64,000 nucleotides of DNA, from NCBI RefSeq assembly GCF_039535095.1, contig NZ_BAAAWN010000001.1:620001-684000 (forward strand). Direction: 5' to 3'. Positions 1 to 64,000 of this stretch are shown piece after piece. Position 1 is the stretch's first letter. Each line of letters begins with the position of its first letter. The translations under genes and the position numbers were made by a program. The notes beneath the pieces are model-generated. The model saw only the letters and a program-made list of their open reading frames with translations. It was not told the DNA's origin and ran no database searches. This DNA comes from Arthrobacter ramosus (lineage in GTDB: Bacteria; Actinomycetota; Actinomycetes; Actinomycetales; Micrococcaceae).

Positions 1-2
1 GT

Positions 3-722
3 GGAATCGGCAAGACTTCCACCACGGTCGGCGTGGGCCTCACCTTGGCGGAATTCCGGGGCGACCCGCCCTGCGCGATTGACGCCAACCCCGATTCCGG
101 CGACCTCGTGGAGCGCGCCCTGGGCGAGGGCATCTACCAGAAGGCCACGCCGCGCACCATCACGGACCTGCTCAAGAACGTCGACAACGTCGATTCGCTC
201 ACGGCGCTGGCACGCTACATGCACCATGCCGGCCGACTGCACCTGATCGCCGGCGAACAAGACCCGGAAGTTTCCGATTCACTGACCGCCCAGGAATACC
301 TGCGGATCCGCCAGTTGATCTCGGGCTACTACTCCATCGCGCTGACCGACTGCGGGACCGGAGTCACGCACAATGCGATGAGCGGCATCCTGCAATCGGC
401 CGACAACCTCATCATCGCTGCCGGCTATGCCGTGAGCGGTGCCAAGCGTGCCCGCAGCACCCTTCAGTGGCTTGCGAGCCACGGCTACGAGGAGCTCGCC
501 CGCAACGCGATCGTGGTCATCACGGACAAGGACGAGGTATCGTCCCGCGTGGACAAGGATGCCATTGAGGATCACCTCTCCGGGATCTGCCGCCAGTTGA
601 TTGCCGTGCCGCACGACAGGGGAGTGGCCGACGGCGACCTGGTCACCCTGGACGTCCTGCGCCCCGACACCCGCCGTGCGTACAAAGAGATCGCGGCCGC
701 GATCGTGGACGGGTACGTGTAG
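3..722 (+). CDS. MinD/ParA-like P-loop ATPase, 5' end cut off by the window
   Basis: The reading frame is open from base 3, so only the last 239 residues are visible. The first visible residues, GIGKTSTT, are the end of a ParA/MinD Walker A loop, so probably only a short N-terminal part is missing. DANPDSGDL follows as the A' motif at about residue 25, and ALTDCGTG at about residue 115 is the Walker B region. Proteins of this type are membrane- or nucleoid-associated ATPases that position or assemble complexes; actinobacterial members also occur beside type VII secretion genes. The partner cannot be seen here. The stop is followed 24 bp later by a 66-bp palindromic repeat. The family is clear; the exact role is unknown. 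Confidence 0.8.
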   Translation, partial: GIGKTSTTVGVGLTLAEFRGDPPCAIDANPDSGDLVERALGEGIYQKATPRTITDLLKNVDNVDSLTALARYMHHAGRLHLIAGEQDPEVSDSLTAQEYLRIRQLISGYYSIALTDCGTGVTHNAMSGILQSADNLIIAAGYAVSGAKRARSTLQWLASHGYEELARNAIVVITDKDEVSSRVDKDAIEDHLSGICRQLIAVPHDRGVADGDLVTLDVLRPDTRRAYKEIAAAIVDGYV

Positions 723-745
723 CGCCTCTTCTTTTCGGCGCCCCG

Positions 746-811
746 CCCAACTGACTCGCAGTAGATGTCGTTTAGAGGGCTCAAAACGACATTAAGTGCC
801 AGCTAGTTGGG
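746..811. repeat. 66-bp palindromic repeat, family 1, copy 1
   Basis: The element starts CCCAACTGACTCGCAG and ends GCCAGCTAGTTGGG, with inverted arms around TGTCGTTT and AAACGACA. It is exactly 66 bp, like the copies at 29199, 33155, 42968 and 49701. This copy is the most diverged, with AGATGTCGTT in place of TTGTTGTCGTT. It lies 24 bp after the stop of the ATPase gene and could form a 3' hairpin. Confidence 0.85.
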
Positions 812-1092
812 TGGGGCTACTTAGTTATTGCTTAGGGAGACGCTGGCGACACTCTATTTACTACTTGGTTTTACCCGGGCATGAGCGGGTTGTTACTCGA
901 CTACTACGCGGATTGCAAATTGTCGCTTCCGCCGGGATTTCCCTAGAGTTGCACCTGGACGTCATTCGCTTTGCGGGGCGCCCTCGCCATGACCGGGAAC
1001 TGGGCCCGGGCATGGTGCACCCAATTCCGTGCCTTCATGACACCCTGCTGCGCCCGTTTCTGAACCCGCGGCCAGCACCCAGGAGCCTCCTT
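812..1092. other. intergenic stretch with no gene seen
   Basis: Together with the repeat before it, this makes a 370-bp gap before the secreted protein. The frame of the downstream gene is open from 796, but the translation here is Arg/His-rich without any domain. A ribosome binding site followed by a signal peptide occurs only at 1081-1093. I see no convincing promoter. Confidence 0.5.
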
Positions 1093-1965
1093 TTGATTCC
1101 CAAAAAACTTGCCTTGATGTTCGCTGCCGTGCTTCTCCTCGGACTGACGGGTGGCACTGGCGCTCGCCCCTCCGCCAACGCAGCGCCCGACGCCGGCCCC
1201 GCGCCAATCGCGAACGCCGCACCTGTCGCTGAGGTGGCCCCGCTCGCAACGCCAGCAGCGTCCGCTACCCCGACTCCCGCACCGCCCGCCGTTCCGCAGC
1301 CTGCCGCCGTACCCGCGCCCGCCGTCGTCGTGCCCCAGGCTGCCGCCGTACCCCAAACCGCCCCGGGCGGCTCCGTGAAGGTGCTCGACACCACCGCTGC
1401 CATCACCGACCCCAACTGGTTCCGCCAGGCCTACGCAGAGGGCTTCCGTCTCTACGTCATGCACTCCACCGTCTGGGGCACGTGCACCCCATGGCAACAG
1501 ACCCAAGCCCAATTGAAGATGGCGCTCGACGCCGGCCTCAAGATCGCGGTCTACACCCGTGACGCTTCATGCTGGGAGAACGGGATCAAAGCCGCAGGCC
1601 CGTACATGTCCCAACTGCAGTTCTTCGCCCTGGACATCGAGCCCGGTGGATCCCTGGTGACCCGGGCCATGGTGGATGGCGTGCGGAGCCTGGGCGTGCG
1701 GCCCGTGATCTACAGCGGCAGCGGCATGTGGCCAGGCTTGATGGGCAACAGCACCGCATTCTCGGATGTGCCCCTCTGGGATACGGACACGAGCACCCTC
1801 AACTACGCCAGCTGGACCGCGAACTACCTGGCGCCGGCCCCTATGCAGTACGGCGGCTGGAACTCGGCCGGCACCATGCGCGTGGGGATCCAGCAGAAGT
1901 TCGAACACACCCTGAACGGCGTCAACGTGGACTTGAACTCATTCGATGCGAGCTTCCTGAAGTAG
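1093..1965 (+). CDS. secreted GH25/Rv2525c-like TIM-barrel protein
   Basis: The chosen start is TTG at 1093, behind AGGAG at 1081 with 7-nt spacing. It gives a basic n-region (IPKK) and a hydrophobic segment (LALMFAAVLLLGL), a typical signal peptide, in 290 residues. Residues about 35-95 are an Ala/Pro-rich linker, suggesting a stalk on the cell surface. The rest resembles lysozyme-like glycosidase barrels: a conserved Asp near the domain start (VLDTTAAI) and the acidic strand end FALDIEPGG, followed by GVRPVIYSGSG and a C-terminal DLNSFD. GH25-type enzymes cut peptidoglycan, and related actinobacterial proteins such as Rv2525c act in the envelope. Substrate and activity are inferred. The gene appears monocistronic. 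Confidence 0.65.
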   Translation: MIPKKLALMFAAVLLLGLTGGTGARPSANAAPDAGPAPIANAAPVAEVAPLATPAASATPTPAPPAVPQPAAVPAPAVVVPQAAAVPQTAPGGSVKVLDTTAAITDPNWFRQAYAEGFRLYVMHSTVWGTCTPWQQTQAQLKMALDAGLKIAVYTRDASCWENGIKAAGPYMSQLQFFALDIEPGGSLVTRAMVDGVRSLGVRPVIYSGSGMWPGLMGNSTAFSDVPLWDTDTSTLNYASWTANYLAPAPMQYGGWNSAGTMRVGIQQKFEHTLNGVNVDLNSFDASFLK

Positions 1966-1980
1966 GCGCGGCGTTTAATT

Positions 1981-2000
1981 CCTGACGCAGAGGGAATTCC
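1981..2000. repeat. 20-bp direct repeat left of AbiEi-like gene 1
   Basis: The sequence is CCTGACGCAG, two variable bases, then GGAATTCC. The same 20 bp, with the same two variable positions, recurs at 3109-3128 on the other side of the gene at 2125-3078. AATTCC just before and GGAATT inside the unit can pair as a small hairpin. Confidence 0.7.
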
Positions 2001-2062
2001 GGGGGCGCAGGGATGATGCAGTGTCGGACGGCACGGGACGCATCGGGACTATTTCCCCCGAG

Positions 2063-2071
2063 TTGTCCACA
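2063..2071 (+). promoter_or_regulatory. DnaA-box-like TTGTCCACA upstream of AbiEi-like gene 1
   Basis: TTGTCCACA matches the DnaA-box consensus of high-GC actinobacteria. It ends 53 nt before the start codon at 2125. The same nonamer followed by T occurs 52 and 51 nt before the two related genes at 24369 and 33587. The fixed distance suggests function; DnaA binding itself is inference. Confidence 0.5.
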
Positions 2072-2124
2072 TGGAGGAATTCGGTGCTGCCACGTGCCGC
2101 AGTCCACATGGCAGCTTCTTATCC

Positions 2125-3078
2125 ATGACCCACTTGCCCCGTCTCATCCTCAGCCGAGATCACCTTTTTCACGGAACGACCCTCAAGGAACTCGCCCGGA
2201 GCGCCAAAACGGGTGCCTTGCATCGCGTCCGCCAAGGAGTGTACGTTGACGGCGCCGCGTGGGCCGCACTGAAACCGTGGGAGAAATACCGTGTCCGGGT
2301 CAGCGCTGCGGCCGAAACCTCTAGCGCACGGACCATATTCGCCAGGCACTCGGCAGCGTCTGTGTGGGGGATCCCCACCATAGGCGTGCATCATCCGGTC
2401 CAGGCCCTGACTCTCCAGAACGACGGCGGCCGCTCGCGGGCCGGGATATCCCGCCACTACGCGGACCCCGCCAGCCTCAAGGTGTATCGCTGCGAGGGAC
2501 TGCTGGTGACGGACAGGGTGCGCACGGTGCTGGACCTGGCCGCTTTCACCCCGTTCGTCGAATCCATCGCTCCCTTGGATCACGTGCTCAAAGCCGACCG
2601 GAAACGGGGATTGCCCGCCATTACGAAAGAGACGCTTCTGGCAGGAGCGGATGGAATTTACACGGCGGCGGCCATCCGGAGAATCCAAGCGGCAGTCGAT
2701 TTCGCAGATCCCCTGTCCGGATCTGCGGGGGAATCCTACAGCCGGGCTTTGATGCATGTCGCCGGATTCGATGCCCCGGTTCTTCAACGTGAATTCCGCG
2801 ACGAAGCGGGCCTCGTGGGCTATTCGGATTTCTATTGGAAGGGTGTGCGGGTGGCCGGGGAGTTCGACGGCATCGATAAGTACCTGAAACCGGAATTCCT
2901 CAAGGGACGGACTGCCGCTCAAGCCGTCGTCGAGGAGAAGCTGCGTGAGGACCGTCTCCGTGCCACCGGGTCCGGCGTCGTCCGTTGGGTGTGGGCGGAA
3001 CTCATGGCTCCCGGCGTGCTCGAACGGAAGCTGGCAGCGGCAGGGGTGCCCCGGCGTCGTCCGCGCGGAGCCCTATGA
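2125..3078 (+). CDS. AbiEi-type wHTH plus Vsr/DUF559-like nuclease-fold protein (paralogue 1)
   Basis: This 317-residue protein starts at ATG 2125 (MTHLPRLIL), matching the start of its paralogue at 24369 (MSTLPRLIL). The N-terminal ~100 residues fit the AbiEi antitoxin-type winged-helix region (RVRQGVYVDG; FARHSAASVWGIP). The C-terminal third fits the PD-(D/E)XK fold of Vsr/DUF559 proteins: GESYSR, then YSDFYW, VAGEFDGIDKY and EEKLREDRLRATG, with candidate metal ligands in D-FYW and GEFDG. It stands alone, with no AbiEii-type toxin beside it. A DnaA-box-like nonamer lies 53 nt before the start and 20-bp direct repeats flank it. A role in defence or in mobilising repeats is possible but unproven; a DNA-binding regulator is the alternative. 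Confidence 0.65.
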   Translation: MTHLPRLILSRDHLFHGTTLKELARSAKTGALHRVRQGVYVDGAAWAALKPWEKYRVRVSAAAETSSARTIFARHSAASVWGIPTIGVHHPVQALTLQNDGGRSRAGISRHYADPASLKVYRCEGLLVTDRVRTVLDLAAFTPFVESIAPLDHVLKADRKRGLPAITKETLLAGADGIYTAAAIRRIQAAVDFADPLSGSAGESYSRALMHVAGFDAPVLQREFRDEAGLVGYSDFYWKGVRVAGEFDGIDKYLKPEFLKGRTAAQAVVEEKLREDRLRATGSGVVRWVWAELMAPGVLERKLAAAGVPRRRPRGAL

Positions 3079-3108
3079 CGCGCTGGATTCCTGACGCTGC
3101 GCTGAATG

Positions 3109-3128
3109 CCTGACGCAGCCGGAATTCC
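3109..3128. repeat. 20-bp direct repeat right of AbiEi-like gene 1
   Basis: This is the second copy of CCTGACGCAG-NN-GGAATTCC, in the same orientation as 1981-2000; 18 of 20 bases agree. A further TTCCTGACGC at 3088-3097 just before it suggests a decayed extra unit. Confidence 0.7.
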
Positions 3129-3184
3129 CTGTGCGACAGGTATTTGGCGCGTCGCAAAGGATGCGGCGTCCTAGGATAAAAGGG

Positions 3185-4405
3185 ATGACCACCACCAGCA
3201 CCCTTCAGCCCTTCAATCTCCGCAGCATTGCGTTGCCCGCCTTTGGGCCCGCCCTGCTGTTCTGTATCGGCGAAGGTGCGGTCCTTCCGGTGGTGGCATT
3301 GTCCGCCCGCGACCTTGGTGCTTCCGTGGCGGTTTCCGCGCTCGTGGTCACCCTGATCGGGCTGGGGTCGTGGTTCTTCAACCTGCCCGCTTCGCTCATC
3401 ACCATCAAGTTCGGCGAACGATGGGCCATCGTGGCCGCGGGCGCAGCCGGAGCATTGGCCCTGTTGGCTGCCGGATTCGCGCCGCTCCTTGCGCACAACG
3501 GCATCTGGCTGCTCGCCGCGGCGATGACCGTGGTCGGGATGTCCACCAGCGTCTTCAACCTCGCGCGCCAGAAGTACCTCACGGAAGCCGTCCCGGTCAT
3601 CTACCGGGCGCGCGCACTCTCGACGTTGGGCGGCGTCACCCGGATCGGCGTGTTCATTGGTCCGTTCGTCGGCGCGGCCGTGATGCAGTTCGCCGGCATC
3701 AGCGGCGCGTATTGGGTTGGCGTGGCGGGTATGGCGGCCGCCGCGGTGCTGTCCCTCACCATCCCGGACCTTGTGTTGCCGGACGACGTCGACGGCGGAC
3801 GCAAGGGTCCCGAGCCCACCCTCCGTGGCGTCGCGGTTTCCCACGCGGGCGTGTTCCTGACTGTCGGGACCGGGATCCTGCTCCTCAGCGCGCTGCGGGC
3901 CTCACGCCAAGTGGTCATCCCTTTGTGGGCAGACCACTTGGGATTGGACGCCACACACGCATCACTCATCTACGGCTTGTCCGGCGCGATCGACATGCTG
4001 GTGTTCTATCCGGCCGGCAAGCTCATGGACCGCAAGGGGCGCATGTGGGTCGCCGTGCCGTCCACCCTCATCATGGGCGCGGCGTTGTTCCTCATGCCGT
4101 CGTCCGCGGATTTTGTGGGGCTGCTGCTGGCATCGCTCCTGATCGGCTTCGGCAACGGCATCGGCTCGGGACTCATCATGACGCTCGGAGCCGACTTTTC
4201 CCCGGACAAAGGCCGCGGGCAATTCCTCGGTTTGTGGAGGTTCATCTCGGACGCCGGTGCCACAGGCGGACCCGTGCTGCTCTCGGCCCTCACTGCCGCC
4301 GTATCGCTCGCGGCGGGCGTCTGGGCCACGGGCTTCCTGGGCCTGGCCGCCGCGGCGGTGTTCGCCGTCGCACTCCCGAAACTCAAGCACCGCAGGAACT
4401 ACTGA
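3185..4405 (+). CDS. MFS transporter, 12 predicted membrane segments
   Basis: The protein has 406 residues of alternating hydrophobic segments and short charged loops typical of the major facilitator superfamily. A motif-A-like loop, AGKLMDRKGRMWVAV, lies in the second half (about residue 278). VYRARALSTLGGVTRIGVFIGP sits in the region of segments 4-5. The start is ATG 3185, after AAAAGGG; TAGGAT at 3172 could be a -10 box giving a leaderless or near-leaderless message. The longer frame from GTG 3131 lacks a ribosome site. Export of small molecules or drugs is the usual role of this branch; the substrate is unknown. No regulator is adjacent. Confidence 0.8.
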   Translation: MTTTSTLQPFNLRSIALPAFGPALLFCIGEGAVLPVVALSARDLGASVAVSALVVTLIGLGSWFFNLPASLITIKFGERWAIVAAGAAGALALLAAGFAPLLAHNGIWLLAAAMTVVGMSTSVFNLARQKYLTEAVPVIYRARALSTLGGVTRIGVFIGPFVGAAVMQFAGISGAYWVGVAGMAAAAVLSLTIPDLVLPDDVDGGRKGPEPTLRGVAVSHAGVFLTVGTGILLLSALRASRQVVIPLWADHLGLDATHASLIYGLSGAIDMLVFYPAGKLMDRKGRMWVAVPSTLIMGAALFLMPSSADFVGLLLASLLIGFGNGIGSGLIMTLGADFSPDKGRGQFLGLWRFISDAGATGGPVLLSALTAAVSLAAGVWATGFLGLAAAAVFAVALPKLKHRRNY

Positions 4406-4490
4406 GCCTCTGACGAGGCCTCACTGACAGCCGGGGCGCCCGTCATTCGCTCCCAGACTCCGGTCAGGTGCCTCCGGTATGGTGAATTGG

Positions 4491-5804
4491 ATGTTCTCAG
4501 TCATCGCGCCTCCGCATCGTGCCCCCACTGCGAATCCGAGCACTGGGAAACCCGTCACGGACAGCGCCCCGCCGCTTGGTTCCGGGGCGGAGAATCGCCC
4601 GCCGAAGAGCGATGCAAAGCAATCCCGGCCTGATCTCGCGACGCTGACCGCACTGCGTTTCGTTGCCGCGCTGTGGGTGGTGTTCTTCCATCTTCAAGCC
4701 ATGCAGCACACCTTCCTCGCGCCCGTCTATGAGCTGTTCCGTCCCTTCATTGCCAATGGCGACCTGGGCGTGGACGTGTTCTTTGTGCTCAGCGGATTCA
4801 TCATCACCTACACGTACCTGGACCGGCTGGGCCCACGGTTCCGGTGGCGGACTGCCGGGGACTTTGTCTGGGCCAGGTTCGCCCGGATGTGGCCCGCGTT
4901 CGCGCTGGTCGTGGGCGTGGTTGGACTCTGGTTCGTATATGGGACCGCGCAGGAATCCGTGCGGGAGTGGTCCCTCCAGACCCAGGCTCCGGACCTGTCG
5001 CCGTGGGGTCTGGCCAAGCAGCTGCTGATGATGCATCTCTGGTTCCAACCGGGTACCGACGGCGCCAGCTGGTTCGGCCCTGGCTGGACGGTCAGCGCCG
5101 AGTGGCTGGCCTACTTGGCATTTCCCCTGCTGGCGCTGCTCCTGTTCCGGCTGCGCCGGCTGCATCCGCTGGCGGCACTGGCGGTCTCGGTGCTCGTTCT
5201 CCTGCCGACGGCCATCTGGGGCCCGGACCTGCCAATCGCCACGGATGAGCATCAGCCCTACGAATGGTTGCTGCGGATCGCATGCTGCTTCATTTCCGGC
5301 GCTTTCGCTTGCATCGCCGCACGGAACGCAGACCGTATGAAGTTCAACCCTGCCCTGGCCGGTCCCGGCGCCCTGCTGACCGGAACCGCCGTCGTCATCT
5401 TCCTGGCCACAGCCGGAAAACCTGGCCCCGGACGGCTGGCTGTGCTTGCCTTCCCGCTGCTCATTGCCCTTCTTAGCCTGACCCGCGGCTGGCTCCGCTC
5501 GGCGTTGTCGGCGCGGTGGCTGCAGTATGGCGGGCACAGTTCCTACAGTCTGTACTTGGTGCACATGTTCTTCATTTACCTCTTCTACTGGCTGATCAGG
5601 GACTGGCCGCACGGCGCCGGACCGCTGGCGGAGAACCTGCTCGCCGCGGCGTGCCTGCTCGGGATTGCGTTGGCCACCCATCTGCTGTTCAAGTACGTCG
5701 AGGAACCGGCCCGGCTCCGGCTGCGCGCATTGGTGCCGAAGGCGGGTGCCGCGAGGGTGGGTACCGCCGTCGGGCACTCAAGCCGGGGCAGCGCCCGTCA
5801 GTGA
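4491..5804 (+). CDS. acyltransferase 3 family membrane protein (OafA/YrhL type)
   Basis: These 437 residues place about ten membrane segments after an N-terminal Pro/Ser-rich tail. Family hallmarks are LRFVAALWVVFFHLQAM with the conserved His near residue 60, DLGVDVFFVLSGFI just after, and SYSLYLVHMFF near the C-terminus. Such enzymes O-acetylate or acylate surface glycans or lipids at the membrane. I place the start at ATG 4491 because TATGGT at 4478-4483 looks like a -10 box 7 nt upstream (leaderless). An in-frame ATG at 4479 lies inside that box. The last ~15 codons (AVGHSSRG) come from a short dispersed GCCGTCGGGCACTCA repeat, so the C-terminal tail may be repeat-derived. The acceptor is unknown. 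Confidence 0.8.
   Translation: MFSVIAPPHRAPTANPSTGKPVTDSAPPLGSGAENRPPKSDAKQSRPDLATLTALRFVAALWVVFFHLQAMQHTFLAPVYELFRPFIANGDLGVDVFFVLSGFIITYTYLDRLGPRFRWRTAGDFVWARFARMWPAFALVVGVVGLWFVYGTAQESVREWSLQTQAPDLSPWGLAKQLLMMHLWFQPGTDGASWFGPGWTVSAEWLAYLAFPLLALLLFRLRRLHPLAALAVSVLVLLPTAIWGPDLPIATDEHQPYEWLLRIACCFISGAFACIAARNADRMKFNPALAGPGALLTGTAVVIFLATAGKPGPGRLAVLAFPLLIALLSLTRGWLRSALSARWLQYGGHSSYSLYLVHMFFIYLFYWLIRDWPHGAGPLAENLLAAACLLGIALATHLLFKYVEEPARLRLRALVPKAGAARVGTAVGHSSRGSARQ
5763..5785. repeat. GCCGTCGGGCACTCA repeat, partial copy inside the acyltransferase 3' end
   Basis: CGCCGTCGGGCACTCAAGCCG matches the core of the 40-bp elements at 6628 and 7578. It lies in the last codons of the acyltransferase gene, close to the facing end of the alpha/beta hydrolase gene. 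Confidence 0.55.
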
Positions 5805-5807
5805 ACG

Positions 5808-6602
5808 TCAGCCGAGGGAACTGAGGAACGCGGTCGTGTCCGCTGCCACCTGGTCCGGACACTCCCACAAGACCAGGTGCCCTACTCCGGGATAAACCTT
5901 CAACACGGCGCCTGGAATTCGAGCCGCCAAGGCTTCCTGGTGCCTTCGAGGCAGCACGGAGTCATGTGCGCCCCACAGGATCAGGGTGGGCGCGAGAATG
6001 GTTCCGGACTCGGTGGGCGGAGTTGCCGTACGCAAACCATCGAGGATGCGCTTCCACGCGTGCGCGGGCATCCTGACTCCGTCGCGTACCCGGTCCTCGA
6101 TAAACCAAGCAGGAATCGCATGCAGTAGTGGGAACCAGGACAGGGAATTCCGTACCCAGTTCTCGTCGATGGGATCCTGGAGGCGGTCGACTTCGTTGGC
6201 GAAAGCGGGCCGGGCCCGAAGGCTCAGGGGAGAACCCACCAGCACAAGCGCCGCGACACGATCAGGGTGCCCGATGGCTAACTGCTGGGCCACATAGCCG
6301 CCGCTGGAGGAACCAAGGACGTACGGCCTTGGCACGCCGAGCGCATCCAGGATGGCTGCGGCGTCCCCGGCCTGTTCTACCAGCGAATAGCCGAGCTCCG
6401 GTTTCTCCGCGTCGCCCTGCCCGCGGAGGTCGGGCGCGTAGACCCTGAAGTCCGTCAGCAGAGGTACAAGGCGGTCAAAGCTGCGCCGGGATTCACCCCA
6501 GGCGTGCAAAAGCAACAACGGCTTCGCGTCGGCATCGCCGTGGACGAGGCACGGAACCCGTATGCCCGTGGTGAGCCTGAGATCCAGGACTTCGGCGCCC
6601 AT
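5808..6602 (-). CDS. alpha/beta hydrolase
   Basis: This is a 264-residue alpha/beta-hydrolase-fold enzyme. LLLLHAWGESRRSFDRL holds the oxyanion-hole region (HAWG). LGSSSGGYVAQQLA is the nucleophile elbow, with Ser in GSSSGG. LILWGAHDSVLPRR carries the acid Asp, and GVGHLVLWECPD carries the catalytic His. It resembles haloalkane dehalogenase/esterase/peroxidase-type members; the substrate cannot be read. The start at ATG 6602 (MGAEVLDL) is preferred. The frame is open to 6695, but that extension runs through the dispersed repeat at 6628-6667 and is not domain-like. The gene converges on the acyltransferase with only 3 bp between stops. Confidence 0.8.
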   Translation of the reverse strand: MGAEVLDLRLTTGIRVPCLVHGDADAKPLLLLHAWGESRRSFDRLVPLLTDFRVYAPDLRGQGDAEKPELGYSLVEQAGDAAAILDALGVPRPYVLGSSSGGYVAQQLAIGHPDRVAALVLVGSPLSLRARPAFANEVDRLQDPIDENWVRNSLSWFPLLHAIPAWFIEDRVRDGVRMPAHAWKRILDGLRTATPPTESGTILAPTLILWGAHDSVLPRRHQEALAARIPGAVLKVYPGVGHLVLWECPDQVAADTTAFLSSLG

Positions 6603-6627
6603 AGCATCAGGGTACGCCTCGCCGCGC

Positions 6628-6667
6628 GGCACTAAGGTGAGCGCCGCCGTCGGGCATTCACGCCGAA
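6628..6667. repeat. 40-bp repeat X, left copy
   Basis: The sequence runs from GGCACTAAGG through GCCGCCGTCGGGCATTCACG to CCGAA. The right copy at 7578-7617 has the same orientation and a few substitutions. Together with the ~103-bp repeats just inside, the two copies bracket the membrane-protein gene at 6873-7427. Confidence 0.75.
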
Positions 6668-6677
6668 AGTGGGCCGG

Positions 6678-6781
6678 GCCTCCAGATCCGACCACCTTTG
6701 GCCGGGCCGCCTCCTAGGATTCCGCGGACGTAAGGGGATTCGGGACTGGAAAGTTGTTCAAACGAGGTCGAATGTTGAGCC
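6678..6781. repeat. ~103-bp repeat, family 2, copy a
   Basis: It starts GCCTCCAGATCCGACCACC and ends GGTCGAATGTTGAGCC. Near-identical blocks recur at 7437-7540 (same orientation) and 16888-16990 (opposite orientation). The ends carry inverted GACCAC(C/T)TTTGG and GTGGTC sequences, so the unit is partly palindromic. It lies in the promoter region of the downstream membrane-protein gene. Confidence 0.8.
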
Positions 6782-6872
6782 ACCCGGCGATCCCGAGACG
6801 GAATCGTTGACACCTGGGAGGCACTGGCGTTCGATGATCGCAGGGGGAGCTGTCTCGGCGGGGAGTGAACAG

Positions 6873-7427
6873 TTCATGCGGGTAATCCGGAATGCGAAAC
6901 CTGTATCCATCGTGGCGGGCAGCACCCTGGTACTTGAGGGCTGTGTCGGGATGTGGCTGGCCGCCACAGCGCCGGCTGGGCCGGAAAATGGCAGGATTGT
7001 TCTGCTTTCCTTCTTCTTCGCCGTCGTTGCCCTGATCTGGGGAGTCGTCATCCTGTCATGGCGCTTCTGGTCCAAGCCGATGGTCCTGGTGCGGGCGCAG
7101 GCGGCAGATGCCATTCCCGTGATCTGGCCCCTGGCCGTGGTTTCGTCGCCCTTGCTGTCGGCGCCCGGATTCTCCGATCCCGCCAACCCGTCCTTGTGGA
7201 TGGGTGGCCTGCTGCTCGCATCGGTCGCCATTTCAGTAGTGCCTGCGGAGAAGGCGGCGCTCTTGGATATCCCGCCACTACGCCCGGGACACTTCCTTGA
7301 TTGGCTCAGATGGCAGAATTTCGGTGCCGGCTCGCTGTGGGTTTCGGGTTTCTTTACCGCGACGTACTTTCTTGATTCACGCCGGCCGACATCATCATCG
7401 AAAACCTCTATCGGGCAGAAGCGCTAA
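6873..7427 (+). CDS. small integral membrane protein of unknown function
   Basis: I do not recognise a family. The chosen start is ATG 6873, behind GGGGAG, giving 184 residues; ATG 6834 in the same frame is an alternative with a poorer site. Four hydrophobic stretches are visible: VSIVAGSTLVLEGCVGMWLA, VLLSFFFAVVALIWGVVIL, VIWPLAVVSSPLLS and WMGGLLLASVAISVV, the last followed by a soluble tail with WLRWQNFGAGSLWVSGFF. It is probably a four- or five-span membrane protein. It stands alone between two direct copies of a ~103-bp repeat and two of a 40-bp repeat, which suggests the gene and its flanks arrived or duplicated as a unit. Confidence 0.5.
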   Translation, partial: FMRVIRNAKPVSIVAGSTLVLEGCVGMWLAATAPAGPENGRIVLLSFFFAVVALIWGVVILSWRFWSKPMVLVRAQAADAIPVIWPLAVVSSPLLSAPGFSDPANPSLWMGGLLLASVAISVVPAEKAALLDIPPLRPGHFLDWLRWQNFGAGSLWVSGFFTATYFLDSRRPTSSSKTSIGQKR

Positions 7428-7436
7428 GCGGACCGA

Positions 7437-7540
7437 GCCTCTAGATCCGACCACCTTTGGTCGGTATAGCAGTCGGGAGTCCGCGAAATACAGGGATTCC
7501 GGACTGGAGGGTTGTTCAAAAGTGGTCGAATGTTGAGCCC
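7437..7540. repeat. ~103-bp repeat, family 2, copy b
   Basis: Begins GCCTCTAGATCCGACCACC and ends GGTCGAATGTTGAGCCC. It is in direct orientation to copy a, starting 10 bp after the stop of the membrane-protein gene. The internal GGGATTCCGGACTGGAGGGT matches copy a with a few changes. Confidence 0.8.
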
Positions 7541-7577
7541 AGGCCAGCAGACCCGGCCGTCCAGGAAGCTGCGCCGG

Positions 7578-7617
7578 GGCACTAAGGCGACTGCCGCCGT
7601 CGGGCACTCACGCCGAA
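7578..7617. repeat. 40-bp repeat X, right copy (forms the PAP2 gene 3' end)
   Basis: Runs from GGCACTAAGG through GCCGCCGTCGGGCACTCACG to CCGAA. The stop and last dozen codons of the leftward PAP2 gene lie inside this element. Confidence 0.75.
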
Positions 7618-8499
7618 TAGCCAGGTGGCAGCGACCGTTGCCAGATAACCGGTGATGACAATCAAGGAGACTCCGGCCCAGAAGTAGTTGGTGGTGCTTT
7701 CCTGCCCGAAACCGCTCGCAATTCCAATCAGCGAGTACACCGCAACGGCCGCGGCGGCGACGCCTGCCAGAGTCGACAGCGAAAGCCACAAACGCGACGA
7801 CGCCCAGTGGTCACCGCGGCCGTCCTGGACGTTCCAGCGCTTCCCAGTGCGCAGTACCAACCAGCCAGCCGGCAGCATGACCGCTCCCACCACGAGGAAC
7901 GCGGCGACGACGTCGGCGGGCCGGTGCCACTGGTTGATCAGCGTGGAAACCCCGGCCGCCACCGCGAAAGTGCCACCGAGGAACCCCGCCAGGGGCCGCC
8001 AGCGCGGCGACACCACCAGGAACACCGCGGCCGCCGCTGAGGCCGCCAACGTGGTGTGACCGGAGGGCAGCGAGTTCAGTTCAATGGTCTGGACGCCGCG
8101 GAACGGCCTGTTCGGAAACCAGTCCTTGAGCAGCTGAGTGGCCAGGTTTGCCGCGACACAAGCGACCACCGCGATCCCGGCTGACTTCCAGCGGCGGCGC
8201 ATTATCGTGACGAAAAGAACGACGACGGCGGCGATCGCCACCGAGATGACCGGCAGCCAATCGAGGAACTGGGTGGTCGCCCGTTCGGTGGGACCGTTGA
8301 TCGTCGCGGCTTCCACCAGGGCGGATTCGTCGATGTACTGTCCCGTCGTGGTGCGCACGAAAAAATAGTATGTGGCAATGAATGCGGCCATGCATGCCAG
8401 GGTTGCGAGCACAAAAAGTATGCCCATCCCAGCGCCCGCCCAGCGCCTGGTGGCGGTACCATGTGTGGCCGGCAGCCGGCTCGTCTTAGGAAAAGTCAT
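7582..8499 (-). CDS. PAP2-family membrane phosphatase
   Basis: This 305-residue membrane protein carries the three phosphatase motifs of the PAP2 superfamily in order: KDWFPNRPF (C1, Lys and Arg), SLPSGHTTLA (C2, PSGH) and STLINQWHRPADV (C3, catalytic His and Asp). These lie between about six membrane segments. Such enzymes dephosphorylate lipid phosphates such as undecaprenyl pyrophosphate or phosphatidic acid at the membrane. The start is ATG 8499 (MTFPKTSRL); the open frame further upstream is not domain-like. It follows the GT4 gene by 32 bp, so it is probably the third gene of the debranching/GT4 operon. Its C-terminal end (GVSARRRQSP) is encoded by repeat X, so the tail is probably repeat-derived. 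Confidence 0.85.
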   Translation of the reverse strand: MTFPKTSRLPATHGTATRRWAGAGMGILFVLATLACMAAFIATYYFFVRTTTGQYIDESALVEAATINGPTERATTQFLDWLPVISVAIAAVVVLFVTIMRRRWKSAGIAVVACVAANLATQLLKDWFPNRPFRGVQTIELNSLPSGHTTLAASAAAAVFLVVSPRWRPLAGFLGGTFAVAAGVSTLINQWHRPADVVAAFLVVGAVMLPAGWLVLRTGKRWNVQDGRGDHWASSRLWLSLSTLAGVAAAAVAVYSLIGIASGFGQESTTNYFWAGVSLIVITGYLATVAATWLFGVSARRRQSP

Positions 8500-8531
8500 T
8501 ACTTTCAGGGTGTCATATTTGGCTGGGAGGA

Positions 8532-9554
8532 TCACTTTTGCTCGGCGAGGAGTTCCTCGTAGAGTGCCAAGTGTTCGGCAACCATCCTCTCGGCGCTGAA
8601 GTAGTTTTCCGCGGCGCGGCGGCACTCGCCGCGATCCAGCGTGGCGGCGGCAATGACTGCCTCGGCCAGTTCCGGGGCGCTGGAACGGAGATACCCCGTG
8701 ACGCCATCGGCAACGATCTCCGGGGCGGATCCTCGGAATGTTGCCACCACCGGAGTCCCGGAGGCGAGGGACTCGATCATGGCCATGCCGAAGGGTTCAT
8801 CCCACTGAAGCGGATTCAACAGGGCCACGGACCCGCCCAGGAGGACGAACTTGTCCGCAGCGTTCAGCTCGCCGAGGTATTCGACGTCGGGCCCCAGCAG
8901 CGGTGCGATGACCGCGGCGTAGTACTCGTGTTCTTCCGCGCTGTACATCTTGGCTGCAATTCGCAGCGGCACCTGGGCCAGTCGGGCGGTCTCGATTGCT
9001 TCCGGCAGACCCTTGCCGGGATGCATCCGGCCGAGGAAGCAGGCGTAGCCGCCGTCGCCGGCTCCGAGCGGGACGGACTGCGTGTCTATCCCGTGGTGAA
9101 TGACCTTCCGTATCTTGATGCCGGGGGCAGTGTCTGCTTGATGGTGCGAGATAGCGATGATCGCGGTGTCCGTGGCCATGGCCTGGTAGATGTCATGGTT
9201 CTCGGCCGAAAAGGGGAGGTGGGCCGTTGCGACGATGGGCGTTCCCTGCGGCCGATGCCTGTACAGCGGACCCGCCAGGGTGTTGTCGTGGATGAGGTCG
9301 ACGTCGTCCATGGCCGCGAATGCGTACACGCTGTGGCGGAGTTCGTCCGTGCCGTTCCCTATCCTCGAGCCGTCGGCAAGCGGTGGGCCGGGCACCTTGG
9401 CCACTGGACATGTGCTTCCGGACGCCGCCGCCAGAAGCACATCATGGCCCGCGGCAACCAGCCCGCGAGCCAGGATATCGATGATCGACTCCGTGCCGCC
9501 GTATGCGGGCGGCGGCACTGGAATCCAGGGCGGGGCAACCAGTCCGATGCGCAC
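8532..9554 (-). CDS. GT4-family glycosyltransferase
   Basis: This is a GT-B fold retaining glycosyltransferase of 340 residues. The N-terminus MRIGLVAPPWIPVPPPAYGG holds the acceptor-side glycine loop. ACFLGRMHPGKG marks the start of the donor domain. EPFGMAMIESLASGTPVVA is the family E-x7-E motif that binds the nucleotide sugar. The GTG start at 9554 abuts the TAG stop of the debranching-like gene with no gap, so translation is probably coupled. With that partner, a role in glycan or trehalose/maltoside metabolism is plausible, but the sugar is unknown. Confidence 0.85.
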   Translation of the reverse strand: MRIGLVAPPWIPVPPPAYGGTESIIDILARGLVAAGHDVLLAAASGSTCPVAKVPGPPLADGSRIGNGTDELRHSVYAFAAMDDVDLIHDNTLAGPLYRHRPQGTPIVATAHLPFSAENHDIYQAMATDTAIIAISHHQADTAPGIKIRKVIHHGIDTQSVPLGAGDGGYACFLGRMHPGKGLPEAIETARLAQVPLRIAAKMYSAEEHEYYAAVIAPLLGPDVEYLGELNAADKFVLLGGSVALLNPLQWDEPFGMAMIESLASGTPVVATFRGSAPEIVADGVTGYLRSSAPELAEAVIAAATLDRGECRRAAENYFSAERMVAEHLALYEELLAEQK

Positions 9555-11726
9555 CTAGTGCCCCCGCCGCGGTCCGGCGGTGACGTGGTGGACATCCAAG
9601 AGGTCTGACAACGGCTTGCGGGCTTCGCGGTGCAGAGCGATATTCTCGGGCAGGTCCGTGACCTGTGTTTCTCCGTTGACCACCTCTACGGAGATCCGGG
9701 AGCCGGCGAGCGGGATGTTCCGCATTTTGATCTCGCCGAAGCCTTCGGGAACCACCGGTGCCAGCCAGAGGCCGCCGTGGGTGAGGCAAGGATCGAAGCG
9801 GAGCAATACCCTCAGCAAGTGAACCGGTGTGGCAGCGGCCCAAGCCTGCGGCGAACATGACGAAGGGTATGGGACGGGCGTCCCGTAGGTTTTCCTGTCC
9901 AGGCCGCAGAACAACTCCGGGAGCCGCCCACCGAACGCCTCTGCCGCATCCAGGAGGCCCGTGATGAGGCGCTGGGACTCCTCAACGAAGCCGTAGCGCA
10001 TCAACCCGCCGGCAATGAGTGCATTGTCATGCGGCCACACCGAGCCGTTGTGGTAGCTCGCCGGATTGTAGGCCGCCATGTCGGAAGCAAGCGTCCGGAC
10101 GCCCCAACCCGTGAACATGGTGTCCGACATCAGCCGCTCCGCGACTAACGGAGCCTTGTCGTCGTCGACGATTCCGCTCCAAAGGCAATGGCCCATATTG
10201 GACGCGCATGCGTCTACCGGCCGCTTGTCGCGATCGAGGGCGATCGCGAAATAGCCGCGTTCAGGGAGCCAGAATTGCTCGTTGAATACTCGCTTGAGCT
10301 CGGCTGCCCGCGCGCCCCACACCGCGGCCAGCTTCAGGTCTCCGTCTTCTTGGGCCATCAAGGCCCTGCTGAGATAGGCGGTGTAGACGTAGCCTTGGAC
10401 TTCACATAGGGCGATCGGCGGCTCCGCCAGTGTGCCGTCGGCGAAGTTGATTCCGTCCCCCGAATCCTTCCAGCCTTGATTGAGGAGGCCATGGTCCGTG
10501 GCCCGCGAGTACTCAACAAACCCGTCGCCGTCGGCGTCTCCGTAGTCGCGGATCCAGTCCAGGGCCCGGTCCACCGCTGGCAGAAGGGATTCCGAGACGT
10601 CGGAATGGAATCCCCAACGGGTGAGCTCCCCGGCGAGCGTGACGAACAACGGGGTGGCGTCCACTGAACCGTAGTAGGCACTCCCGCCGCCAAGCGCAAG
10701 GCCCGTGGTGGCGCCGAGACGCACCTCGTGCAGAATCCGGCCCGGCTCCTCTTCGCTGAGCGGATTGACGGTCCGGCCCTGATGGTCGGCCAAGGTTTTG
10801 AGGGTTCCCAGTGCGAGCGAGGGATCCAGTGGAAGCGTCATGAAGGAGGTCAGGAGCGAGTCCCGGCCGAAAAGGGCCATAAACCAAGGCGATCCTGCGG
10901 CCACCACCGTCCGCCCGGGATGGTCGGGGTCGAAGATCCTGAGCGAGCCGAGGTCGGCCCTGCTCTGGGCCAGCGCTTTCTCGAAGGCCTTGTTGGCAAG
11001 TTCCGTTGTGGGAACCTTGCCATGCCACTCCTGCAGCCTTTCTTCGGGGACATCGTAGGGGCGCTGGTTGCCCCAAACCTGGGCGTCCGCTTCGGGTCCG
11101 ACCCCCTCGATGCGTGGCGTGGCCGTCACACCCGTGGACCAATGGCCTTGGGGCTCAAGAGTGATGTCATAGCTGATGACATCTCCGTCAACCACGCCAT
11201 GCGGAGCGTCAACGGTGACCAGGACGTGCCGCCCCTGACGCTGGGACTCAAGGACAAACGAACCGTCGCTACCCCGCGTCAAATGCACGCTCTCGTGGCG
11301 TGCCCGGCCCTCCTTCACTTCGAAGATGTCGGCAAAGTCCGCGTTGACCGTGAGCGAAACCGTGGCGTGGGTGGGCTTGCTGGAAAAATTCCTGACCGTG
11401 ATCTCTTCGTGCACTCCGCCGAACAGGCTCCGCCGGCGTTCAATGAGCAGATGGCTGTCTGCCAAGCCGTCGGTGCGAGATGCTCGGCCGACGAAATCGG
11501 CGCGATAGGGCTCCGGGACAGGAGAACCCAAGGCCTCAATGGGGTGGCCGTTCACCTCCAACGCCCAGTTCGAAACGAACCGCGTGTCACGGAAGAACAT
11601 CCCGTGCGGGCGCAGTTGGTCCATATCGCCGTTGGCCGCAGAGACGCAAAACGATGTTCCTGCCAGCAGCGTCACGGCGCCAGCGCCGGCCGAACCTGCA
11701 AGGTTCTCGGCATTCCAACCTGTCAT
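9555..11726 (-). CDS. glycogen debranching-type protein (amylo-alpha-1,6-glucosidase fold)
   Basis: A 723-residue cytoplasmic protein with two regions. The N-terminal region is of the glycogen-debranching type (TLLAGTSFCVSAANGD, then FFRDTRFVSNWALEVNG). The second is an (alpha/alpha)6 glucosidase barrel containing AGSPWFMALFGRDSL, DGFVEYSR, NQGWKDSGDG and HNGSVWPHDNALIAGG. Such proteins act on alpha-glucans or related storage and compatible-solute glycans. The start is ATG 11726, behind GGAG with 7-nt spacing. It heads a leftward operon with the GT4 gene (0-bp gap) and PAP2 gene, divergent from the LacI-controlled operon. The substrate is not shown by the sequence. Confidence 0.8.
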   Translation of the reverse strand: MTGWNAENLAGSAGAGAVTLLAGTSFCVSAANGDMDQLRPHGMFFRDTRFVSNWALEVNGHPIEALGSPVPEPYRADFVGRASRTDGLADSHLLIERRRSLFGGVHEEITVRNFSSKPTHATVSLTVNADFADIFEVKEGRARHESVHLTRGSDGSFVLESQRQGRHVLVTVDAPHGVVDGDVISYDITLEPQGHWSTGVTATPRIEGVGPEADAQVWGNQRPYDVPEERLQEWHGKVPTTELANKAFEKALAQSRADLGSLRIFDPDHPGRTVVAAGSPWFMALFGRDSLLTSFMTLPLDPSLALGTLKTLADHQGRTVNPLSEEEPGRILHEVRLGATTGLALGGGSAYYGSVDATPLFVTLAGELTRWGFHSDVSESLLPAVDRALDWIRDYGDADGDGFVEYSRATDHGLLNQGWKDSGDGINFADGTLAEPPIALCEVQGYVYTAYLSRALMAQEDGDLKLAAVWGARAAELKRVFNEQFWLPERGYFAIALDRDKRPVDACASNMGHCLWSGIVDDDKAPLVAERLMSDTMFTGWGVRTLASDMAAYNPASYHNGSVWPHDNALIAGGLMRYGFVEESQRLITGLLDAAEAFGGRLPELFCGLDRKTYGTPVPYPSSCSPQAWAAATPVHLLRVLLRFDPCLTHGGLWLAPVVPEGFGEIKMRNIPLAGSRISVEVVNGETQVTDLPENIALHREARKPLSDLLDVHHVTAGPRRGH

Positions 11727-11826
11727 CAATGGGCTCCAAAGCTAGGGACGGGGGAATGGGGCAGCTTGTTTCAGCGTATTCGCCGCGTCAGCGGAAGTGA
11801 ACCCTCCTGCAGATATGGGGGCTTCT

Positions 11827-12054
11827 GGGCGGACGCTCGCTCGGATATCGGGGTTTTTGGGCGGACGCTCGCTCGGATATGGGGGTTTTTGGGCGGACGC
11901 TCGCTCGGATGTGGCGGGTTTCGGGCGGAATTTGAGGCGCATATCTGAGCGAGGGTTTGCCGGGTGGGGCGCACATCTGAGCGAGGGTTTGCCGGTTGGG
12001 GCATATATCTGAGCGAGGGTCTGCCGGAAAGGGCACATATCTGAGCGAGGGTCG
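11827..12054. repeat. array of seven GCTCGCTC units, three forward and four inverted
   Basis: Three forward units GGGCGGACGCTCGCTCGGAT at roughly 31-bp spacing are followed by four inverted units ATCTGAGCGAGGGT at similar spacing, so the block is one large imperfect palindrome. The arms continue into conserved flanks (GGGTTTTTGGGCGGACG forward, GCCGG inverted). It fills most of the 423-bp gap between divergent genes, where a terminator is not expected. Related arrays are at 18115, 22310 and 52768. Confidence 0.85.
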
Positions 12055-12089
12055 GGAAGGGGTGAGGGGCGCGTAACACGGATGTGACG

Positions 12090-12105
12090 CTTGACACGTG
12101 TTAGG
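12090..12105. promoter_or_regulatory. LacI-family operator O1
   Basis: CTTGACACGTGTTAGG matches the perfect palindrome at 12122 in 14 of 16 positions. It contains the -35 box TTGACA. Its centre is 32 bp (three helical turns) from O2, suited to cooperative binding by one regulator. Confidence 0.75.
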
Positions 12106-12120
12106 TGATGGATTTACGCT
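12091..12120 (+). promoter_or_regulatory. promoter of the fructoside uptake operon
   Basis: TTGACA at 12091-12096 and TACGCT at 12115-12120 are separated by 18 bp. The -35 box is inside O1, and the predicted transcription start lies inside O2, so bound repressor would block polymerase. Confidence 0.65.
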
Positions 12121-12121
12121 A

Positions 12122-12137
12122 CCTAACACGTGTTAGG
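12122..12137. promoter_or_regulatory. LacI-family operator O2, perfect palindrome
   Basis: CCTAACACGTGTTAGG is a perfect 16-bp palindrome ending 12 nt before the start codon. A variant, CCTAACGCGTGTGAGG, lies upstream of the LacI gene at 18078. Confidence 0.8.
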
Positions 12138-12149
12138 AAGGAATGAGAC

Positions 12150-13568
12150 ATGCCAGGAAGCAATGGGAAGCTGCGTGAGATCTCACGCAGGACAGCCCTT
12201 GGTGCCTTGGGTGCGGGAATTGTCGGAGCAACGGTGGCGTCGTGGCCGCGGTTGACCGGCATGGACATCCCGGGCCGCGGCGACAACAGCCTCAGTATCG
12301 CCATCTTGGGAACCGCAGCGGACGCAGCCGCCCGCCAGCGGGTCATTGATGCGTTCGCGAAGGTGCACCCGGAAATCAAGGTGAAGGTCCAGGCCATCCA
12401 GGCCGCGGACTGGAAGGACTTCTTCACCAAGATCCTCACCATGGTGGCAGCAGGTACGCCACCGGATGTGGTCTATGTGGCGACCGAAGGTGCCCAGCTC
12501 TTCGCCGAGAAACTGGCGCACCCTTTGGACGAGTACCTTCGCCGCGATGCCGCGGACATGAAGGAGTACTTCGCCGACGTCCACCCGAGCCTCGTGGAGG
12601 CGTTCATGTACAAAGGCAGCCTGTTCCAGCTTCCCATCGACTGGAACGCCGCCAACATGTACTACAACACCTCGGCCTTGCAGCAAGCCGGACTCGAACG
12701 TCCCGCGGATGGCTGGACCCAGGTCGATTTCCGCAACACCCTGGCTGCCATGCGGAAAGCAAGGCCGCAGGACTTCACTCCGTACTACTGGACCAACAGG
12801 CTCTTCGGCGGCGTGGTGCCCTGGCTCTACGCCAACGACACCAGCTTCCTCAAGGAATCCAAGTCCACCGGCGGCGAATGGCTCTGGGACAGCTTCTACG
12901 CCCAGGATCCTTCCCGCGGACTGCGCTCCGGCGGCTACCAGTGGCTTGAACCCAATGCCGACGACCCGCGGGTGTACGAGTCGTTCGACTACCTCCGTGG
13001 CCTGGTCAAAGATGGCCTGGGCGTCCGACCCGAAGAAGGCGGCGGAAATTCACTCGTCGGGCTGTTCGCCTCCAACAGGATCGGCATGACCCCGGCCGGC
13101 GGTTACTGGGTGGAAGGCCTCCACGAAGCCGGAATGAAGGAAGACGGCTTCGACGTCCAGTTCTTCCCGCGCTGGCGCACCCAGCGGCACCAGTTCGGCA
13201 CCGCCGGATACGCCATCATGAAGACCGCCAAAGATAAGGACGCCGCCTGGGAGTGGCTCAAGTTCGCTTCCAGCCTGGAAGCCATGCGCTTGGTCTTCCC
13301 GACGCCGAACACCACCCCCGCGCGCCGCTCCATGGTCAACGAGCAGTTGTACGCGGGACGCGGCCCCACGCACTGGAAAGTCTTCTACGACACCCTGGAC
13401 AAATTCCCCACCACAGGTCCCATTCCGGCACCGCCCCAGCAGGCCGCCGTCGAGACCGCATTGATGAAGAACGTATCCCTGGCCGTCAGCGGTGACGAGC
13501 GCCAGCTCAAGCAGGCCCTCGACTCCATGCAACGCGACCTTGAGATCGCCTTGAGGAGGCAGGCATGA
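12150..13568 (+). CDS. ABC sugar-binding protein, Tat-exported
   Basis: A family 1 extracellular solute-binding protein of 472 residues. It begins with a Tat-type signal (SRRTALGALGAGIVGATVAS) with no lipobox Cys nearby. The mature part has the carbohydrate-binder pattern: VIDAFAKVHPEIKVKVQAI, then AAGTPPDVVYV, IDWNAANMYYN and AGGYWVEGL. The start is ATG 12150 behind AAGGAA. It is first in an operon with two permease genes and a GH32 enzyme; the second gene overlaps by 4 bp. The setting indicates uptake of sucrose or short fructans. Expression should be repressed by the LacI protein encoded at 16982, via operators around its promoter. Confidence 0.85.
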   Translation: MPGSNGKLREISRRTALGALGAGIVGATVASWPRLTGMDIPGRGDNSLSIAILGTAADAAARQRVIDAFAKVHPEIKVKVQAIQAADWKDFFTKILTMVAAGTPPDVVYVATEGAQLFAEKLAHPLDEYLRRDAADMKEYFADVHPSLVEAFMYKGSLFQLPIDWNAANMYYNTSALQQAGLERPADGWTQVDFRNTLAAMRKARPQDFTPYYWTNRLFGGVVPWLYANDTSFLKESKSTGGEWLWDSFYAQDPSRGLRSGGYQWLEPNADDPRVYESFDYLRGLVKDGLGVRPEEGGGNSLVGLFASNRIGMTPAGGYWVEGLHEAGMKEDGFDVQFFPRWRTQRHQFGTAGYAIMKTAKDKDAAWEWLKFASSLEAMRLVFPTPNTTPARRSMVNEQLYAGRGPTHWKVFYDTLDKFPTTGPIPAPPQQAAVETALMKNVSLAVSGDERQLKQALDSMQRDLEIALRRQA

Positions 13569-14509
13569 GCACGGCAACAACGGGCATGTCCACCAAACGC
13601 CGAAACGGCGCCGCAGCGAAGATCGAGACAACCAGGAAACAGCGTCAGCGCTGGCTGCCCTGGGCGTTCCTGGCACCCACCATCCTGGGCATGGGGCTGT
13701 TCACGCTCGTGCCGATCGTCGCTTCACTGGTCCTCGCGTTCTTCCGCTGGGACATCATTTCTGCGCCAAGCTTCGTCGGGTTCGACAACTTCGCCGAAGT
13801 GGTCCAGGACCCGACGGTCCGGGTGTCGTTCCTGAACACGATCATGTTCGTGGTGGTCGCCGTGGCGTTGCAGCTCGGCCTCGCCTTGGCGCTGGCGATC
13901 ATGGTGCAGGAGAAGCTTCCGGCCTGGCTTCGCGTCTTCTTCCGCAGCGCCTTCTTCTTCCCGCTGATCCTGTCCGCGGCGTCAGTGTCCATCTTCATGC
14001 GCTACCTGTTCAACGAACAATTCGGCGTGGTCAACTGGCTCTTGTCCTTCGTCGGCATCCCCGCCGTCCCGTGGCTGACGACGCCGGCCGGTTCTGCCGC
14101 CGTCGTCATCCTCGTGTACGTGTGGCAGAACTTCGGGTTCTCGTTCCTGCTGTTCATTGGCGGGCTGGCGTCCATCCCCACCGAAACGTATGAGGCCGCG
14201 TCGATCGACGGTGCCACGGGCTGGCGCAAACACCTCCACGTGACGCTGCCGCTCCTGAGTCCGACCACCCTGGTGGCGTCGGTCATGGCGATCATCAACG
14301 CCCTGCAGGTGTTCGACCAGCCCTACGTCCTCACCCGCGGCGGCCCCGGCGACTCCACGCGCACCGCGGTGATGGTGATCTTCGAGTCCGCGTTCCAGCG
14401 CCTCGAATTCGGCCAGGCCTCGGCGATCGGCGTCATCCTCACGCTGATCATCATGGCCATCACAGCCGCCCAGTTCCGGCTCAGCAAACGATTCGTCTTC
14501 TACCAGTAA
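13565..14509 (+). CDS. ABC sugar permease, MalF/LacF type
   Basis: A 314-residue inner-membrane permease with about six membrane segments after a basic cytoplasmic N-terminus. The coupling-loop motif that touches the ATPase is EAASIDGATGWRKHLHVTLP near residue 215. The ATG overlaps the stop of the binding-protein gene (ATGA), so translation is coupled. It pairs with the permease at 14518. No ATPase gene is in the operon, so the transporter presumably uses a shared MsiK-type ATPase encoded elsewhere, as is common in actinobacteria. Confidence 0.9.
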   Translation: MSTATTGMSTKRRNGAAAKIETTRKQRQRWLPWAFLAPTILGMGLFTLVPIVASLVLAFFRWDIISAPSFVGFDNFAEVVQDPTVRVSFLNTIMFVVVAVALQLGLALALAIMVQEKLPAWLRVFFRSAFFFPLILSAASVSIFMRYLFNEQFGVVNWLLSFVGIPAVPWLTTPAGSAAVVILVYVWQNFGFSFLLFIGGLASIPTETYEAASIDGATGWRKHLHVTLPLLSPTTLVASVMAIINALQVFDQPYVLTRGGPGDSTRTAVMVIFESAFQRLEFGQASAIGVILTLIIMAITAAQFRLSKRFVFYQ

Positions 14510-14517
14510 GGCCCGCC

Positions 14518-15405
14518 ATGACTACAACCTCAACCCAGCGCGCCGCCGTCGATCGCTTGGCTCCCCAACGGCCCGCGGCCCGCAAGAAGCGGAACTGGAG
14601 CATGGCGGGACGAATCGTGCTGCTCCTGATCGCGTCCGTCCTCATCCTCGGTCCGGTGCTGTGGACCCTGTCCACTTCGCTGCGGCCACCGGCGGAATCG
14701 TTCCAGCTGCCGCCGTCGTTCCTTCCGCTCAACCCCGATTTCTCGTCCTACGACCAGGTCTTCAAGCAGCTCAACATCATGCTGCTGGTCCTCAACAGCG
14801 CCCTCGTGACGGGACTGATCGCCGTCGGGCAGATGTTCACGGCGGCGCTCGCCGGCTACGCCTTCGCGAACCTCAAGTTCCGCGGCCGCGGGGCGCTATT
14901 CTCGATTGTGCTGGCCACCATGATGGTCCCGGCGCAGGTGACGATCGTTCCGGTCTTCATGCTGATCCGCGGCATCGGTCTGTCCGATACTCTCCTCGCA
15001 CTGATCCTTCCAGCGATCCCGACGGCGTTCGGCACCTTCCTGATGCGCCAGTACTTCCTGGGGCTGCCAAGTGATTTGGGCGAGGCCGCTGCGATCGACG
15101 GCGCCTCGCCGTGGCGCACGTTCCGTTCCGTGTACGCGCCGCTGGCGATGCCGGGCATGGCGATCGTAGGCATCCTGGCCTTCAACTACCACTGGAACGA
15201 GTTCTTCCGCCCGCTCATCCTGACCATCTCCGAGCAGAACTTCACGCTCCCGCTGGGCTTGGTGTCGCTGCAGGGCAACCTCGGCACCGGCAGCATCTCC
15301 GTGGTGCTGGCCGGCGTCATTCTCTCCATGATTCCCGCCCTGGTGGTGTTCATGTTCGGCCAGCGCGCGTTGCGTGACGGACTCACCGCCGGTACCGGCA
15401 AATAG
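14518..15405 (+). CDS. ABC sugar permease, MalG/LacG type
   Basis: 295 residues with about six membrane segments and the coupling motif EAAAIDGASPWRTFRSVYAP near residue 187. An 8-bp gap separates it from the first permease gene. It ends with the GQRALRDGLTAG tail usual in this family. It forms the second half of the transmembrane channel. Confidence 0.9.
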   Translation: MTTTSTQRAAVDRLAPQRPAARKKRNWSMAGRIVLLLIASVLILGPVLWTLSTSLRPPAESFQLPPSFLPLNPDFSSYDQVFKQLNIMLLVLNSALVTGLIAVGQMFTAALAGYAFANLKFRGRGALFSIVLATMMVPAQVTIVPVFMLIRGIGLSDTLLALILPAIPTAFGTFLMRQYFLGLPSDLGEAAAIDGASPWRTFRSVYAPLAMPGMAIVGILAFNYHWNEFFRPLILTISEQNFTLPLGLVSLQGNLGTGSISVVLAGVILSMIPALVVFMFGQRALRDGLTAGTGK

Positions 15406-15430
15406 CCTCTACTTCCCCGAAAGGACTCCG

Positions 15431-16867
15431 ATGACGGACCTCGTATCTTCCGCCCCTGCACTTGCGGCGGCTGCCACCCACCCGGACCCGGCATTCCCGC
15501 GCTTCCACCCCCGCCCGGCGCAAGGCTGGATCAACGACCCCAACGGCATCAGCTACATCAACGGCCGATACCACGTGTTCTTCCAGTTCAACCCGGAATC
15601 GGCACGGCACCACAGGATCCAATGGGGGCACGTCAGCTCCCCGGACCTGGTCCACTGGGATGAGCACCCGGTCGCGCTGCGCCCCCAGGACGGCGGGCCG
15701 GACGAGTTCGGCTGCTGGACCGGCGTGGTGACCGACGACGGCGGTGTCCCCACCGCTGCGTACTCGGGCGTGCGGGGCGATGGCGGGCATTCGCAAGTGG
15801 TGATTTCCCGAGGCTCCGCGGACCTGGTGAGCTGGGAACAGGACGGCCACATTGCCGCTTCCATGCCGGACGATGGCCTGGTCACGGCCGTGCGCGACCC
15901 CTTCATCTTCCACTTCAACGGCAAGCGCTACGCCATGCAGGGCGCCGGGCTGGCCAATGGACATGCTGCTTTGCTGCTGTACACGGTGGAGGACATGTCC
16001 GACTGGAAGTACCAAGGCATTTGGCTGACCACCGAAAACCCCGTAGCGGCCACGCATACCCCGGCCGAGATCTGGGAGTGCCCGCAACTGGTTCGGGTGC
16101 CTTCCGATGGGGTGCCTGCGGATGGTGCGCCCTCCAACAGTGCCGAAACCTGGGTCATGATGTTCTCCCTGTGGCTCTCCGGCGATGACCACGAGCACGC
16201 CAACGGGGTGGGCCACCTCATCGGCTCGCTGGCCGAGGACCCGTCAACTGGGCTGCCCGTGTTCGTCCCGCGTTCCGGCGGCAGGTCCGACCTTGGCCGG
16301 GATTTCTACGCCCCCCAGATTGTTCAGCTGGATTCTGCGTCCTCGTTTGAGGCGGGGCCTGAGCCGCGCGCCCTGCTGTGGGGATGGGCCAACGAAGGCC
16401 CGGGCCGTGACGGCCGGCGTGGCCGTTCGCAAGACGAGATCGACGCCGCAGGCTGGGCGGGCGTGTTAACACACCCGCGCTTCCTCTCGGTTGAGGACGG
16501 TGCATTGGTGGTTGCTCCTGCGCCGGAGGTTGAGGCGTACCGGGGTTCCGTGCTCGCGCGCGGGGCGTCCGGGTCCGTTGCCTTGCCGCCGTTTGCCGAG
16601 GCTTTTGTGAAGACTGGGACTGTTGGTGAAGCCGGTGAGGTTCGGCTGGTCCTGGCCTCCGGCGCTGAACGGCAAGTGGTTTTTGCGGGGCCGCTGTCCG
16701 CCGGCCAGGAACTCCGCATCTTCGTGGATGCTTCCCTGGTGGAGGTGTATCGGACAGGTTCCGTCGCCACGACACTCCGTGCCTATCCTGCGGCTGGGGA
16801 AACGTGGATCCTTGAGCTTCCCGAAGGTGCGGCGGCGGACGTCTGGGAACTGAAGCTGCCGGAATAG
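15431..16867 (+). CDS. GH32 beta-fructosidase (sucrase/levanase type), cytoplasmic
   Basis: 478 residues with no signal peptide. The three GH32 active-site blocks are present in order: WINDPNG (nucleophile Asp, about residue 35), VRDPF (transition-state Asp, about residue 155) and WECPQL (acid/base Glu, about residue 216). They are followed by the C-terminal beta-sandwich with IFVDASLVEVY. It would release fructose from sucrose or fructo-oligosaccharides imported by the transporter just upstream. The start is ATG 15431 behind AAAGGA; the frame is open from 15374, inside the permease gene. The stop is followed by a convergent repeat and the LacI gene. Phosphorylated sucrose as substrate is less likely with an ABC importer. 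Confidence 0.9.
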   Translation: MTDLVSSAPALAAAATHPDPAFPRFHPRPAQGWINDPNGISYINGRYHVFFQFNPESARHHRIQWGHVSSPDLVHWDEHPVALRPQDGGPDEFGCWTGVVTDDGGVPTAAYSGVRGDGGHSQVVISRGSADLVSWEQDGHIAASMPDDGLVTAVRDPFIFHFNGKRYAMQGAGLANGHAALLLYTVEDMSDWKYQGIWLTTENPVAATHTPAEIWECPQLVRVPSDGVPADGAPSNSAETWVMMFSLWLSGDDHEHANGVGHLIGSLAEDPSTGLPVFVPRSGGRSDLGRDFYAPQIVQLDSASSFEAGPEPRALLWGWANEGPGRDGRRGRSQDEIDAAGWAGVLTHPRFLSVEDGALVVAPAPEVEAYRGSVLARGASGSVALPPFAEAFVKTGTVGEAGEVRLVLASGAERQVVFAGPLSAGQELRIFVDASLVEVYRTGSVATTLRAYPAAGETWILELPEGAAADVWELKLPE

Positions 16868-16874
16868 GCGGCAG

Positions 16875-16892
16875 GCCGTCGTCGGGCACTCA
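16875..16892. repeat. short GCCGTCGTCGGGCACTCA copy next to family 2 repeat
   Basis: GCCGTCGTCGGGCACTCA matches the core of repeat X. It lies directly against the inverted family 2 copy c, the same pairing of elements seen around 6628-6781 and 7437-7617. Confidence 0.5.
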
Positions 16893-16990
16893 ACTTTGAC
16901 CACTTTTGGCCGGTGCTGCAGTCCGGGATCCCCGTATTTCCGCGGATTCCCGGGCGACGGCCCGACCAAAAGTGGTCGGATCTAGAGGGC
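16888..16990. repeat. ~103-bp repeat, family 2, copy c (inverted)
   Basis: Inverted relative to copies a and b. It begins CTCAACTTTGACCACTTTTGG and ends AAAGTGGTCGGATCTAGAGG. The terminal GACCACTTTTGG and CCAAAAGTGGTC pair perfectly. It fills the gap between the converging GH32 and LacI genes; the LacI stop codon (TAG) is part of its CTAGATC end. It may act as a two-way terminator. Confidence 0.8.
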
Positions 16991-18034
16991 GGGAACGGGG
17001 CCTGTGGACTCACGGACCACCAAACGGCAGGGAACCATGGTTTCCAGATGGCCGATGCGTCCCGCAGCGGGACGCTGGGCCCGGTCCTCAATCTGTTCCA
17101 GCAACATGTTCATCGCGGCCGCCCCCATTTCCCGCAACGGAAGTGCCATGGTGGTCAGCGCGGGGACCATGGTGGCCGCGATGCGGAATTCGTCGTCGTA
17201 GCCAATGATCGAGAGGTCGCGCGGTACGGCCAGGCCCAGCCGCGCCGCAGCCAGCGCGACGCCGACGGCGAGGCGATCGTTGGCGCACACAATCGCCGTC
17301 GGCCGTTCGGTGGCGGAGAGCAGTCCCATCGCGCCATGGAAACCGTCGTTGATGTCCCAACCGGCCATGAACACGCGGTCTTCGCGAACGGGGATGGCGG
17401 CTTTGGCCATTGCTTCGCGATGCCCCGCGATGCGCAGGGGCACAGCCGGGGAGGTTGCGGCGCCGGCGAGGAACGCGATATCGCGATGGCCCAGCTGGAG
17501 GAGGTGCTCGGTGGCTTCCCGGCCGCCGGAAACTTCGTCCGGGATCACGTGGCGCAGCTGCGGGGTAGGGCTGTTGTCGAAGCAGTTAGCGAGCACCGAG
17601 GGGACGCGCAGCATGCCCTGGGGCACGTCAAGCGGCTTCAAACCGACCGTGACATACATCAGCCCGTCCACTTGCCGATCCAAAAGGGTCTCGACGGCGC
17701 TCTCGTCACGGGAGGCGTCGCGCTCGGTGTCCATCACGACGGTGACAAAGCCGTGTGCCCGGGCGACGTCGTCGGCGCCACCGATGATGTTGCCGTCGAA
17801 CGGGCTCACGACCACCTCGTCCGACACGATGCCGATCACGCGTGTGCGTTGGTTCCGCAGGCTCAGCGCGATGGCGTTGGGGGAGTATTTGAGGTCCGCA
17901 GCGGCCTGCCGGATACGGTCCTGGCTTTCCTTGGCCACGTTGCCGTCTCCCCGACCGTTGAGCACCAGCGACACCGCACTCCGCGAGACGCCCGCCCGTT
18001 TGGCGACGTCGAGTGCTGTGGCCTTGCGCTGCAT
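16982..18034 (-). CDS. LacI-family repressor of the fructoside operon
   Basis: 350 residues. The N-terminal helix-turn-helix and hinge, ATALDVAKRAGVSRSAVSLV then LKYSPNAIALSLRNQRT, are classic LacI. The periplasmic-binding-protein-like sensor follows, with VIGIVSDEVV, CANDRLAVGVALAAARLG and IIGYDDEFRIA. It converges on the operon it probably controls. Its own upstream region holds CCTAACGCGTGTGAGG, a two-mismatch version of the perfect operator before the binding-protein gene, so autoregulation is likely. The inducer is probably a fructoside or fructose. Confidence 0.88.
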   Translation of the reverse strand: MQRKATALDVAKRAGVSRSAVSLVLNGRGDGNVAKESQDRIRQAAADLKYSPNAIALSLRNQRTRVIGIVSDEVVVSPFDGNIIGGADDVARAHGFVTVVMDTERDASRDESAVETLLDRQVDGLMYVTVGLKPLDVPQGMLRVPSVLANCFDNSPTPQLRHVIPDEVSGGREATEHLLQLGHRDIAFLAGAATSPAVPLRIAGHREAMAKAAIPVREDRVFMAGWDINDGFHGAMGLLSATERPTAIVCANDRLAVGVALAAARLGLAVPRDLSIIGYDDEFRIAATMVPALTTMALPLREMGAAAMNMLLEQIEDRAQRPAAGRIGHLETMVPCRLVVRESTGPVPAL

Positions 18035-18077
18035 GCGGGCTCCTCCGGCTGTGGTTCCGTTTCTTGCTGCATTCTAC

Positions 18078-18093
18078 CTAACGCGTGTGAGGG
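18078..18093. promoter_or_regulatory. candidate operator upstream of the LacI gene
   Basis: CCTAACGCGTGTGAGG differs from the O2 palindrome (12122) at two of 16 positions and lies 44 bp before the LacI start codon. It is the third site of the same motif in the region. Confidence 0.7.
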
Positions 18094-18114
18094 ATGGCCC
18101 GCACGCTGTTCCCC

Positions 18115-18172
18115 AGCCGAACGCTCGCTCACATATATGGCCTTCCAGCCGAACGCTCGCTCACATATGCGC
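18115..18172. repeat. two-unit GCTCGCTCA array
   Basis: Two forward units, CAGCCGAACGCTCGCTCACA, are repeated at about 31-bp spacing between the divergent LacI and lipoprotein genes. Related to the arrays at 11827, 22310 and 52768; there is no inverted partner here. Confidence 0.8.
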
Positions 18173-18242
18173 CCCGCCAGGCTGACGTCCCCACCAACGC
18201 GGTATCGTTGGGCGTGCCGGGCAGAACCGGTGTTTCAGATCT

Positions 18243-19079
18243 ATGGGGGTGGGTCCGATTTTTTCCTTGCGCCAAATGGCCACGATCGTGCTGACAGCGG
18301 CAGTGGCGTTGAGTCTCAACGCCTGCGTGTTCGATGTAACTGCTGCCAGACCGCCGGCCCATGCCGGGACGTCCTCCGCCCCTCCGACCTCCAAGCCATC
18401 CGCGGCACCCACTACAAGCAGTAGCACCCAAATGCGGGTCCAATCGTCGCAAGAGCTGCAGGCGATGCTCGGCAACCTCCGTGCTCCCGACGGCGTGATG
18501 TCGCGGCTCATTGATGAGGCAGCGATTCAGGACATGCAGGATTCGATGGCAGTCGGGCCCGCCGACATGACCACCGATCCCGCCAAATGCCGGGACCTCC
18601 TGAAGGCAGGAGAGCTGGTCGACTACAGAATCCCGACGGCGGCCGCGGTGCTGGGGCCCCAGGCGAATATGTCCGTCATCATGGCGTCATCCGACGATTC
18701 CGGCTATTTCTGGCAGGGCATGTACAGCATCGATAAAGTCCTCGGATATTGCACCGAGGTGACTATTAGCTCGGGGAATCAATACGTGCACTCGTCCCTG
18801 ACGCGGTTGAATTTGGATCTTCACGGCTCGAAGTCGTTCACCTACGTCACCACTATCACCGGTTCCGGGTCGCCGATCCATGTGCTTCGTATGGTCACCA
18901 TGAGCGGAAACCTGTTCGTCACGGGGGTCCACCCGCTGCCGGATGCGCGGCCCACGGATGCTGTCATTCGGGAGCTCAGCAGCTACGTCAATGCGATCGT
19001 TGACCATGCCGGCGATCCGGTGCCCACTACTCCTGCCACGAAGCAGCCCACCCCGCCACAAACAGGCAACTCGGCCTGA
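18243..19079 (+). CDS. putative lipoprotein of unknown function
   Basis: 278 residues. The N-terminus is a lipoprotein signal: a hydrophobic run ending LSLNAC, with lipidated Cys near residue 28. A Ser/Thr/Pro-rich spacer (SSAPPTSKPSAAPTTSSST) follows. The mature part, from about residue 60, includes DPAKCRDLLKAGELVDYRIP and a second Cys in YCTEVTISS, consistent with an extracellular sensor- or ligand-type domain similar to other actinobacterial lipoproteins; I do not recognise a specific family. The start at ATG 18243 is the best fit for a basic n-region, but no clear ribosome site is seen; ATG 18276 is possible. It precedes menC by 25 bp with its own promoter between. Confidence 0.6.
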   Translation: MGVGPIFSLRQMATIVLTAAVALSLNACVFDVTAARPPAHAGTSSAPPTSKPSAAPTTSSSTQMRVQSSQELQAMLGNLRAPDGVMSRLIDEAAIQDMQDSMAVGPADMTTDPAKCRDLLKAGELVDYRIPTAAAVLGPQANMSVIMASSDDSGYFWQGMYSIDKVLGYCTEVTISSGNQYVHSSLTRLNLDLHGSKSFTYVTTITGSGSPIHVLRMVTMSGNLFVTGVHPLPDARPTDAVIRELSSYVNAIVDHAGDPVPTTPATKQPTPPQTGNSA

Positions 19080-19092
19080 CGGCGCCCCAGGC

Positions 19093-19104
19093 TACAGTGA
19101 AACC
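19093..19104 (+). promoter_or_regulatory. menC -10 box, leaderless start
   Basis: TACAGT at 19093-19098 is followed by only 6 nt before the menC ATG at 19105. The transcription start would fall on or beside the start codon. No Shine-Dalgarno sequence precedes the ATG. Confidence 0.5.
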
Positions 19105-20094
19105 ATGCCTCCATTCCCCACCCTCGACGAGCTCCTTGCCACCGCCAAAGTGGTCAGCCTGCCGATGCGGGTCAAGTTCCGGGGCATCACCGAGCGCGAG
19201 ACCCTCGTGTTCCGAGGCCCGGCCGGGTGGGGCGAGTTTTGTCCGTTCCCCGAGTACGGCGACGCCGAGGCTTCCCGCTGGCTCACCGCCGCCGTCGAAG
19301 CCGCTTGGCAGGGTTTTCCGCCCCAGCTGAGGGATACCATTCCCGTCAACGCGACCGTCCCCGCCGTGCCTGCCGCCCGGGTGCCCGAGGTCCTGGAGCG
19401 CTTCGGCCGGGTGGACGCCGTCAAGGTCAAGGTTGCCGAGCGGGGGCAGGAACTGGCCGACGACGTCGCGCGCGTCACCGCAGTCCGGGACGCCCTGCCG
19501 GACGCCGCGATCCGTGTGGACGCCAACGCAGGCTGGGACGTGCCGCAGGCGGTTGAGGCACTCGGGCGACTGTCCGCCGTCGGGCTCGAATACGCCGAGC
19601 AGCCAGTGCCGCACATCGAGGGCCTCGCAGAAGTCCGACGACGGCTCGCGCAGCAGGGCACGCCCGTGCTCATCGCCGCCGACGAATCCGTGCGCAAGGA
19701 AGACGATCCCCTCAAGGTGGCGCGCGCGGGCGCGGCTGACCTGATCGTGGTCAAGGTTGCGCCGCTCGGGGGAGTGCGGCGCGCGCTGGACATTGTGGCG
19801 CAAGCCGGGCTTCCCGCCGTCGTAAGCTCGGCGCTGGACACCTCGGTGGGGATCCGCGCGGGTCTCGCGCTCGCCGCCGCGCTGCCGGAACTGCCGTTCG
19901 CGTGCGGGCTGGGGACCGTGCGGCTGTTCGCCTCGGACATTACGCGGGATCCGTTAGTGCCCGACGACGGCGCCATCCGCGTCCGCGAAGCCGTCGCCGA
20001 CGAGGGGCTGCTGGAGCGGTATGCGGCTTCCGCTGAACGTCGCGACTGGTGGTTGGACCGGCTTCGCCGCGTGCACGCACTCCTGAATGCATAG
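19105..20094 (+). CDS. menC: o-succinylbenzoate synthase
   Basis: An enolase-superfamily enzyme of 329 residues that dehydrates SHCHC to o-succinylbenzoate in menaquinone synthesis. Active-site elements are visible in order: KVKV (catalytic Lys, about residue 112), VDANAG, YAEQPV and AADESV (three Mg ligands), then VVKVAPLGG (second Lys). The short N-terminal capping domain and WGEFCPFPEYG are typical of actinobacterial MenC. The start is ATG 19105, only 6 nt after a TACAGT -10 box, so the mRNA is probably leaderless. It lies 2.4 kb before menD, with phoX between, so the men genes are dispersed rather than in one operon. Confidence 0.9.
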   Translation: MPPFPTLDELLATAKVVSLPMRVKFRGITERETLVFRGPAGWGEFCPFPEYGDAEASRWLTAAVEAAWQGFPPQLRDTIPVNATVPAVPAARVPEVLERFGRVDAVKVKVAERGQELADDVARVTAVRDALPDAAIRVDANAGWDVPQAVEALGRLSAVGLEYAEQPVPHIEGLAEVRRRLAQQGTPVLIAADESVRKEDDPLKVARAGAADLIVVKVAPLGGVRRALDIVAQAGLPAVVSSALDTSVGIRAGLALAAALPELPFACGLGTVRLFASDITRDPLVPDDGAIRVREAVADEGLLERYAASAERRDWWLDRLRRVHALLNA

Positions 20095-20116
20095 TTAGCT
20101 GTGAAAATGCTGGGAA

Positions 20117-20147
20117 TTCACTGGAACTTAACCTGAGTGTTCTCTCG
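20117..20147 (+). promoter_or_regulatory. possible PHO box upstream of phoX
   Basis: Three imperfect direct repeats, TTCACTGG, TTAACCTG and TTCTCTCG, start 11 and 12 bp apart. This resembles the 11-bp repeats bound by PhoP in Streptomyces. Position upstream of a phosphatase gene supports it, but the match is loose. Confidence 0.3.
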
Positions 20148-20203
20148 GATTCCGCTAGCGCTGTAAGGGTGGGGAAATCACTCAATCCCCGGAGGTAATT
20201 CCC

Positions 20204-22297
20204 ATGTCTGAATCAACCGCGCGCAAGTTCGGCTTGCTCCCCATGCTCGGCCATACGAAGGGCAAGCGCAGCCCCGTGACGTGCGCCCTGAAGTGCGACA
20301 ACGCTTGCTCGGGCGAGGCTTGCAACACGAGCTCCAACGCCTACTTCCGCGATATCGCTTCGGCAGCTGTGTCCCGCCGCGCCGCACTGGGCTTTGGCGC
20401 CGTCGGTGCGCTCGCCGTCGTGCTGGGCGGGCCTGGCTCCGCGGAAAAGGCCGTTGCCGGCGGCGGCGCTGGCCTGTCCGAGGCGGCAAAGACGGGCTTC
20501 GACAAGGCCAAGCTCAAGTTCGCGCCGATCAAGCCTGTCGACTACACCGTTGACGCGTTCACCGTGCCGGAGGGTTTCGCGTGGCAGCCGATCATCCGTT
20601 GGGGCGATCCGCTCTTTGCCGACTCGCCGGTCTTCGAGCTGAACGGCCAGACCGCAGCGGCGCAGGCCCGCCAGTTCGGCTACAACAACGACTACACGGA
20701 CATCCTGCCCATCCCGGATTCCAAGGACCGCCGTGCCGTACTCTTCACCAACCACGAGTACACCAACGAGAACATCATGTTCCCGGCCACTTTGGTGGCT
20801 GCGGAGGCGCGCGCGATCGGGCGTGCCGCACATGGACTCACGGTTGTTGAGCTCGAGCGCAAGAACAAGAACAAGCCGTGGAACTACGTCAAGGGTGCGC
20901 CGCTCAATCGTCGGTTCCTGACCGACACCACCTATGAGCTCACCGGCCCCGCCGCGGGCACGGACCTCGTCAAAACCATCGACGACCCCTCCGGCCGTGC
21001 CATCAAGGGCACCTTGGGCAACTGCTCCGGAGGCACGACTCCCTGGGGCACCATCCTCTCCGGCGAGGAGAACTTCAACGGCTACTTCGTGGCTCCCGGC
21101 ACCTCTGCGGGCGACAAGCGCTACGGCCTCACCAACAAGCCAACGGCCCGTCAGTGGGAACTGGATGAGCCGCGTTTCAACACCAACAACGCCGGATACG
21201 CCAACGAGACCAACCGCTTTGGCTGGATCGTGGAAGTCGACCCGTTCGACCCCTCGTCCACACCCAAAAAGCACTCCGCCATGGGCCGTTTCAAGCACGA
21301 AGGCGCCAACGTGATTCTTGCCGCCTCCGGCCGTGTAGTCGCCTACATGGGCGACGACGAGCGCTTCGACTACCTCTACAAGTTCGTCTCCAAGGGCAAG
21401 TACATGGCCGGAGACTCGGCCGCGGCCCGCCGGAACAACATGAACCTTCTCTCCGAGGGCGACCTCTACGTTGCCAAGTTCTCCGGAGACTCTCCCGCGG
21501 CCGAAATCGACGGCACCGGAAAACTCCCGTCCGACGGCGCGTTCGACGGTTCCGGCGAGTGGCTTCCCTTGGTAGTCGACGGCGTCTCCGCAGTTCCGGG
21601 CATGTCCGTCCCCGAAGTCCTGGTCTACACCCGCCTCGCCGCGGACAAGGTTGGCCCCACGAAGATGGACCGCTGCGAAGACGTCGAGCCGAACCTGGCG
21701 ACCGGCAAGGTCTACGTCGTCTGTACCAACAACTCGGACCGTGGCAAGCCCGGCAAGGAAGGCGCCACCGAGGTCAACCCGCGCACGCTCAACCGGGACG
21801 GCCACATCGTCGAAATCACCGAAACCGGCGACCAGACCTCGACGCGCTTCAACTGGACCCTCCTGATGGTTTGTGGAGATCCGGCCAAGAACTCCTCCAC
21901 CTACTTCTCCGGCTTCCCGGCCGACAAGGTCTCGCCCATCTCCTGCCCGGACAATGTGGCCTTCGACTCGGCAGGCAACATGTGGATCGCAACTGACGGC
22001 GCGCCGTCGTCCATCGGGTATGCGGACGGCCTCTTCAAGGTCACCCTGGATGGCAGCGAACGCGGCAAGGTGGAGCAGTTCCTCGCCGTACCGCGCGACG
22101 CCGAGACGTGTGGACCGATCGTGCACGACGACGAGCGGACAGTTTTCGTCGCCGTGCAGCACCCGGGCGAGGAAGGTTCCTTCGACGCTCCGCACTCGTA
22201 CTTCCCGGACTACGTGGGCGCCGGAGCCGCCCCGGCCGCCGGCCAGGTCCGCGCCCCGCGCCCGTCGATCGTGCAGGTGTTCCGCAAGGACGGCTAA
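20204..22297 (+). CDS. phoX: PhoX-family alkaline phosphatase (DUF839), Tat-exported
   Basis: 697 residues starting at ATG 20204 behind GGAGG. A long N-terminal part with cysteines (CALKCDNACSGEACN) precedes the Tat motif SRRAALGFGAVGALAVVLGG. The mature region has PhoX landmarks: DYTDILPI, TNHEYTNENIMFP, NCSGGTTPWGT, SGEENFNGYF, DRCEDVEPN, PDNVAFDSAGNMWIATDG. PhoX enzymes are Ca/Fe-dependent monomeric phosphatases acting outside the membrane on phosphate esters. It is probably induced by phosphate starvation (see the weak PHO-box-like repeats upstream). It ends just before a palindromic array that can serve as terminator. Confidence 0.88.
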   Translation: MSESTARKFGLLPMLGHTKGKRSPVTCALKCDNACSGEACNTSSNAYFRDIASAAVSRRAALGFGAVGALAVVLGGPGSAEKAVAGGGAGLSEAAKTGFDKAKLKFAPIKPVDYTVDAFTVPEGFAWQPIIRWGDPLFADSPVFELNGQTAAAQARQFGYNNDYTDILPIPDSKDRRAVLFTNHEYTNENIMFPATLVAAEARAIGRAAHGLTVVELERKNKNKPWNYVKGAPLNRRFLTDTTYELTGPAAGTDLVKTIDDPSGRAIKGTLGNCSGGTTPWGTILSGEENFNGYFVAPGTSAGDKRYGLTNKPTARQWELDEPRFNTNNAGYANETNRFGWIVEVDPFDPSSTPKKHSAMGRFKHEGANVILAASGRVVAYMGDDERFDYLYKFVSKGKYMAGDSAAARRNNMNLLSEGDLYVAKFSGDSPAAEIDGTGKLPSDGAFDGSGEWLPLVVDGVSAVPGMSVPEVLVYTRLAADKVGPTKMDRCEDVEPNLATGKVYVVCTNNSDRGKPGKEGATEVNPRTLNRDGHIVEITETGDQTSTRFNWTLLMVCGDPAKNSSTYFSGFPADKVSPISCPDNVAFDSAGNMWIATDGAPSSIGYADGLFKVTLDGSERGKVEQFLAVPRDAETCGPIVHDDERTVFVAVQHPGEEGSFDAPHSYFPDYVGAGAAPAAGQVRAPRPSIVQVFRKDG

Positions 22298-22309
22298 GGC
22301 TCTTCCCCG

Positions 22310-22460
22310 CCTCCCGACGCTCGCTCACCTATGTGGGCCCTTCCGGGAAACGCTCGCTCACCTATGTGGGCCCTTCCGGGAAACGCTCGCTCACCTATGT
22401 CTGCACAGGTGAGCGAGCGTTTGGGATTTTGGGCCCATAGGTGAGCGAGCGTCGGGAGGG
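22310..22460. repeat. five-unit GCTCGCTCA array with 24-bp perfect outer arms
   Basis: Three forward units of ACGCTCGCTCACCTATG and two inverted CATAGGTGAGCGAGCGT units. The outer arms, beginning CCTCCCGACG and ending CGTCGGGAGG, pair over 24 bp without mismatch. It lies between phoX and menD and could terminate phoX transcription. Related arrays lie at 11827, 18115 and 52768. Confidence 0.85.
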
Positions 22461-22472
22461 AGGCGCCGCTAA

Positions 22473-22484
22473 TAGACTGGTGCG
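22473..22484 (+). promoter_or_regulatory. menD -10 box, leaderless start
   Basis: TAGACT at 22473-22478 is followed by 6 nt before the GTG start of menD. No ribosome binding site is present. It begins only 13 bp after the palindromic array. Confidence 0.5.
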
Positions 22485-24194
22485 GTGACTTCGCAAGGCT
22501 CCCTGAGCTCCCTCGCCGCTGCCCGGATCGCCGTTAAGGCGTTGCTCGACGGCGGTGTGCGGCACGTGGTGGTCTCTCCCGGTTCGCGCTCGGCACCCAT
22601 GGCGTACGCGCTGGCCGAGGCCGAAGCGGCCGGGAACGTCAGGCTCCTGGTCAGGATCGACGAACGCTCGGCCGGTTTCACGGCCCTGGGCTTGGCCCTG
22701 TCGACAGGCGCTCCGGCGGCCGTCCTGACCACCTCGGGCACCGCCGTCGGGAATCTCTTGCCCGCGGTCATGGAGGCCAACCACGCCGCCGTGCCCCTCG
22801 TGGTCCTTTCGGCCGATCGCCCCGCCGAGCTGCACGGTACCGGCGCCAACCAAACCACCATTCAACTGGACCTCTTCGGCGAACACGTTCGCTTCGCCGT
22901 CGACATCGCCGCGGGCAGCAACCCGCAGAGGGCCGTCGAGACTGCCATCTACGCGGCAACCGGCGCCCTCGAAGACACGCCTCCCGGGCCGGTGCAGCTC
23001 AATCTGGCGTTCCGCGAGCCGCTGGTTCCGGAACCGGGCGAGGCGCTGCCCGCCACTAAGGGCCACGGAGTTTTCCACTACGACTCCGGCCCGCAGCCGC
23101 TGAGCATGCCCCTCGCTCCGGCCGAACTAACGGAACGTCGGACGGTGGTTTTGGCAGGGCACGACGCCGGTCCGGTCGCCGAAGCTTTCGCGCGCGCCCA
23201 CGGCCTTCCCCTGCTGGCCGAGCCCTCGTCCAACGCGCGCTTCGGTCCCAACGCGGTGGGGCCGTATCGCCTCATGCTGGACAACTTCGGGCCCGGGGCT
23301 GCGCTGCCGATCGAGAGGGTGGTGGTCTTCGGACGGCCGACTCTTTCCAGGCCCGTCGCCGCCCTGCTGGCCCGCAACGACCTCCCCGCCGCCATGTACG
23401 AGCCCGTTCCGGTGGCCTGGTACGAACACGGCCGGCGCAGCGAGGAACGCTTCGATTCCTTGGCTGAGTTGGCTGGGTTCGCCGGCCGGGGCTCGGATGA
23501 GTGGCTCGACGCCTGGCTTTTGGCCGGCGCCGCCGCCCAACACGCGCTCGACGGCGTCCTCGAGGCAGAACATGCAGCCAACGGACCCGCCGTGGGAGCC
23601 ATCGTCTGGAAGCACGCGCGCGGGCAGTTGGTCCTGGGCTCTTCCAATGGCATCCGCGACGTCGACCTCGCCGGACAGCCCAGCCCCGAACCGTTGGCCA
23701 CAGTTTTCGCGAACCGCGGCCTCGCTGGCATTGACGGCACCATCTCCACGGCCACGGGAATCGCCCTCGGCGCGGGCCGCGAAACCACCCTCCTCCTGGG
23801 CGACGTCACCTTCCTGCACGACGCCGGAGGCCTGTTCCTTGGAGCTGGCGAACCAGCACCGGACCTGCGCATCGTGGTCCTCAACGACGCCGGCGGGGGC
23901 ATTTTCGGCCTCCTCGAGCACGGCAAGGTGGAGGACGACGGCGGCTACGGCACCGCCGTCGAACGCCTCTTCGGCACCCCGCACAGTGTGGACATTTCGG
24001 CGCTGGCCGCGGCATACGGCGTCGGGCACACGTCGGTGCGTACGACGGCGGAGCTCGCCACGGCGCTTGCCGCGCCTTTGAAGGGCCGCAGCATCGTGGA
24101 AGTACGCACGGACCGCTCCGACCTGCGTCCCTTGCACGCACGCATCAAGGCCGCAGTAGCCGCGGCAGTGTCCCAGGTGCTGCTCGGGGCGTAG
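22485..24194 (+). CDS. menD: SEPHCHC synthase (2-succinyl-5-enolpyruvyl-6-hydroxy-3-cyclohexene-1-carboxylate synthase)
   Basis: A thiamine-diphosphate enzyme of 569 residues that joins 2-oxoglutarate to isochorismate in menaquinone synthesis. The N-terminal pyrimidine domain has VVSPGSRSAPMAYAL, IDERSAGFTALGLA (catalytic Glu) and TTSGTAVGNLLPAVMEA. The C-terminal pyrophosphate domain has GLAGIDGTISTATGIALGAG and LLGDVTFLHDAGG followed by LNDAGGGIF, the Mg/ThDP site. The start is GTG 22485, 6 nt after TAGACT, so it is probably leaderless. Its substrate is made by the MenF encoded at 28346. Confidence 0.92.
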   Translation: MTSQGSLSSLAAARIAVKALLDGGVRHVVVSPGSRSAPMAYALAEAEAAGNVRLLVRIDERSAGFTALGLALSTGAPAAVLTTSGTAVGNLLPAVMEANHAAVPLVVLSADRPAELHGTGANQTTIQLDLFGEHVRFAVDIAAGSNPQRAVETAIYAATGALEDTPPGPVQLNLAFREPLVPEPGEALPATKGHGVFHYDSGPQPLSMPLAPAELTERRTVVLAGHDAGPVAEAFARAHGLPLLAEPSSNARFGPNAVGPYRLMLDNFGPGAALPIERVVVFGRPTLSRPVAALLARNDLPAAMYEPVPVAWYEHGRRSEERFDSLAELAGFAGRGSDEWLDAWLLAGAAAQHALDGVLEAEHAANGPAVGAIVWKHARGQLVLGSSNGIRDVDLAGQPSPEPLATVFANRGLAGIDGTISTATGIALGAGRETTLLLGDVTFLHDAGGLFLGAGEPAPDLRIVVLNDAGGGIFGLLEHGKVEDDGGYGTAVERLFGTPHSVDISALAAAYGVGHTSVRTTAELATALAAPLKGRSIVEVRTDRSDLRPLHARIKAAVAAAVSQVLLGA

Positions 24195-24247
24195 GTTGTC
24201 CGGGACGCGCAAACCGGTTGGAGACGCGCAAAAGGATTGGGGATACC

Positions 24248-24271
24248 CGGATACAAGTGTCACCTGCCCGT
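24248..24271. repeat. 24-bp direct repeat left of AbiEi-like gene 2
   Basis: CGGATACAAGTGTCACC followed by TGCCCGT. The same 24 bp with three substitutions recurs at 25362-25385, where it forms half of a perfect palindrome. Just upstream, GACGCGCAAA occurs twice (near 24206 and 24223). Confidence 0.65.
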
Positions 24272-24307
24272 AGGTGTGTCGTACGTCCGGGTGAGGGTCG
24301 TCTGCTG

Positions 24308-24316
24308 TTGTCCACA
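24308..24316 (+). promoter_or_regulatory. DnaA-box-like TTGTCCACA upstream of AbiEi-like gene 2
   Basis: TTGTCCACA, followed by TA, ends 52 nt before the start codon at 24369, the same placement as at 2063 and 33527. Confidence 0.5.
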
Positions 24317-24368
24317 TACGGCAGGAAGGGGCTCGCGCAGCCCGTTGTTGGGCTGTGATCGTAGATGA

Positions 24369-25370
24369 ATGAGCACACTCCCGCGGCTGATTCTGGCGAA
24401 CGACCTGTCCAGGATCGGTCTGACTACCCGGGGTTTGTCTGCACAGGCCCGTTCCGGGAACCTTGTCCGCATCCGGCATGGCGTATACGTGGAGGCGGTG
24501 CGGTGGAACTCTTTGCAGCCGTGGGAGCAGTACAGGCTCCGAGTCGAGGCCGCGGCAGAGACGTTCACTTCGCCCACCACGTTTTCGCACCACTCAGCCG
24601 CGGCAATTAGCGGGATACCGGTCATCCTACGGAAACAGCCGATCCACGCACTCACCGCATTCTCCGGCGGCGGTCGGTCCCGCGCAGGAGTCCGTCGGCA
24701 CTATGTACCTGAACAAGCCCACAACAGTGAACAGTTGGAACGGTTTCTCGTCACGGGCCGGATCCGTACTGTTCTCGATATCGCCGCAACGGTCCCCTTT
24801 GCGGAAGCCGTGGTGCCCATGGATCACATGCTGAAACCGGACGCGGCTCGAGGCATTCCTGCAGTCACGAAGGAGGAATTGCTGGCGGGCATAGATGGGA
24901 GGTATTCGCAGGCGGCGGTTCGGCGTATCAAGGCGGTGGTCGATTTCGCCGATCCGCAGTCCTGCTCGCCGGGAGAGTCCTATAGCCGGGGGCTGATCCA
25001 CGTTGTCGGCTTTGCCCCGCCCGTGCTGCAGTACGAGGTCAGGAACGATACTTCCAGGGTCGCCATCACGGATTTCTATTGGGAGGAGACCAGGGTTGTC
25101 GGTGAATTCGATGGTCGCGAGAAGTACCTCAAACCGGAGTACCTGCGTGGCCGGACGCCGTCGGATGTGGTGTATGAGGAAAAGGTACGCGAAGACCGGA
25201 TCCGGGCCACGGGCAGAAACGTGGCTCGGTGGGTCTGGGACGAACTCAACAGTCCGGGCCGACTGGAACGAATACTGCTCGACGCCGGAGTGCCGCTCCG
25301 TCGTCGCGCCTCTGGGGGACACCCAAATGTGTCCGTGACAAGCAAACGGGCCGGTGACACTCGGATATGA
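24369..25370 (+). CDS. AbiEi-type wHTH plus Vsr/DUF559-like nuclease-fold protein (paralogue 2)
   Basis: 333 residues, similar along its whole length to the gene at 2125. The N-terminal region holds RIRHGVYVEA and HHSAAAISGIPV. The C-terminal nuclease-like region holds GESYSRGL, ITDFYW, VVGEFDGREKYLKPEYL and EEKVREDRIRATGRNVARWVW, with Asp, Glu-x-Asp and Lys in PD-(D/E)XK order. It is an orphan gene between menD and a leftward amino-acid ABC operon. The last codons and the TGA stop lie inside a 21-bp-arm perfect palindrome, so the protein tail (KRAGDTRI) is encoded by the repeat. Function is unknown; the AbiEi name comes from the domain, but no toxin partner is present. Confidence 0.65.
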   Translation: MSTLPRLILANDLSRIGLTTRGLSAQARSGNLVRIRHGVYVEAVRWNSLQPWEQYRLRVEAAAETFTSPTTFSHHSAAAISGIPVILRKQPIHALTAFSGGGRSRAGVRRHYVPEQAHNSEQLERFLVTGRIRTVLDIAATVPFAEAVVPMDHMLKPDAARGIPAVTKEELLAGIDGRYSQAAVRRIKAVVDFADPQSCSPGESYSRGLIHVVGFAPPVLQYEVRNDTSRVAITDFYWEETRVVGEFDGREKYLKPEYLRGRTPSDVVYEEKVREDRIRATGRNVARWVWDELNSPGRLERILLDAGVPLRRRASGGHPNVSVTSKRAGDTRI

Positions 25371-25389
25371 GTGTCACCGGCCCGTTTGC
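25342..25389. terminator. perfect 21-bp palindrome between converging genes
   Basis: Arms beginning GCAAACGGGCCGGTGACAC and ending GTGTCACCGGCCCGTTTGC pair over 21 bp around the loop GGATAT. It overlaps the stop of AbiEi-like gene 2 and precedes the end of the leftward ABC ATPase gene. It probably terminates both. The right arm repeats the sequence at 24248. Confidence 0.7.
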
Positions 25390-25407
25390 GCAGCGATTGC
25401 CTGTTTG

Positions 25408-26184
25408 CTAGAGCACGCGGCTGAGGAATTCCTTCGTGCGGGCGTGCTGGGGGTTGGCGATGATTTCGCGGGGGTCACCGGATTCCACCACCACACCTCC
25501 GTCCATGAAGGTCAGGCGGTCGCCGACTTCGCGGGCAAAGCCGATCTCGTGGGTCACCACGATCATGGTCATGCCGGACTTGGCCAGGTCCTTCATCACG
25601 TTGAGCACATCGCCCACGAGCTCCGGGTCAAGGGCGGACGTCGGCTCGTCGAAGAGCATCAGCTCCGGTTCCATGGCCAGGGCCCGGGCGATCGCGACAC
25701 GTTGCTGCTGGCCGCCGGAAAGCTGAGCCGGGTAGTGGTTGGCTCGGTCGGCCAGGCCTACACGATCCAACAATTCGAGGGCGGCCTTCTTGGCGACGCC
25801 CTTGTTCTTGCCTTTGACCTGAACGGGCGCTTCCATGACGTTGTACAGGGCCGTCTTGTGCGGGAACAGGTTGAAGCGCTGGAAGACCATGCCGATTTCC
25901 CGGCGTTGAGCGGCGATTTCCTTGACCTTCAGATCGTGGAGGCGGCCGTTGACTTCGCGGTAGCCGATCAGCTGGTCACCGACGGAAATGCGGCCGGCGC
26001 TGATGGTTTCCAGCAGGTTCACGCAGCGGAGCATCGTGGACTTGCCCGAACCGGACGGGCCGATGACAACGGACACCTCGCCCTGGTTGACCGTCAGGTC
26101 GATGCCGCGGAGCACGTGATGGGGCCCGAAGTACTTATGGAGGCCTTCGATCCGCACCAGCGGTTTCTGGGTGGTGATCGTCAT
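25408..26184 (-). CDS. polar amino-acid ABC transporter ATPase (GlnQ type)
   Basis: 258 residues with GPSGSGKST (Walker A, about residue 40), [14 protein letters not shown] (signature, about residue 148), [14 protein letters not shown] (Walker B) and the switch His in [12 protein letters not shown]. The pattern matches the GlnQ/HisP group that energises polar amino-acid import. It is the third gene of the leftward operon: binding protein, permease, ATPase. It overlaps the permease stop by 4 bp. The imported amino acid is not evident. Confidence 0.93.
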
Positions 26185-27194
26185 TTTGCCTCATCCTCCG
26201 GGAAGTCCATCTTCAAGGACGGCTCTGCTTCGGCACTAGGTGCCACTGCTGCGGCGGCCTTGGCAGCTGCGGGATTGATGACCGCCGGCGCGAGGTTGGT
26301 GTCAACGCCCTTGCCGTAGTAGGCCTCGATGTAGTGCTGGCCGACCATGAGCAGGCTGGTGATGACCAGATACCAGATGGCTGCCACGATCAGCAGCGGA
26401 ACCGGAAGGTAGATCCGGTTGGCCAGGGCGTTGGTCGCGAAGGTCAGGTCCAGGGTGAACGGGACGGCCAGAACCAGGGACGTGGTCTTGAGCATGCCGA
26501 TCGTTTCGTTGCCGGTGGGCGGGACGATGATGCGCATCGCCTGGGGCAGGATGATCCGCCACATGATCTTGCCTTTGCCCATGCCCAGGGCTTCGGCGGC
26601 TTCGGTCTGTCCCTTGTCCACTGACTTCAGGCCTGCCCGGAAGATCTCGGCCAAGTAGGCCGATTCGTTAAGGCCAAGCCCCAGAATTGCCGCAACAAGA
26701 GCCGTAATGACTGTGCTCGTGTCGACGCTGAACAGTTCCGGGCCAAACGGCACCCCTGCGCTGATTTTGGGGTAAAGAACGGCGATCAAGCCCCAGAACA
26801 CCAACTGGGTGTAGACCGGGGTGCCGCGGAAGAACCAGACCCATACCCAGGAGGTGTAGCGCAGGACCGGGTTGTCGGACTGGCGCATCACGGCCAGCAG
26901 GATGGCCAGGACAATCGCAATGACCATCGAAGCTACAGTCAAGAGCAACGTCCAGCCAACGCCCTGGACGACCTTCACGTCCAGGATGTAGGTGCCCACA
27001 ACGTCCCAACGGAAGTTGTGGTTCGTAATCACGCTCTGCACCATCAGTGCAAGTACGCCAACAATGATGATGGCGCTGATCCAACGGCCAGGATGCCTGA
27101 CAGGCACCGCATCGTTCAGCACGGGCGCTGCGTGGCCTGGTTGATGATGATCCATCTGTGCACCTGATTTTTTATCGGTGGCGGGAATACTCAA
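26181..27194 (-). CDS. polar amino-acid ABC transporter permease (HisM/GlnP type)
   Basis: 337 residues, longer than usual because of a ~45-residue soluble N-terminus and an Ala-rich C-terminal tail. The core shows [21 protein letters not shown], then [18 protein letters not shown], typical of the His/Glu/Gln permease family. The coupling loop is [20 protein letters not shown], about residue 195. It overlaps the binding-protein gene by 4 bp. A single permease gene suggests a homodimeric channel. Confidence 0.92.
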
Positions 27195-28144
27195 GACTTG
27201 ACCGCCGGGTTGACCTCGGACTTGGTGATGGCGCCTTCGGCGTTGCCCCAGCCAGTGAGGATCTTCTTGTATGAACCATCAGACATGAGCTTGGTCAGCG
27301 TCTTCTGGATGACATCGGCGAGAGCGGTGTCCGACTTGGCGACGGCGATGCCCTGGGGAGCGGCGTCGTAAACGTCGCCGAGCCTCTCAAGCTGGCCGTT
27401 GGTCTGGGTCAGGGCGTAACCGATGATGGGGGAGTCGGCTGCCATGGCGTCGATGCTGCCGTTGACGAGCCGGGTGGTGACGTCGGTCTGGTTCTTGAGC
27501 GTCACGATGTTGATCGGCTGCTTGCCGTCAGCTGCGCACTTCTTGTTGCGGCCGGAGAGGTCCGGGTCTTCCTGGACGGTACCGGTCTGCACGCCGATGG
27601 ACTTGCCGCAGACGTCATCCAGGGAGAACTTCTTCGGGTTGCCCTTCTGCACGGCCCAGGCCGTGCCGGCGTTGAAGTAGCTGACCATGTTGACGGCGCC
27701 GAGGCGCTCGGGGTTGATGGTGAAGGACGAGATGCCCAGATCGTACTTGGGGCCGAGGGCGGGGAGGATGCCCGTGAATTCGGCGGTCTGCACCTGGACC
27801 TTCAGGCCGAGGGTGGCGCCGATTGCCTTGGCGATGTCCACGTCATAACCGACCGGGGTCTGGCCGTCGGTTCCGAGGAATTCCGCAGGAGCGTAGGTCG
27901 TGTCCGAGCCAACGGTCAGCGTGCCCTTGGACTTGATGGCCGCGGGGACCAGTGCAGCCAGGGTGTCGTCCTTGGTGATGGTGCTGGGGTCAAAGCTTGC
28001 ATTGGCACTGCCGGAAGGCGAGGCGGCACTCGAGGGGCCCGCCTGTGAGGCGTTGGTGCAGGCAGTCAGTGCCAGGGCGCCGATTGCGATGATTGTTGCA
28101 GCCTTGAGCGTCGAACTGACCGGAAGCGAACGGAATTTCTGCAT
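27191..28144 (-). CDS. amino-acid ABC substrate-binding lipoprotein
   Basis: 317 residues. The signal peptide ends in a lipobox, ALALTAC, with lipidated Cys at about residue 29. The mature protein is a family 3 solute-binding protein: LTVGSDTTYAPAEFLGTDG, GYDVDIAKAIGATLGL, YDLGISSFTINPERL, KSIGVQTGTVQE. These are the usual contacts for polar amino acids. The start at ATG 28144 follows AAAGG. It is first in the operon; a promoter candidate lies at 28189-28218. Confidence 0.9.
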   Translation of the reverse strand: MQKFRSLPVSSTLKAATIIAIGALALTACTNASQAGPSSAASPSGSANASFDPSTITKDDTLAALVPAAIKSKGTLTVGSDTTYAPAEFLGTDGQTPVGYDVDIAKAIGATLGLKVQVQTAEFTGILPALGPKYDLGISSFTINPERLGAVNMVSYFNAGTAWAVQKGNPKKFSLDDVCGKSIGVQTGTVQEDPDLSGRNKKCAADGKQPINIVTLKNQTDVTTRLVNGSIDAMAADSPIIGYALTQTNGQLERLGDVYDAAPQGIAVAKSDTALADVIQKTLTKLMSDGSYKKILTGWGNAEGAITKSEVNPAVKS

Positions 28145-28188
28145 TTTCTTACCTTTTGTTGCAGTGGATGCGAAACTAATCGGTTCAT

Positions 28189-28218
28189 AGTGTAGCGCCG
28201 AACATGAGATGTGCGTCA
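28189..28218 (-). promoter_or_regulatory. candidate promoter of the amino-acid ABC operon
   Basis: Read on the minus strand: TGACGC, 18 bp, TACACT, with the -10 box about 45 nt before the ATG at 28144. The -35 box is weak. Confidence 0.35.
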
Positions 28219-28345
28219 CAGAAAACTAAGTTTTACTATTGGATAACCTACCAAGTAAAAAATCAAGCCCCCCACCATGGCTATTGTCTCGCACCCCAGA
28301 CATCCACGGGGGTAGGTTTCGAACCGAATCCTTGGGTTTGGACTC

Positions 28346-29737
28346 TTAGCTGCTGATACCCAGTGACTCGAGCATCGGCCGGAATTTGGCCCAGGTCTCG
28401 GCCAGTTCGGCGTCGGGAACGGAGCCTTCAACGATCCCGCAGCCCGCGTAGAGGCGCACAGTCGTAGGACTTTCGATGATCGCGCCGCGCAGTGCGATGC
28501 CCCACTCGCCGTTGCCCGCGGCGTCGAGCCACCCGACCGGTCCGGCATACGGCCCGCGATCCATATGCTCAAGCTCCCGGATCAGTTCCCCGGCAACCAA
28601 GGTAGGCGTGCCACACACGGCGGCCGTGGGGTGGAGCGCGTTGATCAGGGCAAGGCACGTAGGGACATGTCCCTCGATATCGGCGAGCTCGGCCTTCACG
28701 TCCGATGCCAGATGCCACACATTGGGCAGCTCCAGAATGAACGGTTCGCTGTGGGCGTTCATGGCCTCGGAAAAGGGCGCGAGCTGGGTGGTCAGCGATT
28801 GGATGGCGATCTCGTGCTCGTGCCGTTGTTTCTCGGAACCGGCCAGCACGCGTTCGGCGTATTCCATGGGGGAGCCGTTCACGCCCTCTGCGTCGCGACG
28901 GTCCAGCGTCCCGGCCAGGACCCGCGCCTGTGCAGTGCGGCCCTCCACCTGGATGAGCATTTCCGGCGTCGCCCCCACCAAGCCGTCGACGCCGTAGGTC
29001 CAGCATTCGCGGTAACGGCTGGCCAGCTGCTGCAGCACTTTGGCGGCGTTGACGCCGTCGGGCAGCGTCGCCACGACGTCGCGCGCGAGAACCAGCTTCT
29101 CCAGCTTTCCGGTTCGGATTTCCGCCACGCCGTCGGCCACGGCCTGCTTCCACGCGGATTCGCTGAGCGAACCGCTCTCCAGCGTGACCTTCCCGTCTCC
29201 CAACTGGCTCGCATCTGTTGTCGTTATGGGCCTTCTAAACGACAACAACTGCGAGTTAGTTGGGTGCCCGACGCCGGAGCCTCCAGCCGCGGTAGGCTCA
29301 CCGTCCGCGGGGTTAAGCCAGCCCGCCAGGGCGGCGAGGGCGCCCGCCTCGGTGAGTTCGACGTCGTCGAGCGTCAACTGGGTGAGCCACGACTGCCCAT
29401 CCCGGATCCCGACAACGATTTCCGGAAGGATCAAGCGGGATTCAAAGTCGGACGTCTTGGAGAAGGCAAAGGAGCCAAAGGCCACAGGGCCCGTGCCGGG
29501 GATCTCAAGGGGATCCGTGACGTCGGCCTCGATGACAAGGTGGCGCCACCACATGTCGGCCTCGAGAAAGCGATCAGGACCGGAAGCAGTGAACCGCGCG
29601 AGTTCGCCAAAGCCCACCAGTCCGTTCTCGCGGCGGGACCAGCACAGGACATCGTCCCGGACCAGAAATGACGGCAGTCCCCCGGAGGATGAATCAACAT
29701 CGAGGGGGACTGTCAAGGTGCGGAGCGTACTCGTCAT
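28346..29737 (-). CDS. menF: isochorismate synthase with an in-frame 22-codon palindromic insertion
   Basis: A 463-residue chorismate-binding enzyme of the MenF/EntC/DhbC group that converts chorismate to isochorismate for MenD. The C-terminal catalytic domain shows GKLEKLVLARDVVATLPDG, VGATPEMLIQVEG, LAGTLDRRD, HEHEIAIQSL, HLASDVKAEL, LHPTAAVCGTP and YAGPVGWLDAAGNGEWGIALRGA. At about residues 158-180 it carries PTNSQLLSF and ITTTDASQLG, encoded by a complete 66-bp copy of the dispersed palindromic repeat. The repeat is 22 codons long, so the frame is kept. The insertion lies just before the conserved domain, probably in a surface loop. The gene is divergent from menG; the start at ATG 29737 has TAATGT 9 nt upstream and no ribosome site. 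Confidence 0.9.
   Translation of the reverse strand: MTSTLRTLTVPLDVDSSSGGLPSFLVRDDVLCWSRRENGLVGFGELARFTASGPDRFLEADMWWRHLVIEADVTDPLEIPGTGPVAFGSFAFSKTSDFESRLILPEIVVGIRDGQSWLTQLTLDDVELTEAGALAALAGWLNPADGEPTAAGGSGVGHPTNSQLLSFRRPITTTDASQLGDGKVTLESGSLSESAWKQAVADGVAEIRTGKLEKLVLARDVVATLPDGVNAAKVLQQLASRYRECWTYGVDGLVGATPEMLIQVEGRTAQARVLAGTLDRRDAEGVNGSPMEYAERVLAGSEKQRHEHEIAIQSLTTQLAPFSEAMNAHSEPFILELPNVWHLASDVKAELADIEGHVPTCLALINALHPTAAVCGTPTLVAGELIRELEHMDRGPYAGPVGWLDAAGNGEWGIALRGAIIESPTTVRLYAGCGIVEGSVPDAELAETWAKFRPMLESLGISS
29199..29264. repeat. 66-bp palindromic repeat, family 1, copy 2, inside menF
   Basis: It runs from CCCAACTGGCTCGCA to GCGAGTTAGTTGGG with TTGTCGTT and AACGACAACAACTGC arms. It is the same length and layout as the intergenic copies. 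Read on the minus strand it has no stop codon in the menF frame, although the reverse frames do. Confidence 0.9.
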
Positions 29738-29817
29738 GATGGAACAACATTACTCCCGCGGGCAACGGGGGCTGCGCGGACCGGAGCGCCCCGAAAGTTC
29801 TTCCCATATTTGTCTGA

Positions 29818-29829
29818 GACAATTGCAGG
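29818..29829 (+). promoter_or_regulatory. menG -10 box, leaderless start
   Basis: GACAAT at 29818-29823 is followed by 6 nt before the GTG start at 29830, the same layout as menC and menD. Confidence 0.4.
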
Positions 29830-30606
29830 GTGAACCGAGCATCCTTGGAAAAGCGTCCGGACGAAGTTGCGACGATGTTTGACGATGTCGCCCCCAAATA
29901 CGACGTCGTCAACGATGTCCTGTCCATGGGGCAGACCCGGCGTTGGCGCCGCGTCGTCGTGGACGCGATGGATGTTCGGGTAGGCCAAAAGGTCCTGGAT
30001 CTGGCTGCCGGTACGGGCACGTCCAGCGAACCGTACGCCGACGCCGGAGTGGACGTTGTGGCCTGCGACTTCTCCCTGGGGATGCTGAAGGTCGGCAAAC
30101 GCCGCCGTCCGGACATCAACTTCGTTGCCGGGGACGCCACCAAGCTGCCCTTCGCGGACGACTCCTTTGACGCCTGCACCATTTCCTTCGGCCTGCGCAA
30201 CGTCAACGAACCACATAAGGCCCTCGCGGAGATGTTCCGCGTCACCAAGCCCGGCGGACGCCTCGTCATCGCCGAATTCTCGGCCCCCGTGGTGCCCCTC
30301 TGGCGGACCATGTACACCGAATACCTCATGCGTGCATTGCCCGCCATCGCCACCAAGGTCTCCTCGAACCCGGACGCCTACGTGTACCTGGCCGAGTCCA
30401 TCCGCGCATGGCCGGACCAGGACCACCTGGCCGCGTGGCTGCAGGAAGCCGGCTGGACCGACGTCAACTACCGCAACCTGAGCGGCGGCATCGTAGCGGT
30501 GCACCGCGCCCAGAAGCCCGGCGCCGAACACCGCGAAAGCGTTCCCGTGGCCAAGCTGCGCCGCCAGATCAAGCCGCGCCGCCAAGCCGGCGATCAGTCC
30601 CGCTAA
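29830..30606 (+). CDS. menG: demethylmenaquinone methyltransferase (UbiE family)
   Basis: 258 residues, a class I SAM methyltransferase that makes the last ring methylation of menaquinone. [20 protein letters not shown] and WRRVVVDAM are the UbiE signature at the N-terminus. [12 protein letters not shown] is the SAM loop, [17 protein letters not shown] the adenine-side region, and [12 protein letters not shown] the second UbiE signature. GTG 29830 is the start. It is followed after 22 bp by the menJ-like gene and then the polyprenyl synthase gene, all rightward, and diverges from menF over a 92-bp gap. Confidence 0.93.
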
Positions 30607-30628
30607 CCGGCCTATTAACAAGGACGCT

Positions 30629-32026
30629 GTGAACGTACTGATAGTCGGCGCAGGGCCAGCCGGGTCCACCGCCGCGTACTACCTTGCCCAGGCGGGCATT
30701 TCCGTGACGGTTCTGGAAAAGACCGCCTTCCCGCGAGAAAAAGTCTGTGGCGATGGCCTTACTCCCCGCGCCGTCCGCGAAATCCAGAAGCTCGGCCTCC
30801 CGCACGCCGAGGACGAGGGTTGGCGCCTCAACAAGGGGCTCAGGCTCATCGCCGGCGGACGCACCATTGAATTGCCGTGGCCCGAGGTCGCCGATTTTCC
30901 CACGTACGGACTCATCCGCACGCGCCTCGGATTCGACGAGGAGCTGGCCCGGCACGCCCAGTCGGCAGGCGCCGTCGTACTTGAACGCCACAGTGTCACC
31001 GAAGCCCTGCGCGACGACGCCGGGCGCGTGATCGGCGTGCGCGCCGCCTTGCTCGACGAGTCCGGACGCAAGACGGGCGAAACGCGCGACTTCCATGCCG
31101 ACGTCGTGCTCGCCGCAGACGGCAACTCGACACGGACCGCCGTTTCGCTCGGCATGCACAAGCGCGACGACCGCCCGCTCGGCGTCGCCGTCCGCACCTA
31201 CTTCACCTCGCCCCGCCACGACGACGACTGGATGGAAGGCTGGCTCGAACTCGATTCGCCGGCTTCCCACGCCTCGCAAGCTCGGCGCGGGGCCCGCGCC
31301 GGCTCTCTTCGCAAGTCCGGCAAGCCGCTGCCCGGCTACGGTTGGGTTTTCGGCGTCGGCGACGGCACGTCCAACGTCGGCCTCGGGATCCTGAACTCCT
31401 CCAAGGAATTCGGGAAGCTCGACTACAAGAATGTCCTGCGCGAATGGACCGCCGGCATGCCGTCCGAATGGGGCTTCACGCCCGAAAACCAGGTGGGGGA
31501 GATTCGCGGCGCCGCCCTGCCCATGGGCTTCAACCGCACCCCGCACTACTCGCCCGGGCTCATGCTCCTGGGCGACGCCGGCGGCATGGTTTCACCGTTC
31601 AACGGCGAGGGCATTTCCTACGCCATGGAGTCCGCCCGCTTTGCGGCCGAGTTCATCATCGACGCGTCCTCGCGTTCCCGTTCGGCCGGATGGACGGCCG
31701 ACGACGCCGACGCGCACCTTTCGCGCTACGCGGACTATGTGCGGGACCAGTGGGGTTCGCACTTCACCCTGGGCCGCGTCTTTGCTGCCCTCATCGGCAA
31801 GCCCGCAGTCATGAAACTCGCGCTACGGACGGGCATGCCCATCCCGGTGCTGATGCGCTTTGTGGTGCGGATGCTCGCCAACCTCACGGATGCGTCAGCA
31901 AAGGGTTTCGAGGACCGCGTCATCCGCGTCCTCGAGATGCTGGTCCCGGCCACGTCCAACACCACATCCACTGCCGCTTCCACCCGCGTCGGCACCGAAT
32001 CAACGCTTTCCTCCGCGAAAAGTTAG
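30629..32026 (+). CDS. geranylgeranyl reductase-family flavoprotein (MenJ-like)
   Basis: 465 residues. VLIVGAGPAGSTAAYYLAQA at the N-terminus is the FAD-binding GxGxxG fold, VCGDGLTPRAVREI and MLLGDAGGMVSPFNGEGI are the two family motifs, and ADVVLAADGNSTRTAV completes the FAD site. In actinobacteria the homologue MenJ saturates one isoprene unit of menaquinone, giving MK(H2). Position between menG and a prenyl diphosphate synthase gene supports this over a role in carotenoid or archaeol-type lipids. The start is GTG 30629. The gene ends 9 bp before the next start, so they are probably co-transcribed. Confidence 0.87.
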   Translation: MNVLIVGAGPAGSTAAYYLAQAGISVTVLEKTAFPREKVCGDGLTPRAVREIQKLGLPHAEDEGWRLNKGLRLIAGGRTIELPWPEVADFPTYGLIRTRLGFDEELARHAQSAGAVVLERHSVTEALRDDAGRVIGVRAALLDESGRKTGETRDFHADVVLAADGNSTRTAVSLGMHKRDDRPLGVAVRTYFTSPRHDDDWMEGWLELDSPASHASQARRGARAGSLRKSGKPLPGYGWVFGVGDGTSNVGLGILNSSKEFGKLDYKNVLREWTAGMPSEWGFTPENQVGEIRGAALPMGFNRTPHYSPGLMLLGDAGGMVSPFNGEGISYAMESARFAAEFIIDASSRSRSAGWTADDADAHLSRYADYVRDQWGSHFTLGRVFAALIGKPAVMKLALRTGMPIPVLMRFVVRMLANLTDASAKGFEDRVIRVLEMLVPATSNTTSTAASTRVGTESTLSSAKS

Positions 32027-32035
32027 GGTTAACCC

Positions 32036-33139
32036 GTGACTCACTCTGCCGAACACAGCTGGACGCATGCCGGGCACGGCCTGCCGGACGCTGTCGAACC
32101 CGCTCCCACCACTACCGCGATCGCCACTGGCCTGCAGCTTCCTGCCGGTTTTGCGGCTATCGCCAAGGACGTGGAGCTGGGTCCTGCCATCACCACGAAC
32201 CTTGCCCGGGTGGAAAAGAAGCTCCGCGAAGCAATTGCCAACTCGGATCCCCTGGCTGACGCAACGTCACGTCACCTGGTGGAAGCCGGCGGCAAGCGCA
32301 TCCGCCCGTTGTTGACCCTCCTTTGCGCCCACCTCGGCGACGCATCCCGTCCGGAAGTGGTCCAGGCCGCCGTCGTGGTTGAACTGACCCACCTCGCAAC
32401 CCTCTATCACGACGACGTGATGGACTCGGCGCCCTACCGCCGCGGCGCCCCCACGGCCCACGAAGTCTGGGGCAACTCGGTGGCTATCCTCACGGGTGAC
32501 CTGATCTTCGCCCGCGCCTCGATCCTGGTGTCCGAACTCGGTTCGCGTGCCCTGGGAATCCAGGCCCGCACCTTCGAACGCTTGTGTCTCGGGCAGCTGC
32601 ACGAAACCGTGGGCCCGCGTGAAGGCGAGGACGCGGTGGAGCACTACCTCTCCGTCGTCGCCGACAAGACCGGTTCCCTCGTCGCCGCCTCGGGCCAGCT
32701 CGGTGCCATCTTCGCGGGCGCCGACGAAGCCTTCGAGGACGTGCTGGTGGAATACGGCGAGAAGGTTGGCGTCGCCTTCCAATTGGCCGACGATGTCATC
32801 GACGTCACCGGCGTCAAGGTCAAGTCCGGCAAGTCCCCGGGTACGGACCTCCGCGAAGGCGTTCCCACGCTGCCCGTCCTCCTGCTCCGCAAGGCGGCCG
32901 ACAATGGTGACCGCTCCGCCGTCGAACTCTTGAAGCTGGTGGACGGCGACCTGTCGTCCGACGAAGCCTTGGCCTTGGCTGTCGCCGGGCTGCGCGAGCA
33001 CCCTGTCACCGCCGAATCCTGGGTGATTGCGCGCCAGTGGTCCGCTGAAGCCATTGAAGCCTTGAAGCCGTTGCCCGAAGGCGTGGTCAAGGAGTCGCTC
33101 ACCAACTTCGCCCACGCGGTTGTGGAGCGCGCCAGCTAA
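32036..33139 (+). CDS. long-chain polyprenyl diphosphate synthase for the menaquinone tail
   Basis: A 367-residue trans-prenyltransferase. The first Asp-rich motif is LYHDDVMDSAPYRRG (about residue 125), the second LADDVIDVTG (about residue 250), with GGKRIRPLL before them and the Lys in KTGSLVAASGQ between. Small residues before the first motif (VELTHLATL) suit a long product. Co-location with menG and the menJ-like gene indicates it makes the octa- or nonaprenyl chain attached to the quinone. The start is GTG 32036; a 66-bp palindrome follows 16 bp after the stop. Confidence 0.9.
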   Translation: MTHSAEHSWTHAGHGLPDAVEPAPTTTAIATGLQLPAGFAAIAKDVELGPAITTNLARVEKKLREAIANSDPLADATSRHLVEAGGKRIRPLLTLLCAHLGDASRPEVVQAAVVVELTHLATLYHDDVMDSAPYRRGAPTAHEVWGNSVAILTGDLIFARASILVSELGSRALGIQARTFERLCLGQLHETVGPREGEDAVEHYLSVVADKTGSLVAASGQLGAIFAGADEAFEDVLVEYGEKVGVAFQLADDVIDVTGVKVKSGKSPGTDLREGVPTLPVLLLRKAADNGDRSAVELLKLVDGDLSSDEALALAVAGLREHPVTAESWVIARQWSAEAIEALKPLPEGVVKESLTNFAHAVVERAS

Positions 33140-33154
33140 TTTCTTCGCCGCAGT

Positions 33155-33220
33155 CCCAACTGACTCGCAGTTGTTGTCGTTTTGACCCGTCATAACGACA
33201 ACAACTGCGAGCTACTTGGG
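33155..33220. repeat. 66-bp palindromic repeat, family 1, copy 3
   Basis: From CCCAACTGACTCGCAGTTG to CGAGCTACTTGGG. The arms CTCGCAGTTGTTGTCGTT and AACGACAACAACTGCGAG pair perfectly. It lies 16 bp after the polyprenyl synthase stop. Confidence 0.9.
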
Positions 33221-33240
33221 CGGGGACGGGCTTAAATGCA

Positions 33241-33296
33241 ATGGCCCCGGTTCCTTGCAACGCTACGAGTCACGCGCTGCAACGAACCGGGACCAT
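33241..33296. repeat. 19-bp inverted repeat
   Basis: ATGGCCCCGGTTCCTTGCA and TGCAACGAACCGGGACCAT pair with two mismatches around an 18-nt loop. No T-run follows. It may be a second terminator for the menaquinone operon or structure in the leader of the small frame at 33333. Confidence 0.6.
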
Positions 33297-33332
33297 AATC
33301 TCCGTTCGCATCAGATCCACCGGAGGCATTTA

Positions 33333-33425
33333 GTGAATCCGGTTACAGCTTATGACAACTTTGTCACGGGTGCAACTTTCCCGGTCAAAGGGTTTTCCGG
33401 AGTTTGTCGGGAATTCGCGTTGTAA
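33333..33425 (+). CDS. possible 30-residue small protein
   Basis: A GTG-started frame of 30 codons preceded by GGAGG at 33322 with 6-nt spacing, the best ribosome site in this intergenic region. The peptide (VNPVTAYDNFVTG, then GVCREFAL) has no recognisable domain or membrane segment. It could be a real small gene or the remnant of the 5' end of a lost gene. The good ribosome site is the only support. Confidence 0.3.
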   Translation: MNPVTAYDNFVTGATFPVKGFSGVCREFAL

Positions 33426-33426
33426 A

Positions 33427-33439
33427 TTCCCCACCTTTG
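33427..33439. repeat. outer inverted repeat, left, of the DUF559 gene
   Basis: TTCCCCACCTTTG here pairs with CAAAGGTGGGGA at 34488-34499 (12 bases matched), one on each side of the gene at 33587. Confidence 0.5.
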
Positions 33440-33497
33440 ACGGACCCGTGGACCCTGGATGCCTGGATTCTCGGCGTCGGAATCCCCGGAGTTCGCT

Positions 33498-33511
33498 CAA
33501 AACCGGGGAGT
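33498..33511. repeat. inner inverted repeat, left, of the DUF559 gene
   Basis: CAAAACCGGGGAGT here is matched by ACTCCCCGGTTTTTG at 34407-34421 (one extra T), directly after the gene's stop. CCCCGG at 33484 can also pair locally with CCGGGG in this arm. Confidence 0.55.
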
Positions 33512-33526
33512 CTCGGCGCCTGCCAG

Positions 33527-33535
33527 TTGTCCACA
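33527..33535 (+). promoter_or_regulatory. DnaA-box-like TTGTCCACA upstream of the DUF559 gene
   Basis: TTGTCCACA, followed by TA, ends 51 nt before the start codon at 33587. Third occurrence of this nonamer at nearly the same distance from an AbiEi/DUF559-type gene. Confidence 0.5.
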
Positions 33536-33586
33536 TAGCGAAACTTTGGCCTTTCAGCGCCATCGCGATGCTGTTGGAGTTGCTTT

Positions 33587-34405
33587 ATGGACCTCGTTGG
33601 CTTCCTGAAATACGCGGGCTCCGCTGCGAGAACCTCCACCGTGAAGCAGGCCGGCTTCTCCGAACGCGTCATCCGAGCGGCGGTTGCTGGAGGCGAGATC
33701 GTGCGGCGACGCTGGGGTGTACTGGCCTTGCCCGTCGCTCAGGAGGACGTCGTCGCAGCCCTCAGCGCAAACGGGCTGCTCACCTGCGCATCCGGGGCCC
33801 GGCACCATGGCATCTGGGTTTTGCATGAACCCCGGACCCTCCATTTGCTGTGCAGGCACGGCAAGGCCCAGGATTTTGTGGTCCACCGTGAGTCAGTCGT
33901 GGAGACCCGGCACATCGGACCCGTGGCCAGCCTGACAGACACGCTGCTGCATTCCCTCCGATGCCTGCCTGAAATTGAGGCGGCCATCATGGTGGAAAGT
34001 GCCCTCCTTCAAGGGCGGACGAATCTTGATTACCTCCGTGAGAGGCTTCCGGGTAACCGGAACGGGGCGGCACGAAAGGTGCTCACACTGGTCGACGGTT
34101 CGGCAGATTCTCCGATCGAGGTCGTGGCGCGGACACTTTTCCGGAATGCAGGGATCCATACCGAGACGCAGGTCGAATTGCCCGGAATCGGCATTGTGGA
34201 CTTCTTGCTGGAGGGAAGGCTGATCGTGGAGGTCGACGGCGAGAGCCACCTGCAGCCTCGGCAAGTCAAGAAGGACAGGCGACGCAACAACGCAGGAACG
34301 GTGAAAGGCTTTCTGGTTCTCAGATACGACTATTCGCAGATCGTGTATCAGCGGGACACAGTGCTTGCCGAGGTTCTCCAGGTCCTACGCCAAAGAGGCC
34401 GCTGA
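33587..34405 (+). CDS. DUF559/Vsr-like endonuclease-fold protein
   Basis: 272 residues. The N-terminal part is an AbiEi-like winged helix (AARTSTVKQAGFSERVIRAA; GARHHGIWVL). The C-terminal domain is a clear DUF559/Vsr-type PD-(D/E)XK fold: SPIEVVARTLFRNAG, VELPGIGIVDFLLEG, IVEVDGESHLQPRQVKKDR and LVLRYDYSQIV, with Asp in VDF, Glu in VEVDG and Lys/Arg following. This fold hydrolyses DNA in Vsr and relatives; the activity here is unproven. The start is ATG 33587 behind GGAG. It shares its upstream nonamer with the two AbiEi-like genes and is enclosed by two nested inverted repeats. It is an orphan with no methyltransferase beside it. Confidence 0.72.
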   Translation: MDLVGFLKYAGSAARTSTVKQAGFSERVIRAAVAGGEIVRRRWGVLALPVAQEDVVAALSANGLLTCASGARHHGIWVLHEPRTLHLLCRHGKAQDFVVHRESVVETRHIGPVASLTDTLLHSLRCLPEIEAAIMVESALLQGRTNLDYLRERLPGNRNGAARKVLTLVDGSADSPIEVVARTLFRNAGIHTETQVELPGIGIVDFLLEGRLIVEVDGESHLQPRQVKKDRRRNNAGTVKGFLVLRYDYSQIVYQRDTVLAEVLQVLRQRGR

Positions 34406-34406
34406 A

Positions 34407-34421
34407 ACTCCCCGGTTTTTG
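34407..34421. repeat. inner inverted repeat, right, of the DUF559 gene
   Basis: ACTCCCCGGTTTTTG begins one base after the TGA stop. It complements 33498-33511 and ends in a T-run, so it might also help termination. Confidence 0.55.
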
Positions 34422-34487
34422 CCAGGCCAAGCCATACCGAGAGAGGAACAGCCCCGGAAACTAGGGGATCGGGAGCGAGGCTCAGCC

Positions 34488-34499
34488 CAAAGGTGGGGA
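34488..34499. repeat. outer inverted repeat, right, of the DUF559 gene
   Basis: CAAAGGTGGGGA is the reverse complement of TCCCCACCTTTG at 33428-33439. Confidence 0.5.
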
Positions 34500-34528
34500 G
34501 AAAGCTCCGGCCTCCGCTGAAGAAACCC

Positions 34529-34954
34529 TCAGTCTTCTTCGTCGCTGAAAGCCCAGTCGAACATGTCGAACACGAACTCGGAGAAGGTGCCTTCTTCGGA
34601 TTTCCACTGTCCGCGGGCGTTGTTGCGACGCCACACGATGGGATCCGGGACGCCGAGGTCGCCTACACGGAAGCCCCAGGTGAACTGCTCTTCCTCGTCC
34701 TCCAGGAACATGAGGAAGCCTTCGTCGTCCACTTCGAGCTCTTCGGGGTCCCAGAAGTAGTGGTAGGCCTCCATGAGGTCCTCACAGCCACCGAGGGCGA
34801 GGTAGAACTCGCGCAGGACCATGGGAATGGTGAAGGTGTGGGCTGACAGGGCCTCGTCCAGCTCAGCGGCGGACAGCCCATCTTCTTCCTGCCATTCGTC
34901 CTCGAGATACTTCGGTACAAGCGCGCGGAATTTCTCGAGGAACATGTCAGTCAT
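34529..34954 (-). CDS. acidic SMI1/KNR4 (SUKH)-like protein
   Basis: 141 residues, strongly acidic (ending FSDEED), with no signal peptide or membrane segment. The pattern VLREFYLALGGCEDLMEAYHYFW, then GFLMFLEDEEEQFTWGFRV and DPIVWRRNN, resembles SMI1/KNR4-type SUKH proteins. Many of these are immunity proteins for polymorphic toxins, others housekeeping. No toxin gene is adjacent, so an orphan immunity gene or another role are both open. It lies 13 bp after the TRIC-like gene and may be co-transcribed. TAGGAT lies 6 nt before the ATG, so a leaderless start is also possible. Confidence 0.5.
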   Translation of the reverse strand: MTDMFLEKFRALVPKYLEDEWQEEDGLSAAELDEALSAHTFTIPMVLREFYLALGGCEDLMEAYHYFWDPEELEVDDEGFLMFLEDEEEQFTWGFRVGDLGVPDPIVWRRNNARGQWKSEEGTFSEFVFDMFDWAFSDEED

Positions 34955-34967
34955 GCTCCCATCCTAG

Positions 34968-35651
34968 CTAATCGCGGCCACGTGAATCGGCGCCCGAGGA
35001 GACCCCGGCGCGGTGCCATCCCCGGACCGCCAAGGGCACCCGCCAACCGCGCCGCCAAGCCACCACCCGGAAGGCGAAAACCCAGGCTGCAATCACCCCG
35101 GCTGTCACACCGTTGAAGGCTCCGATGTTCCAGAGCAGGGCCGTCAGGGCGGCTCCCGTGAAGGCCGGCAAGGCGTAGAGGTCCCGGGCATTGAAGAGTG
35201 TGGGAATTTCGTTGGCCGTGATGTCGCGGAGCAAGCCGCCGCCCACGGCCGTGGTGACGCCCAGGAGGATTGCAGCCACCGGATTCATGCCGGCGGCCAG
35301 TGCCTTGAGCGTCCCGGTGATGCAGAACAAAGCCAGGCCGCCGGCGTCGAACAGGGTCAAGAGGGACGTGAAGCGCTGGATACTCGAAAAAAGGAAGTAC
35401 ACGAGCACCGCGGCCAACAAGGGCGGCAGCAGATAGACCGGGTTGGTGAACGCCGCGGGCGGTCCGGCGTTGATCACGATGTCGCGGATGACACCGCCGC
35501 CCAAGGAAACCAGCGAAGCCAAGAGAACCGAGCCGATGATGTCGAACTGCTTCTTCGCCGCGAGCAAGGATCCGGACACGGCGAAAAAGAAGACGCCGGC
35601 CAGATCCAGCCATACCAGCGCGAGGTCAAAAGTGAACAAATGCAGCTCCAT
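34968..35651 (-). CDS. TRIC/UPF0126 (YadS-type) membrane channel protein
   Basis: 227 residues with seven predicted membrane segments and the internal duplication of UPF0126. Each half carries a glycine-rich signature: LVSLGGGVIRDIVI in the first and TAVGGGLLRDITANEIP in the second. Family members form trimeric channels reported to pass K+ or related cations; others are annotated as glycine transporters. The start is ATG 35651. It diverges from the sirohydrochlorin chelatase gene over 51 bp. Confidence 0.85.
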   Translation of the reverse strand: MELHLFTFDLALVWLDLAGVFFFAVSGSLLAAKKQFDIIGSVLLASLVSLGGGVIRDIVINAGPPAAFTNPVYLLPPLLAAVLVYFLFSSIQRFTSLLTLFDAGGLALFCITGTLKALAAGMNPVAAILLGVTTAVGGGLLRDITANEIPTLFNARDLYALPAFTGAALTALLWNIGAFNGVTAGVIAAWVFAFRVVAWRRGWRVPLAVRGWHRAGVSSGADSRGRD

Positions 35652-35689
35652 TCTTCGTTCACAGACGGGCGATCATGCTCGCCCAACGT

Positions 35690-35702
35690 TACGCTTGCAC
35701 GC
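35690..35702 (+). promoter_or_regulatory. -10 box of the chelatase gene, leaderless start
   Basis: TACGCT at 35690-35695 is followed by 7 nt before the ATG at 35703. No ribosome site is seen. Confidence 0.4.
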
Positions 35703-36401
35703 ATGAACAGCCCCGTCTTGATCGCGTGCGCCCACGGAACCCGGAACATCCAGGGGCAAGCCGCTATCCGCCAGGTCATGGCCGAGATTGAGGCGCTCCG
35801 GCCCGGACTGACCGTCGTTGAGGCATACGTGGACGTCCAGGAGCCCGAGTTGAGCGGCGTGGTGGCCGGCCTCCCGGAAGGCACGCTCGCCGTCGTCGTT
35901 CCCTTGCTGCTCAGCACCGGCTACCACGTCAAGGTGGACATCCCCAAGGCGATCAAGTCCCGCCCGGAGGTGTCCGCGGCGCCGCCGCTGGGGCCGGATC
36001 CGCGGCTCGCGGAGCTGCTCGCCGCGCGGTTGCGCGATTCGGGCCTGGGCGACGACGACGGCGTCCTCCTGGCCGCCGCGGGCTCATCGCTGCCGGACGG
36101 TTCCGTCGATTCGGAAGAGCAAGCGCGCCAGCTCGCAGAGTTGCTGCCCAATCGGGTGCGCGTCGCCTATGGCGCCAGTGCCGAACCGAACGTGCCCGAC
36201 GGCGTCGCGGCCTTGCGCGCGGAAGTCACCGAAGACGGCGGCCGGGTCGTTGTGTCCTCGTATCTGCTGGCCACGGGCTACTTCCACGACCAGCTGTCCA
36301 AGGCCGGGGCCGACGTCGTGACGGCACCGCTGCTGCCTTCTCCAGTGCTCGCGGAGATCGCCCTGGAACGCTACGACGCGGTGGTTGCCGCTAGCTCCTG
36401 A
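35703..36401 (+). CDS. sirohydrochlorin chelatase (CbiX/SirB family)
   Basis: 232 residues forming two CbiX-type half-domains. The first has VLIACAHGTRN with the metal-site His, VEAYVDVQEPEL and VVVPLLLSTGYHVKVDIP with a second His. The second has VRVAYGASAEPNVPDG and VVSSYLLATGYFHDQL. Position next to sulfite reductase indicates iron insertion into sirohydrochlorin, the last step of siroheme synthesis, rather than cobalt insertion for B12. The start is ATG 35703; the frame is open much further upstream, but that part is antisense to the TRIC-like gene. CysG, encoded at 48437, would make its substrate. Confidence 0.85.
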   Translation: MNSPVLIACAHGTRNIQGQAAIRQVMAEIEALRPGLTVVEAYVDVQEPELSGVVAGLPEGTLAVVVPLLLSTGYHVKVDIPKAIKSRPEVSAAPPLGPDPRLAELLAARLRDSGLGDDDGVLLAAAGSSLPDGSVDSEEQARQLAELLPNRVRVAYGASAEPNVPDGVAALRAEVTEDGGRVVVSSYLLATGYFHDQLSKAGADVVTAPLLPSPVLAEIALERYDAVVAASS

Positions 36402-36475
36402 GCGGGATTTTAGAATGCACAGCGAGGCCAGGTGAACAAGGCCCGACGGCGGTTCGTGACGAAATGTTTCCCTAG

Positions 36476-36528
36476 GTGACTTTCCGTTTCCCGGACCTTT
36501 GTTACGCCTCTCTGGCCAGCCCTACAGT
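36476..36528 (+). promoter_or_regulatory. sulfur-gene promoter A (sulfite reductase operon), leaderless
   Basis: GTGACTTTCCGTTTCCCGG at 36476-36494, 4 nt, TTGTTA at 36499, 18 bp, TACAGT at 36523-36528, then 6 nt to ATG 36535. The same layout occurs before the ssu leader peptide (41645) and cysG (48379). The upstream box is a candidate activator or repressor site. Confidence 0.65.
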
Positions 36529-36534
36529 CGATGC

Positions 36535-38280
36535 ATGACTGATACAGCTCTAGCCGGAGCGTCTGCGGACGAGGCTGCCCCCAAGCGCCCGGCCCGCACC
36601 GCCCGTCCTGCCGCTAAACCCCACGGCCAGTGGAAGGTTGACGGCACCGCGCCGCTCAACGCCAACGAAACCTGGAAGCAGGAAGACAGCGGGCTGAACG
36701 TCCGTGAGCGTATCGAGTCTGTCTACTCCAAGCATGGCTTCGACTCGATCGATGGCACGGACCTGCACGGCCGTTTCCGCTGGTGGGGCCTCTACACCCA
36801 GCGCAAGCCCGGGATCGACGGCGGCAAGACCGCCACGCTTGAGCCGCACGAGCTCGAGGACAAGTACTTCATGCTCCGTGTGAGGATCGACGGCGGTGCG
36901 CTCACCACCGAGCAACTACGCGTCATCGGCCAGATCTCCGTGGACTTCGCCCGCGGCAGCGCCGACCTGACCGACCGCCAGAACATCCAGCTGCACTGGA
37001 TCCGCGTGGAGGATGTCCCGGAAATCTGGCGCCGCCTCGAATCCGTCGACCTGTCCACCACCGAGGCTTGCGGCGACGTGCCGCGTGTCATCCTGGGTTC
37101 CCCGGTTGCCGGCATCGCCAAGGACGAGATCATCGACCCCACGCCGCTGATCAACGAACTCGCGGAGCGCTTCATCGGCGACCCGGAGCTCGCCAACCTG
37201 CCGCGCAAATACAAGACCGCCATCACAGGCCACCCCTCGCAGGACGTTGTCCACGAAATCAACGACTTCGGCCTGGTCGGAATGGTCCACCCCGAACTCG
37301 GCGTCGGCTATGACCTCTGGGTGGGAGGCGCGCTTTCCACCAACCCGATGCTCGCCAAGCGGCTCGGCGCGTTCGTGAAGCCCGAGGAAGCCGCTGAAGT
37401 GTGGCTCGGCGTCACCAGCATCTTCCGCGACTACGGTTACCGCCGCATGCGCACCAAGGCACGCCTGAAGTTCCTCCTGGCCGACTGGGGTCCCGAGAAG
37501 TTCCGCCAGATCCTCGAGGACGAATACCTCGGCTTCAAGCTTGCCGACGGCCCCGCAGCGCCCAAGCCCTCGACTCCGGGTGACCACGTCGGCATCCACG
37601 AGCAGAAGGACGGCAAGTTCTTCATCGGCGCCACACCCTTGGCTGGTCGCCTTTCTGGCAGCCAGCTCGTGAAGCTCGCGGACACCCTCGAAGCCCGTGG
37701 CTCCTTCCGCCTGCGCACTACTCCGCACCAGAAGATCGTTGTGCTCGACGTCGCCAAGGAGCAGGTGGAACCGCTCGTAGCCGAGCTGGACACCCTGGGC
37801 CTCTCCGCCCGCCCGTCCGTCTTCCGCCGCGGCACGATCGCCTGCACCGGCATCGAATTCTGCAAGCTCGCCATCGTGGAAACCAAGGTCACGGCTGCCA
37901 CCGCCGTCGCTGAACTGGAACGCCGCCTGGCCGACCTTGCCGACAGCGGCCAATTGCCCCAGGCACTGTCCCTGCACATCAACGGCTGCCCCAACTCCTG
38001 CGCCCGCATCCAGACCGCGGACATCGGGCTCAAGGGCATGATGCTGCCAACGCCCGACGGCGACCCCACCCCGGGTTTCCAGGTTCACTTGGGCGGCGGG
38101 CTGGCTTCGTCCAGCCGCGAAGAAGCAGGCCTCGGACGCACCGTGCGCGGCCTCAAGGTCTACGTCGAGGACCTGCCCGATTACGTAGAGCGGGTAGTCC
38201 GGAAATTCGTGGCCGACCGCGCCGAAGGCCAGACCTTCGCCGAATGGGCACACTCCGCAGATGAAGGAGATCTCCAGTGA
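36535..38280 (+). CDS. ferredoxin-dependent sulfite reductase
   Basis: 581 residues with the double sulfite/nitrite reductase repeat. RFRWWGLYTQRKPGIDGG is a substrate-side region. TDRQNIQLHWI and LRTTPHQKIVVLDV are the two ferredoxin-type half-domains. ACTGIEFCKLA and NGCPNSCARIQ supply the four Cys that bind the [4Fe-4S]-siroheme centre. The neighbours cysH, cysD and cysN show that the substrate is sulfite rather than nitrite. The product is sulfide for cysteine synthesis. The start is ATG 36535, 6 nt after the -10 box. It is first in an operon sir-cysH-cysD-cysN with 4-, 4- and 1-bp overlaps. Electrons should come from ferredoxin reduced by FprA. Confidence 0.92.
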   Translation: MTDTALAGASADEAAPKRPARTARPAAKPHGQWKVDGTAPLNANETWKQEDSGLNVRERIESVYSKHGFDSIDGTDLHGRFRWWGLYTQRKPGIDGGKTATLEPHELEDKYFMLRVRIDGGALTTEQLRVIGQISVDFARGSADLTDRQNIQLHWIRVEDVPEIWRRLESVDLSTTEACGDVPRVILGSPVAGIAKDEIIDPTPLINELAERFIGDPELANLPRKYKTAITGHPSQDVVHEINDFGLVGMVHPELGVGYDLWVGGALSTNPMLAKRLGAFVKPEEAAEVWLGVTSIFRDYGYRRMRTKARLKFLLADWGPEKFRQILEDEYLGFKLADGPAAPKPSTPGDHVGIHEQKDGKFFIGATPLAGRLSGSQLVKLADTLEARGSFRLRTTPHQKIVVLDVAKEQVEPLVAELDTLGLSARPSVFRRGTIACTGIEFCKLAIVETKVTAATAVAELERRLADLADSGQLPQALSLHINGCPNSCARIQTADIGLKGMMLPTPDGDPTPGFQVHLGGGLASSSREEAGLGRTVRGLKVYVEDLPDYVERVVRKFVADRAEGQTFAEWAHSADEGDLQ

Positions 38281-39044
38281 CCAATCCCCAGCCACTCCCC
38301 AAGCTCGGAGACTCGACAGGGAGACCTGGTGGCCGTGGGCCCTTCCAGCGATCCCACGACGAACTCAAGGCCCTCGCCGAATCCGGTGCCGCAGAGCTCG
38401 GCTGGAACGCGCCCGCCCGCGACGTCATCGCCTGGGTGGCCCGCAACTTCGAACTGCCCGCCGTCGCGGTGGCCTGCTCCATGGCCGACGCCGTGCTGCC
38501 GGCCCTCGTCGCGGACCAGTTCCCCGGCGTCGACGTCCTCTTCCTGGAGACCGGCTACCACTTCCCGGAAACCCATGCCACACGGGACGAAGTCGCTGCG
38601 AACCTGCGGGTGAACATCGTGGACGTGCTCCCGGAAAACACGGTCGAGCAGCAGGACCGCCTTCTCGGCAAGGACCTGTTTGCCCGCGACGCCGCCCAGT
38701 GCTGCGCGCTCCGCAAGGTCCAGCCGCTGCGCCGGACCCTCGCCGGCTACGAAGTCTGGTTTACCGGAGTCCGCCGCGACGAGGCCCCCACCCGGACCAA
38801 CACCCCGCTAATCACCTGGGACGAGACCAACGGCCTGGTCAAGGTCAACCCGATGGCCGACTGGAGCTTTGACCAGTTGGTCCAGTACTCCGAAGACAAC
38901 ATCCTTCCCGTCAACCCCCTTCTGAGCCAGGGCTACCCGTCCATCGGATGCCAGCCCTGCACCAGGAAAGTGGCCCCGGGAGCGGACCCCCGCTCCGGCC
39001 GCTGGGCAGGAACCGACAAGACAGAATGCGGACTACACGTATGA
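38277..39044 (+). CDS. cysH: assimilatory APS reductase (CysH, iron-sulfur type)
   Basis: 255 residues of the PAPS/APS reductase family. VACSMADAVLPAL stands at the PP-loop position, LFLETGYHFPETH binds substrate, and ECGLH with the catalytic Cys closes the protein. Cys pairs DAAQCCALRK and GCQPCTRK are the CC...CxxC signature of a [4Fe-4S] cluster. Its presence points to adenylyl sulfate (APS) rather than PAPS as substrate, and no cysC-type kinase is visible. The GTG start overlaps the sulfite reductase stop by 4 bp. Confidence 0.9.
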   Translation: MTNPQPLPKLGDSTGRPGGRGPFQRSHDELKALAESGAAELGWNAPARDVIAWVARNFELPAVAVACSMADAVLPALVADQFPGVDVLFLETGYHFPETHATRDEVAANLRVNIVDVLPENTVEQQDRLLGKDLFARDAAQCCALRKVQPLRRTLAGYEVWFTGVRRDEAPTRTNTPLITWDETNGLVKVNPMADWSFDQLVQYSEDNILPVNPLLSQGYPSIGCQPCTRKVAPGADPRSGRWAGTDKTECGLHV

Positions 39045-40111
39045 GTACCCAAATCACTAACGAGGACCTGGAGTTGTCTGTGCTGGAAACCGACGCTGCC
39101 GAGACGCCGACTGCCGCCCAGGGAGTGGCATCGGGCCTGTCGGAGCCGCGCGCTGGGCTGATCGAAGATCAGCCGCGCGGCGAAGGGGCGGGGGCGGCAG
39201 TCGGCGTCGCAACCCGTGGGCGCCTTTCCAGCCTCGACACCCTGGAGTCCGAGGCCATCCACATCATCCGCGAGGTTGTTGCCGAGTTCGAGAAGCCTGC
39301 GTTGCTGTTCTCGGGCGGCAAGGACTCCGTGGTCATGCTGCACCTGGCAACGAAGGCATTCTGGCCTGGCAAGGTTCCGTTCCCCGTGCTGCACGTGGAC
39401 ACGGGTCACAACTTCCCCGAGGTCATCGACTTCCGCGACCGCACGGTGGAACGCCTGGGCCTCAAGCTCGTTGTTGGCTCCGTGCAGGAGTTCATCGACC
39501 GTGGCGAACTTGCCGAGCGCGCTGACGGTACCCGCAACCCGCTGCAGACCGTGCCGCTGCTGGATGCCATCCAGCGGAACAAGTTCGACGCCGTCTTCGG
39601 CGGCGGCCGCCGCGACGAGGACAAGGCCCGTGCCAAGGAGCGCATCCTGAGCCTGCGCGACGAATTCGGCCAGTGGGATCCCCGCAACCAGCGCCCCGAA
39701 TTGTGGAACCTGTACAACGGCCGCCACACGGTGGGCCAGCACGTCCGCGCGTTCCCCATCAGCAACTGGACCGAGCTGGACGTCTGGCGCTACATCGAGC
39801 GCGAAGGCATTGAGCTGCCCGGACTGTACTACGCCCACGAGCGCGAGGTTTACGAACGCGATGGCATGTGGCGCGCAGTCGGCGAGGTTTCCATGCCGAA
39901 ACCCCATGAGGAAGTCATTACGAAGCTCGTGCGCTACCGAACTGTGGGCGACATGTCCTGCACCGGCGCCGTTCTTTCCGACGCCCGCACGGTTGCCGAC
40001 GTCGTCGTCGAAGTTGCCGCATCCACACTCACCGAACGTGGCGCCACCCGTGCAGATGACCGCATCTCCGAGGCAGCCATGGAAGACCGCAAGAAGGACG
40101 GCTACTTCTAA
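39041..40111 (+). CDS. cysD: sulfate adenylyltransferase small subunit
   Basis: 356 residues. LLFSGGKDSVVMLHLA (about residue 92) is the PP-loop; HVDTGHNFPEVIDFRD, FGGGRRDEDKARAKER and RAFPISNWTELDVWRY are CysD blocks. With the CysN GTPase it adenylates sulfate to APS. The N-terminus is about 60 residues longer than needed before SLDTLESEAIHIIREV. Within this part, codons at 39146-39180 form a perfect-ended palindrome (GGCTGATC gaa GATCAGCC, flanked by CGCGC), encoding RAGLIEDQPRG, possibly a repeat insertion. The ATG overlaps the cysH stop. Confidence 0.92.
   Translation: MSTQITNEDLELSVLETDAAETPTAAQGVASGLSEPRAGLIEDQPRGEGAGAAVGVATRGRLSSLDTLESEAIHIIREVVAEFEKPALLFSGGKDSVVMLHLATKAFWPGKVPFPVLHVDTGHNFPEVIDFRDRTVERLGLKLVVGSVQEFIDRGELAERADGTRNPLQTVPLLDAIQRNKFDAVFGGGRRDEDKARAKERILSLRDEFGQWDPRNQRPELWNLYNGRHTVGQHVRAFPISNWTELDVWRYIEREGIELPGLYYAHEREVYERDGMWRAVGEVSMPKPHEEVITKLVRYRTVGDMSCTGAVLSDARTVADVVVEVAASTLTERGATRADDRISEAAMEDRKKDGYF
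39146..39180. repeat. in-frame palindrome inside the cysD N-terminal extension
   Basis: CCGCGCG ... GGCTGATC, loop GAA, GATCAGCC ... GCGCGG. It is a 35-bp imperfect hairpin within coding sequence, in a part of CysD outside the conserved domain. Only one copy is seen in this window. Confidence 0.5.
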
Positions 40112-41523
40112 TGAGCACTGAGACTTCACTCCTGGAGACCGGCCTACGCGATTCTACTCTGTTCCGCTTCGCCACGGCTGGATCTGTCGACGACGGCAAG
40201 TCCACCCTCGTGGGACGCCTGCTGCACGATTCCAAGGCGATCCTCGCGGACCAACTCGACGCCGTCGCCCGCACCTCGGCGGACCGTGGCTTCGGCGGAG
40301 CCGGTGCCACCGGCAGCCAGGCGATCGACCTCGCCCTCCTGACCGACGGCCTTCGCGCCGAGCGGGAACAGGGCATCACCATCGATGTCGCCTACCGCTA
40401 CTTCGCCACCGACCGCCGCAGCTTCATCCTCGCGGACTGCCCCGGCCACGTGCAGTACACCAAGAACACGGTGACGGGCGCGTCCACTGCCGACGCCGTC
40501 GTCGTACTCATTGACGCCCGCAAGGGAGTCCTGGAGCAGACCCGCCGCCACCTGTCGGTGCTGCAGTTGCTCCGCGTGGCGCACGTGATCGTCGCTGTGA
40601 ACAAGATCGACCTCGTCGACTTCAGCGAGTCTGTCTTCCGCGAGATCGAGACGGACGTGCAGAAGGTTGCCCGCGAGCTTGGCTTGGGCAGCGACGGCAT
40701 TGCCGACGTCGCGGTCATCCCGGTGTCAGCGCTCGACGGCGACAACGTCGTGGACCGCTCGGACCGCACCCCTTGGTACAGCGGCCCGGCCCTGCTCGAG
40801 GTACTCGAAACCCTTCCGGCCGCCGACGAACTCGAAAGCCACCTGGAGAGCTTCCGCTTCCCGGTCCAGTTGGTCATCCGGCCGCAGGGCGCGCTGGCTC
40901 CCGACGCGATCGCCGCAGGGCTCGACGTCGGGGCGTACCGCGACTACCGTGCCTACGCCGGCCAGATCACGGAAGGAACCGTGAAGCTTGGAGACAAGGT
41001 CACCGTCCTGAGCCCGGGCCACGAGCCCAAGATCACCACGATTACCGGTATCGACTTCGCCGGCAGCGAGCTGGCCGAGGCTACTGCTCCGCAGTCGGTG
41101 GCGATCCGCTTGGCCGATGAAATCGACATCGCCCGCGGTGACACCATTGCCGCGGCGGGAACGGTGCGCGAGAGCTCGGCCGATCTGTACGCGGCGCTGT
41201 GCTGGCTTTCGCCCAAGCCGCTGCGCGAAGGTGCCAAGGTGCTCGTGAAGCACGGGACCCGTACCGTCCAGGCGCTCGTCCGCAATGTGACGGGCAAGCT
41301 GGATTTGGCCACGTTCAATGTGGAGGCTGCCTCCAGCCTTGAGTTGAACGACATCGGCAACGCCCAGCTTCGACTGGCCGCGCCGTTGCCGTTGGAGAAC
41401 TACCTGCACCACCGCCGCACGGGTGCGTTCCTGGTGATCGACCCCGCGGACGGCAACACCTTGGCCGCCGGCCTGGTGAAGGACCACCCGGGTGACCACG
41501 AGGACGAACGTTACGTCATCTGA
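40111..41523 (+). CDS. cysN: sulfate adenylyltransferase large subunit (GTPase)
   Basis: 470 residues. GTPase motifs: GSVDDGKSTLVGRLL (G1), GITIDVAYRYF (G2), ADCPGHVQYTKN (G3), NKIDLVD (G4). The EF-Tu-like beta-barrel domains follow. GTP hydrolysis drives APS formation by CysD. There is no CysC kinase domain fused at the C-terminus; the protein ends DHEDERYVI. The ATG overlaps the cysD stop codon by one base. A strong terminator follows 16 bp after the stop. Confidence 0.93.
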   Translation: MSTETSLLETGLRDSTLFRFATAGSVDDGKSTLVGRLLHDSKAILADQLDAVARTSADRGFGGAGATGSQAIDLALLTDGLRAEREQGITIDVAYRYFATDRRSFILADCPGHVQYTKNTVTGASTADAVVVLIDARKGVLEQTRRHLSVLQLLRVAHVIVAVNKIDLVDFSESVFREIETDVQKVARELGLGSDGIADVAVIPVSALDGDNVVDRSDRTPWYSGPALLEVLETLPAADELESHLESFRFPVQLVIRPQGALAPDAIAAGLDVGAYRDYRAYAGQITEGTVKLGDKVTVLSPGHEPKITTITGIDFAGSELAEATAPQSVAIRLADEIDIARGDTIAAAGTVRESSADLYAALCWLSPKPLREGAKVLVKHGTRTVQALVRNVTGKLDLATFNVEAASSLELNDIGNAQLRLAAPLPLENYLHHRRTGAFLVIDPADGNTLAAGLVKDHPGDHEDERYVI

Positions 41524-41539
41524 CATTCTTCGTAACTGG

Positions 41540-41604
41540 AACCGCAGCTTGTTTCCCAAACCCCGCCTTCAAGGTCCGGGATGGGAAACAAGCTGCGGTT
41601 TTTT
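41540..41604 (+). terminator. intrinsic terminator after cysN
   Basis: AACCGCAGCTTGTTTCCCA and TGGGAAACAAGCTGCGGTT pair perfectly over 19 bp, followed by a T-run (41599-41604). It separates the sulfite reductase operon from the ssu-type operon. Confidence 0.8.
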
Positions 41605-41644
41605 GCGCTGGCGACGCCCGAATTGTGACGTCGCATGAACGTGC

Positions 41645-41696
41645 GTGACCCCGGGTTTCCGGGTTATTGAACGGCAAATATGACAGTCCCTATGGT
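41645..41696 (+). promoter_or_regulatory. sulfur-gene promoter C (ssu leader), leaderless
   Basis: GTGACCCCGGGTTTCCGG at 41645-41662, 4 nt, TTGAAC at 41667, 18 bp, TATGGT at 41691-41696, then 6 nt to ATG 41703. It matches promoters A and B in motif, spacing and leaderless geometry. Confidence 0.65.
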
Positions 41697-41702
41697 GAAT
41701 CC

Positions 41703-41759
41703 ATGACCTCATCGGATTGGTCCTTGCCTGCCCTTTCGGGGCGATGTCGCAGGGCCTGA
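41703..41759 (+). CDS. 18-residue leader peptide, candidate cysteine-responsive attenuator
   Basis: ATG 41703 lies 6 nt after the -10 box, so this frame begins the mRNA. It encodes MTSSDWSLPALSGRCRRA and stops 43 nt before ssuA. A Cys-Arg-rich end is typical of actinobacterial leader peptides upstream of sulfur genes, where ribosome pausing at Cys codons controls downstream translation. TCCTT inside the frame (41721-41725) is complementary to the ssuA ribosome site AAGGA (41791-41795), and GGGCG in the frame can pair with CGCCC after it. Only one Cys codon is present, so the response may be weak or use Arg codons too. Confidence 0.6.
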   Translation: MTSSDWSLPALSGRCRRA

Positions 41760-41802
41760 TAAACGCCCAGCCCCTTCCGCAACGCATCCCAAGGATTCGC
41801 CC

Positions 41803-42957
41803 ATGTCAAACACCCCAGAACCCACGCCGCCTGCCTCGAACCCGGGAACCACCCGCATCGTCGCCGGCGAGAGCAACAAGCCCAAGCGCCGACGCACGCT
41901 CGAGATCGGCATCGCCGTCGGGCTCGTCCTGCTGATCGGTGCCGGCGCCGCCGTCGCATCGGTTGTCGCGAAGAACAACGAAACCCAGGCCGCGGCAATA
42001 ACGACACCCGCGGCGGAACTCCGGCTCGGCTACTTCGGCAACGTCACCCACGCCCCCGCACTGGTCGGGGTGAGCAAGGGCATCATCGCCGGCAAGCTGG
42101 GCAGCACCAAGCTCACCACCCAGATCTTCAACGCCGGACCGGCCGCCATCGAGGCCCTGAACGCCGGCGCGATCGACGCCGCCTACCTTGGTCCCAACCC
42201 GGCCATCAACTCCTTCGTCCAGAGCAAGGGCGCCTCCATCAGCATCATCGCCGGCGCAGCTTCCGGGGGCGCTCAGCTGGTGGTCAAGCCCGGCATCAAC
42301 TCTGCCGCGGACCTCAAGGGCAAGACCCTCGCCTCGCCCCAGCTCGGCGGCACCCAGGACGTGGCACTGCGCGCCTGGCTCGGCAAGCAGGGCCTGAAGA
42401 CCAACCCGAACGGCGGGGGCGACGTCGCCATCAACCCGAGCGACAACGCCCAGACCCTCAAGCTCTTCCAAGACGGAAAGCTCGACGGCGCGTGGCTGCC
42501 CGAGCCCTGGGCCTCCCGTCTGGTGCTCCAGGCCGGAGGCAAGGTGCTCGTGGACGAGAAGGACCTGTGGGACAAGGGACAATTCCCCACCACCATCCTG
42601 ATCGTGAGCAAGAAGTTCGCCGCCGACCACCCGCAGACCGTGACCGCCCTCCTCCAGGGCCACGAAGCCTCCGTCAACTGGCTCAACACGGCCCCGGCCG
42701 CCGACAAGGCCACCGCCATCAACGCCGCGCTGAAGGCGACCGCCGGCAGCACCCTCCCGGCCGACGTCATCGACCGATCCCTGAAGAACATCACCTTCAC
42801 CGTGGACCCGCTCGCCGGAACCTACAAGAAGCTCCTCCAGGACGGCGTCGACGCCGGCATCACGAAACCCGCCGACATCAACGGCGTCTTCGACCTCCGC
42901 GCCCTCAACAGCGTGACCGGGCAGAAGACCTCGGCCGCAGGACTGGGCCAAGACTGA
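41803..42957 (+). CDS. SsuA/TauA-type ABC substrate-binding protein, membrane-anchored
   Basis: 384 residues. After a soluble N-terminus (about 30 residues) and RRR, one membrane segment (LEIGIAVGLVLLIGAGAAVA) anchors the protein; there is no lipobox. The domain is of the NMT1/SsuA type: LRLGYFGNVTHAPALVG, AIDAAYLGPNPAINSF, IIAGAASGGAQLVV, LASPQLGGTQDVALRAWL. Family members bind aliphatic sulfonates, taurine or nitrate. Position behind cysN and a sulfur promoter favours a sulfur source. The start is ATG 41803 behind AAGGA. A 66-bp palindrome lies between it and the ATPase gene. Confidence 0.85.
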   Translation: MSNTPEPTPPASNPGTTRIVAGESNKPKRRRTLEIGIAVGLVLLIGAGAAVASVVAKNNETQAAAITTPAAELRLGYFGNVTHAPALVGVSKGIIAGKLGSTKLTTQIFNAGPAAIEALNAGAIDAAYLGPNPAINSFVQSKGASISIIAGAASGGAQLVVKPGINSAADLKGKTLASPQLGGTQDVALRAWLGKQGLKTNPNGGGDVAINPSDNAQTLKLFQDGKLDGAWLPEPWASRLVLQAGGKVLVDEKDLWDKGQFPTTILIVSKKFAADHPQTVTALLQGHEASVNWLNTAPAADKATAINAALKATAGSTLPADVIDRSLKNITFTVDPLAGTYKKLLQDGVDAGITKPADINGVFDLRALNSVTGQKTSAAGLGQD

Positions 42958-42967
42958 ACCGCCAAGG

Positions 42968-43033
42968 CCCAACTGACTCGCAGTTGTTGTCGTTTTGAAG
43001 GCTCATAACGACAACAACTGCCAGCCAGTTGGG
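42968..43033. repeat. 66-bp palindromic repeat, family 1, copy 4, inside the ssu operon
   Basis: From CCCAACTGACTCGCAGTTG to GCCAGCCAGTTGGG. It lies 11 bp after the ssuA-type stop and 41 bp before the ATPase start. A hairpin here could stabilise the binding-protein message relative to the downstream genes. Confidence 0.9.
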
Positions 43034-43073
43034 TGCACATTCAACAACGAAGCAACGAACGAAGGACGGGACC

Positions 43074-43811
43074 ATGCCAGTCGTACTGGAACATCTGGGT
43101 AAACGCTTCGGCGACGGCGCCCCGGTGCTGGACGACGTCAACGCCACCATCCAGCAAGGCGAGTTCGTCGCCCTGCTCGGTGCGTCCGGCTGCGGCAAAT
43201 CCACCCTGCTGAACATCCTCGCGGGGCTGGACCAGCCGACGTCGGGCGCCCTGGAGGTGCCCAGCGACGGTGCCGCCTTCATGTTCCAGGATTCGGCGCT
43301 GTTTCCGTGGCTCACTGCCCGCGGCAATATCGAACTCGCACTGAAGCTCGCCGACAAGTCCGGCAGCCTGAGCAAAGCGTCGCGTGCTGCCCGTGCGGGC
43401 GAGTTGCTGGACCTCGTCCATTTGGGTGGCGCGGGGGACAAGCGCCCGCACGAACTCTCCGGCGGCATGCGGCAGCGCGTTGCCCTGGCCCGCGCCTTGG
43501 CCCAGGACCGGCAGCTGTTGCTGATGGACGAGCCGTTCGCTGCGCTCGACGCCATCACCCGTGACCTTCTGCACGACGAGCTCGAGCGGATTTGGAAGGA
43601 AACCGGCCGCACCATCGTGTTCGTGACGCACAACGTGCGCGAAGCCGTGAGGCTCGGCCAGCGGGTCCTGCTGCTGTCCTCCCGTCCGGGACGGGTCGTG
43701 GCCGAGTGGAACGTCACCGAGGAACACCGGACCGACGCCGGCCGTGCCGGGGAACTGACCGGAACCATTACCCGCCGCCTGCGCGAGGAGATCCGCCGCC
43801 ATGCCAATTGA
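43074..43811 (+). CDS. SsuB/TauB-type ABC transporter ATPase
   Basis: 245 residues: LLGASGCGKSTLLNI (Walker A), AAFMFQDSALFPWLTARGN (Q-loop with the LFPW of this family), LSGGMRQRVALARA (signature), LLMDEPFAALDAITRD (Walker B) and FVTHNVREAVRLG (switch His). The start is ATG 43074 behind GAAGGA. It overlaps the permease gene by 11 bp. It energises import of the ligand bound by the protein encoded at 41803. Confidence 0.92.
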   Translation: MPVVLEHLGKRFGDGAPVLDDVNATIQQGEFVALLGASGCGKSTLLNILAGLDQPTSGALEVPSDGAAFMFQDSALFPWLTARGNIELALKLADKSGSLSKASRAARAGELLDLVHLGGAGDKRPHELSGGMRQRVALARALAQDRQLLLMDEPFAALDAITRDLLHDELERIWKETGRTIVFVTHNVREAVRLGQRVLLLSSRPGRVVAEWNVTEEHRTDAGRAGELTGTITRRLREEIRRHAN

Positions 43812-44751
43812 ACAGGAAACCCGACTCGTCGAGGGCGAGACTGTCGAGCAAGCTCCGCAGTCCCGCCACATCACCTCGCCGTCCCTGAAGGGAAACCCGG
43901 ACGAACTCCGCGACCTCGAGGCCGGCCTGGACAAGTTGCAGTCGGATGCCCACCGCAAGGCGCGCATCGACTGGACCCGGATCATCCTCCCGATTGCGGC
44001 GCTCCTGGTCCTCATCCTGGCGTGGCAGTTTTACGTCTCCCTCGGTTTCAAGCGCCGGGACCAGGTTCCCGGCCCGCTCGACGTCCTGAGCCAGTTCGGT
44101 GCCCTCTGGGCCGAAGGCAAAGCCCAGGAAGCCGTCTGGACCTCACTTCAGCGCGGCGTGATCGGCTTCCTCATCAGCGTGGCCGTGGCTACTCCGGTGG
44201 GCCTGCTCCTGGCACAGGTGCAGCCGCTGCGCCGTGCCTTCGGACCGCTTATCTCCGGGCTCCAGGTGCTGCCGTCGGTGGCCTGGGTTCCGGCGGCGAT
44301 CATCTGGTTCGGGCTCTCGGACGGCACTGTGTACTTCGTCGTCCTCATGGGTGCCATCCCGTCCATCATCAACGGGCTGATTTCCGGCGTCGACCAGATC
44401 CCGCCGCAGTACCGGAGCGTCGGCAAGGTCCTCGGGGCCTCGCGACTGCAGATGGCGTTGCAGATCGTCCTGCCAGCGGCCCTCCCCGGATACCTTGGCG
44501 GCCTCAAGCAGGGGTGGGCTTTCTCCTGGCGATCGCTCATGGCCGCAGAAATCATCGCGGTGGGCGGCACCATCGGCTTCGGACTCGGTTCGCTCCTGGA
44601 CCAGGGCCGCACCTTGTCCGATATGGCCACGGTCATGTCCGCCATCCTGGCGATCTTGTTTGTCGGCATCCTGATCGAGCTCGTCGTGTTCGCCCCGATT
44701 GAGCGCCGCCTCCTCCTGCGCCGCGGCCTGCTGGCGGGGAGCACGCGCTAA
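43801..44751 (+). CDS. SsuC/TauC-type ABC transporter permease
   Basis: 316 residues with about six membrane segments after a 60-residue hydrophilic N-terminus. The family coupling region is YRSVGKVLGASRLQMALQIVLP, and LQVLPSVAWVPAAIIWFGL with SLMAAEIIAVGGTIGFGLG are SsuC/TauC signatures. The last gene of the operon; a GC-rich hairpin follows. No SsuD or SsuE gene follows directly, though two flavin-dependent LLM enzymes are encoded 1.4 and 2.6 kb downstream. Confidence 0.9.
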   Translation: MPIEQETRLVEGETVEQAPQSRHITSPSLKGNPDELRDLEAGLDKLQSDAHRKARIDWTRIILPIAALLVLILAWQFYVSLGFKRRDQVPGPLDVLSQFGALWAEGKAQEAVWTSLQRGVIGFLISVAVATPVGLLLAQVQPLRRAFGPLISGLQVLPSVAWVPAAIIWFGLSDGTVYFVVLMGAIPSIINGLISGVDQIPPQYRSVGKVLGASRLQMALQIVLPAALPGYLGGLKQGWAFSWRSLMAAEIIAVGGTIGFGLGSLLDQGRTLSDMATVMSAILAILFVGILIELVVFAPIERRLLLRRGLLAGSTR

Positions 44752-44781
44752 CGGCACCCGAACGCTCAACACAACCGAAAC

Positions 44782-44820
44782 GCAGGGCCCGACGGCGACT
44801 TCCGCCGTCGGGCCCTTGCG
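44782..44820 (+). terminator. GC-rich hairpin after the ssu operon
   Basis: GCAGGGCCCGACGGCG and CGCCGTCGGGCCCTTGC pair around a short loop. No T-run is seen, but the position between the permease stop and the MarR promoter fits a terminator. Confidence 0.55.
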
Positions 44821-44848
44821 TTCCCCGCCATCACTATCTCCTAGGTGA

Positions 44849-44901
44849 TTGACGCATCAATATTGACACGTCAACTACTTGCGATATGATTGACGTGTCA
44901 A
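44849..44901 (+). promoter_or_regulatory. MarR promoter with three TTGAC-type operator sites
   Basis: Sites: TTGACGCATCAA (44849), TTGACACGTCAA (44863) and TTGACGTGTCAA (44890); the last two are exact reverse complements. The -35 box TTGACA (44863) lies in the second site, and the -10 box TATGAT (44885) touches the third, with 16-bp spacing. This is a typical autorepression layout. Confidence 0.7.
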
Positions 44902-44917
44902 TGAGATGGGGTGCAAG

Positions 44918-45439
44918 ATGGTGACACAGGGCGATCTGACTGCCGGTGCGGTAGTGCGGCGGCGTATGACGGCGGGAGAGCTCGCGATTTGGCGGTTGTT
45001 GCTCGATACGACCGGGGAGCTTCGGAAAATTCTGGGTACCGAGTTGCAGGGGTCGAATCTTTCACCAGCGGACTATCAGGTCCTCCTGGCCCTCAGCGAG
45101 GCGGACGGCAGCCGGATGCGCTCATCAGAGCTCGCGTCCGCCATTGACTGGGAACGAAGCCGGCTGTCGCATCACCTGGGACGGATGGAGCGACGCGGCC
45201 TGATCCGCCGTGACGAGTGTGCCACCGACAGCCGTGGTGCTGAAGTCTCGCTCACCGACGACGGGGCGGAAGCCTTCCGGCGTGCAAGCGCGCCCCATAT
45301 GAAGGCCATCAAGAAGCACTTCGTCGACGCCTTGACTCCCGGGCAGTTCGAGTCACTCGCCGATATCCTTCAGTCGCTGCAGGCCCATCTCCACCCTGAA
45401 TCGACTGTCGCCCGTGGCGGGGAGGGGGGTCGTTCATGA
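44918..45439 (+). CDS. MarR-family transcriptional regulator
   Basis: 173 residues. LSPADYQVLLALSEADG, MRSSELASAIDWERSRLSHH and RMERRGLIRRDECATDSRGAEVSLTDDG are the winged-helix core of MarR proteins, with the wing carrying D-RG. It binds as a dimer to palindromic sites, probably the TTGAC sites in its own promoter, and is released by a small ligand. ATG 44918 is chosen (GATGGGG upstream); ATG 44906 is also possible. Its stop overlaps the next gene by 4 bp, so it controls an operon with an NADP-binding protein and an LLM flavoenzyme. Confidence 0.87.
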   Translation: MVTQGDLTAGAVVRRRMTAGELAIWRLLLDTTGELRKILGTELQGSNLSPADYQVLLALSEADGSRMRSSELASAIDWERSRLSHHLGRMERRGLIRRDECATDSRGAEVSLTDDGAEAFRRASAPHMKAIKKHFVDALTPGQFESLADILQSLQAHLHPESTVARGGEGGRS

Positions 45440-46101
45440 TCAGCGGAATGTTGTCGCCCCTGGGGGCGCCGCGGATTGCAGTGCTTGGAGCGGGGCACGT
45501 CGGCCCTGTGATCGCCCGGGTCGCGATCGACGCCGGCTATCACGTGTCGATCGCGGCCTCTGGTGACCCCGGCAAGATCGCCCTTATTACCCGTGTGCTG
45601 GTACCAGGGGCTGAGCCACGGTGGGCAGCCGACGCTGTCAGTGACGCCGACATTGTGGTGCTGGCCATCCCGCTGCACAAGTTTGAGGCCTTCGACCATG
45701 CCCTGGTGGCCGACAAGCTCGTCGTTGACACGATGAATTACTGGCCCCCCATCGACGGCGTGCGTGAGATGTTCGAAGACAGCGGGGCCGGCAGTAGCGA
45801 GATCGTTCAGGATCGGCTTCACCTATCGACGATCGTTAAGACACTCAACCACATCGGCTACCACGAATTGGAAGACGAACGCCGACCCCTCGGGTCCCGG
45901 GAACGCCGCGCGCTCGGCGTCGCTGGCGACGACCCAGGCGCCGTGGCCGTCGTGGCTGAAGTGATCGAGCGTATCGGCTACGACGCCGTCAGGCTGGACA
46001 GCCTGCGCGCCGGCCGTCTTCTCCAACCCGGCGGGCCTGTCTTTGGTGTACCGCTCGGCCGAACCGCGTTCGAGCTGGCCACCCGCGTCGGAGCCGCATA
46101 A
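45436..46101 (+). CDS. F420H2:NADP oxidoreductase-like NAD(P)-binding protein
   Basis: 221 residues with an N-terminal Rossmann fold, RIAVLGAGHVGPVIARVAID, then SDADIVVLAIPLHKFEAF and DTMNYWPPIDGVRE. This matches the F420-dependent NADP reductase-like / ProC-like fold (NADP-binding F420 family). The C-terminal helix region includes VIERIGYDAVRLDSLRAGRLLQPGG. Placement between a MarR regulator and an LLM flavoenzyme suggests supply or recycling of a reduced cofactor. Whether F420 is used is unknown. Confidence 0.7.
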   Translation: MISGMLSPLGAPRIAVLGAGHVGPVIARVAIDAGYHVSIAASGDPGKIALITRVLVPGAEPRWAADAVSDADIVVLAIPLHKFEAFDHALVADKLVVDTMNYWPPIDGVREMFEDSGAGSSEIVQDRLHLSTIVKTLNHIGYHELEDERRPLGSRERRALGVAGDDPGAVAVVAEVIERIGYDAVRLDSLRAGRLLQPGGPVFGVPLGRTAFELATRVGAA

Positions 46102-46152
46102 GAGCCGCCGCGAGCCGTTTGTCCAACCAACACCAGGAAAGAGAGATCCGAC

Positions 46153-47235
46153 GTGACAACAGCACCTTCACCCCCCGTACGCGCTACTGCGGGCGAAGCA
46201 GCGCAATTCCCGCTTGTCTTCGGTATGGACACGTTCGGCGACCGCACCAGCGATGATGAAGGCCGCCTACAGTCACACGCCCAAACGATTCGCGACGTCG
46301 TCGAACAGGGCGTGCTTGCCGACCAAGTCGGTATCGACTTCATCGGGATCGGTGAACACCACACCGATGACTTCCCCTTGTCGGCGGCCGACGTGGTGCT
46401 CGCCGCGATCGCAGCGCGCACCGCTCGCATCCACGTCGGGTCGGCAGTCACCGTGCTGAGCTCCGACGATCCCGTCCGGGTGTTTCAGCGCTACTCCACG
46501 CTCAACGCCATCTCCGGCGGCCGTGCCGAAGTCATCCTCGGACGCGGCTCCAGCATCGACTCGTTCCCGCTGTTCGGATACGACCTTGCCGACTACGAGG
46601 GTCTTTTCGAGGAAAAGACCAACCTCTTCGCCGAGCTGCTCAAAGGTGGCCCGGTCACCTGGAACGGCAAGACCCGTGCACCGCTCAGCGACCAAGATGT
46701 CGTGCCGCACACCGAATCCGAACCTTTCCCGGTATGGATCGGCGTCGGCGGTAGCCCGCAGTCGGTCATCCGCGCCGCTGGCTACGGTTTCTCGCTGATG
46801 CTCGCGATCATCGGCGGATCCCCCGCGCGGTTTGCACCTTTCGCTCAGCTGTTCCATCAGGCCTTGGAACAATTCGGACAGGACCCCCGCCCGGTCGGAG
46901 TGCACTCGCCCGGGCACGTCGCCGCCACCGACGAGCAGGCGCGCGAAGAGTTCTGGCCACACTACTTGGAGACCATCCGTCGCTACAGCAAGATCCGAGG
47001 ATTCGCTATCCCGACCAGGGAATCGTTCGCATACGAGGTCGGGCCGCACGGAGCGCTCTACGTCGGGTCCCCGAAAACCGTCGCGCAGAAGATCGCGACA
47101 AACATGACCACCCTCGGCGCGAATCGTTTCGACCTGAAGTACGGCATGCCCGGTCTCGCGCAACACGCAATGCTGAGCAATATCGAGCTCTACGGCACCA
47201 AAGTCATCCCACTCGTCCGCCACCTCCTGGCTTGA
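46153..47235 (+). CDS. LLM-class flavin-dependent oxidoreductase (1)
   Basis: 360 residues of the bacterial luciferase-like superfamily. IDFIGIGEHHTDDFPLSA, ARIHVGSAVTVLSSDDPVRV and RAEVILGRGSSIDSFPLFGYD are the TIM-barrel landmarks; PFPVWIGVGGSPQSVIRAAGYG lies at the flavin-side end. The start is GTG 46153, behind GAGAG. It is the third gene of the MarR-led operon, 51 bp after the previous stop. Such enzymes use FMN or F420; the substrate is not evident. Confidence 0.82.
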   Translation: MTTAPSPPVRATAGEAAQFPLVFGMDTFGDRTSDDEGRLQSHAQTIRDVVEQGVLADQVGIDFIGIGEHHTDDFPLSAADVVLAAIAARTARIHVGSAVTVLSSDDPVRVFQRYSTLNAISGGRAEVILGRGSSIDSFPLFGYDLADYEGLFEEKTNLFAELLKGGPVTWNGKTRAPLSDQDVVPHTESEPFPVWIGVGGSPQSVIRAAGYGFSLMLAIIGGSPARFAPFAQLFHQALEQFGQDPRPVGVHSPGHVAATDEQAREEFWPHYLETIRRYSKIRGFAIPTRESFAYEVGPHGALYVGSPKTVAQKIATNMTTLGANRFDLKYGMPGLAQHAMLSNIELYGTKVIPLVRHLLA

Positions 47236-47316
47236 TCAGCTAGTGTCTGGCTGCGCTGATGGCTGGACGATGAAGGCCCAAGGAATGCCCGGGCCCACCC
47301 TGTGGTTGACGCCGGC

Positions 47317-48357
47317 ATGAAACGAATAGGTTTTCTTTCCTTCGGCCATTGGGGACCCGTCCAGGGCTCGCTGACTCGTTCGGCCCGAGACGCCTTGCTC
47401 CAAGGGATCGACCTCGCAGTCGCGGCCGAGGAACTCGGCATCAACGGAGCCTTCTTCCGCGTGCACCACTTTGCGCGCCAGCAAGCCTCGCCGTTCCCCC
47501 TGTTGGCGGCCATCGCGGCCCGGACCAGCCGGATCGAAATGGGCACGGGCGTGATCGACATGCGCTACGAAAACCCGCTGTACTTGGCTGAAGAAGCCGC
47601 GGCCACGGACCTCATCAGCCAAGGCAGGCTCCAGTTGGGCATCAGCCGTGGTTCACCCGAGCCGGCACTGCACGGCGCACGGTACTTCGGCTACGCGCCT
47701 GCCGAGGGTGAGGACGACGCAGCGATGGCCCGCCGCCACACCGCCGTTTTCCGGCATGCCATCGCGGGCCATGGAGTGGCCGAAGCCGATCCCTCCTTCA
47801 TGGGCGGCGGCCGTGGCCTCCTGCCGATCCAGCCGACGTCGCCCGGTCTGCCGCGGCGCATCTGGTGGGGCGCCGGCACCCGCAAGACCGCCGTCTGGGC
47901 CGCGGAACAAGGCATGAACCTCATGAGTTCCACCCTGCTCACAGAGGACACAGGAGTTCCCTTCGACCAGCTCCAGGCCGAACAGATCAGCATGTTCCGG
48001 GAGGCGTGGGCGGCCGCGGGACACGGTTTTGAGCCGCGCGTTTCGGTCAGTCGCAGCATCATTCCCGTGGTTGACGCTGTGGACGAACGCTATTTCGGGC
48101 TGCGCGCGCAGGTGGATAACCGGGACCAAGTGGGCATGCTCGACGGTGCCCTGTCGCGGTTCGGCAAGAGCTACGTCGGCCCACCGGATGCCTTGGCCGA
48201 GGAACTCGCGCAGGACGCCGCGGTCCAAGCTGCGGACACAGTGCTGGTTACCGTGCCCAACCAACTCGGGGTGGAATACAACGTCAAGCTGCTCGGCAAC
48301 ATCGCCAAATACGTGGCTCCGGCGATTGGCTGGGAGGCGCCCGCCGCGCAGGCGTAA
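47317..48357 (+). CDS. LLM-class flavin-dependent oxidoreductase (2)
   Basis: 346 residues, another luciferase-like enzyme but not a close duplicate of the one before. GINGAFFRVHHFARQ, RIEMGTGVIDMRYENPLYLAEEAAA and GRLQLGISRGSPEPAL mark the barrel. It ends VEYNVKLLGNIAKYVAPAIGW. ATG 47317 (MKRIGFLSFGHW) is chosen; an upstream in-frame GTG at 47302 is weaker. The 81-bp gap to the upstream gene and the lack of overlap suggest a separate promoter or a loose operon end. SsuD desulfonase belongs to this superfamily, so an organosulfur role is possible given the nearby importer. Confidence 0.8.
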   Translation: MKRIGFLSFGHWGPVQGSLTRSARDALLQGIDLAVAAEELGINGAFFRVHHFARQQASPFPLLAAIAARTSRIEMGTGVIDMRYENPLYLAEEAAATDLISQGRLQLGISRGSPEPALHGARYFGYAPAEGEDDAAMARRHTAVFRHAIAGHGVAEADPSFMGGGRGLLPIQPTSPGLPRRIWWGAGTRKTAVWAAEQGMNLMSSTLLTEDTGVPFDQLQAEQISMFREAWAAAGHGFEPRVSVSRSIIPVVDAVDERYFGLRAQVDNRDQVGMLDGALSRFGKSYVGPPDALAEELAQDAAVQAADTVLVTVPNQLGVEYNVKLLGNIAKYVAPAIGWEAPAAQA

Positions 48358-48378
48358 TGTGACGCCGGGTTACCTAGC

Positions 48379-48430
48379 GTGAACTGGTGTTTCCGGACCT
48401 TTGAAGCATGTTACGGCCCGGCCCTACAGT
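48379..48430 (+). promoter_or_regulatory. sulfur-gene promoter B (cysG), leaderless
   Basis: GTGAACTGGTGTTTCCGG at 48379-48396, 4 nt, TTGAAG at 48401, 18 bp, TACAGT at 48425-48430, then 6 nt to ATG 48437. The block GTTTCC(C)GGACCTTTG is shared almost exactly with promoter A. Confidence 0.65.
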
Positions 48431-48436
48431 TTTTTC

Positions 48437-49693
48437 ATGGCAATACAGGACATCTACCCCACAGCGCTGCGGCTGCTTGGCCGCCCGGTGCTGGTGGTGG
48501 GCGGCGGACCCGTGGCTGCGCGACGCGCCAAGGGACTGCTCGACGCCGGCGCACGGGTGACCGTGGTCGCGCCGCTTGCCTCTGACGCGCTCCGCGAACT
48601 CGCCGCTTCCGGCCTGCTCACCTGGGAGCCGCGCACTTACCTTTCTTCCGACGTCGACGGCGTCTGGTTCGTCCAGACGGCCACCGGCGTTGCCGCTGTG
48701 GACGCCCAGGTAGCGGCCGACGCCGAGGCGCAGCGCATCTGGTGCGTCAACGCCTCGGACCACGAATCCTCGGCAGCCTGGACACCCGCCGTCGCCGTTG
48801 TTGACGACGTCAAGATCGCCATCAACGCCGGGGGAGACCCCCGCCGTGCCATGGCCTTGCGCGACGCCGTTGCCACCGCACTTGAGACGGGAGACCTGCC
48901 GCTCCGCCGTCGTCGTGCTTCGACCGGAAGCGTCGCCCTCGTGGGTGGCGGTCCTGGAGACTCCGGGCTCATCACGGTCCGCGGCCGTCGCCTGCTGGGC
49001 CAGGCCGACGTCGTCGTCGCGGACCGCCTCGGGCCCCGCGACCTGCTGCAGGAACTTGCTCCGGACGTCCGCGTGATTGAGGTCGGCAAGACCCCCGGCC
49101 ACCACCCCGTGCCGCAACTGGAGATCAACCGGATCCTCGTCGAGGAAGCCCTGGCCGGCCACCGTGTGGTCCGGCTCAAAGGCGGCGACCCCTACGTCCT
49201 GGGCCGCGGTGGCGAGGAAGCGGAATTCTGCCGGCAGAACGGCGTCGAGGTTGAAGTGGTTCCCGGTGTCACTTCGGCGATCTCCGTGCCGGCGGCAGCA
49301 GGCATTCCCGTGACGCACCGCGGACTTGCGAAGGGCTTCAGCGTGGTGACCGGCCACGAGGAACTCTCCGAGGTCCCCGCCCGTCCCGACCACACCGTGA
49401 TCCTGCTCATGGGTGTCGCTAAACTCCGCGAATCCGCCGCTGCACTCGCGGCATCCGGAATGCCCTTGGATACGCCAGTAGGTATCGTAGAGAACGGCTA
49501 CATGCCCGAACAGCGCGTCACGATCGGCACCCTCGCAACCATTGCAGACCAAGCCGAGGCCGCCGGCGTCGCAAATCCTGCAGTGATTGTGATCGGTGAC
49601 GTGGTGCGTGTCAGCCCGTTTGCCCCCGAACATTTCAAGACCGCTGACTACAGCACCCTGAGCCCCAACAAGCCCCGCGTCGTTACCCCTTAG
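48437..49693 (+). CDS. cysG: siroheme synthase: precorrin-2 dehydrogenase fused to uroporphyrinogen-III methyltransferase
   Basis: 418 residues. N-terminal dehydrogenase domain: VLVVGGGPVAARRAKGLLDA, then VWFVQTATG and VNASDHESSAAW. C-terminal SUMT domain from about residue 165: VALVGGGPGDSGLITVRG, VVVADRL, VRLKGGDPYVLGRGGEEAEF, VPGVTSAISVPAAAGIPVTHRG and GVAKLRESAAAL. Together they turn uroporphyrinogen III into sirohydrochlorin. Iron insertion is then by CbiX (35703) or by the dehydrogenase domain itself, as in E. coli CysG. It serves sulfite reductase, whose promoter it shares in sequence. The start is ATG 48437. Confidence 0.92.
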   Translation: MAIQDIYPTALRLLGRPVLVVGGGPVAARRAKGLLDAGARVTVVAPLASDALRELAASGLLTWEPRTYLSSDVDGVWFVQTATGVAAVDAQVAADAEAQRIWCVNASDHESSAAWTPAVAVVDDVKIAINAGGDPRRAMALRDAVATALETGDLPLRRRRASTGSVALVGGGPGDSGLITVRGRRLLGQADVVVADRLGPRDLLQELAPDVRVIEVGKTPGHHPVPQLEINRILVEEALAGHRVVRLKGGDPYVLGRGGEEAEFCRQNGVEVEVVPGVTSAISVPAAAGIPVTHRGLAKGFSVVTGHEELSEVPARPDHTVILLMGVAKLRESAAALAASGMPLDTPVGIVENGYMPEQRVTIGTLATIADQAEAAGVANPAVIVIGDVVRVSPFAPEHFKTADYSTLSPNKPRVVTP

Positions 49694-49700
49694 CCCCTCA

Positions 49701-49766
49701 CCCAACTAGCTCGCATTAGGTGTCGTTATGAGCCCTCAAAACGACAACAATTGCGAGCCAGTTGGG
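49701..49766. repeat. 66-bp palindromic repeat, family 1, copy 5
   Basis: From CCCAACTAGCTCGCA to GCGAGCCAGTTGGG, with TGTCGTTATGAG in the left arm. It lies 8 bp after the cysG stop and before fprA. Confidence 0.9.
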
Positions 49767-49791
49767 AAGCACACTGAAAAGGAACACAGCC

Positions 49792-51258
49792 GTGTCATCT
49801 AGCACCACCGTAGGAACCGCCGCACGTCCGCTGCGCGTCGCCGTCGTCGGCTCCGGCCCGGCCGGCGTCTACGCAGCTGACATCCTGACCAAGAGCGAGG
49901 CCGTCAAGAGCGGCGAGCTGACGGTCAGCATCGACCTCTTCGACCGCTACCCGGCCCCCTACGGCCTGATCCGCTACGGCGTTGCCCCGGACCACCCCCG
50001 CATCAAGGGCATCGTGAACGCCCTGCACAAGGTCCTGGACCGCGGCGACATCCGCTTCTTCGGCAACGTCGACTACGGCACGGACATCTCCATCGAGGAC
50101 CTGCGCACGCATTACGACGCCGTGATCTTCGCCACCGGCGCCATCAAGGACGCGGACCTGAACATCCCCGGCATCGAGCTTGAAGGTTCCTTCGGCGGCG
50201 CCGACTTCGTCTCCTGGTACGACGGCCACCCGGACGTTTCCCGCGAATGGCCGCTCGACGCCACCTCCGTGGCTGTGCTCGGCAACGGCAACGTGGCACT
50301 CGACGTGGCCCGTGTCCTCTCCAAGCACGCGGACGACCTCCTGGTCACCGAAATTCCGGACAACGTCTACGCCGGACTCAAGGCTTCCCCGGTGACCGAC
50401 GTTCACGTCTTCGGCCGCCGCGGTCCGGCGCAGGTGAAGTTCACCCCGCTGGAGCTCCGCGAACTGTCCCACTCCAAGGACGTGGACATCATCCTCTACG
50501 CCGAGGACTTCGAGTTCGACGACGAGTCGGACCGCCAGATCCAGACGAACAACCAGACCAAGACCATGGTGGGAACCCTTACCAACTGGATCGCCGAGCA
50601 GCCCGAGGACCTCTCCGAGCTCAAGGCCTCCCGTCGCCTGCACCTGCACTTCCTGCACAGCCCGTTGGAGATCGTGGATTCCGAAGAGGCCCCGGGCAAG
50701 GTTGCCTCGATCAAGTTCGAGCGCACAGAGCTGGACGGCACGGGCAACGCGCGCGGTACCGGCGAGGTGGTCGACTACCCGGTCCAGGCCGTATACCGCG
50801 CGATCGGCTACTTCGGTTCCGCCCTGCCGGACGTCGAGTTCGACCACCAGCGCGGGGTCGTGACGAACGACGGCGGCCGCGTGCTGGACGCTTCCGGCGA
50901 GCACGTTCCCGGCTTGTACGCCACGGGCTGGATCAAGCGTGGTCCCATCGGCCTCATCGGCCATACCAAGGGCGACGCACTGGAGACGGTCACGTACCTC
51001 CTGGAAGACCGTGAAAACCTGCCGCTCGCCGCAGTTCCCGAGGCGGACGCCGTCGTCGAGCTCCTGGACGCCCGCGGCGTGAAGTTCACCAGCTGGGAAG
51101 GCTGGCTGGCCCTGGATGCCCACGAGCTCGCTTTGGGTGCCGCCGCTTCCGAAGCCGGTACATCGCACGGCGTCGAGGTCAAGCGCGAACGCATCAAGGT
51201 TGTGCCGCGTGAGGACATGGTGGACATCTCCCGCGACGGCGTGGCCGCACAGGTCTAG
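49792..51258 (+). CDS. fprA: FprA-type ferredoxin/adrenodoxin-like NADP reductase (copy 1)
   Basis: 488 residues. RVAVVGSGPAGVYAADILTKS is the FAD loop, YPAPYGLIRYGVAPDHP the family signature, and VAVLGNGNVALDVARVL the NADP loop; YATGWIKRGPIGLIGHTKGDA completes the FAD site. It passes electrons between NADPH and ferredoxin. Placed after cysG and near the ferredoxin-type sulfite reductase, it probably supplies that enzyme. GTG 49792, behind AAAGGA, is the start. A close paralogue is at 60596. Confidence 0.92.
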   Translation: MSSSTTVGTAARPLRVAVVGSGPAGVYAADILTKSEAVKSGELTVSIDLFDRYPAPYGLIRYGVAPDHPRIKGIVNALHKVLDRGDIRFFGNVDYGTDISIEDLRTHYDAVIFATGAIKDADLNIPGIELEGSFGGADFVSWYDGHPDVSREWPLDATSVAVLGNGNVALDVARVLSKHADDLLVTEIPDNVYAGLKASPVTDVHVFGRRGPAQVKFTPLELRELSHSKDVDIILYAEDFEFDDESDRQIQTNNQTKTMVGTLTNWIAEQPEDLSELKASRRLHLHFLHSPLEIVDSEEAPGKVASIKFERTELDGTGNARGTGEVVDYPVQAVYRAIGYFGSALPDVEFDHQRGVVTNDGGRVLDASGEHVPGLYATGWIKRGPIGLIGHTKGDALETVTYLLEDRENLPLAAVPEADAVVELLDARGVKFTSWEGWLALDAHELALGAAASEAGTSHGVEVKRERIKVVPREDMVDISRDGVAAQV

Positions 51259-51278
51259 GTCTACTGCCTCAAGTCCCC

Positions 51279-51349
51279 AAGCAACGCGGGGTCACTTAGC
51301 GCCCATCCGGAGCATCGGAATGGGCTATAAGTGACCCCGCGTTGCTTTT
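51279..51349 (+). terminator. long palindromic terminator after fprA
   Basis: AAGCAACGCGGGGTCACTTA and TAAGTGACCCCGCGTTGCTT pair over 20 bp, with a further GCCCAT/ATGGGC pair inside and a T-run at the end (51346-51349). Confidence 0.75.
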
Positions 51350-51362
51350 AAGTGGGCGGGGT

Positions 51363-51374
51363 TAGACTCGCGTC
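51363..51374 (+). promoter_or_regulatory. -10 box of the dioxygenase-rhodanese gene, leaderless start
   Basis: TAGACT at 51363-51368 is followed by 6 nt before ATG 51375. No ribosome site is present. The sulfur box GTGA-N5-GTTTCCGG is absent here. Confidence 0.4.
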
Positions 51375-52754
51375 ATGGAAGTTGTCGTCGTCGAAACGAC
51401 CCAATTGGGGGATCGCAGCTACCTCGTCCATGACGGCACGGTGGCGCTTGTGATCGACCCCCAGCGTGATACCGACCGCGTCGAAACGGCAGCGCGAAAC
51501 GCCGGTGTGACCATCACGCATGTCGCTGAGACCCACCTCCACAACGACTACCTCACGGGTGGCCTCATCCTTGCCCTGGAGCACGGCGCCCGCTACTTGG
51601 TGAATGCCGCAGACAACGTGGCGTTTGAGCGTGAGCCGGTTGTTCCGGGGAACACGTTCAAGGTGGGCAGCCTGACCGTCAAAGCCATCGCGACCCCCGG
51701 CCATACGCACACGCACCTGGCGTATCTGGTTTCGGACCCCGACGCCGGCACTGGCGTCCGGCAAGCGGTGTTTTCCGGGGGCAGCCTGCTCTACGGTTCT
51801 GTGGGCCGGACTGATTTGATTGCCGAGGAGGACACCGCCGGGCTGGCCCATGCTCAGTACGCCTCGGTTCGCCGGCTCGTGGCTGAGGCAGCACCGGACG
51901 CGATTCTGTATCCGACCCACGGCTTCGGTTCGTTCTGCTCCATCGGTCCTGCGAGCAGGATCCCCTCTTCGACGATCGGGGAGCAGACCGCCACCAACCA
52001 TGCGCTCACAGACCCCGACGAAGACCACTTTGTCAGGCACCTGTTAGCGAATATCACGGCCTACCCGAGCTACTACGCACACATGAGCCCGCTCAACGCC
52101 GTGGGACCGGGGACCGCGATGCTCGACGTGCCGGAATCGGTGGAATCCGCGGAACTGGAGCGCAGACTCGAGAACGGGGAATGGGTGGTGGACCTGCGCA
52201 ACAGGGTCGCATTCGCCGCGAACCACCTGCGCGGCAGCGTGGCCTTTGAATACGGGACGGGATCGAGCTTCACGAGCTACCTCGGTTGGGTCCTGCCATG
52301 GAAACAGCCGCTGACGTTGCTGGGTGCCCACGACGACGTCGAAAAGGCCATCCGCGATCTCGCAAGGATCGGATTCGACTCCCCGGACGCCTCCGTCGGC
52401 GAGGATCCCGGGGCTTTGGCGCCAGGCGCGTCGTTGGTGCAGTATCCGATCACCGGGTGGGCGGGACTCGTGCGGGACCGGGCCGCGGGTGAAACAGTGC
52501 TGGACGTGCGCCGTGCCGAGGAATTTGCCGCCTCCCATGTGTCAGGGGCAGCGAATGTTCCGTTGCATGAGCTTTTGCTCCGGCTGGACGAATTGCCGGA
52601 GGCGAGGATCTGGGTGCATTGCACCTCCGGCTACCGGGCCAGCGTCGCCGCAAGCCTCCTTCACCGAGCCGGCCGCGACGTTGTGCTCATCGACGCACTC
52701 TTCCGCGAGGCAGCTGATGCAGGTGTCGAGCTGACGAGCGCCGCTCCCGCCTAG
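51375..52754 (+). CDS. persulfide dioxygenase-rhodanese fusion (CstB/ETHE1-like)
   Basis: 459 residues. The N-terminal ~240 residues are a metallo-beta-lactamase-fold persulfide dioxygenase: AETHLHNDYLTGG, TPGHTHTHLAYLV, GRTDL and YPTHGFGSFC supply the metal ligands. Two rhodanese domains follow: the first (WVVDLRNRVAFAANHLRGS) lacks a catalytic Cys, the second (VLDVRRAEEFAASHVSGAANVP; WVHCTSGYRAS) has it. Such proteins oxidise or transfer sulfane sulfur to prevent persulfide build-up. Location beside assimilatory sulfide production fits. It ends next to a convergent GntR gene, across a repeat array. Confidence 0.88.
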   Translation: MEVVVVETTQLGDRSYLVHDGTVALVIDPQRDTDRVETAARNAGVTITHVAETHLHNDYLTGGLILALEHGARYLVNAADNVAFEREPVVPGNTFKVGSLTVKAIATPGHTHTHLAYLVSDPDAGTGVRQAVFSGGSLLYGSVGRTDLIAEEDTAGLAHAQYASVRRLVAEAAPDAILYPTHGFGSFCSIGPASRIPSSTIGEQTATNHALTDPDEDHFVRHLLANITAYPSYYAHMSPLNAVGPGTAMLDVPESVESAELERRLENGEWVVDLRNRVAFAANHLRGSVAFEYGTGSSFTSYLGWVLPWKQPLTLLGAHDDVEKAIRDLARIGFDSPDASVGEDPGALAPGASLVQYPITGWAGLVRDRAAGETVLDVRRAEEFAASHVSGAANVPLHELLLRLDELPEARIWVHCTSGYRASVAASLLHRAGRDVVLIDALFREAADAGVELTSAAPA

Positions 52755-52767
52755 GTATTCGGGCCAC

Positions 52768-52863
52768 CGCGGACGCTCGCTCACTTTTAGGCCATTTCGG
52801 GCGGACGCTCGCTCACTGGATGTGACGAGCGTCGGGGGAAAGCCCGACATATGTGAGCGGGTG
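52768..52863. repeat. GCTCGCTCA array between converging genes
   Basis: Two forward GCGGACGCTCGCTCACT units, then inverted GACGAGCGTCGGG and ATATGTGAGCGGGTGTC remnants. It lies between the dioxygenase-rhodanese and GntR genes and may terminate both. Confidence 0.75.
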
Positions 52864-53544
52864 TCAGCTGTTGATCCATTCCGCGGCGAAGTCCAGGTTG
52901 CGGTAGACGCTCGCGACGGCGGCGGCCTCGTCGCGTGCCTCGATGGCGTCGGCGAGTTCGTCGTGGCCTTCGTGAGGGATGCCGTTGAAGCCGGCTTTGC
53001 GTTGTTGGCGCAGGAGATCGTCGTGGAAGACCCCGCCGAAGGACACATACAACTGGTGCAGCAACGGGTTGCCCGACGCCAGGGCCACTCGTTCGTGGAA
53101 ATCCCAATCGGCTCGTGCCCAGGCGGGGTAGTCGGCTGCGAGCCACGCGTCGTGGCGTGCTTGGAGGAGGGCCCGCATGGCGGCGATGTCCTCGGCCGTG
53201 GCATGCTTCGTGGCCAGTCGGGCGGCCTGGGTGTCGAGGCCCACCCGGACCTCGACCACATGCTCCTGTGTGTGTTCCTTGTACATTCGTTGGGCTGCGC
53301 CGGAGATCTCGCTGGTGGCCCGGACATAGGTTCCGTCACCCCGGCGGACCTCCAACATGCCGCTGTGCGCCAAGGCTTTGATGGCTTCGCGGAGTGTCCC
53401 GCGGGAGACTCCGAGCGAGGCCATGAGTTCCGGCTCGGCCGGAATCTTTTCCTGCAGCGGCCACTCTCCGGACTGGATCATGCCGCGAAGTTGCTTGGTG
53501 ACTTCCTCGGCCAAAGCGGGCCGGCGCGAAGGTGTCAGGCTCAT
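52864..53544 (-). CDS. GntR/FadR-family transcriptional regulator
   Basis: 226 residues. The N-terminal winged helix LAEEVTKQLRGMIQSGEWPL, IPAEPELMASLGVSRGTLRE and MLEVRRGDGTYVRA is standard GntR. The all-helical FCD ligand domain follows, with DWDFHERVALASGN and the metal-ligand His pattern (FHER; HEGHDELADAI). ATG 53544 overlaps the stop of the upstream MFS gene by 4 bp, so the regulator probably responds to the substrate of that carrier. The open frame continues far upstream but is antisense-like beyond the ATG. Confidence 0.88.
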   Translation of the reverse strand: MSLTPSRRPALAEEVTKQLRGMIQSGEWPLQEKIPAEPELMASLGVSRGTLREAIKALAHSGMLEVRRGDGTYVRATSEISGAAQRMYKEHTQEHVVEVRVGLDTQAARLATKHATAEDIAAMRALLQARHDAWLAADYPAWARADWDFHERVALASGNPLLHQLYVSFGGVFHDDLLRQQRKAGFNGIPHEGHDELADAIEARDEAAAVASVYRNLDFAAEWINS

Positions 53545-54806
53545 GCCACGGGCCTTGGTCCGGCCTTGATTGGCGTGCGTTTGCTGGTCAGCAGGTGGGA
53601 GGTCACCATGAGGGCCAGGGCCGCAGCGGCGAGGAGTGCCAGGGGGAGCGTCCAAGCAACCGTGGCACTGTGGAGCAGGCCCATGCCGAACGGTCCCAAA
53701 GCCGCAATCAAGTACCCCACGGACTGGGCGACGGTGGACATGGCGGTGGTCTCCGCCGTCGTACGCCCGCTCCGGCTGATGATCACCAGGACCAGGGGGA
53801 AGATGCCCAGGCCGAAACCGAACATTACGGCGGGAACCGAGGCGAACGACGTCGGGAGCAACAGCATTGCCGGGATTGCCAGAAGGGTGGTCCCGCTGCC
53901 CAGGTACAGGGCAGGCCGCATCATGCCGGGCCGCGAGCCGATGGCCAGCAGGATCATGCCCGCGGCCACCGAAACCAGCTGCATGAGTCCGAACTGGAGG
54001 CCGCTCTCGGAGGCACTGAGTCCTTGGGTTGTCAGGATGTAGGCAAACCAACTCATCACGGCATACGCCAGGAGGGCCTGCAACGTGAAGATGGAAGTGA
54101 TGAGGAATCCCAGCCGGGTGCGCAGGAGCGGCCACATGGAAACGTGCTCCTGGTTGGCCTTCCGTGAAGTGCGATGGGTGTGCAGGACCATCGGGAGGAA
54201 GCCAAGAAGCGCGGCGACGCCAAGGAGGCCCCACGCGGCCAGGCCCATCGACGGCGAGCCCAGTTGCTGGGCCAAGGGCACGCTGACCGCCGCCGCGAAG
54301 GTGGCACCGCCGGACATCGTGAAGGTGTAGAGGCCGGTCATCATGGAAGTCTTGCTCGCATAGTGCTCGCGGATGTACGACGGCATGGCCACGTTGCACA
54401 CCGCCAGGCCGGACATCGCCAGCACTGTTCCGGCGAGGAGGGCGCCGGTCGCGGGGATGCTGCGGACCAGGAGCCCGGCAGCCAACATTGCCAGCGCCAC
54501 GAAGATCGACTTCTCGACGCCGATCCGGCGCGACAGCCATGAGGTGGCCAATCCTGCCACGGCGAAGCACAGCAGGGGGATGGACGGAAGAATCGACGCG
54601 ACTAGCGCCCCGTAGCCGAGGAATGCCTGCAAATCGTGGAACAGCGCCGCCGCGCTCGTGATGCCGGCGCGCAGGTTCAGGCCGATCAGGATGACGGCGA
54701 TGATCCCGACGACGGCGATCACCCGGGATTTCGGCGCCACCGTACCGCCGGTGGCCGGCAGAGTTTTTGCTTCCGTTGCATGGGGAGTCGGGTGAGTTGA
54801 AGCCAT
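53541..54806 (-). CDS. CynX/NimT-type MFS transporter
   Basis: 421 residues, about twelve membrane segments. LIGLNLRAGITSAAALFHDL at segment 1 is typical of the CynX/NimT branch, which includes cyanate- and 2-nitroimidazole-related carriers. SWLSRRIGVEKSIFVALAML contains a motif-A-like loop. The start is ATG 54806; on the minus strand TAACCT lies 6 nt upstream, so the operon is probably leaderless. GACGTTTGACGTTTG at 54819-54833 may be the GntR site. Confidence 0.82.
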   Translation of the reverse strand: MASTHPTPHATEAKTLPATGGTVAPKSRVIAVVGIIAVILIGLNLRAGITSAAALFHDLQAFLGYGALVASILPSIPLLCFAVAGLATSWLSRRIGVEKSIFVALAMLAAGLLVRSIPATGALLAGTVLAMSGLAVCNVAMPSYIREHYASKTSMMTGLYTFTMSGGATFAAAVSVPLAQQLGSPSMGLAAWGLLGVAALLGFLPMVLHTHRTSRKANQEHVSMWPLLRTRLGFLITSIFTLQALLAYAVMSWFAYILTTQGLSASESGLQFGLMQLVSVAAGMILLAIGSRPGMMRPALYLGSGTTLLAIPAMLLLPTSFASVPAVMFGFGLGIFPLVLVIISRSGRTTAETTAMSTVAQSVGYLIAALGPFGMGLLHSATVAWTLPLALLAAAALALMVTSHLLTSKRTPIKAGPRPVA

Positions 54807-54812
54807 GCTTAA

Positions 54813-54833
54813 AGGTTAGACGTTTGACGTTTG
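54813..54833 (-). promoter_or_regulatory. MFS-GntR operon -10 box and direct repeat
   Basis: TAACCT (minus strand, 54813-54818) lies 6 nt before the ATG. Immediately upstream is a direct repeat, GACGTTT twice in plus-strand reading, which could bind the GntR regulator. Confidence 0.4.
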
Positions 54834-54873
54834 CCGCGGGAAGTTTTGTGGTGAATCTCTCCGTGAAGCTCGG

Positions 54874-56316
54874 CTAGCGCGGGTTGCGCGCTCCCAGCCG
54901 TTGCACGGCAAGGGCAAGCCACAGCTGCACCCGGTCCGGCGTCTGGGCGGGGTCGTAGCCGGTGAGGTCCGTGATTTGCGCCAGCCGGTAGCGCACTGTG
55001 TTGCGGTGCAGGGTCAGGGCTTCGGCGACGGCGGCCACCGAACCGTTGTGGTTGAGGTAGCTTTCCAGGGTCGGAACGAGTTCCGAGCCGTGGGCGGCGT
55101 CGAACTTGCGCAGGGGAGTGAGGGCCTCGCTGGCCATATCGGCCAACGGCACATCCTCGCTCGCCAGCAACAACGAGGTCAGGCTGAGCCGCTCAGGTTC
55201 GTTGACCGGCAGGCCGTGCGCCACGGCGTCGCGCGCTTCGAAGTAACTCCAGCGCACGCCGTTCGGCTTGGTGTAGGCGCCGCCGATCCCGATCACCGCG
55301 TGGATCCCGGCTTCCAAAAGGTGATCACTGAGATCCTTGGCGAGCGCGCTCGCGGAACTGCCGTCGTCGGGCACTACCGTCACCAAGTCCTTCCCGACGA
55401 CGGCGGTCACCCCGCCGTCGAGCGATTGCGGAAGCGAAGTGCTGCCGAGCTGTTTGTAGTGGGCGGCGGAGACCACCAGCAGCACGACGTTCTTTCGGGT
55501 GCTGTTGATCCCGACGCCGGCCAGGCGGCGGGCGCCTTCCACGGTGTCCAGCGTTCCGTGGATGACATCGTCCAGCACCTGGCCCGCCAAGGCCCGCTGG
55601 CTCTGGCGCTGCTTGACCATGTTGTTGAGTTCGACGCTGATCAGGTTCTGCGCATAACTGACAATCCCGGTGTCACCGAAGGGCTGCTTGATCCATAGGG
55701 TGCAGGCGTCGCGACGGCCTGTCGGGATGGGGAAGGACGCCCAGTCGTCTGCCGTCGGCGCGGGGTTGCCGGCCACGCTGTTGTAGAGCTGGGCGCTGAA
55801 CTGCGTGAGCGCGATGTCGGACCGGAGCATGCTGCCCAACTGCTTGAGCAATTCGCCGAGCCCGCCACCGGTCAGCAGGGCTCGGGCCAGGATCTGGTGG
55901 CCGGCGATGAGGCGCTCCAGCTTGGAGTAGTGGTCAGCGGATTGGGAATCGGCGACGAGTTTGCCGATGGCGATGAAGGGGGTCTCGTACGGGACTTCCA
56001 CGAGGGGCAGGCCCCAGCGGTTCGCCTCAGCAATGAGGCCGGGAGGCACGGACTCGTGGGTCAGTCCGGTGCCGAAGCCGATGCCGACGGCTCCCGCGCG
56101 CTGGACCTGGCGCACGAAGCGGCGCTGTTCCGCGGCCCCATTGAGCCTGAGTCCAGTGGTCAGGATCAGCTCACCGCCATTGAGGAAGCGTTGGGGATCC
56201 TCCTGCTCAGTCACGGCCACCCAACGGATATCTTCGTTCCAGGTGGTTTCCGCGAGGCCGGCTTTACGGAGCCTAAGAGAGGGGACGGCGACGAGCGCGG
56301 CGAGTGACATTGCCAT
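54874..56316 (-). CDS. PucR-family transcriptional regulator
   Basis: 480 residues. The N-terminal PucR domain has LVAVPSLRLRKAGL and NGGELILTTGLRL, and the C-terminal helix-turn-helix is SYLNHNGSVAAVAEALTLHRNTVRYRLAQI. A central GGDEF-like region lies between. It diverges from the aldehyde dehydrogenase/gabT pair and is the likely regulator of GABA or putrescine use. The start is ATG 56316; TATCCT on the minus strand lies 7 nt upstream, so the message is probably leaderless. The frame stays open much further, to 57867, but only as antisense to the dehydrogenase gene. Confidence 0.85.
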   Translation of the reverse strand: MAMSLAALVAVPSLRLRKAGLAETTWNEDIRWVAVTEQEDPQRFLNGGELILTTGLRLNGAAEQRRFVRQVQRAGAVGIGFGTGLTHESVPPGLIAEANRWGLPLVEVPYETPFIAIGKLVADSQSADHYSKLERLIAGHQILARALLTGGGLGELLKQLGSMLRSDIALTQFSAQLYNSVAGNPAPTADDWASFPIPTGRRDACTLWIKQPFGDTGIVSYAQNLISVELNNMVKQRQSQRALAGQVLDDVIHGTLDTVEGARRLAGVGINSTRKNVVLLVVSAAHYKQLGSTSLPQSLDGGVTAVVGKDLVTVVPDDGSSASALAKDLSDHLLEAGIHAVIGIGGAYTKPNGVRWSYFEARDAVAHGLPVNEPERLSLTSLLLASEDVPLADMASEALTPLRKFDAAHGSELVPTLESYLNHNGSVAAVAEALTLHRNTVRYRLAQITDLTGYDPAQTPDRVQLWLALAVQRLGARNPR

Positions 56317-56460
56317 GTCAAAAAGGATATCCCGGCACTGGTCATTCGCACTAAGTCGGGGTGGTCGGGGTGTGCACCTGACTATTCCGCGCCGCGGGGT
56401 GCTGGCATAGGCTCGGAGCAGCTGCAACCAATGCCTAGACACCGAAAGAGGTTGTACACC

Positions 56461-57891
56461 GTGGTCCAAACCTTGCAGAACTTCATCAACGGCGAGTTCG
56501 TCACGCCGGCAGGCACCGAACTGCTCGACATCGTGAACCCCACCAACGGGGAGATTGTCGCTCATGCGCCTGTCTCCACGGCGGCCGACGTCGATGCGGC
56601 CATGAACGCGGCGAAGGAAGCCTTCAAGTCCTGGAAGCATGTCACGCCTGGCCAGCGCCAGCTCATGCTCCTCAAGCTCGCTGACGCCATCGAAGCCAAC
56701 AGCGACGAGCTCGTTGAGGCGCAGCACCGCAACACCGGCCAGGTCCGCGCCCTCATCGCATCCGAGGAAGTTGCCGCTGGTGCAGACCAGCTCCGCTTCT
56801 TCGCCGGCGCCGCGCGCATCATGGAAGGCAAGTCCGCCGGCGAGTATTTCGAGGGCCACACCTCGTACGTACGCCGCGAACCGATCGGCGTCGTGGCCCA
56901 GGTTGCACCGTGGAACTACCCGTTCCTCATGGGCATCTGGAAGATCGGCCCCGCCCTCGCCGCAGGCAACACTGTTGTTCTCAAGCCCTCCGACACCACT
57001 CCGGAATCCACCTTGGTCCTGGCCCGTCTGGCGGGGGAGATCTTCCCGGCCGGCGTCCTGAACGTAGTCCTCGGCAACGCGGCCACCGGCTCCATGATGG
57101 TGGAGCACAAAGTCCCGGGCCTCGTCTCGATCACGGGTTCCGTACGTGCCGGTATTGCCGTGGCCAGTGGAGCGGCCAAGGGCCTTAAGCGTGCCCACCT
57201 GGAACTCGGTGGCAAGGCCCCGGCCATCGTCTTCAAGGATGCCGACATCAAGAAGAGCGCAGCGGCCATCGCCGAATTCGCCTTCTTCAATGCCGGCCAG
57301 GACTGCACGGCCATCACCCGCGTGCTGATTGAAGATTCGATCCACGACGACGTGGTTGCCGCCATGGTGGAACACACCAAGACGCTGCACACCGGTTCGC
57401 AGAACGACGACGAAAACTACTTCGGCCCGCTCAACAACGTGAACCACTTCAATGCCGTGAACTCGGTAGTGGAGCACCTGCCGGCCAACTGCAAGATCGA
57501 AACCGGCGGCCACCGCGCAGGTGACAAGGGCTTCTTCTTCGAGCCCACCATCATCACCGGCGCCAAGCAGACTGACGACGTCGTCCAGAAGGAAACCTTC
57601 GGTCCCGTCATCACCGTCCAGAAGTTCACCACCGAGGCCGAGGCTCTCGAGCTGGCCAACGACGTCGAATACGCCCTGGCCTCCAGCGTCTGGACCACGG
57701 ACCACGGCACGGCCATGCGGATGAGCCGCGACCTGGACTTCGGCGCGGTCTGGATCAACACCCACATCCTGCTGACCGCTGAGATGCCGCACGGCGGCTT
57801 CAAGCAGTCCGGCTACGGCAAGGACCTGTCCATGTACGGCGTCGAGGACTACACGCGCATCAAGCACGTGATGTCTGCACTGGACGCGTAA
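56461..57891 (+). CDS. gamma-aminobutyraldehyde dehydrogenase-like ALDH
   Basis: 476 residues of the NAD(P)-dependent aldehyde dehydrogenase family. VAPWNYPFLMGIWKIGPALA and VLKPSDTTPESTL form the cofactor site, LELGGKAPAIVF the catalytic Glu region, and FFNAGQDCTAITRV the catalytic Cys. The DQLRFFAGAARIMEG and REPIGVVAQVAPWNYP blocks match PatD/YdcW enzymes acting on 4-aminobutanal. It would make GABA for the GabT encoded 20 bp downstream. Succinate semialdehyde is an alternative substrate. The start is GTG 56461 behind AAAGAGG. Confidence 0.85.
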   Translation: MVQTLQNFINGEFVTPAGTELLDIVNPTNGEIVAHAPVSTAADVDAAMNAAKEAFKSWKHVTPGQRQLMLLKLADAIEANSDELVEAQHRNTGQVRALIASEEVAAGADQLRFFAGAARIMEGKSAGEYFEGHTSYVRREPIGVVAQVAPWNYPFLMGIWKIGPALAAGNTVVLKPSDTTPESTLVLARLAGEIFPAGVLNVVLGNAATGSMMVEHKVPGLVSITGSVRAGIAVASGAAKGLKRAHLELGGKAPAIVFKDADIKKSAAAIAEFAFFNAGQDCTAITRVLIEDSIHDDVVAAMVEHTKTLHTGSQNDDENYFGPLNNVNHFNAVNSVVEHLPANCKIETGGHRAGDKGFFFEPTIITGAKQTDDVVQKETFGPVITVQKFTTEAEALELANDVEYALASSVWTTDHGTAMRMSRDLDFGAVWINTHILLTAEMPHGGFKQSGYGKDLSMYGVEDYTRIKHVMSALDA

Positions 57892-57911
57892 GTAAGAAAG
57901 AAAGAACCATC

Positions 57912-59267
57912 ATGACCGCAACAGCACATGAAATCACCTACCGCCTGGACCAGAAGCGCAGCATCAACGGCGCCTTCCCCGGCCCCAAGTCGCAGGCCCT
58001 GAACGAGCGCCGCGCGGCCGTCGTCGCTGCCGGCGTGTCCTCGGGCGTGCCGGTCTACGTTGAGGAAGCCGACGGCGGCATCATCCGCGACGTCGACGGC
58101 AACTCCTTCATCGACCTCGGCTCCGGCATCGCTGTCACCAGCGTGGGTGCCTCGGATCCCGCCGTCGTCGCCGCTGTCCAGGACGCTGCAGCGCACTTCA
58201 CCCACACCTGTTTCATGGTCACGCCGTACGAGGGCTACGTCGCCGTCGCCGAGCAGCTGAACCGCCTCACCCCGGGCGACCACGAGAAGCGCACCGTGCT
58301 TTTCAACTCCGGCGCCGAAGCAGTGGAGAACGCTGTCAAGGTGGCACGCCTGGCAACCGGCCGTGACGCCGTCGTCGCTTTCGACCACGCCTACCACGGC
58401 CGCACGAACCTGACTATGGCACTCACCGCCAAGGCCATGCCGTACAAGACCAACTTCGGCCCGTTCGCGCCCGAGGTCTACCGCATGCCGATGAGCTACC
58501 CGTTCCGCGAAGAAAACCCTGAGATCACCGGTGCCGAGGCCGCCAAGCGCGCCATCACCATGATCGAGAAGCAGATCGGCGGCGACCAGGTTGCCGCGAT
58601 CATCATCGAACCGATCCAGGGCGAGGGCGGCTTCATTGTCCCCGCCGAAGGCTTCCTGCCTGCGCTGTCCGCATGGGCCAAGGACAAGGGCATCGTCTTC
58701 ATTGCCGACGAGGTCCAGTCCGGTTTCTGCCGCACGGGTGAATGGTTCGCCGTCAACCACGAGGGTGTTGTCCCGGACATCATCACCATGGCCAAGGGCA
58801 TTGCCGGCGGCCTCCCGCTGTCCGCCATCACCGGCCGTGCAGACCTGCTCGACGCCGTCCACCCGGGCGGCCTCGGCGGCACCTACGGTGGCAACCCGGT
58901 CGCCTGTGCTGCGGCTATTGCTGCCATCGGCACCATGGAGCAGCACGACCTCAACGCCCGCGCACGCCACATCGAGGAAATCGCACTCGGCCGGTTGCGT
59001 GAGCTCGCCGCGGAAGTTCCCGCCATCGGCGACGTCCGCGGACGCGGTGCGATGCTGGCGATCGAGTTGGTCCAGGCCGGTTCCAAGGAACCGAACGCGG
59101 AACTGACCAAGGCCGTTGCCGCCGCGTGCCTCCAGGAAGGCGTCATCATCCTGACCTGCGGCACCTACGGCAATGTGATCCGTCTGCTGCCGCCGCTGGT
59201 CATCAGCGACGAACTGCTCCTGGACGGCCTCGAGGTCCTGGCAGCGGCCATCAAGGCCAACGCTTAG
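57912..59267 (+). CDS. gabT: 4-aminobutyrate aminotransferase
   Basis: 451 residues, a class III PLP aminotransferase. FNSGAEAVENAVKVAR and HAYHGRTNLTMALT bind the cofactor phosphate and ring, FIADEVQSGFCRTG has the conserved Asp, and TMAKGIAGGLPLSAITG has the Schiff-base Lys. It transfers the amino group of GABA to 2-oxoglutarate, giving succinate semialdehyde. It follows the dehydrogenase gene by 20 bp in one operon. A nested palindrome terminator follows. Confidence 0.92.
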   Translation: MTATAHEITYRLDQKRSINGAFPGPKSQALNERRAAVVAAGVSSGVPVYVEEADGGIIRDVDGNSFIDLGSGIAVTSVGASDPAVVAAVQDAAAHFTHTCFMVTPYEGYVAVAEQLNRLTPGDHEKRTVLFNSGAEAVENAVKVARLATGRDAVVAFDHAYHGRTNLTMALTAKAMPYKTNFGPFAPEVYRMPMSYPFREENPEITGAEAAKRAITMIEKQIGGDQVAAIIIEPIQGEGGFIVPAEGFLPALSAWAKDKGIVFIADEVQSGFCRTGEWFAVNHEGVVPDIITMAKGIAGGLPLSAITGRADLLDAVHPGGLGGTYGGNPVACAAAIAAIGTMEQHDLNARARHIEEIALGRLRELAAEVPAIGDVRGRGAMLAIELVQAGSKEPNAELTKAVAAACLQEGVIILTCGTYGNVIRLLPPLVISDELLLDGLEVLAAAIKANA

Positions 59268-59282
59268 CCACAACCTTCAGGT

Positions 59283-59361
59283 GGACATGCCCACCTCTAC
59301 GCACCAAGGATGGACATAGTGTGACTATGTCCATCCTTGGTGTTTAACGAGGGGCATGTCC
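59283..59361. terminator. nested palindromic terminator between gabT and rarD
   Basis: Inner arms CACCAAGGATGGACATAGT and ACTATGTCCATCCTTGGTG pair perfectly over 19 bp around GTG. Outer arms GGACATGCCC and GGGCATGTCC close a second stem. It lies between converging genes, so it probably works both ways. Confidence 0.75.
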
Positions 59362-59389
59362 CCCGTGGGCGCGGGGGTTGAGAAGCTGT

Positions 59390-60409
59390 TTAAGCCGTGC
59401 TAAGCCGTGCGCTTTTCCTGATGACCGAGTTTTTGCGTGCCGTGCGCAGCATGTCGAGTGTCAGGAGCAGCAGCGCCAGCCACACGATGCCGAAGCCCAC
59501 CCAGCGGTCAGGGGTCATGGCCTCGTGGAAGACGGCCAGGGCCACGATGAACTGGAGTACCGGCGCGAAGTATTGCAGCAGGCCGATGGTGGTCATGGGC
59601 AAGCGGCGCGCGGAGGCACCGAAGAACAGGAGCGGCACGGCCGTGATGATGCCTGAAGCCGCCAATAGCCAGAAGTGGCCCGGGCCGTTGCTGCCCAAAG
59701 TCCCTGCCCCAGTGAGGCCGAGGACAATCATGGTGGCGCCGGCGATCGGCGCGAGAACCACGGTCTCCACAGTGAGGCTCGTGATGGCATTGACCTTAGG
59801 CCCCACGCGCTTCTTCACGAAACCGTAAAGTCCAAAGCTGAACGCCAGGACCAGAGCGATCCACGGCAGCTTGCCATAGGAAACCGTCAGGACCCCGACG
59901 GCGATGAAACCGATCCCGACGGCGGCCCACTGGAGCGGGCGGAGCTTTTCCTTCAGGACGAACACGCCAAGGAGCACCGACACGAGCGGGTTGATGAAGT
60001 AGCCGAGCGAGGCTTCGACCGCATGTCCGGTGGTGACCCCGAAGGTGTAGGTCAGCCAGTTGATGGCGATCAGCCCGGCAGCGATGGCGAGTGGCCCCAG
60101 GACGGCCCGGTCCCGGAAGGCATTGCCGAGGAGGCGCCATGTCCGGGTGATGGTGATGAGCAGGGCGCAGAAAATGAGCGACCACACCACCCGGTTGGCG
60201 ACGATTTCCACCGCTCCGGCGGGTTGCAGCACCAGGAAGTAGAGCGGGAGCAGCCCCCACAGACCGTACGCCCCGATACCGAACACCACACCCGCCGTCG
60301 TCTCCTTCTTGGCCGTGGCAGCGGCGGCGGCTGCTGCAGCCGAAGCATTCGAAGCGCTGGAAGCACTGGTGGCGGACTGGGCAGGCACGGTTTGCTCGGG
60401 CGTAGGCAC
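59390..60409 (-). CDS. rarD: RarD-type EamA transporter
   Basis: 339 residues with ten predicted membrane segments and an Ala/Ser-rich soluble N-terminus. GIGAYGLWGLLPLYF, EIVANRVVWSLIFC and EASLGYFINPLVSVLLGVFVLKEKL are RarD signatures; the two EamA halves are visible. The substrate of RarD proteins is not established. GTG 60409 is the start. The last codons lie in a tandem TAAGCCGTGC duplication (59392-59411), which moves the stop by a few codons. It diverges from fprA copy 2 over 186 bp. Confidence 0.85.
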   Translation of the reverse strand: MPTPEQTVPAQSATSASSASNASAAAAAAAATAKKETTAGVVFGIGAYGLWGLLPLYFLVLQPAGAVEIVANRVVWSLIFCALLITITRTWRLLGNAFRDRAVLGPLAIAAGLIAINWLTYTFGVTTGHAVEASLGYFINPLVSVLLGVFVLKEKLRPLQWAAVGIGFIAVGVLTVSYGKLPWIALVLAFSFGLYGFVKKRVGPKVNAITSLTVETVVLAPIAGATMIVLGLTGAGTLGSNGPGHFWLLAASGIITAVPLLFFGASARRLPMTTIGLLQYFAPVLQFIVALAVFHEAMTPDRWVGFGIVWLALLLLTLDMLRTARKNSVIRKSARLSTA

Positions 60410-60595
60410 AAAGTCAACAACATCACATTTTGCGGAGGTATTCCTGACCGTACGGCCGGAAAGTTATTGTGATTTTCCTCGCCCGGTTGTGTCACCTCTC
60501 GCCACGTACTGACACTCCGGCCACAACTGAGAACTAGAATTGGAAACTGCGCGCCCCACCACGCGGGGCGGATTCCCGTCTCAGAAGGGTTCACG

Positions 60596-62029
60596 GTGTC
60601 CAACTCGGCCGAAACCACCTCAAAACGTCCATTGCGCGTCGCTATTGTCGGCGCAGGACCGGCCGGCGTGTATGCCGCGGACATCCTGACCAAATCGAAC
60701 GAGGTCAAGGACGGCGACGTCGAGGTCAGCATCGACCTTTTCGAGGCATACCCCGCGCCGTACGGCCTCATCCGCTATGGCGTGGCACCGGACCACCCCC
60801 GCATCAAGGGCATCGTCAACGCGCTTCACAAGGTCCTGGACCGCGGAGACATCCGCTTCCTCGGCAACGTGACGTACGGCCGCGACCTCACGCTGCACGA
60901 CTTCCGCTCCTTCTATGACGCGGTGATCTTCTCCACGGGTGCCATCAAGGACGCGGACCTGAACATCCCGGGAATCGAGTTGGAAGGCTCCTTCGGCGGA
61001 GCCGACTTCGTCTCCTGGTATGACGGACACCCGGATGTGCCCCGGGAATGGCCGCTGGATGCCAAGGAAGTAGCAGTCATCGGCAACGGCAACGTGGCAC
61101 TGGACGTGGCCCGCATGCTCTCCAAGCACGCCGACGACCTGCTGGTGACCGAAATCCCGGACAACGTCTATGCCGCACTCAAGGCCTCCCCGGTCACCGA
61201 CGTGCACGTCTTTGGCCGCCGCGGCCCCGCCCAGATCAAGTTCACTCCGCTGGAACTGCGCGAGCTCTCGCACTCCAACGACGTCGACATTGTGCTGTAC
61301 CCGGAAGATTTCGAGTTTGACGAAGCTTCAGACGAGGCCATCCGCAGCAACAACCAGATCAAGACCATGGTCAACACACTGACCAACTGGCTCGTCGAGG
61401 AACATGCCGAAGCCGAGCAGCCCTCGTCCCGCCGCTTGCACTTGCATTTCCTGCACAGCCCGGTGGAGATCGTATCCGAGGACGGTTCGGGGAAAGTCTC
61501 CAGCATCAAGTTCGAGCGCATGCAGCTGGACGGCACGGGCAACGTCAAAGGCACCGGCGAGTTCGTGGACTATCCGATCCAGGCCGTCTACCGCGCCATC
61601 GGCTACCACGGTTCCCCGCTGGACGAGCTTGAGTACGACGCCCGTCGCGGTGTCATCCCCAACGACGGCGGACGGGTGCTGGACTCCGACGGCAAACCGG
61701 TACCCGGCATCTACGCCACCGGCTGGATCAAGCGCGGACCCGTCGGCCTGATCGGGCACACGAAGGGCGACGCCCTGGAGACCATCGGTTGCCTCCTGGA
61801 GGACCGCCTCACGCTGCCCCCGGCCGAAAACCCGGACCCGCAGGCCATCATCAACCTCCTGGAAGAGCGGGGCATCGAGTACACCACGTGGGAAGGCTGG
61901 AACAAGCTCGATGCGCACGAACTAGCCCTTGGCGCCGAATGGACCGTCGAAAACCCGGACGCCGGCGTCGTGCGTGAACGCATCAAGGTGGTCCCGCGCG
62001 TGGACATGATCGAGATCTCGCGCGGCTAG
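60596..62029 (+). CDS. FprA-type ferredoxin/adrenodoxin-like NADP reductase (copy 2)
   Basis: 477 residues, similar to the protein at 49792 over nearly the full length: RVAIVGAGPAGVYAADILTK, YPAPYGLIRYGVAPDHP, VAVIGNGNVALDVARML, YATGWIKRGPVGLIGHTKGD. The most divergent stretch is around residue 265, VEEHAEAEQPSSRRL here against AEQPEDLSELKASRRL in copy 1. The start is GTG 60596 behind AGAAGGG. It has no sulfur-type promoter and stands alone, so it may serve another ferredoxin-dependent pathway. Confidence 0.9.
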   Translation: MSNSAETTSKRPLRVAIVGAGPAGVYAADILTKSNEVKDGDVEVSIDLFEAYPAPYGLIRYGVAPDHPRIKGIVNALHKVLDRGDIRFLGNVTYGRDLTLHDFRSFYDAVIFSTGAIKDADLNIPGIELEGSFGGADFVSWYDGHPDVPREWPLDAKEVAVIGNGNVALDVARMLSKHADDLLVTEIPDNVYAALKASPVTDVHVFGRRGPAQIKFTPLELRELSHSNDVDIVLYPEDFEFDEASDEAIRSNNQIKTMVNTLTNWLVEEHAEAEQPSSRRLHLHFLHSPVEIVSEDGSGKVSSIKFERMQLDGTGNVKGTGEFVDYPIQAVYRAIGYHGSPLDELEYDARRGVIPNDGGRVLDSDGKPVPGIYATGWIKRGPVGLIGHTKGDALETIGCLLEDRLTLPPAENPDPQAIINLLEERGIEYTTWEGWNKLDAHELALGAEWTVENPDAGVVRERIKVVPRVDMIEISRG

Positions 62030-62218
62030 CGGATCCCGGGGGTGCCTCGCTGTGCCGAGATCGTGGGTGCGGGCCGGGGGCTGCGTTCCGGAACCTAGCC
62101 TTCGGCCCGCAGCCGCGAATTCGACCGGACGACCCTTACTCGCTGTCGCCCCATAGGCAAAGCCCCGGGACCCAACTAGACTGGCCTGTACTGTGCTGCG
62201 TCCGGTTTTGGGAGTTCG
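62030..62218. other. intergenic, no gene seen
   Basis: A GC-rich inverted pair (GGCTGCG near 62078 and CGCAGCC near 62117) might end transcription of the fprA copy. The rest shows no frame with a ribosome site. Confidence 0.35.
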
Positions 62219-63583
62219 ATGAAGAATCCGATCCATCCGGCAGCTTCGGTCAATGATGTCGCCGAGCTGTTGCAGCGGCATGCCCGCGCCGGACACGAGC
62301 AAATTGATACGTGGCGCTATGGGCTTCCAGGTGCCACGGAGCTTCCCGGTTTGCGCAGCCTGATCAAGGAATCGTGGCAGCGATCCGCGCAGCTCAAGGC
62401 GAACCCGGACCAGCCCGAGGCTCCCGTGGCCATGGACCTCGACGAGCTCGAGGAATACCGACGCCAACACCCGCTGGCCATCATCATGCCCGTCATCCAG
62501 AAGCTCCTTATCCAGCCCAGCTACGACAGCGGGCTGCTGGTCGCCGTCGGGGACGAGCTTGGGCGCCTGCTGTGGGTGGACGGAAATCCCGCGATGCGGC
62601 GCCGCGCCGAAGGCATGATGTTCGTGGCAGGCGCGGACTGGTCCGAAGCGGCGGTCGGTACGAGTGCGCCCGGCACGGCGCTCGCCTTGGGCCGCGGTAT
62701 CCAGATTTCCGGCGCCGAGCACTACAAACGCTCTGTCCATCCGTGGAGCTGCACCGCGGTGCCCTTCCATGACCCTGACTCCGGAGCGCTCCTGGGCGTC
62801 GTCGACATCACCGGCACGGAAGCCGCCGTCGCACCCCATACGCTTTCCCTAGTCGAAGCAACCGTGGCGGCAGCGCAGGCGCAATTACGCGTGGAAAGGC
62901 TCCAGCTCGCGGCCACCAAGCACTCTGCGCCTGCCCGACGCCGGAACTCGCCTTCCGCCGTCGGCTCGCGCCAGGGCTCGGGGCTATACCGGAACAGCCT
63001 CCAGCTGCTGGGCCGCGACCAGGCCTTGTTGAGCATAGGAGGACGCAGCATTCCGCTTTCCGCCAGGCACAGCGAGATCCTGGCGTTGCTGGGAACCCGT
63101 CCCGAGGGGCTCAGTGCCGAGGAGCTCGCCCTGGCCCTGTATCCGGGAGATGGATTCACCGTCACCCTCCGGGCGGAAATGGTGCGCCTCCGGAAGGTAC
63201 TCCACGAACTCGATCCCGCGGCAGTCCCGGAATCCCGCCCCTACCGGCTCCCGATCGACCTCGGCCAGGATGCCGCCCAGGTTCTGTCCTGCCTGCAGCG
63301 GGGCGCCCACCGCATTGCCTTGGAGATCTACAAGGGCGCCGTCCTTCCGCATTCGGAAGCGCCCGGCATTGTGGAGCTTCGCGAGAAGGTCTCGGCGCTC
63401 TTGCGCGAGGCGGTCCTCAACGACGGCAGTGCCGAGGCGCTGCTCAAGTACGCGGGCCTACCTGAGGCGAAGAACGACGTCGACGTCCGGCTTGCCGCCC
63501 TCAAGCTCCTGCCGCCGCGCTCGCCAAAGCGGGCCGCCGTCGTCGCCGAGGTTGAACGCCTGGAAAGCGAACTGTCGGCCTGA
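62219..63583 (+). CDS. GAF-domain transcriptional regulator (AcoR-like sensor, no AAA domain)
   Basis: 454 residues. An N-terminal sensor of the AcoR type: LRSLIKESWQRSAQ, then LLIQPSYDSGLLVAVGDELGRLLWVDG and GADWSEAAVGTSAPGTALALG, a GAF domain, with VHPWSCTAVPFHDPDSGALLGVVDITG. The C-terminal half has IPLSARHSEILALLGTRPEGLSAEELALALYPG and RAEMVRLRKVL, a winged-helix-like DNA-binding part instead of the sigma-54 AAA domain. Such regulators usually control an aldehyde or alcohol dehydrogenase; no such gene is adjacent here. The start is ATG 62219 behind GGGAG. Confidence 0.75.
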   Translation: MKNPIHPAASVNDVAELLQRHARAGHEQIDTWRYGLPGATELPGLRSLIKESWQRSAQLKANPDQPEAPVAMDLDELEEYRRQHPLAIIMPVIQKLLIQPSYDSGLLVAVGDELGRLLWVDGNPAMRRRAEGMMFVAGADWSEAAVGTSAPGTALALGRGIQISGAEHYKRSVHPWSCTAVPFHDPDSGALLGVVDITGTEAAVAPHTLSLVEATVAAAQAQLRVERLQLAATKHSAPARRRNSPSAVGSRQGSGLYRNSLQLLGRDQALLSIGGRSIPLSARHSEILALLGTRPEGLSAEELALALYPGDGFTVTLRAEMVRLRKVLHELDPAAVPESRPYRLPIDLGQDAAQVLSCLQRGAHRIALEIYKGAVLPHSEAPGIVELREKVSALLREAVLNDGSAEALLKYAGLPEAKNDVDVRLAALKLLPPRSPKRAAVVAEVERLESELSA

Positions 63584-63666
63584 CGCGGGCCCCTCGTGTG
63601 GCACTCGGGAAATACGAAGTTTCGGCCCGTATCGTAGAACCGAGCCGAACGAAAGAAGCTTTCTCC

Positions 63667-64000
63667 GTGTTGAACAAACGCCTCGCCGTTGCCCTGACCG
63701 TGTCCGGACTCCTTGCCGGAGCCACAGCCTGCGGGGCACCCGCCCAGACAGCGCCCGCATCGGCAACGCCTTCGGCCACTACGGCTGCCGCCGCAGCTTG
63801 GGAACTCGATCCAGCCGCAGGCGCCCAGAGAATCAAGGCCGCAGGCCTGGATATCCTGACCGCCGAAGGCACAGCCGAGCACTATCACGCCCATCTGGAC
63901 GTCCTTGTTGATGGCAAAGCCGTCACGGTCCCGGCCGAGATCGGCTTCAGCTTCGGGGCCGACGGGCAGCCCAACGGAATCTCCGCGCTTCACACCCACG
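63667..64000 (+). CDS. putative lipoprotein, 3' end cut off by the window
   Basis: GTG 63667, behind AAAGAAG, begins a frame open to the window end (111 residues). NKRLAVALTVSGLLAGATAC is a lipoprotein signal with Cys near residue 22. An Ala/Thr-rich spacer follows, then EHYHAHLDVLVDGKAVTVPA and ISALHTH. This His-rich pattern occurs in actinobacterial secreted or membrane proteins of unknown function, and may bind metal. The remainder is outside the window. Confidence 0.65.
   Translation, partial: MLNKRLAVALTVSGLLAGATACGAPAQTAPASATPSATTAAAAAWELDPAAGAQRIKAAGLDILTAEGTAEHYHAHLDVLVDGKAVTVPAEIGFSFGADGQPNGISALHTH

Follow-up and report, generated by a model that had tools for sequence, protein, structure and literature searches.

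The three genes at 2125, 24369 and 33587 of the window, that is, the whole 64,000-nucleotide stretch of Arthrobacter ramosus DNA analysed here, are probably members of a regulon of the competence type (DNA uptake and recombination), governed by a regulator that would bind a box upstream of their start codons. The first-pass annotation had reported the nonamer TTGTCCACA in front of these genes, and its spacing (53, 52 and 51 nt from the end of the nonamer to the respective ATG) was confirmed. As shown in Table 1, the window contained three copies of TTGTCCACA, starting at 2063, 24308 and 33527, all on the plus strand, while shuffled windows held 0.36 copies on average and none of 100 shuffles reached three. 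The claim that this distance is too constant for chance was likewise borne out, the box being a common regulatory element: 416 box–ATG pairs at about 51 nt were counted in 25 genomes of the same genus against 13 in the reversed control, and 116 at a distance ten nt less in the same genomes (reversed control, 15), these four counts and the class-wide control count of 6 given below being sums over per-genome tables.

Table 1. Boxes, putative promoter elements and proteins of the three window genes
Feature	Positions	Strand	Remarks
Box TTGTCCACATG	2063..2073	+	TG replaces the usual TA; from end of CACA to ATG (2125), 53 nt
Box TTGTCCACATA	24308..24318	+	From end of CACA to ATG (24369), 52 nt
Box TTGTCCACATA	33527..33537	+	From end of CACA to ATG (33587), 51 nt
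Putative -10 of leaderless promoter, GATCGT	24357..24362	+	Ends 6 nt before the ATG; A-11 and T-7 present
Weak putative -10, TGGAGT	33575..33580	+	T-7 present, A-11 absent
AbiEi-like winged helix with DUF559-like C-terminus, 317 aa, sister subfamily	2125..3078	+	PADLOC AbiEi N-terminal match; profile link to the DUF559 group
AbiEi-like winged helix with DUF559-like C-terminus, 333 aa	24369..25370	+	AbiEi_4 below cut-off; PADLOC AbiEi; profile link to the DUF559 group
AbiEi-like N-terminus with DUF559 (PD-(D/E)XK, Vsr-like) predicted nuclease domain, 272 aa	33587..34405	+	DUF559 above cut-off

The proposed set of three genes did not hold. The genome was found to encode 13 AbiEi/DUF559-type paralogues, ten of which carried T-N-TCCACA-T(A/G) ending 51–53 nt before the start codon (five of the ten with the exact nonamer), while in the other three the box was reversed and nearer. 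A private three-gene system was ruled out by the genome-wide occurrence of the box, TTGTCCACA being present 51 times against 19 in the reversed control; NTNTCCACAKR matched 149 times against 54, with positions listed up to 3.8 Mb. The same element was located at the same place before comEA-comEC, a comFC-type gene, rcpC/cpaB, a candidate CpaE/TadZ-like gene and a RecQ-like helicase gene, and a single element placed upstream of DNA-uptake genes (comEA-comEC, comFC and pilus) is the arrangement by which we recognize a competence regulon. Thus, the earlier idea of a shared regulatory element stood, and its restriction to AbiEi/Vsr-like genes proved too narrow. In this genome, T-N-TCCACA was absent from the 6.2 kb holding dprA, and no recA site occurred among the matches listed. 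Genes with no known competence role, namely those of TrmB, DUF2461, DUF4192, DUF1877 and an M23 peptidase, also carried the box, and one relative had it before purB and before an enolase-type gene. Occurrence of the nonamer before unrelated genes, named beforehand as evidence against the original reading, was therefore observed in part; these genes are unrelated in sequence, yet many of them serve DNA uptake or recombination.

In the genus, the element took the form T-N-TCCACATA(G/C), with its end lying about 51 nt ahead of the start codon, and a -10 (YANNNT) usually ended 6 nt before the ATG, conservation between box and ATG being confined to promoter positions. In the selected promoter set (113 listed promoters entered and 101 retained after removal of near copies, seemingly gene-internal or near-duplicate ones being excluded), A-11 and T-7 were both present in 84 of the 101, against 0–3 in shifted registers. 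For G001, 16 of 20 sites were read, the other four being seemingly gene-internal, and only a part of the G020 and G008 sites was read. Since this selection favours the -10 result, the test was repeated on all 45 unselected matches of the genomes G000 and G001, among which 32 displayed A-11 and T-7 in a -10 ending 6 nt before the start codon, against 0–4 in eleven shifted registers. Judged by these positions, the promoter would be leaderless, with the box lying upstream of the -35. Among the window genes, the full -10 fit was seen at 24369 only; it was imperfect at 33587 and at 2125, where the stretch before the ATG contained neither A-11 nor T-7 and fitted a promoter poorly. The box was rejected as a -35 element, lying about 39 nt from the -10 and hence too far, and as a DNA-uptake sequence, its copies being few and tied to start codons.

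The multiple copies of the nuclease genes, whose number varies among genomes, might point to mobility, with the box belonging to a mobile unit whose genes jumped with their upstream end or insert beside the site. Against this stand the -10 register of 32 of the 45 unselected sites, the limitation of conservation to promoter positions and the same box before the core genes comEA and recA. Furthermore, no relative was confirmed in viral contigs, phages yielded one distant match and plasmids three records. We consider a mobile unit extremely improbable, and phage or plasmid cargo was rejected on these searches.

In relatives, the box was situated at the same place before recA, comEA, rcpC, CbiA-type (CpaE/TadZ-like) and DUF222-HNH genes. 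It lay 48–55 nt before an in-frame start of comEA in 66 of 80 loci, other distances giving 0–13 of 80; the Arthrobacter group contributed 60 of 67 loci and the others 6 of 13, where control distances gave as many as 3 of 13. Counting against the regulon, the box was located at 50–53 nt in just 11 of 29 DUF559 loci of the family sample (control distances, 0–4), and its strict form gave few matches in many genera. Class-wide, the TTGTCCACAG–ATG pattern was matched in 102 of 197 genomes, the reversed control yielding 6 matches. Thirty loci were fetched among the matches listed, 20 of them being scanned with Pfam; comEA, comFC, AbiEi/DUF559 or DUF222-HNH types made up 12 of the 30, and the remaining 18 comprised different genes and frames that were short or unscanned. 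We regard as plausible, while leaning somewhat against it, a competence regulon spanning much of the class Actinomycetes, in which one DnaA-box-like element would be read by DnaA or another activator and in which the genes for uptake and recombination would be induced along with a renewable stock of AbiEi-nuclease and DUF222-HNH genes; each transforming cell would then confront the DNA it takes up with an array of orphan nucleases.

The presence of TrmB, DUF2461, DUF4192, M23 peptidase and others in the box set could also reflect an activator with a general role in stress or DNA damage that acts on leaderless promoters, with competence genes as a minority, and the recA promoters of relatives also contain TGTCAG-N10-TAGCGT, i.e., the PafBC motif according to excerpts of PMC8151990. 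However, TGTC(A/G) of the PafBC regulon motif TGTC(A/G)G-N10-TANNNT was found within the expected region of just 11 of 101 promoters, and comEA, comFC, AbiEi/DUF559 and DUF222-HNH were the families that the class-wide sample showed repeatedly beyond the genus. A general activator of this kind is unlikely.

The first-pass annotation had further linked the nonamer to DnaA; in the wider form of this reading, the box would be a DnaA box and the uptake, recombination and nuclease genes would follow the replication state. The two elements have the TCCACA core in common, and the core of the box often equals the full TTGTCCACA, which we take to be a DnaA-box form. In addition, dnaA was the sole gene of this genome above the cut-off for DnaA domain IV, and recA (in relatives) and RecQ-like genes fall within the box set. 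A second domain IV protein was rejected, one further match (E 0.53) holding a stop codon. Rok, which represses competence in B. subtilis, co-localizes with DnaA at some sites (excerpts of PMC11841835). In contrast to a DnaA box, however, the box described here has a TA(G/C) tail, which was missing from all five T-N-TCCACA boxes in the 6.4 kb around dnaA, and a free third position, at which T was the commonest letter (41% of 95 sites, which were picked for having a -10 and of which only the box letters are informative); it also occurs as a single site in one orientation at one fixed promoter position. The core and the sole domain IV gene thus stood on the side of DnaA, the tail and the third position against it, and DnaA as the regulator is possible but not favoured, and on balance rather unlikely.

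AbiEi antitoxins are autorepressors. The winged-helix proteins might accordingly read the box themselves, regulating their own and each other's genes; a putative binder is the small AbiEi_1 protein encoded beside relA, a neighbour in all five loci compared, whose gene in G000 is preceded by the palindromic box GTTATCCACATAAC. Against this, the same box precedes genes of diverged winged helices, and it also precedes comEA in loci whose AbiEi content lay outside the comparison. We judge such self-reading to be quite unlikely.

The favoured reading remains that of a competence-type regulon. At the sequence level, the analysis established the element and where it lies, its spread, the -10 and the set of box genes. 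The regulator would bind T-N-TCCACATA(G/C), or TTGTCCACAG in other actinobacteria, centred about 56 nt upstream of the start codon and directly upstream of a weak -35 region, with the leaderless -10 ending 6 nt before the ATG. It would thereby keep a constant position with respect to RNA polymerase, with transcription starting at the start codon itself; this would explain why the box-to-ATG distance is fixed. We infer that the box is an activator site and that box genes are induced together with competence. Inducing conditions would turn on comFC and the genes for the uptake channel (comEA-comEC), for parts of the Flp/Tad pilus (rcpC/cpaB) and for recombination enzymes (RecQ-like, and RecA in relatives), together with AbiEi-winged-helix/DUF559 nuclease genes and, in relatives, DUF222-HNH genes. 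The AbiEi/DUF559 proteins are presumably active nucleases; that they cut or restrict incoming DNA is a guess and the least certain part of the proposal.

Regulons dependent on ComK, SigX or TfoX share a promoter box. The regulon proposed here resembles them in that a single element precedes genes for the uptake channel, comF, the pilus and recombination, and differs in the sequence of the element, the leaderless promoters, the fixed box-to-start-codon distance and the nuclease families among its members. These competence regulators, of B. subtilis, streptococci and gammaproteobacteria, respectively, are named in excerpts of PMC6667448. The competence genes of M. luteus comprise comEA/EC, the Flp pilus and an rcpC/cpaB-tadZ/cpaE operon, comEA/EC being induced in poor medium (excerpts of PMC8467076 and PMC12849477), and loss of rcpC/cpaB lowers transformation 10^4-fold (PMC8467076). 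These gene families are the same as in the box set, whereas no promoter box is mentioned in the excerpts of either paper, the comparison being one of description and not of promoter sequence. According to excerpts of PMC12849477, the M. luteus competence regulon was "currently unknown" in 2026, with the regulatory cascade still to be identified. The view that the element is undescribed agreed with the openly licensed papers searched, among which no description of the box was found. The control of DNA uptake in actinobacteria is little understood; a box marking comEA-comEC, comFC, pilus and recombination genes renders competence regulation directly testable, could serve to fish the regulator and makes the regulon readable from genomes, and many orphan AbiEi-family and DUF222-HNH genes gain a common context, DNA uptake.

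The architecture proposed for all three window proteins, an AbiEi-like winged helix followed by a Vsr/DUF559-like domain, was unevenly supported. PADLOC AbiEi profiles gave N-terminal matches in each of the proteins, a weak one (E 0.0072) in the third. Pfam DUF559 was matched in the 33587–34405 product with 41.8 bits (cut-off 20.6) and AbiEi_4 in that of 24369–25370 with 20.7 bits (below the cut-off of 25), and the 2125–3078 product, which was aligned with relatives having the same start, had no Pfam match. The profiles of the two subfamilies were linked by hhalign with a probability of 93.8%. The 33587–34405 product combines the domain with conserved catalytic-type residues (D205, E215, H221, D230, R233 and N235, invariant in 7 aligned proteins), and its profile matched 3hrl, a solved endonuclease-like protein (E 2.5e-7); the other two were assigned to DUF559/PD-(D/E)XK by profile comparison alone. 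A structure model from the single sequence reached a pLDDT of 31. The proteins are thus related to DUF559/Vsr-like PD-(D/E)XK nucleases by profile-defined fold family and conserved acidic residues, and to the type IV toxin-antitoxin system AbiE by the N-terminal winged helix. They differ from the former in the fused AbiEi-like domain and in having no restriction-modification or repair partner beside the three genes, and from the latter in the predicted C-terminal nuclease domain. As previously claimed, none of the nine nearby proteins scanned resembles a toxin or methyltransferase partner, and no AbiEii neighbour was detected among them. One nearby ABC ATPase also matched AAA_21, whose description names AbiEii, and we take this as a generic ATPase match.

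The nonamer TTGTCCACA occurred three times in the 64-kb window (620001-684000 on a contig of 5.25 Mb), upstream of the three named genes only, and ended 53, 52 and 51 nt before their ATG. Shuffling predicted a mean of 0.36 copies per window and none of 100 shuffles contained three. The recurrence at near-constant distance claimed in the first-pass annotation was borne out. The signal itself is real; its assignment to these genes proved too narrow, the box also preceding uptake and recombination genes and most paralogues. Judged from sequence, the best explanation is that the box represents a com-box.

The AbiEi plus DUF559 architecture proposed earlier held for the N-terminal parts of the three proteins, which match AbiEi profiles (weakly in one case), and for the 272-aa protein, whose DUF559 match exceeded the Pfam cut-off; for the 317- and 333-aa proteins, a sister group to that of the 272-aa protein with no Pfam nuclease match, it is indicated by profile comparison only (joined at 93.8 %). 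Across the seven aligned proteins of the 272-aa group, D205, E215, H221, D230, R233 and N235 are kept, and the group profile matched the solved endonuclease-like protein 3hrl (2.5e-7) and the mobile-intron protein 3r3p (0.026). As had been claimed, no toxin partner was apparent among nine nearby proteins scanned. No paper treating DUF559 and AbiEi together was found among the openly licensed papers searched.

PF04480 and protein searches revealed 13 distinct AbiEi/DUF559-type genes in this genome (G000), ten of which carry T-N-TCCACA-T(A/G) ending 51-53 nt before a start codon, five as the exact nonamer and the remainder as CTGTCCACATAG, TTTTCCACATAG/C or GTTTCCACATAG. In the other three, as in a gene near 703 kb, the box is inverted and lies 37-40 nt from the ATG; this second geometry perhaps reflects another regulator or mode. 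Two more box genes look AbiEi-like by eye.

Positions of box genes and neighbouring features
Feature	Position	Locus
317-aa gene	window 2125..3078 (+)	
333-aa gene	window 24369..25370 (+)	
272-aa gene	window 33587..34405 (+)	
DUF559-type genes, reversed box CTGTGGATAAC	G000 near 491 kb, 703 kb, 842 kb, 3,536 kb	L054, L053, L055
Box genes AbiEi-like by eye	1099 kb, 1747 kb	
AbiEi_1 gene, palindromic box GTTATCCACATAAC, adjoining relA	G000 ~2,194.6 kb	L244:4607-5331
Two opposed boxes	G000 ~4,222.77 kb	L246:6767-6780
comM-like gene preceding dprA	G000 1,668.5-1,674.7 kb	L240

Further box genes in the regions of this genome that were read encode ComEA (SLBB and HHH, Pfam), with a ComEC-like gene (named by eye) directly downstream, a phosphoribosyltransferase that we named ComFC, RcpC/CpaB, a protein without Pfam match resembling a CbiA-domain (CpaE/TadZ-like) protein of a relative (L179), a RecQ-like helicase, AbiEi_1, DUF4192, DUF2461, DUF1877 (below cut-off), a TrmB-type methyltransferase and an M23 peptidase. 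The 16 box sites read in the relative G001 precede genes for RecA, RecQ-like, ComEA, RcpC, CbiA-type and M23 proteins, an AbiEi_1-type protein (below cut-off), four AbiEi- or DUF559/MTES_1575-type and two DUF222-HNH proteins, one protein without Pfam match, and frames of 48 aa and 10 codons. The opposed boxes, a few bases apart, lie between the RecQ-like gene and, by appearance, a divergent phosphomannomutase-like gene. The comM-like gene, judged by eye, seems truncated and adjoins inserted DNA that carries a DUF262-like gene. Another relative, G004, has several near-identical promoters TCCACATAGG...TTTTTG(G/T)CGGT...GGATG, whose genes may form a multicopy family controlled by the box.

Among 25 same-genus genomes, TCCACATAN{48,50}ATG gave 9-28 matches per genome (416 in total) vs 13 for the reversed pattern; 14 genomes of other families gave 5 vs 2. 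At N{38,40}, 116 matches vs 15 were obtained: the box is enriched as such, and about 3.6-fold more at the correct distance. Some of the 116 are the same sites, with a -10 ending GAT before G. Of all 45 matches from G000 and G001, 32 combine A at -11 with T at -7 (shifted registers, 0-4). CT near -36/-35 aligned more closely when the promoters were anchored on the box instead of the ATG, and box position 1 was T in 97 %, though not demanded by the search pattern. The fixed box-ATG distance would follow if the promoter is leaderless and a regulator binds it with its centre near -56; we infer that this regulator is an activator. In recA promoters of relatives (L142, L166, L171), the box is followed by PafBC-type TGTCAG-N10-TAGCGT before ATG, suggesting possible joint competence and DNA-damage control.

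The boxes within 6.4 kb around dnaA (GTATCCACAGG, TTATCCACATG, TTATCCACAAG, TTATCCACAGT, GTTTCCACAGG) carry the TA(G/C) tail in 0/5 cases. A Micrococcus luteus screen reported in PMC8467076 implicated an HTH-17 protein whose gene is divergent from rcpC; no such gene was seen beside rcpC in this genome. The relA gene adjoins the AbiEi_1 gene here and in four relatives, and PMC6667448 describes an influence of amino acids and (p)ppGpp on M. luteus competence. The HTH-17 protein, the AbiEi_1/relA neighbourhood and (p)ppGpp are leads only to the regulator.

Within the family, 100 of 149 genomes, representing 28 of the 32 genera, matched the strict form at least once, but high counts were found only in the window's own genus and in a small number of other genera. 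T-N-TCCACA lay 48-55 nt before an in-frame start at 66 of 80 comEA loci, comprising 60/67 in the Arthrobacter group and 6/13 outside (Cutibacterium, twice, Acidipropionibacterium, Microlunatus, Labedaea and Granulicoccus), where it reads TTGTCCACAG; nine other distance bins gave 0-13/80 (0-3/13 outside), some matches coming from alternative in-frame starts. The closest named relatives of the comEA in this genome belong to Arthrobacter, and we infer that the genome falls in that group. DUF559 genes of the family have the box at 50-53 nt in 11/29 loci (control bins, 0-4). Class-wide, TTGTCCACAGN{47,51}ATG was present in 102/197 genomes (reversed control, 6 matches). From 30 loci fetched, the 20 scanned with Pfam comprised comEA (1), comFC-type (3, one above cut-off), AbiEi/DUF559-type (7, one weak), DUF222-HNH (1) and others (8); the ten unscanned, mostly short frames, are in part chance matches. 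In G348, from another family of the class, at least seven similar TTGTCCACAG promoters contain TGTCGGTGG.
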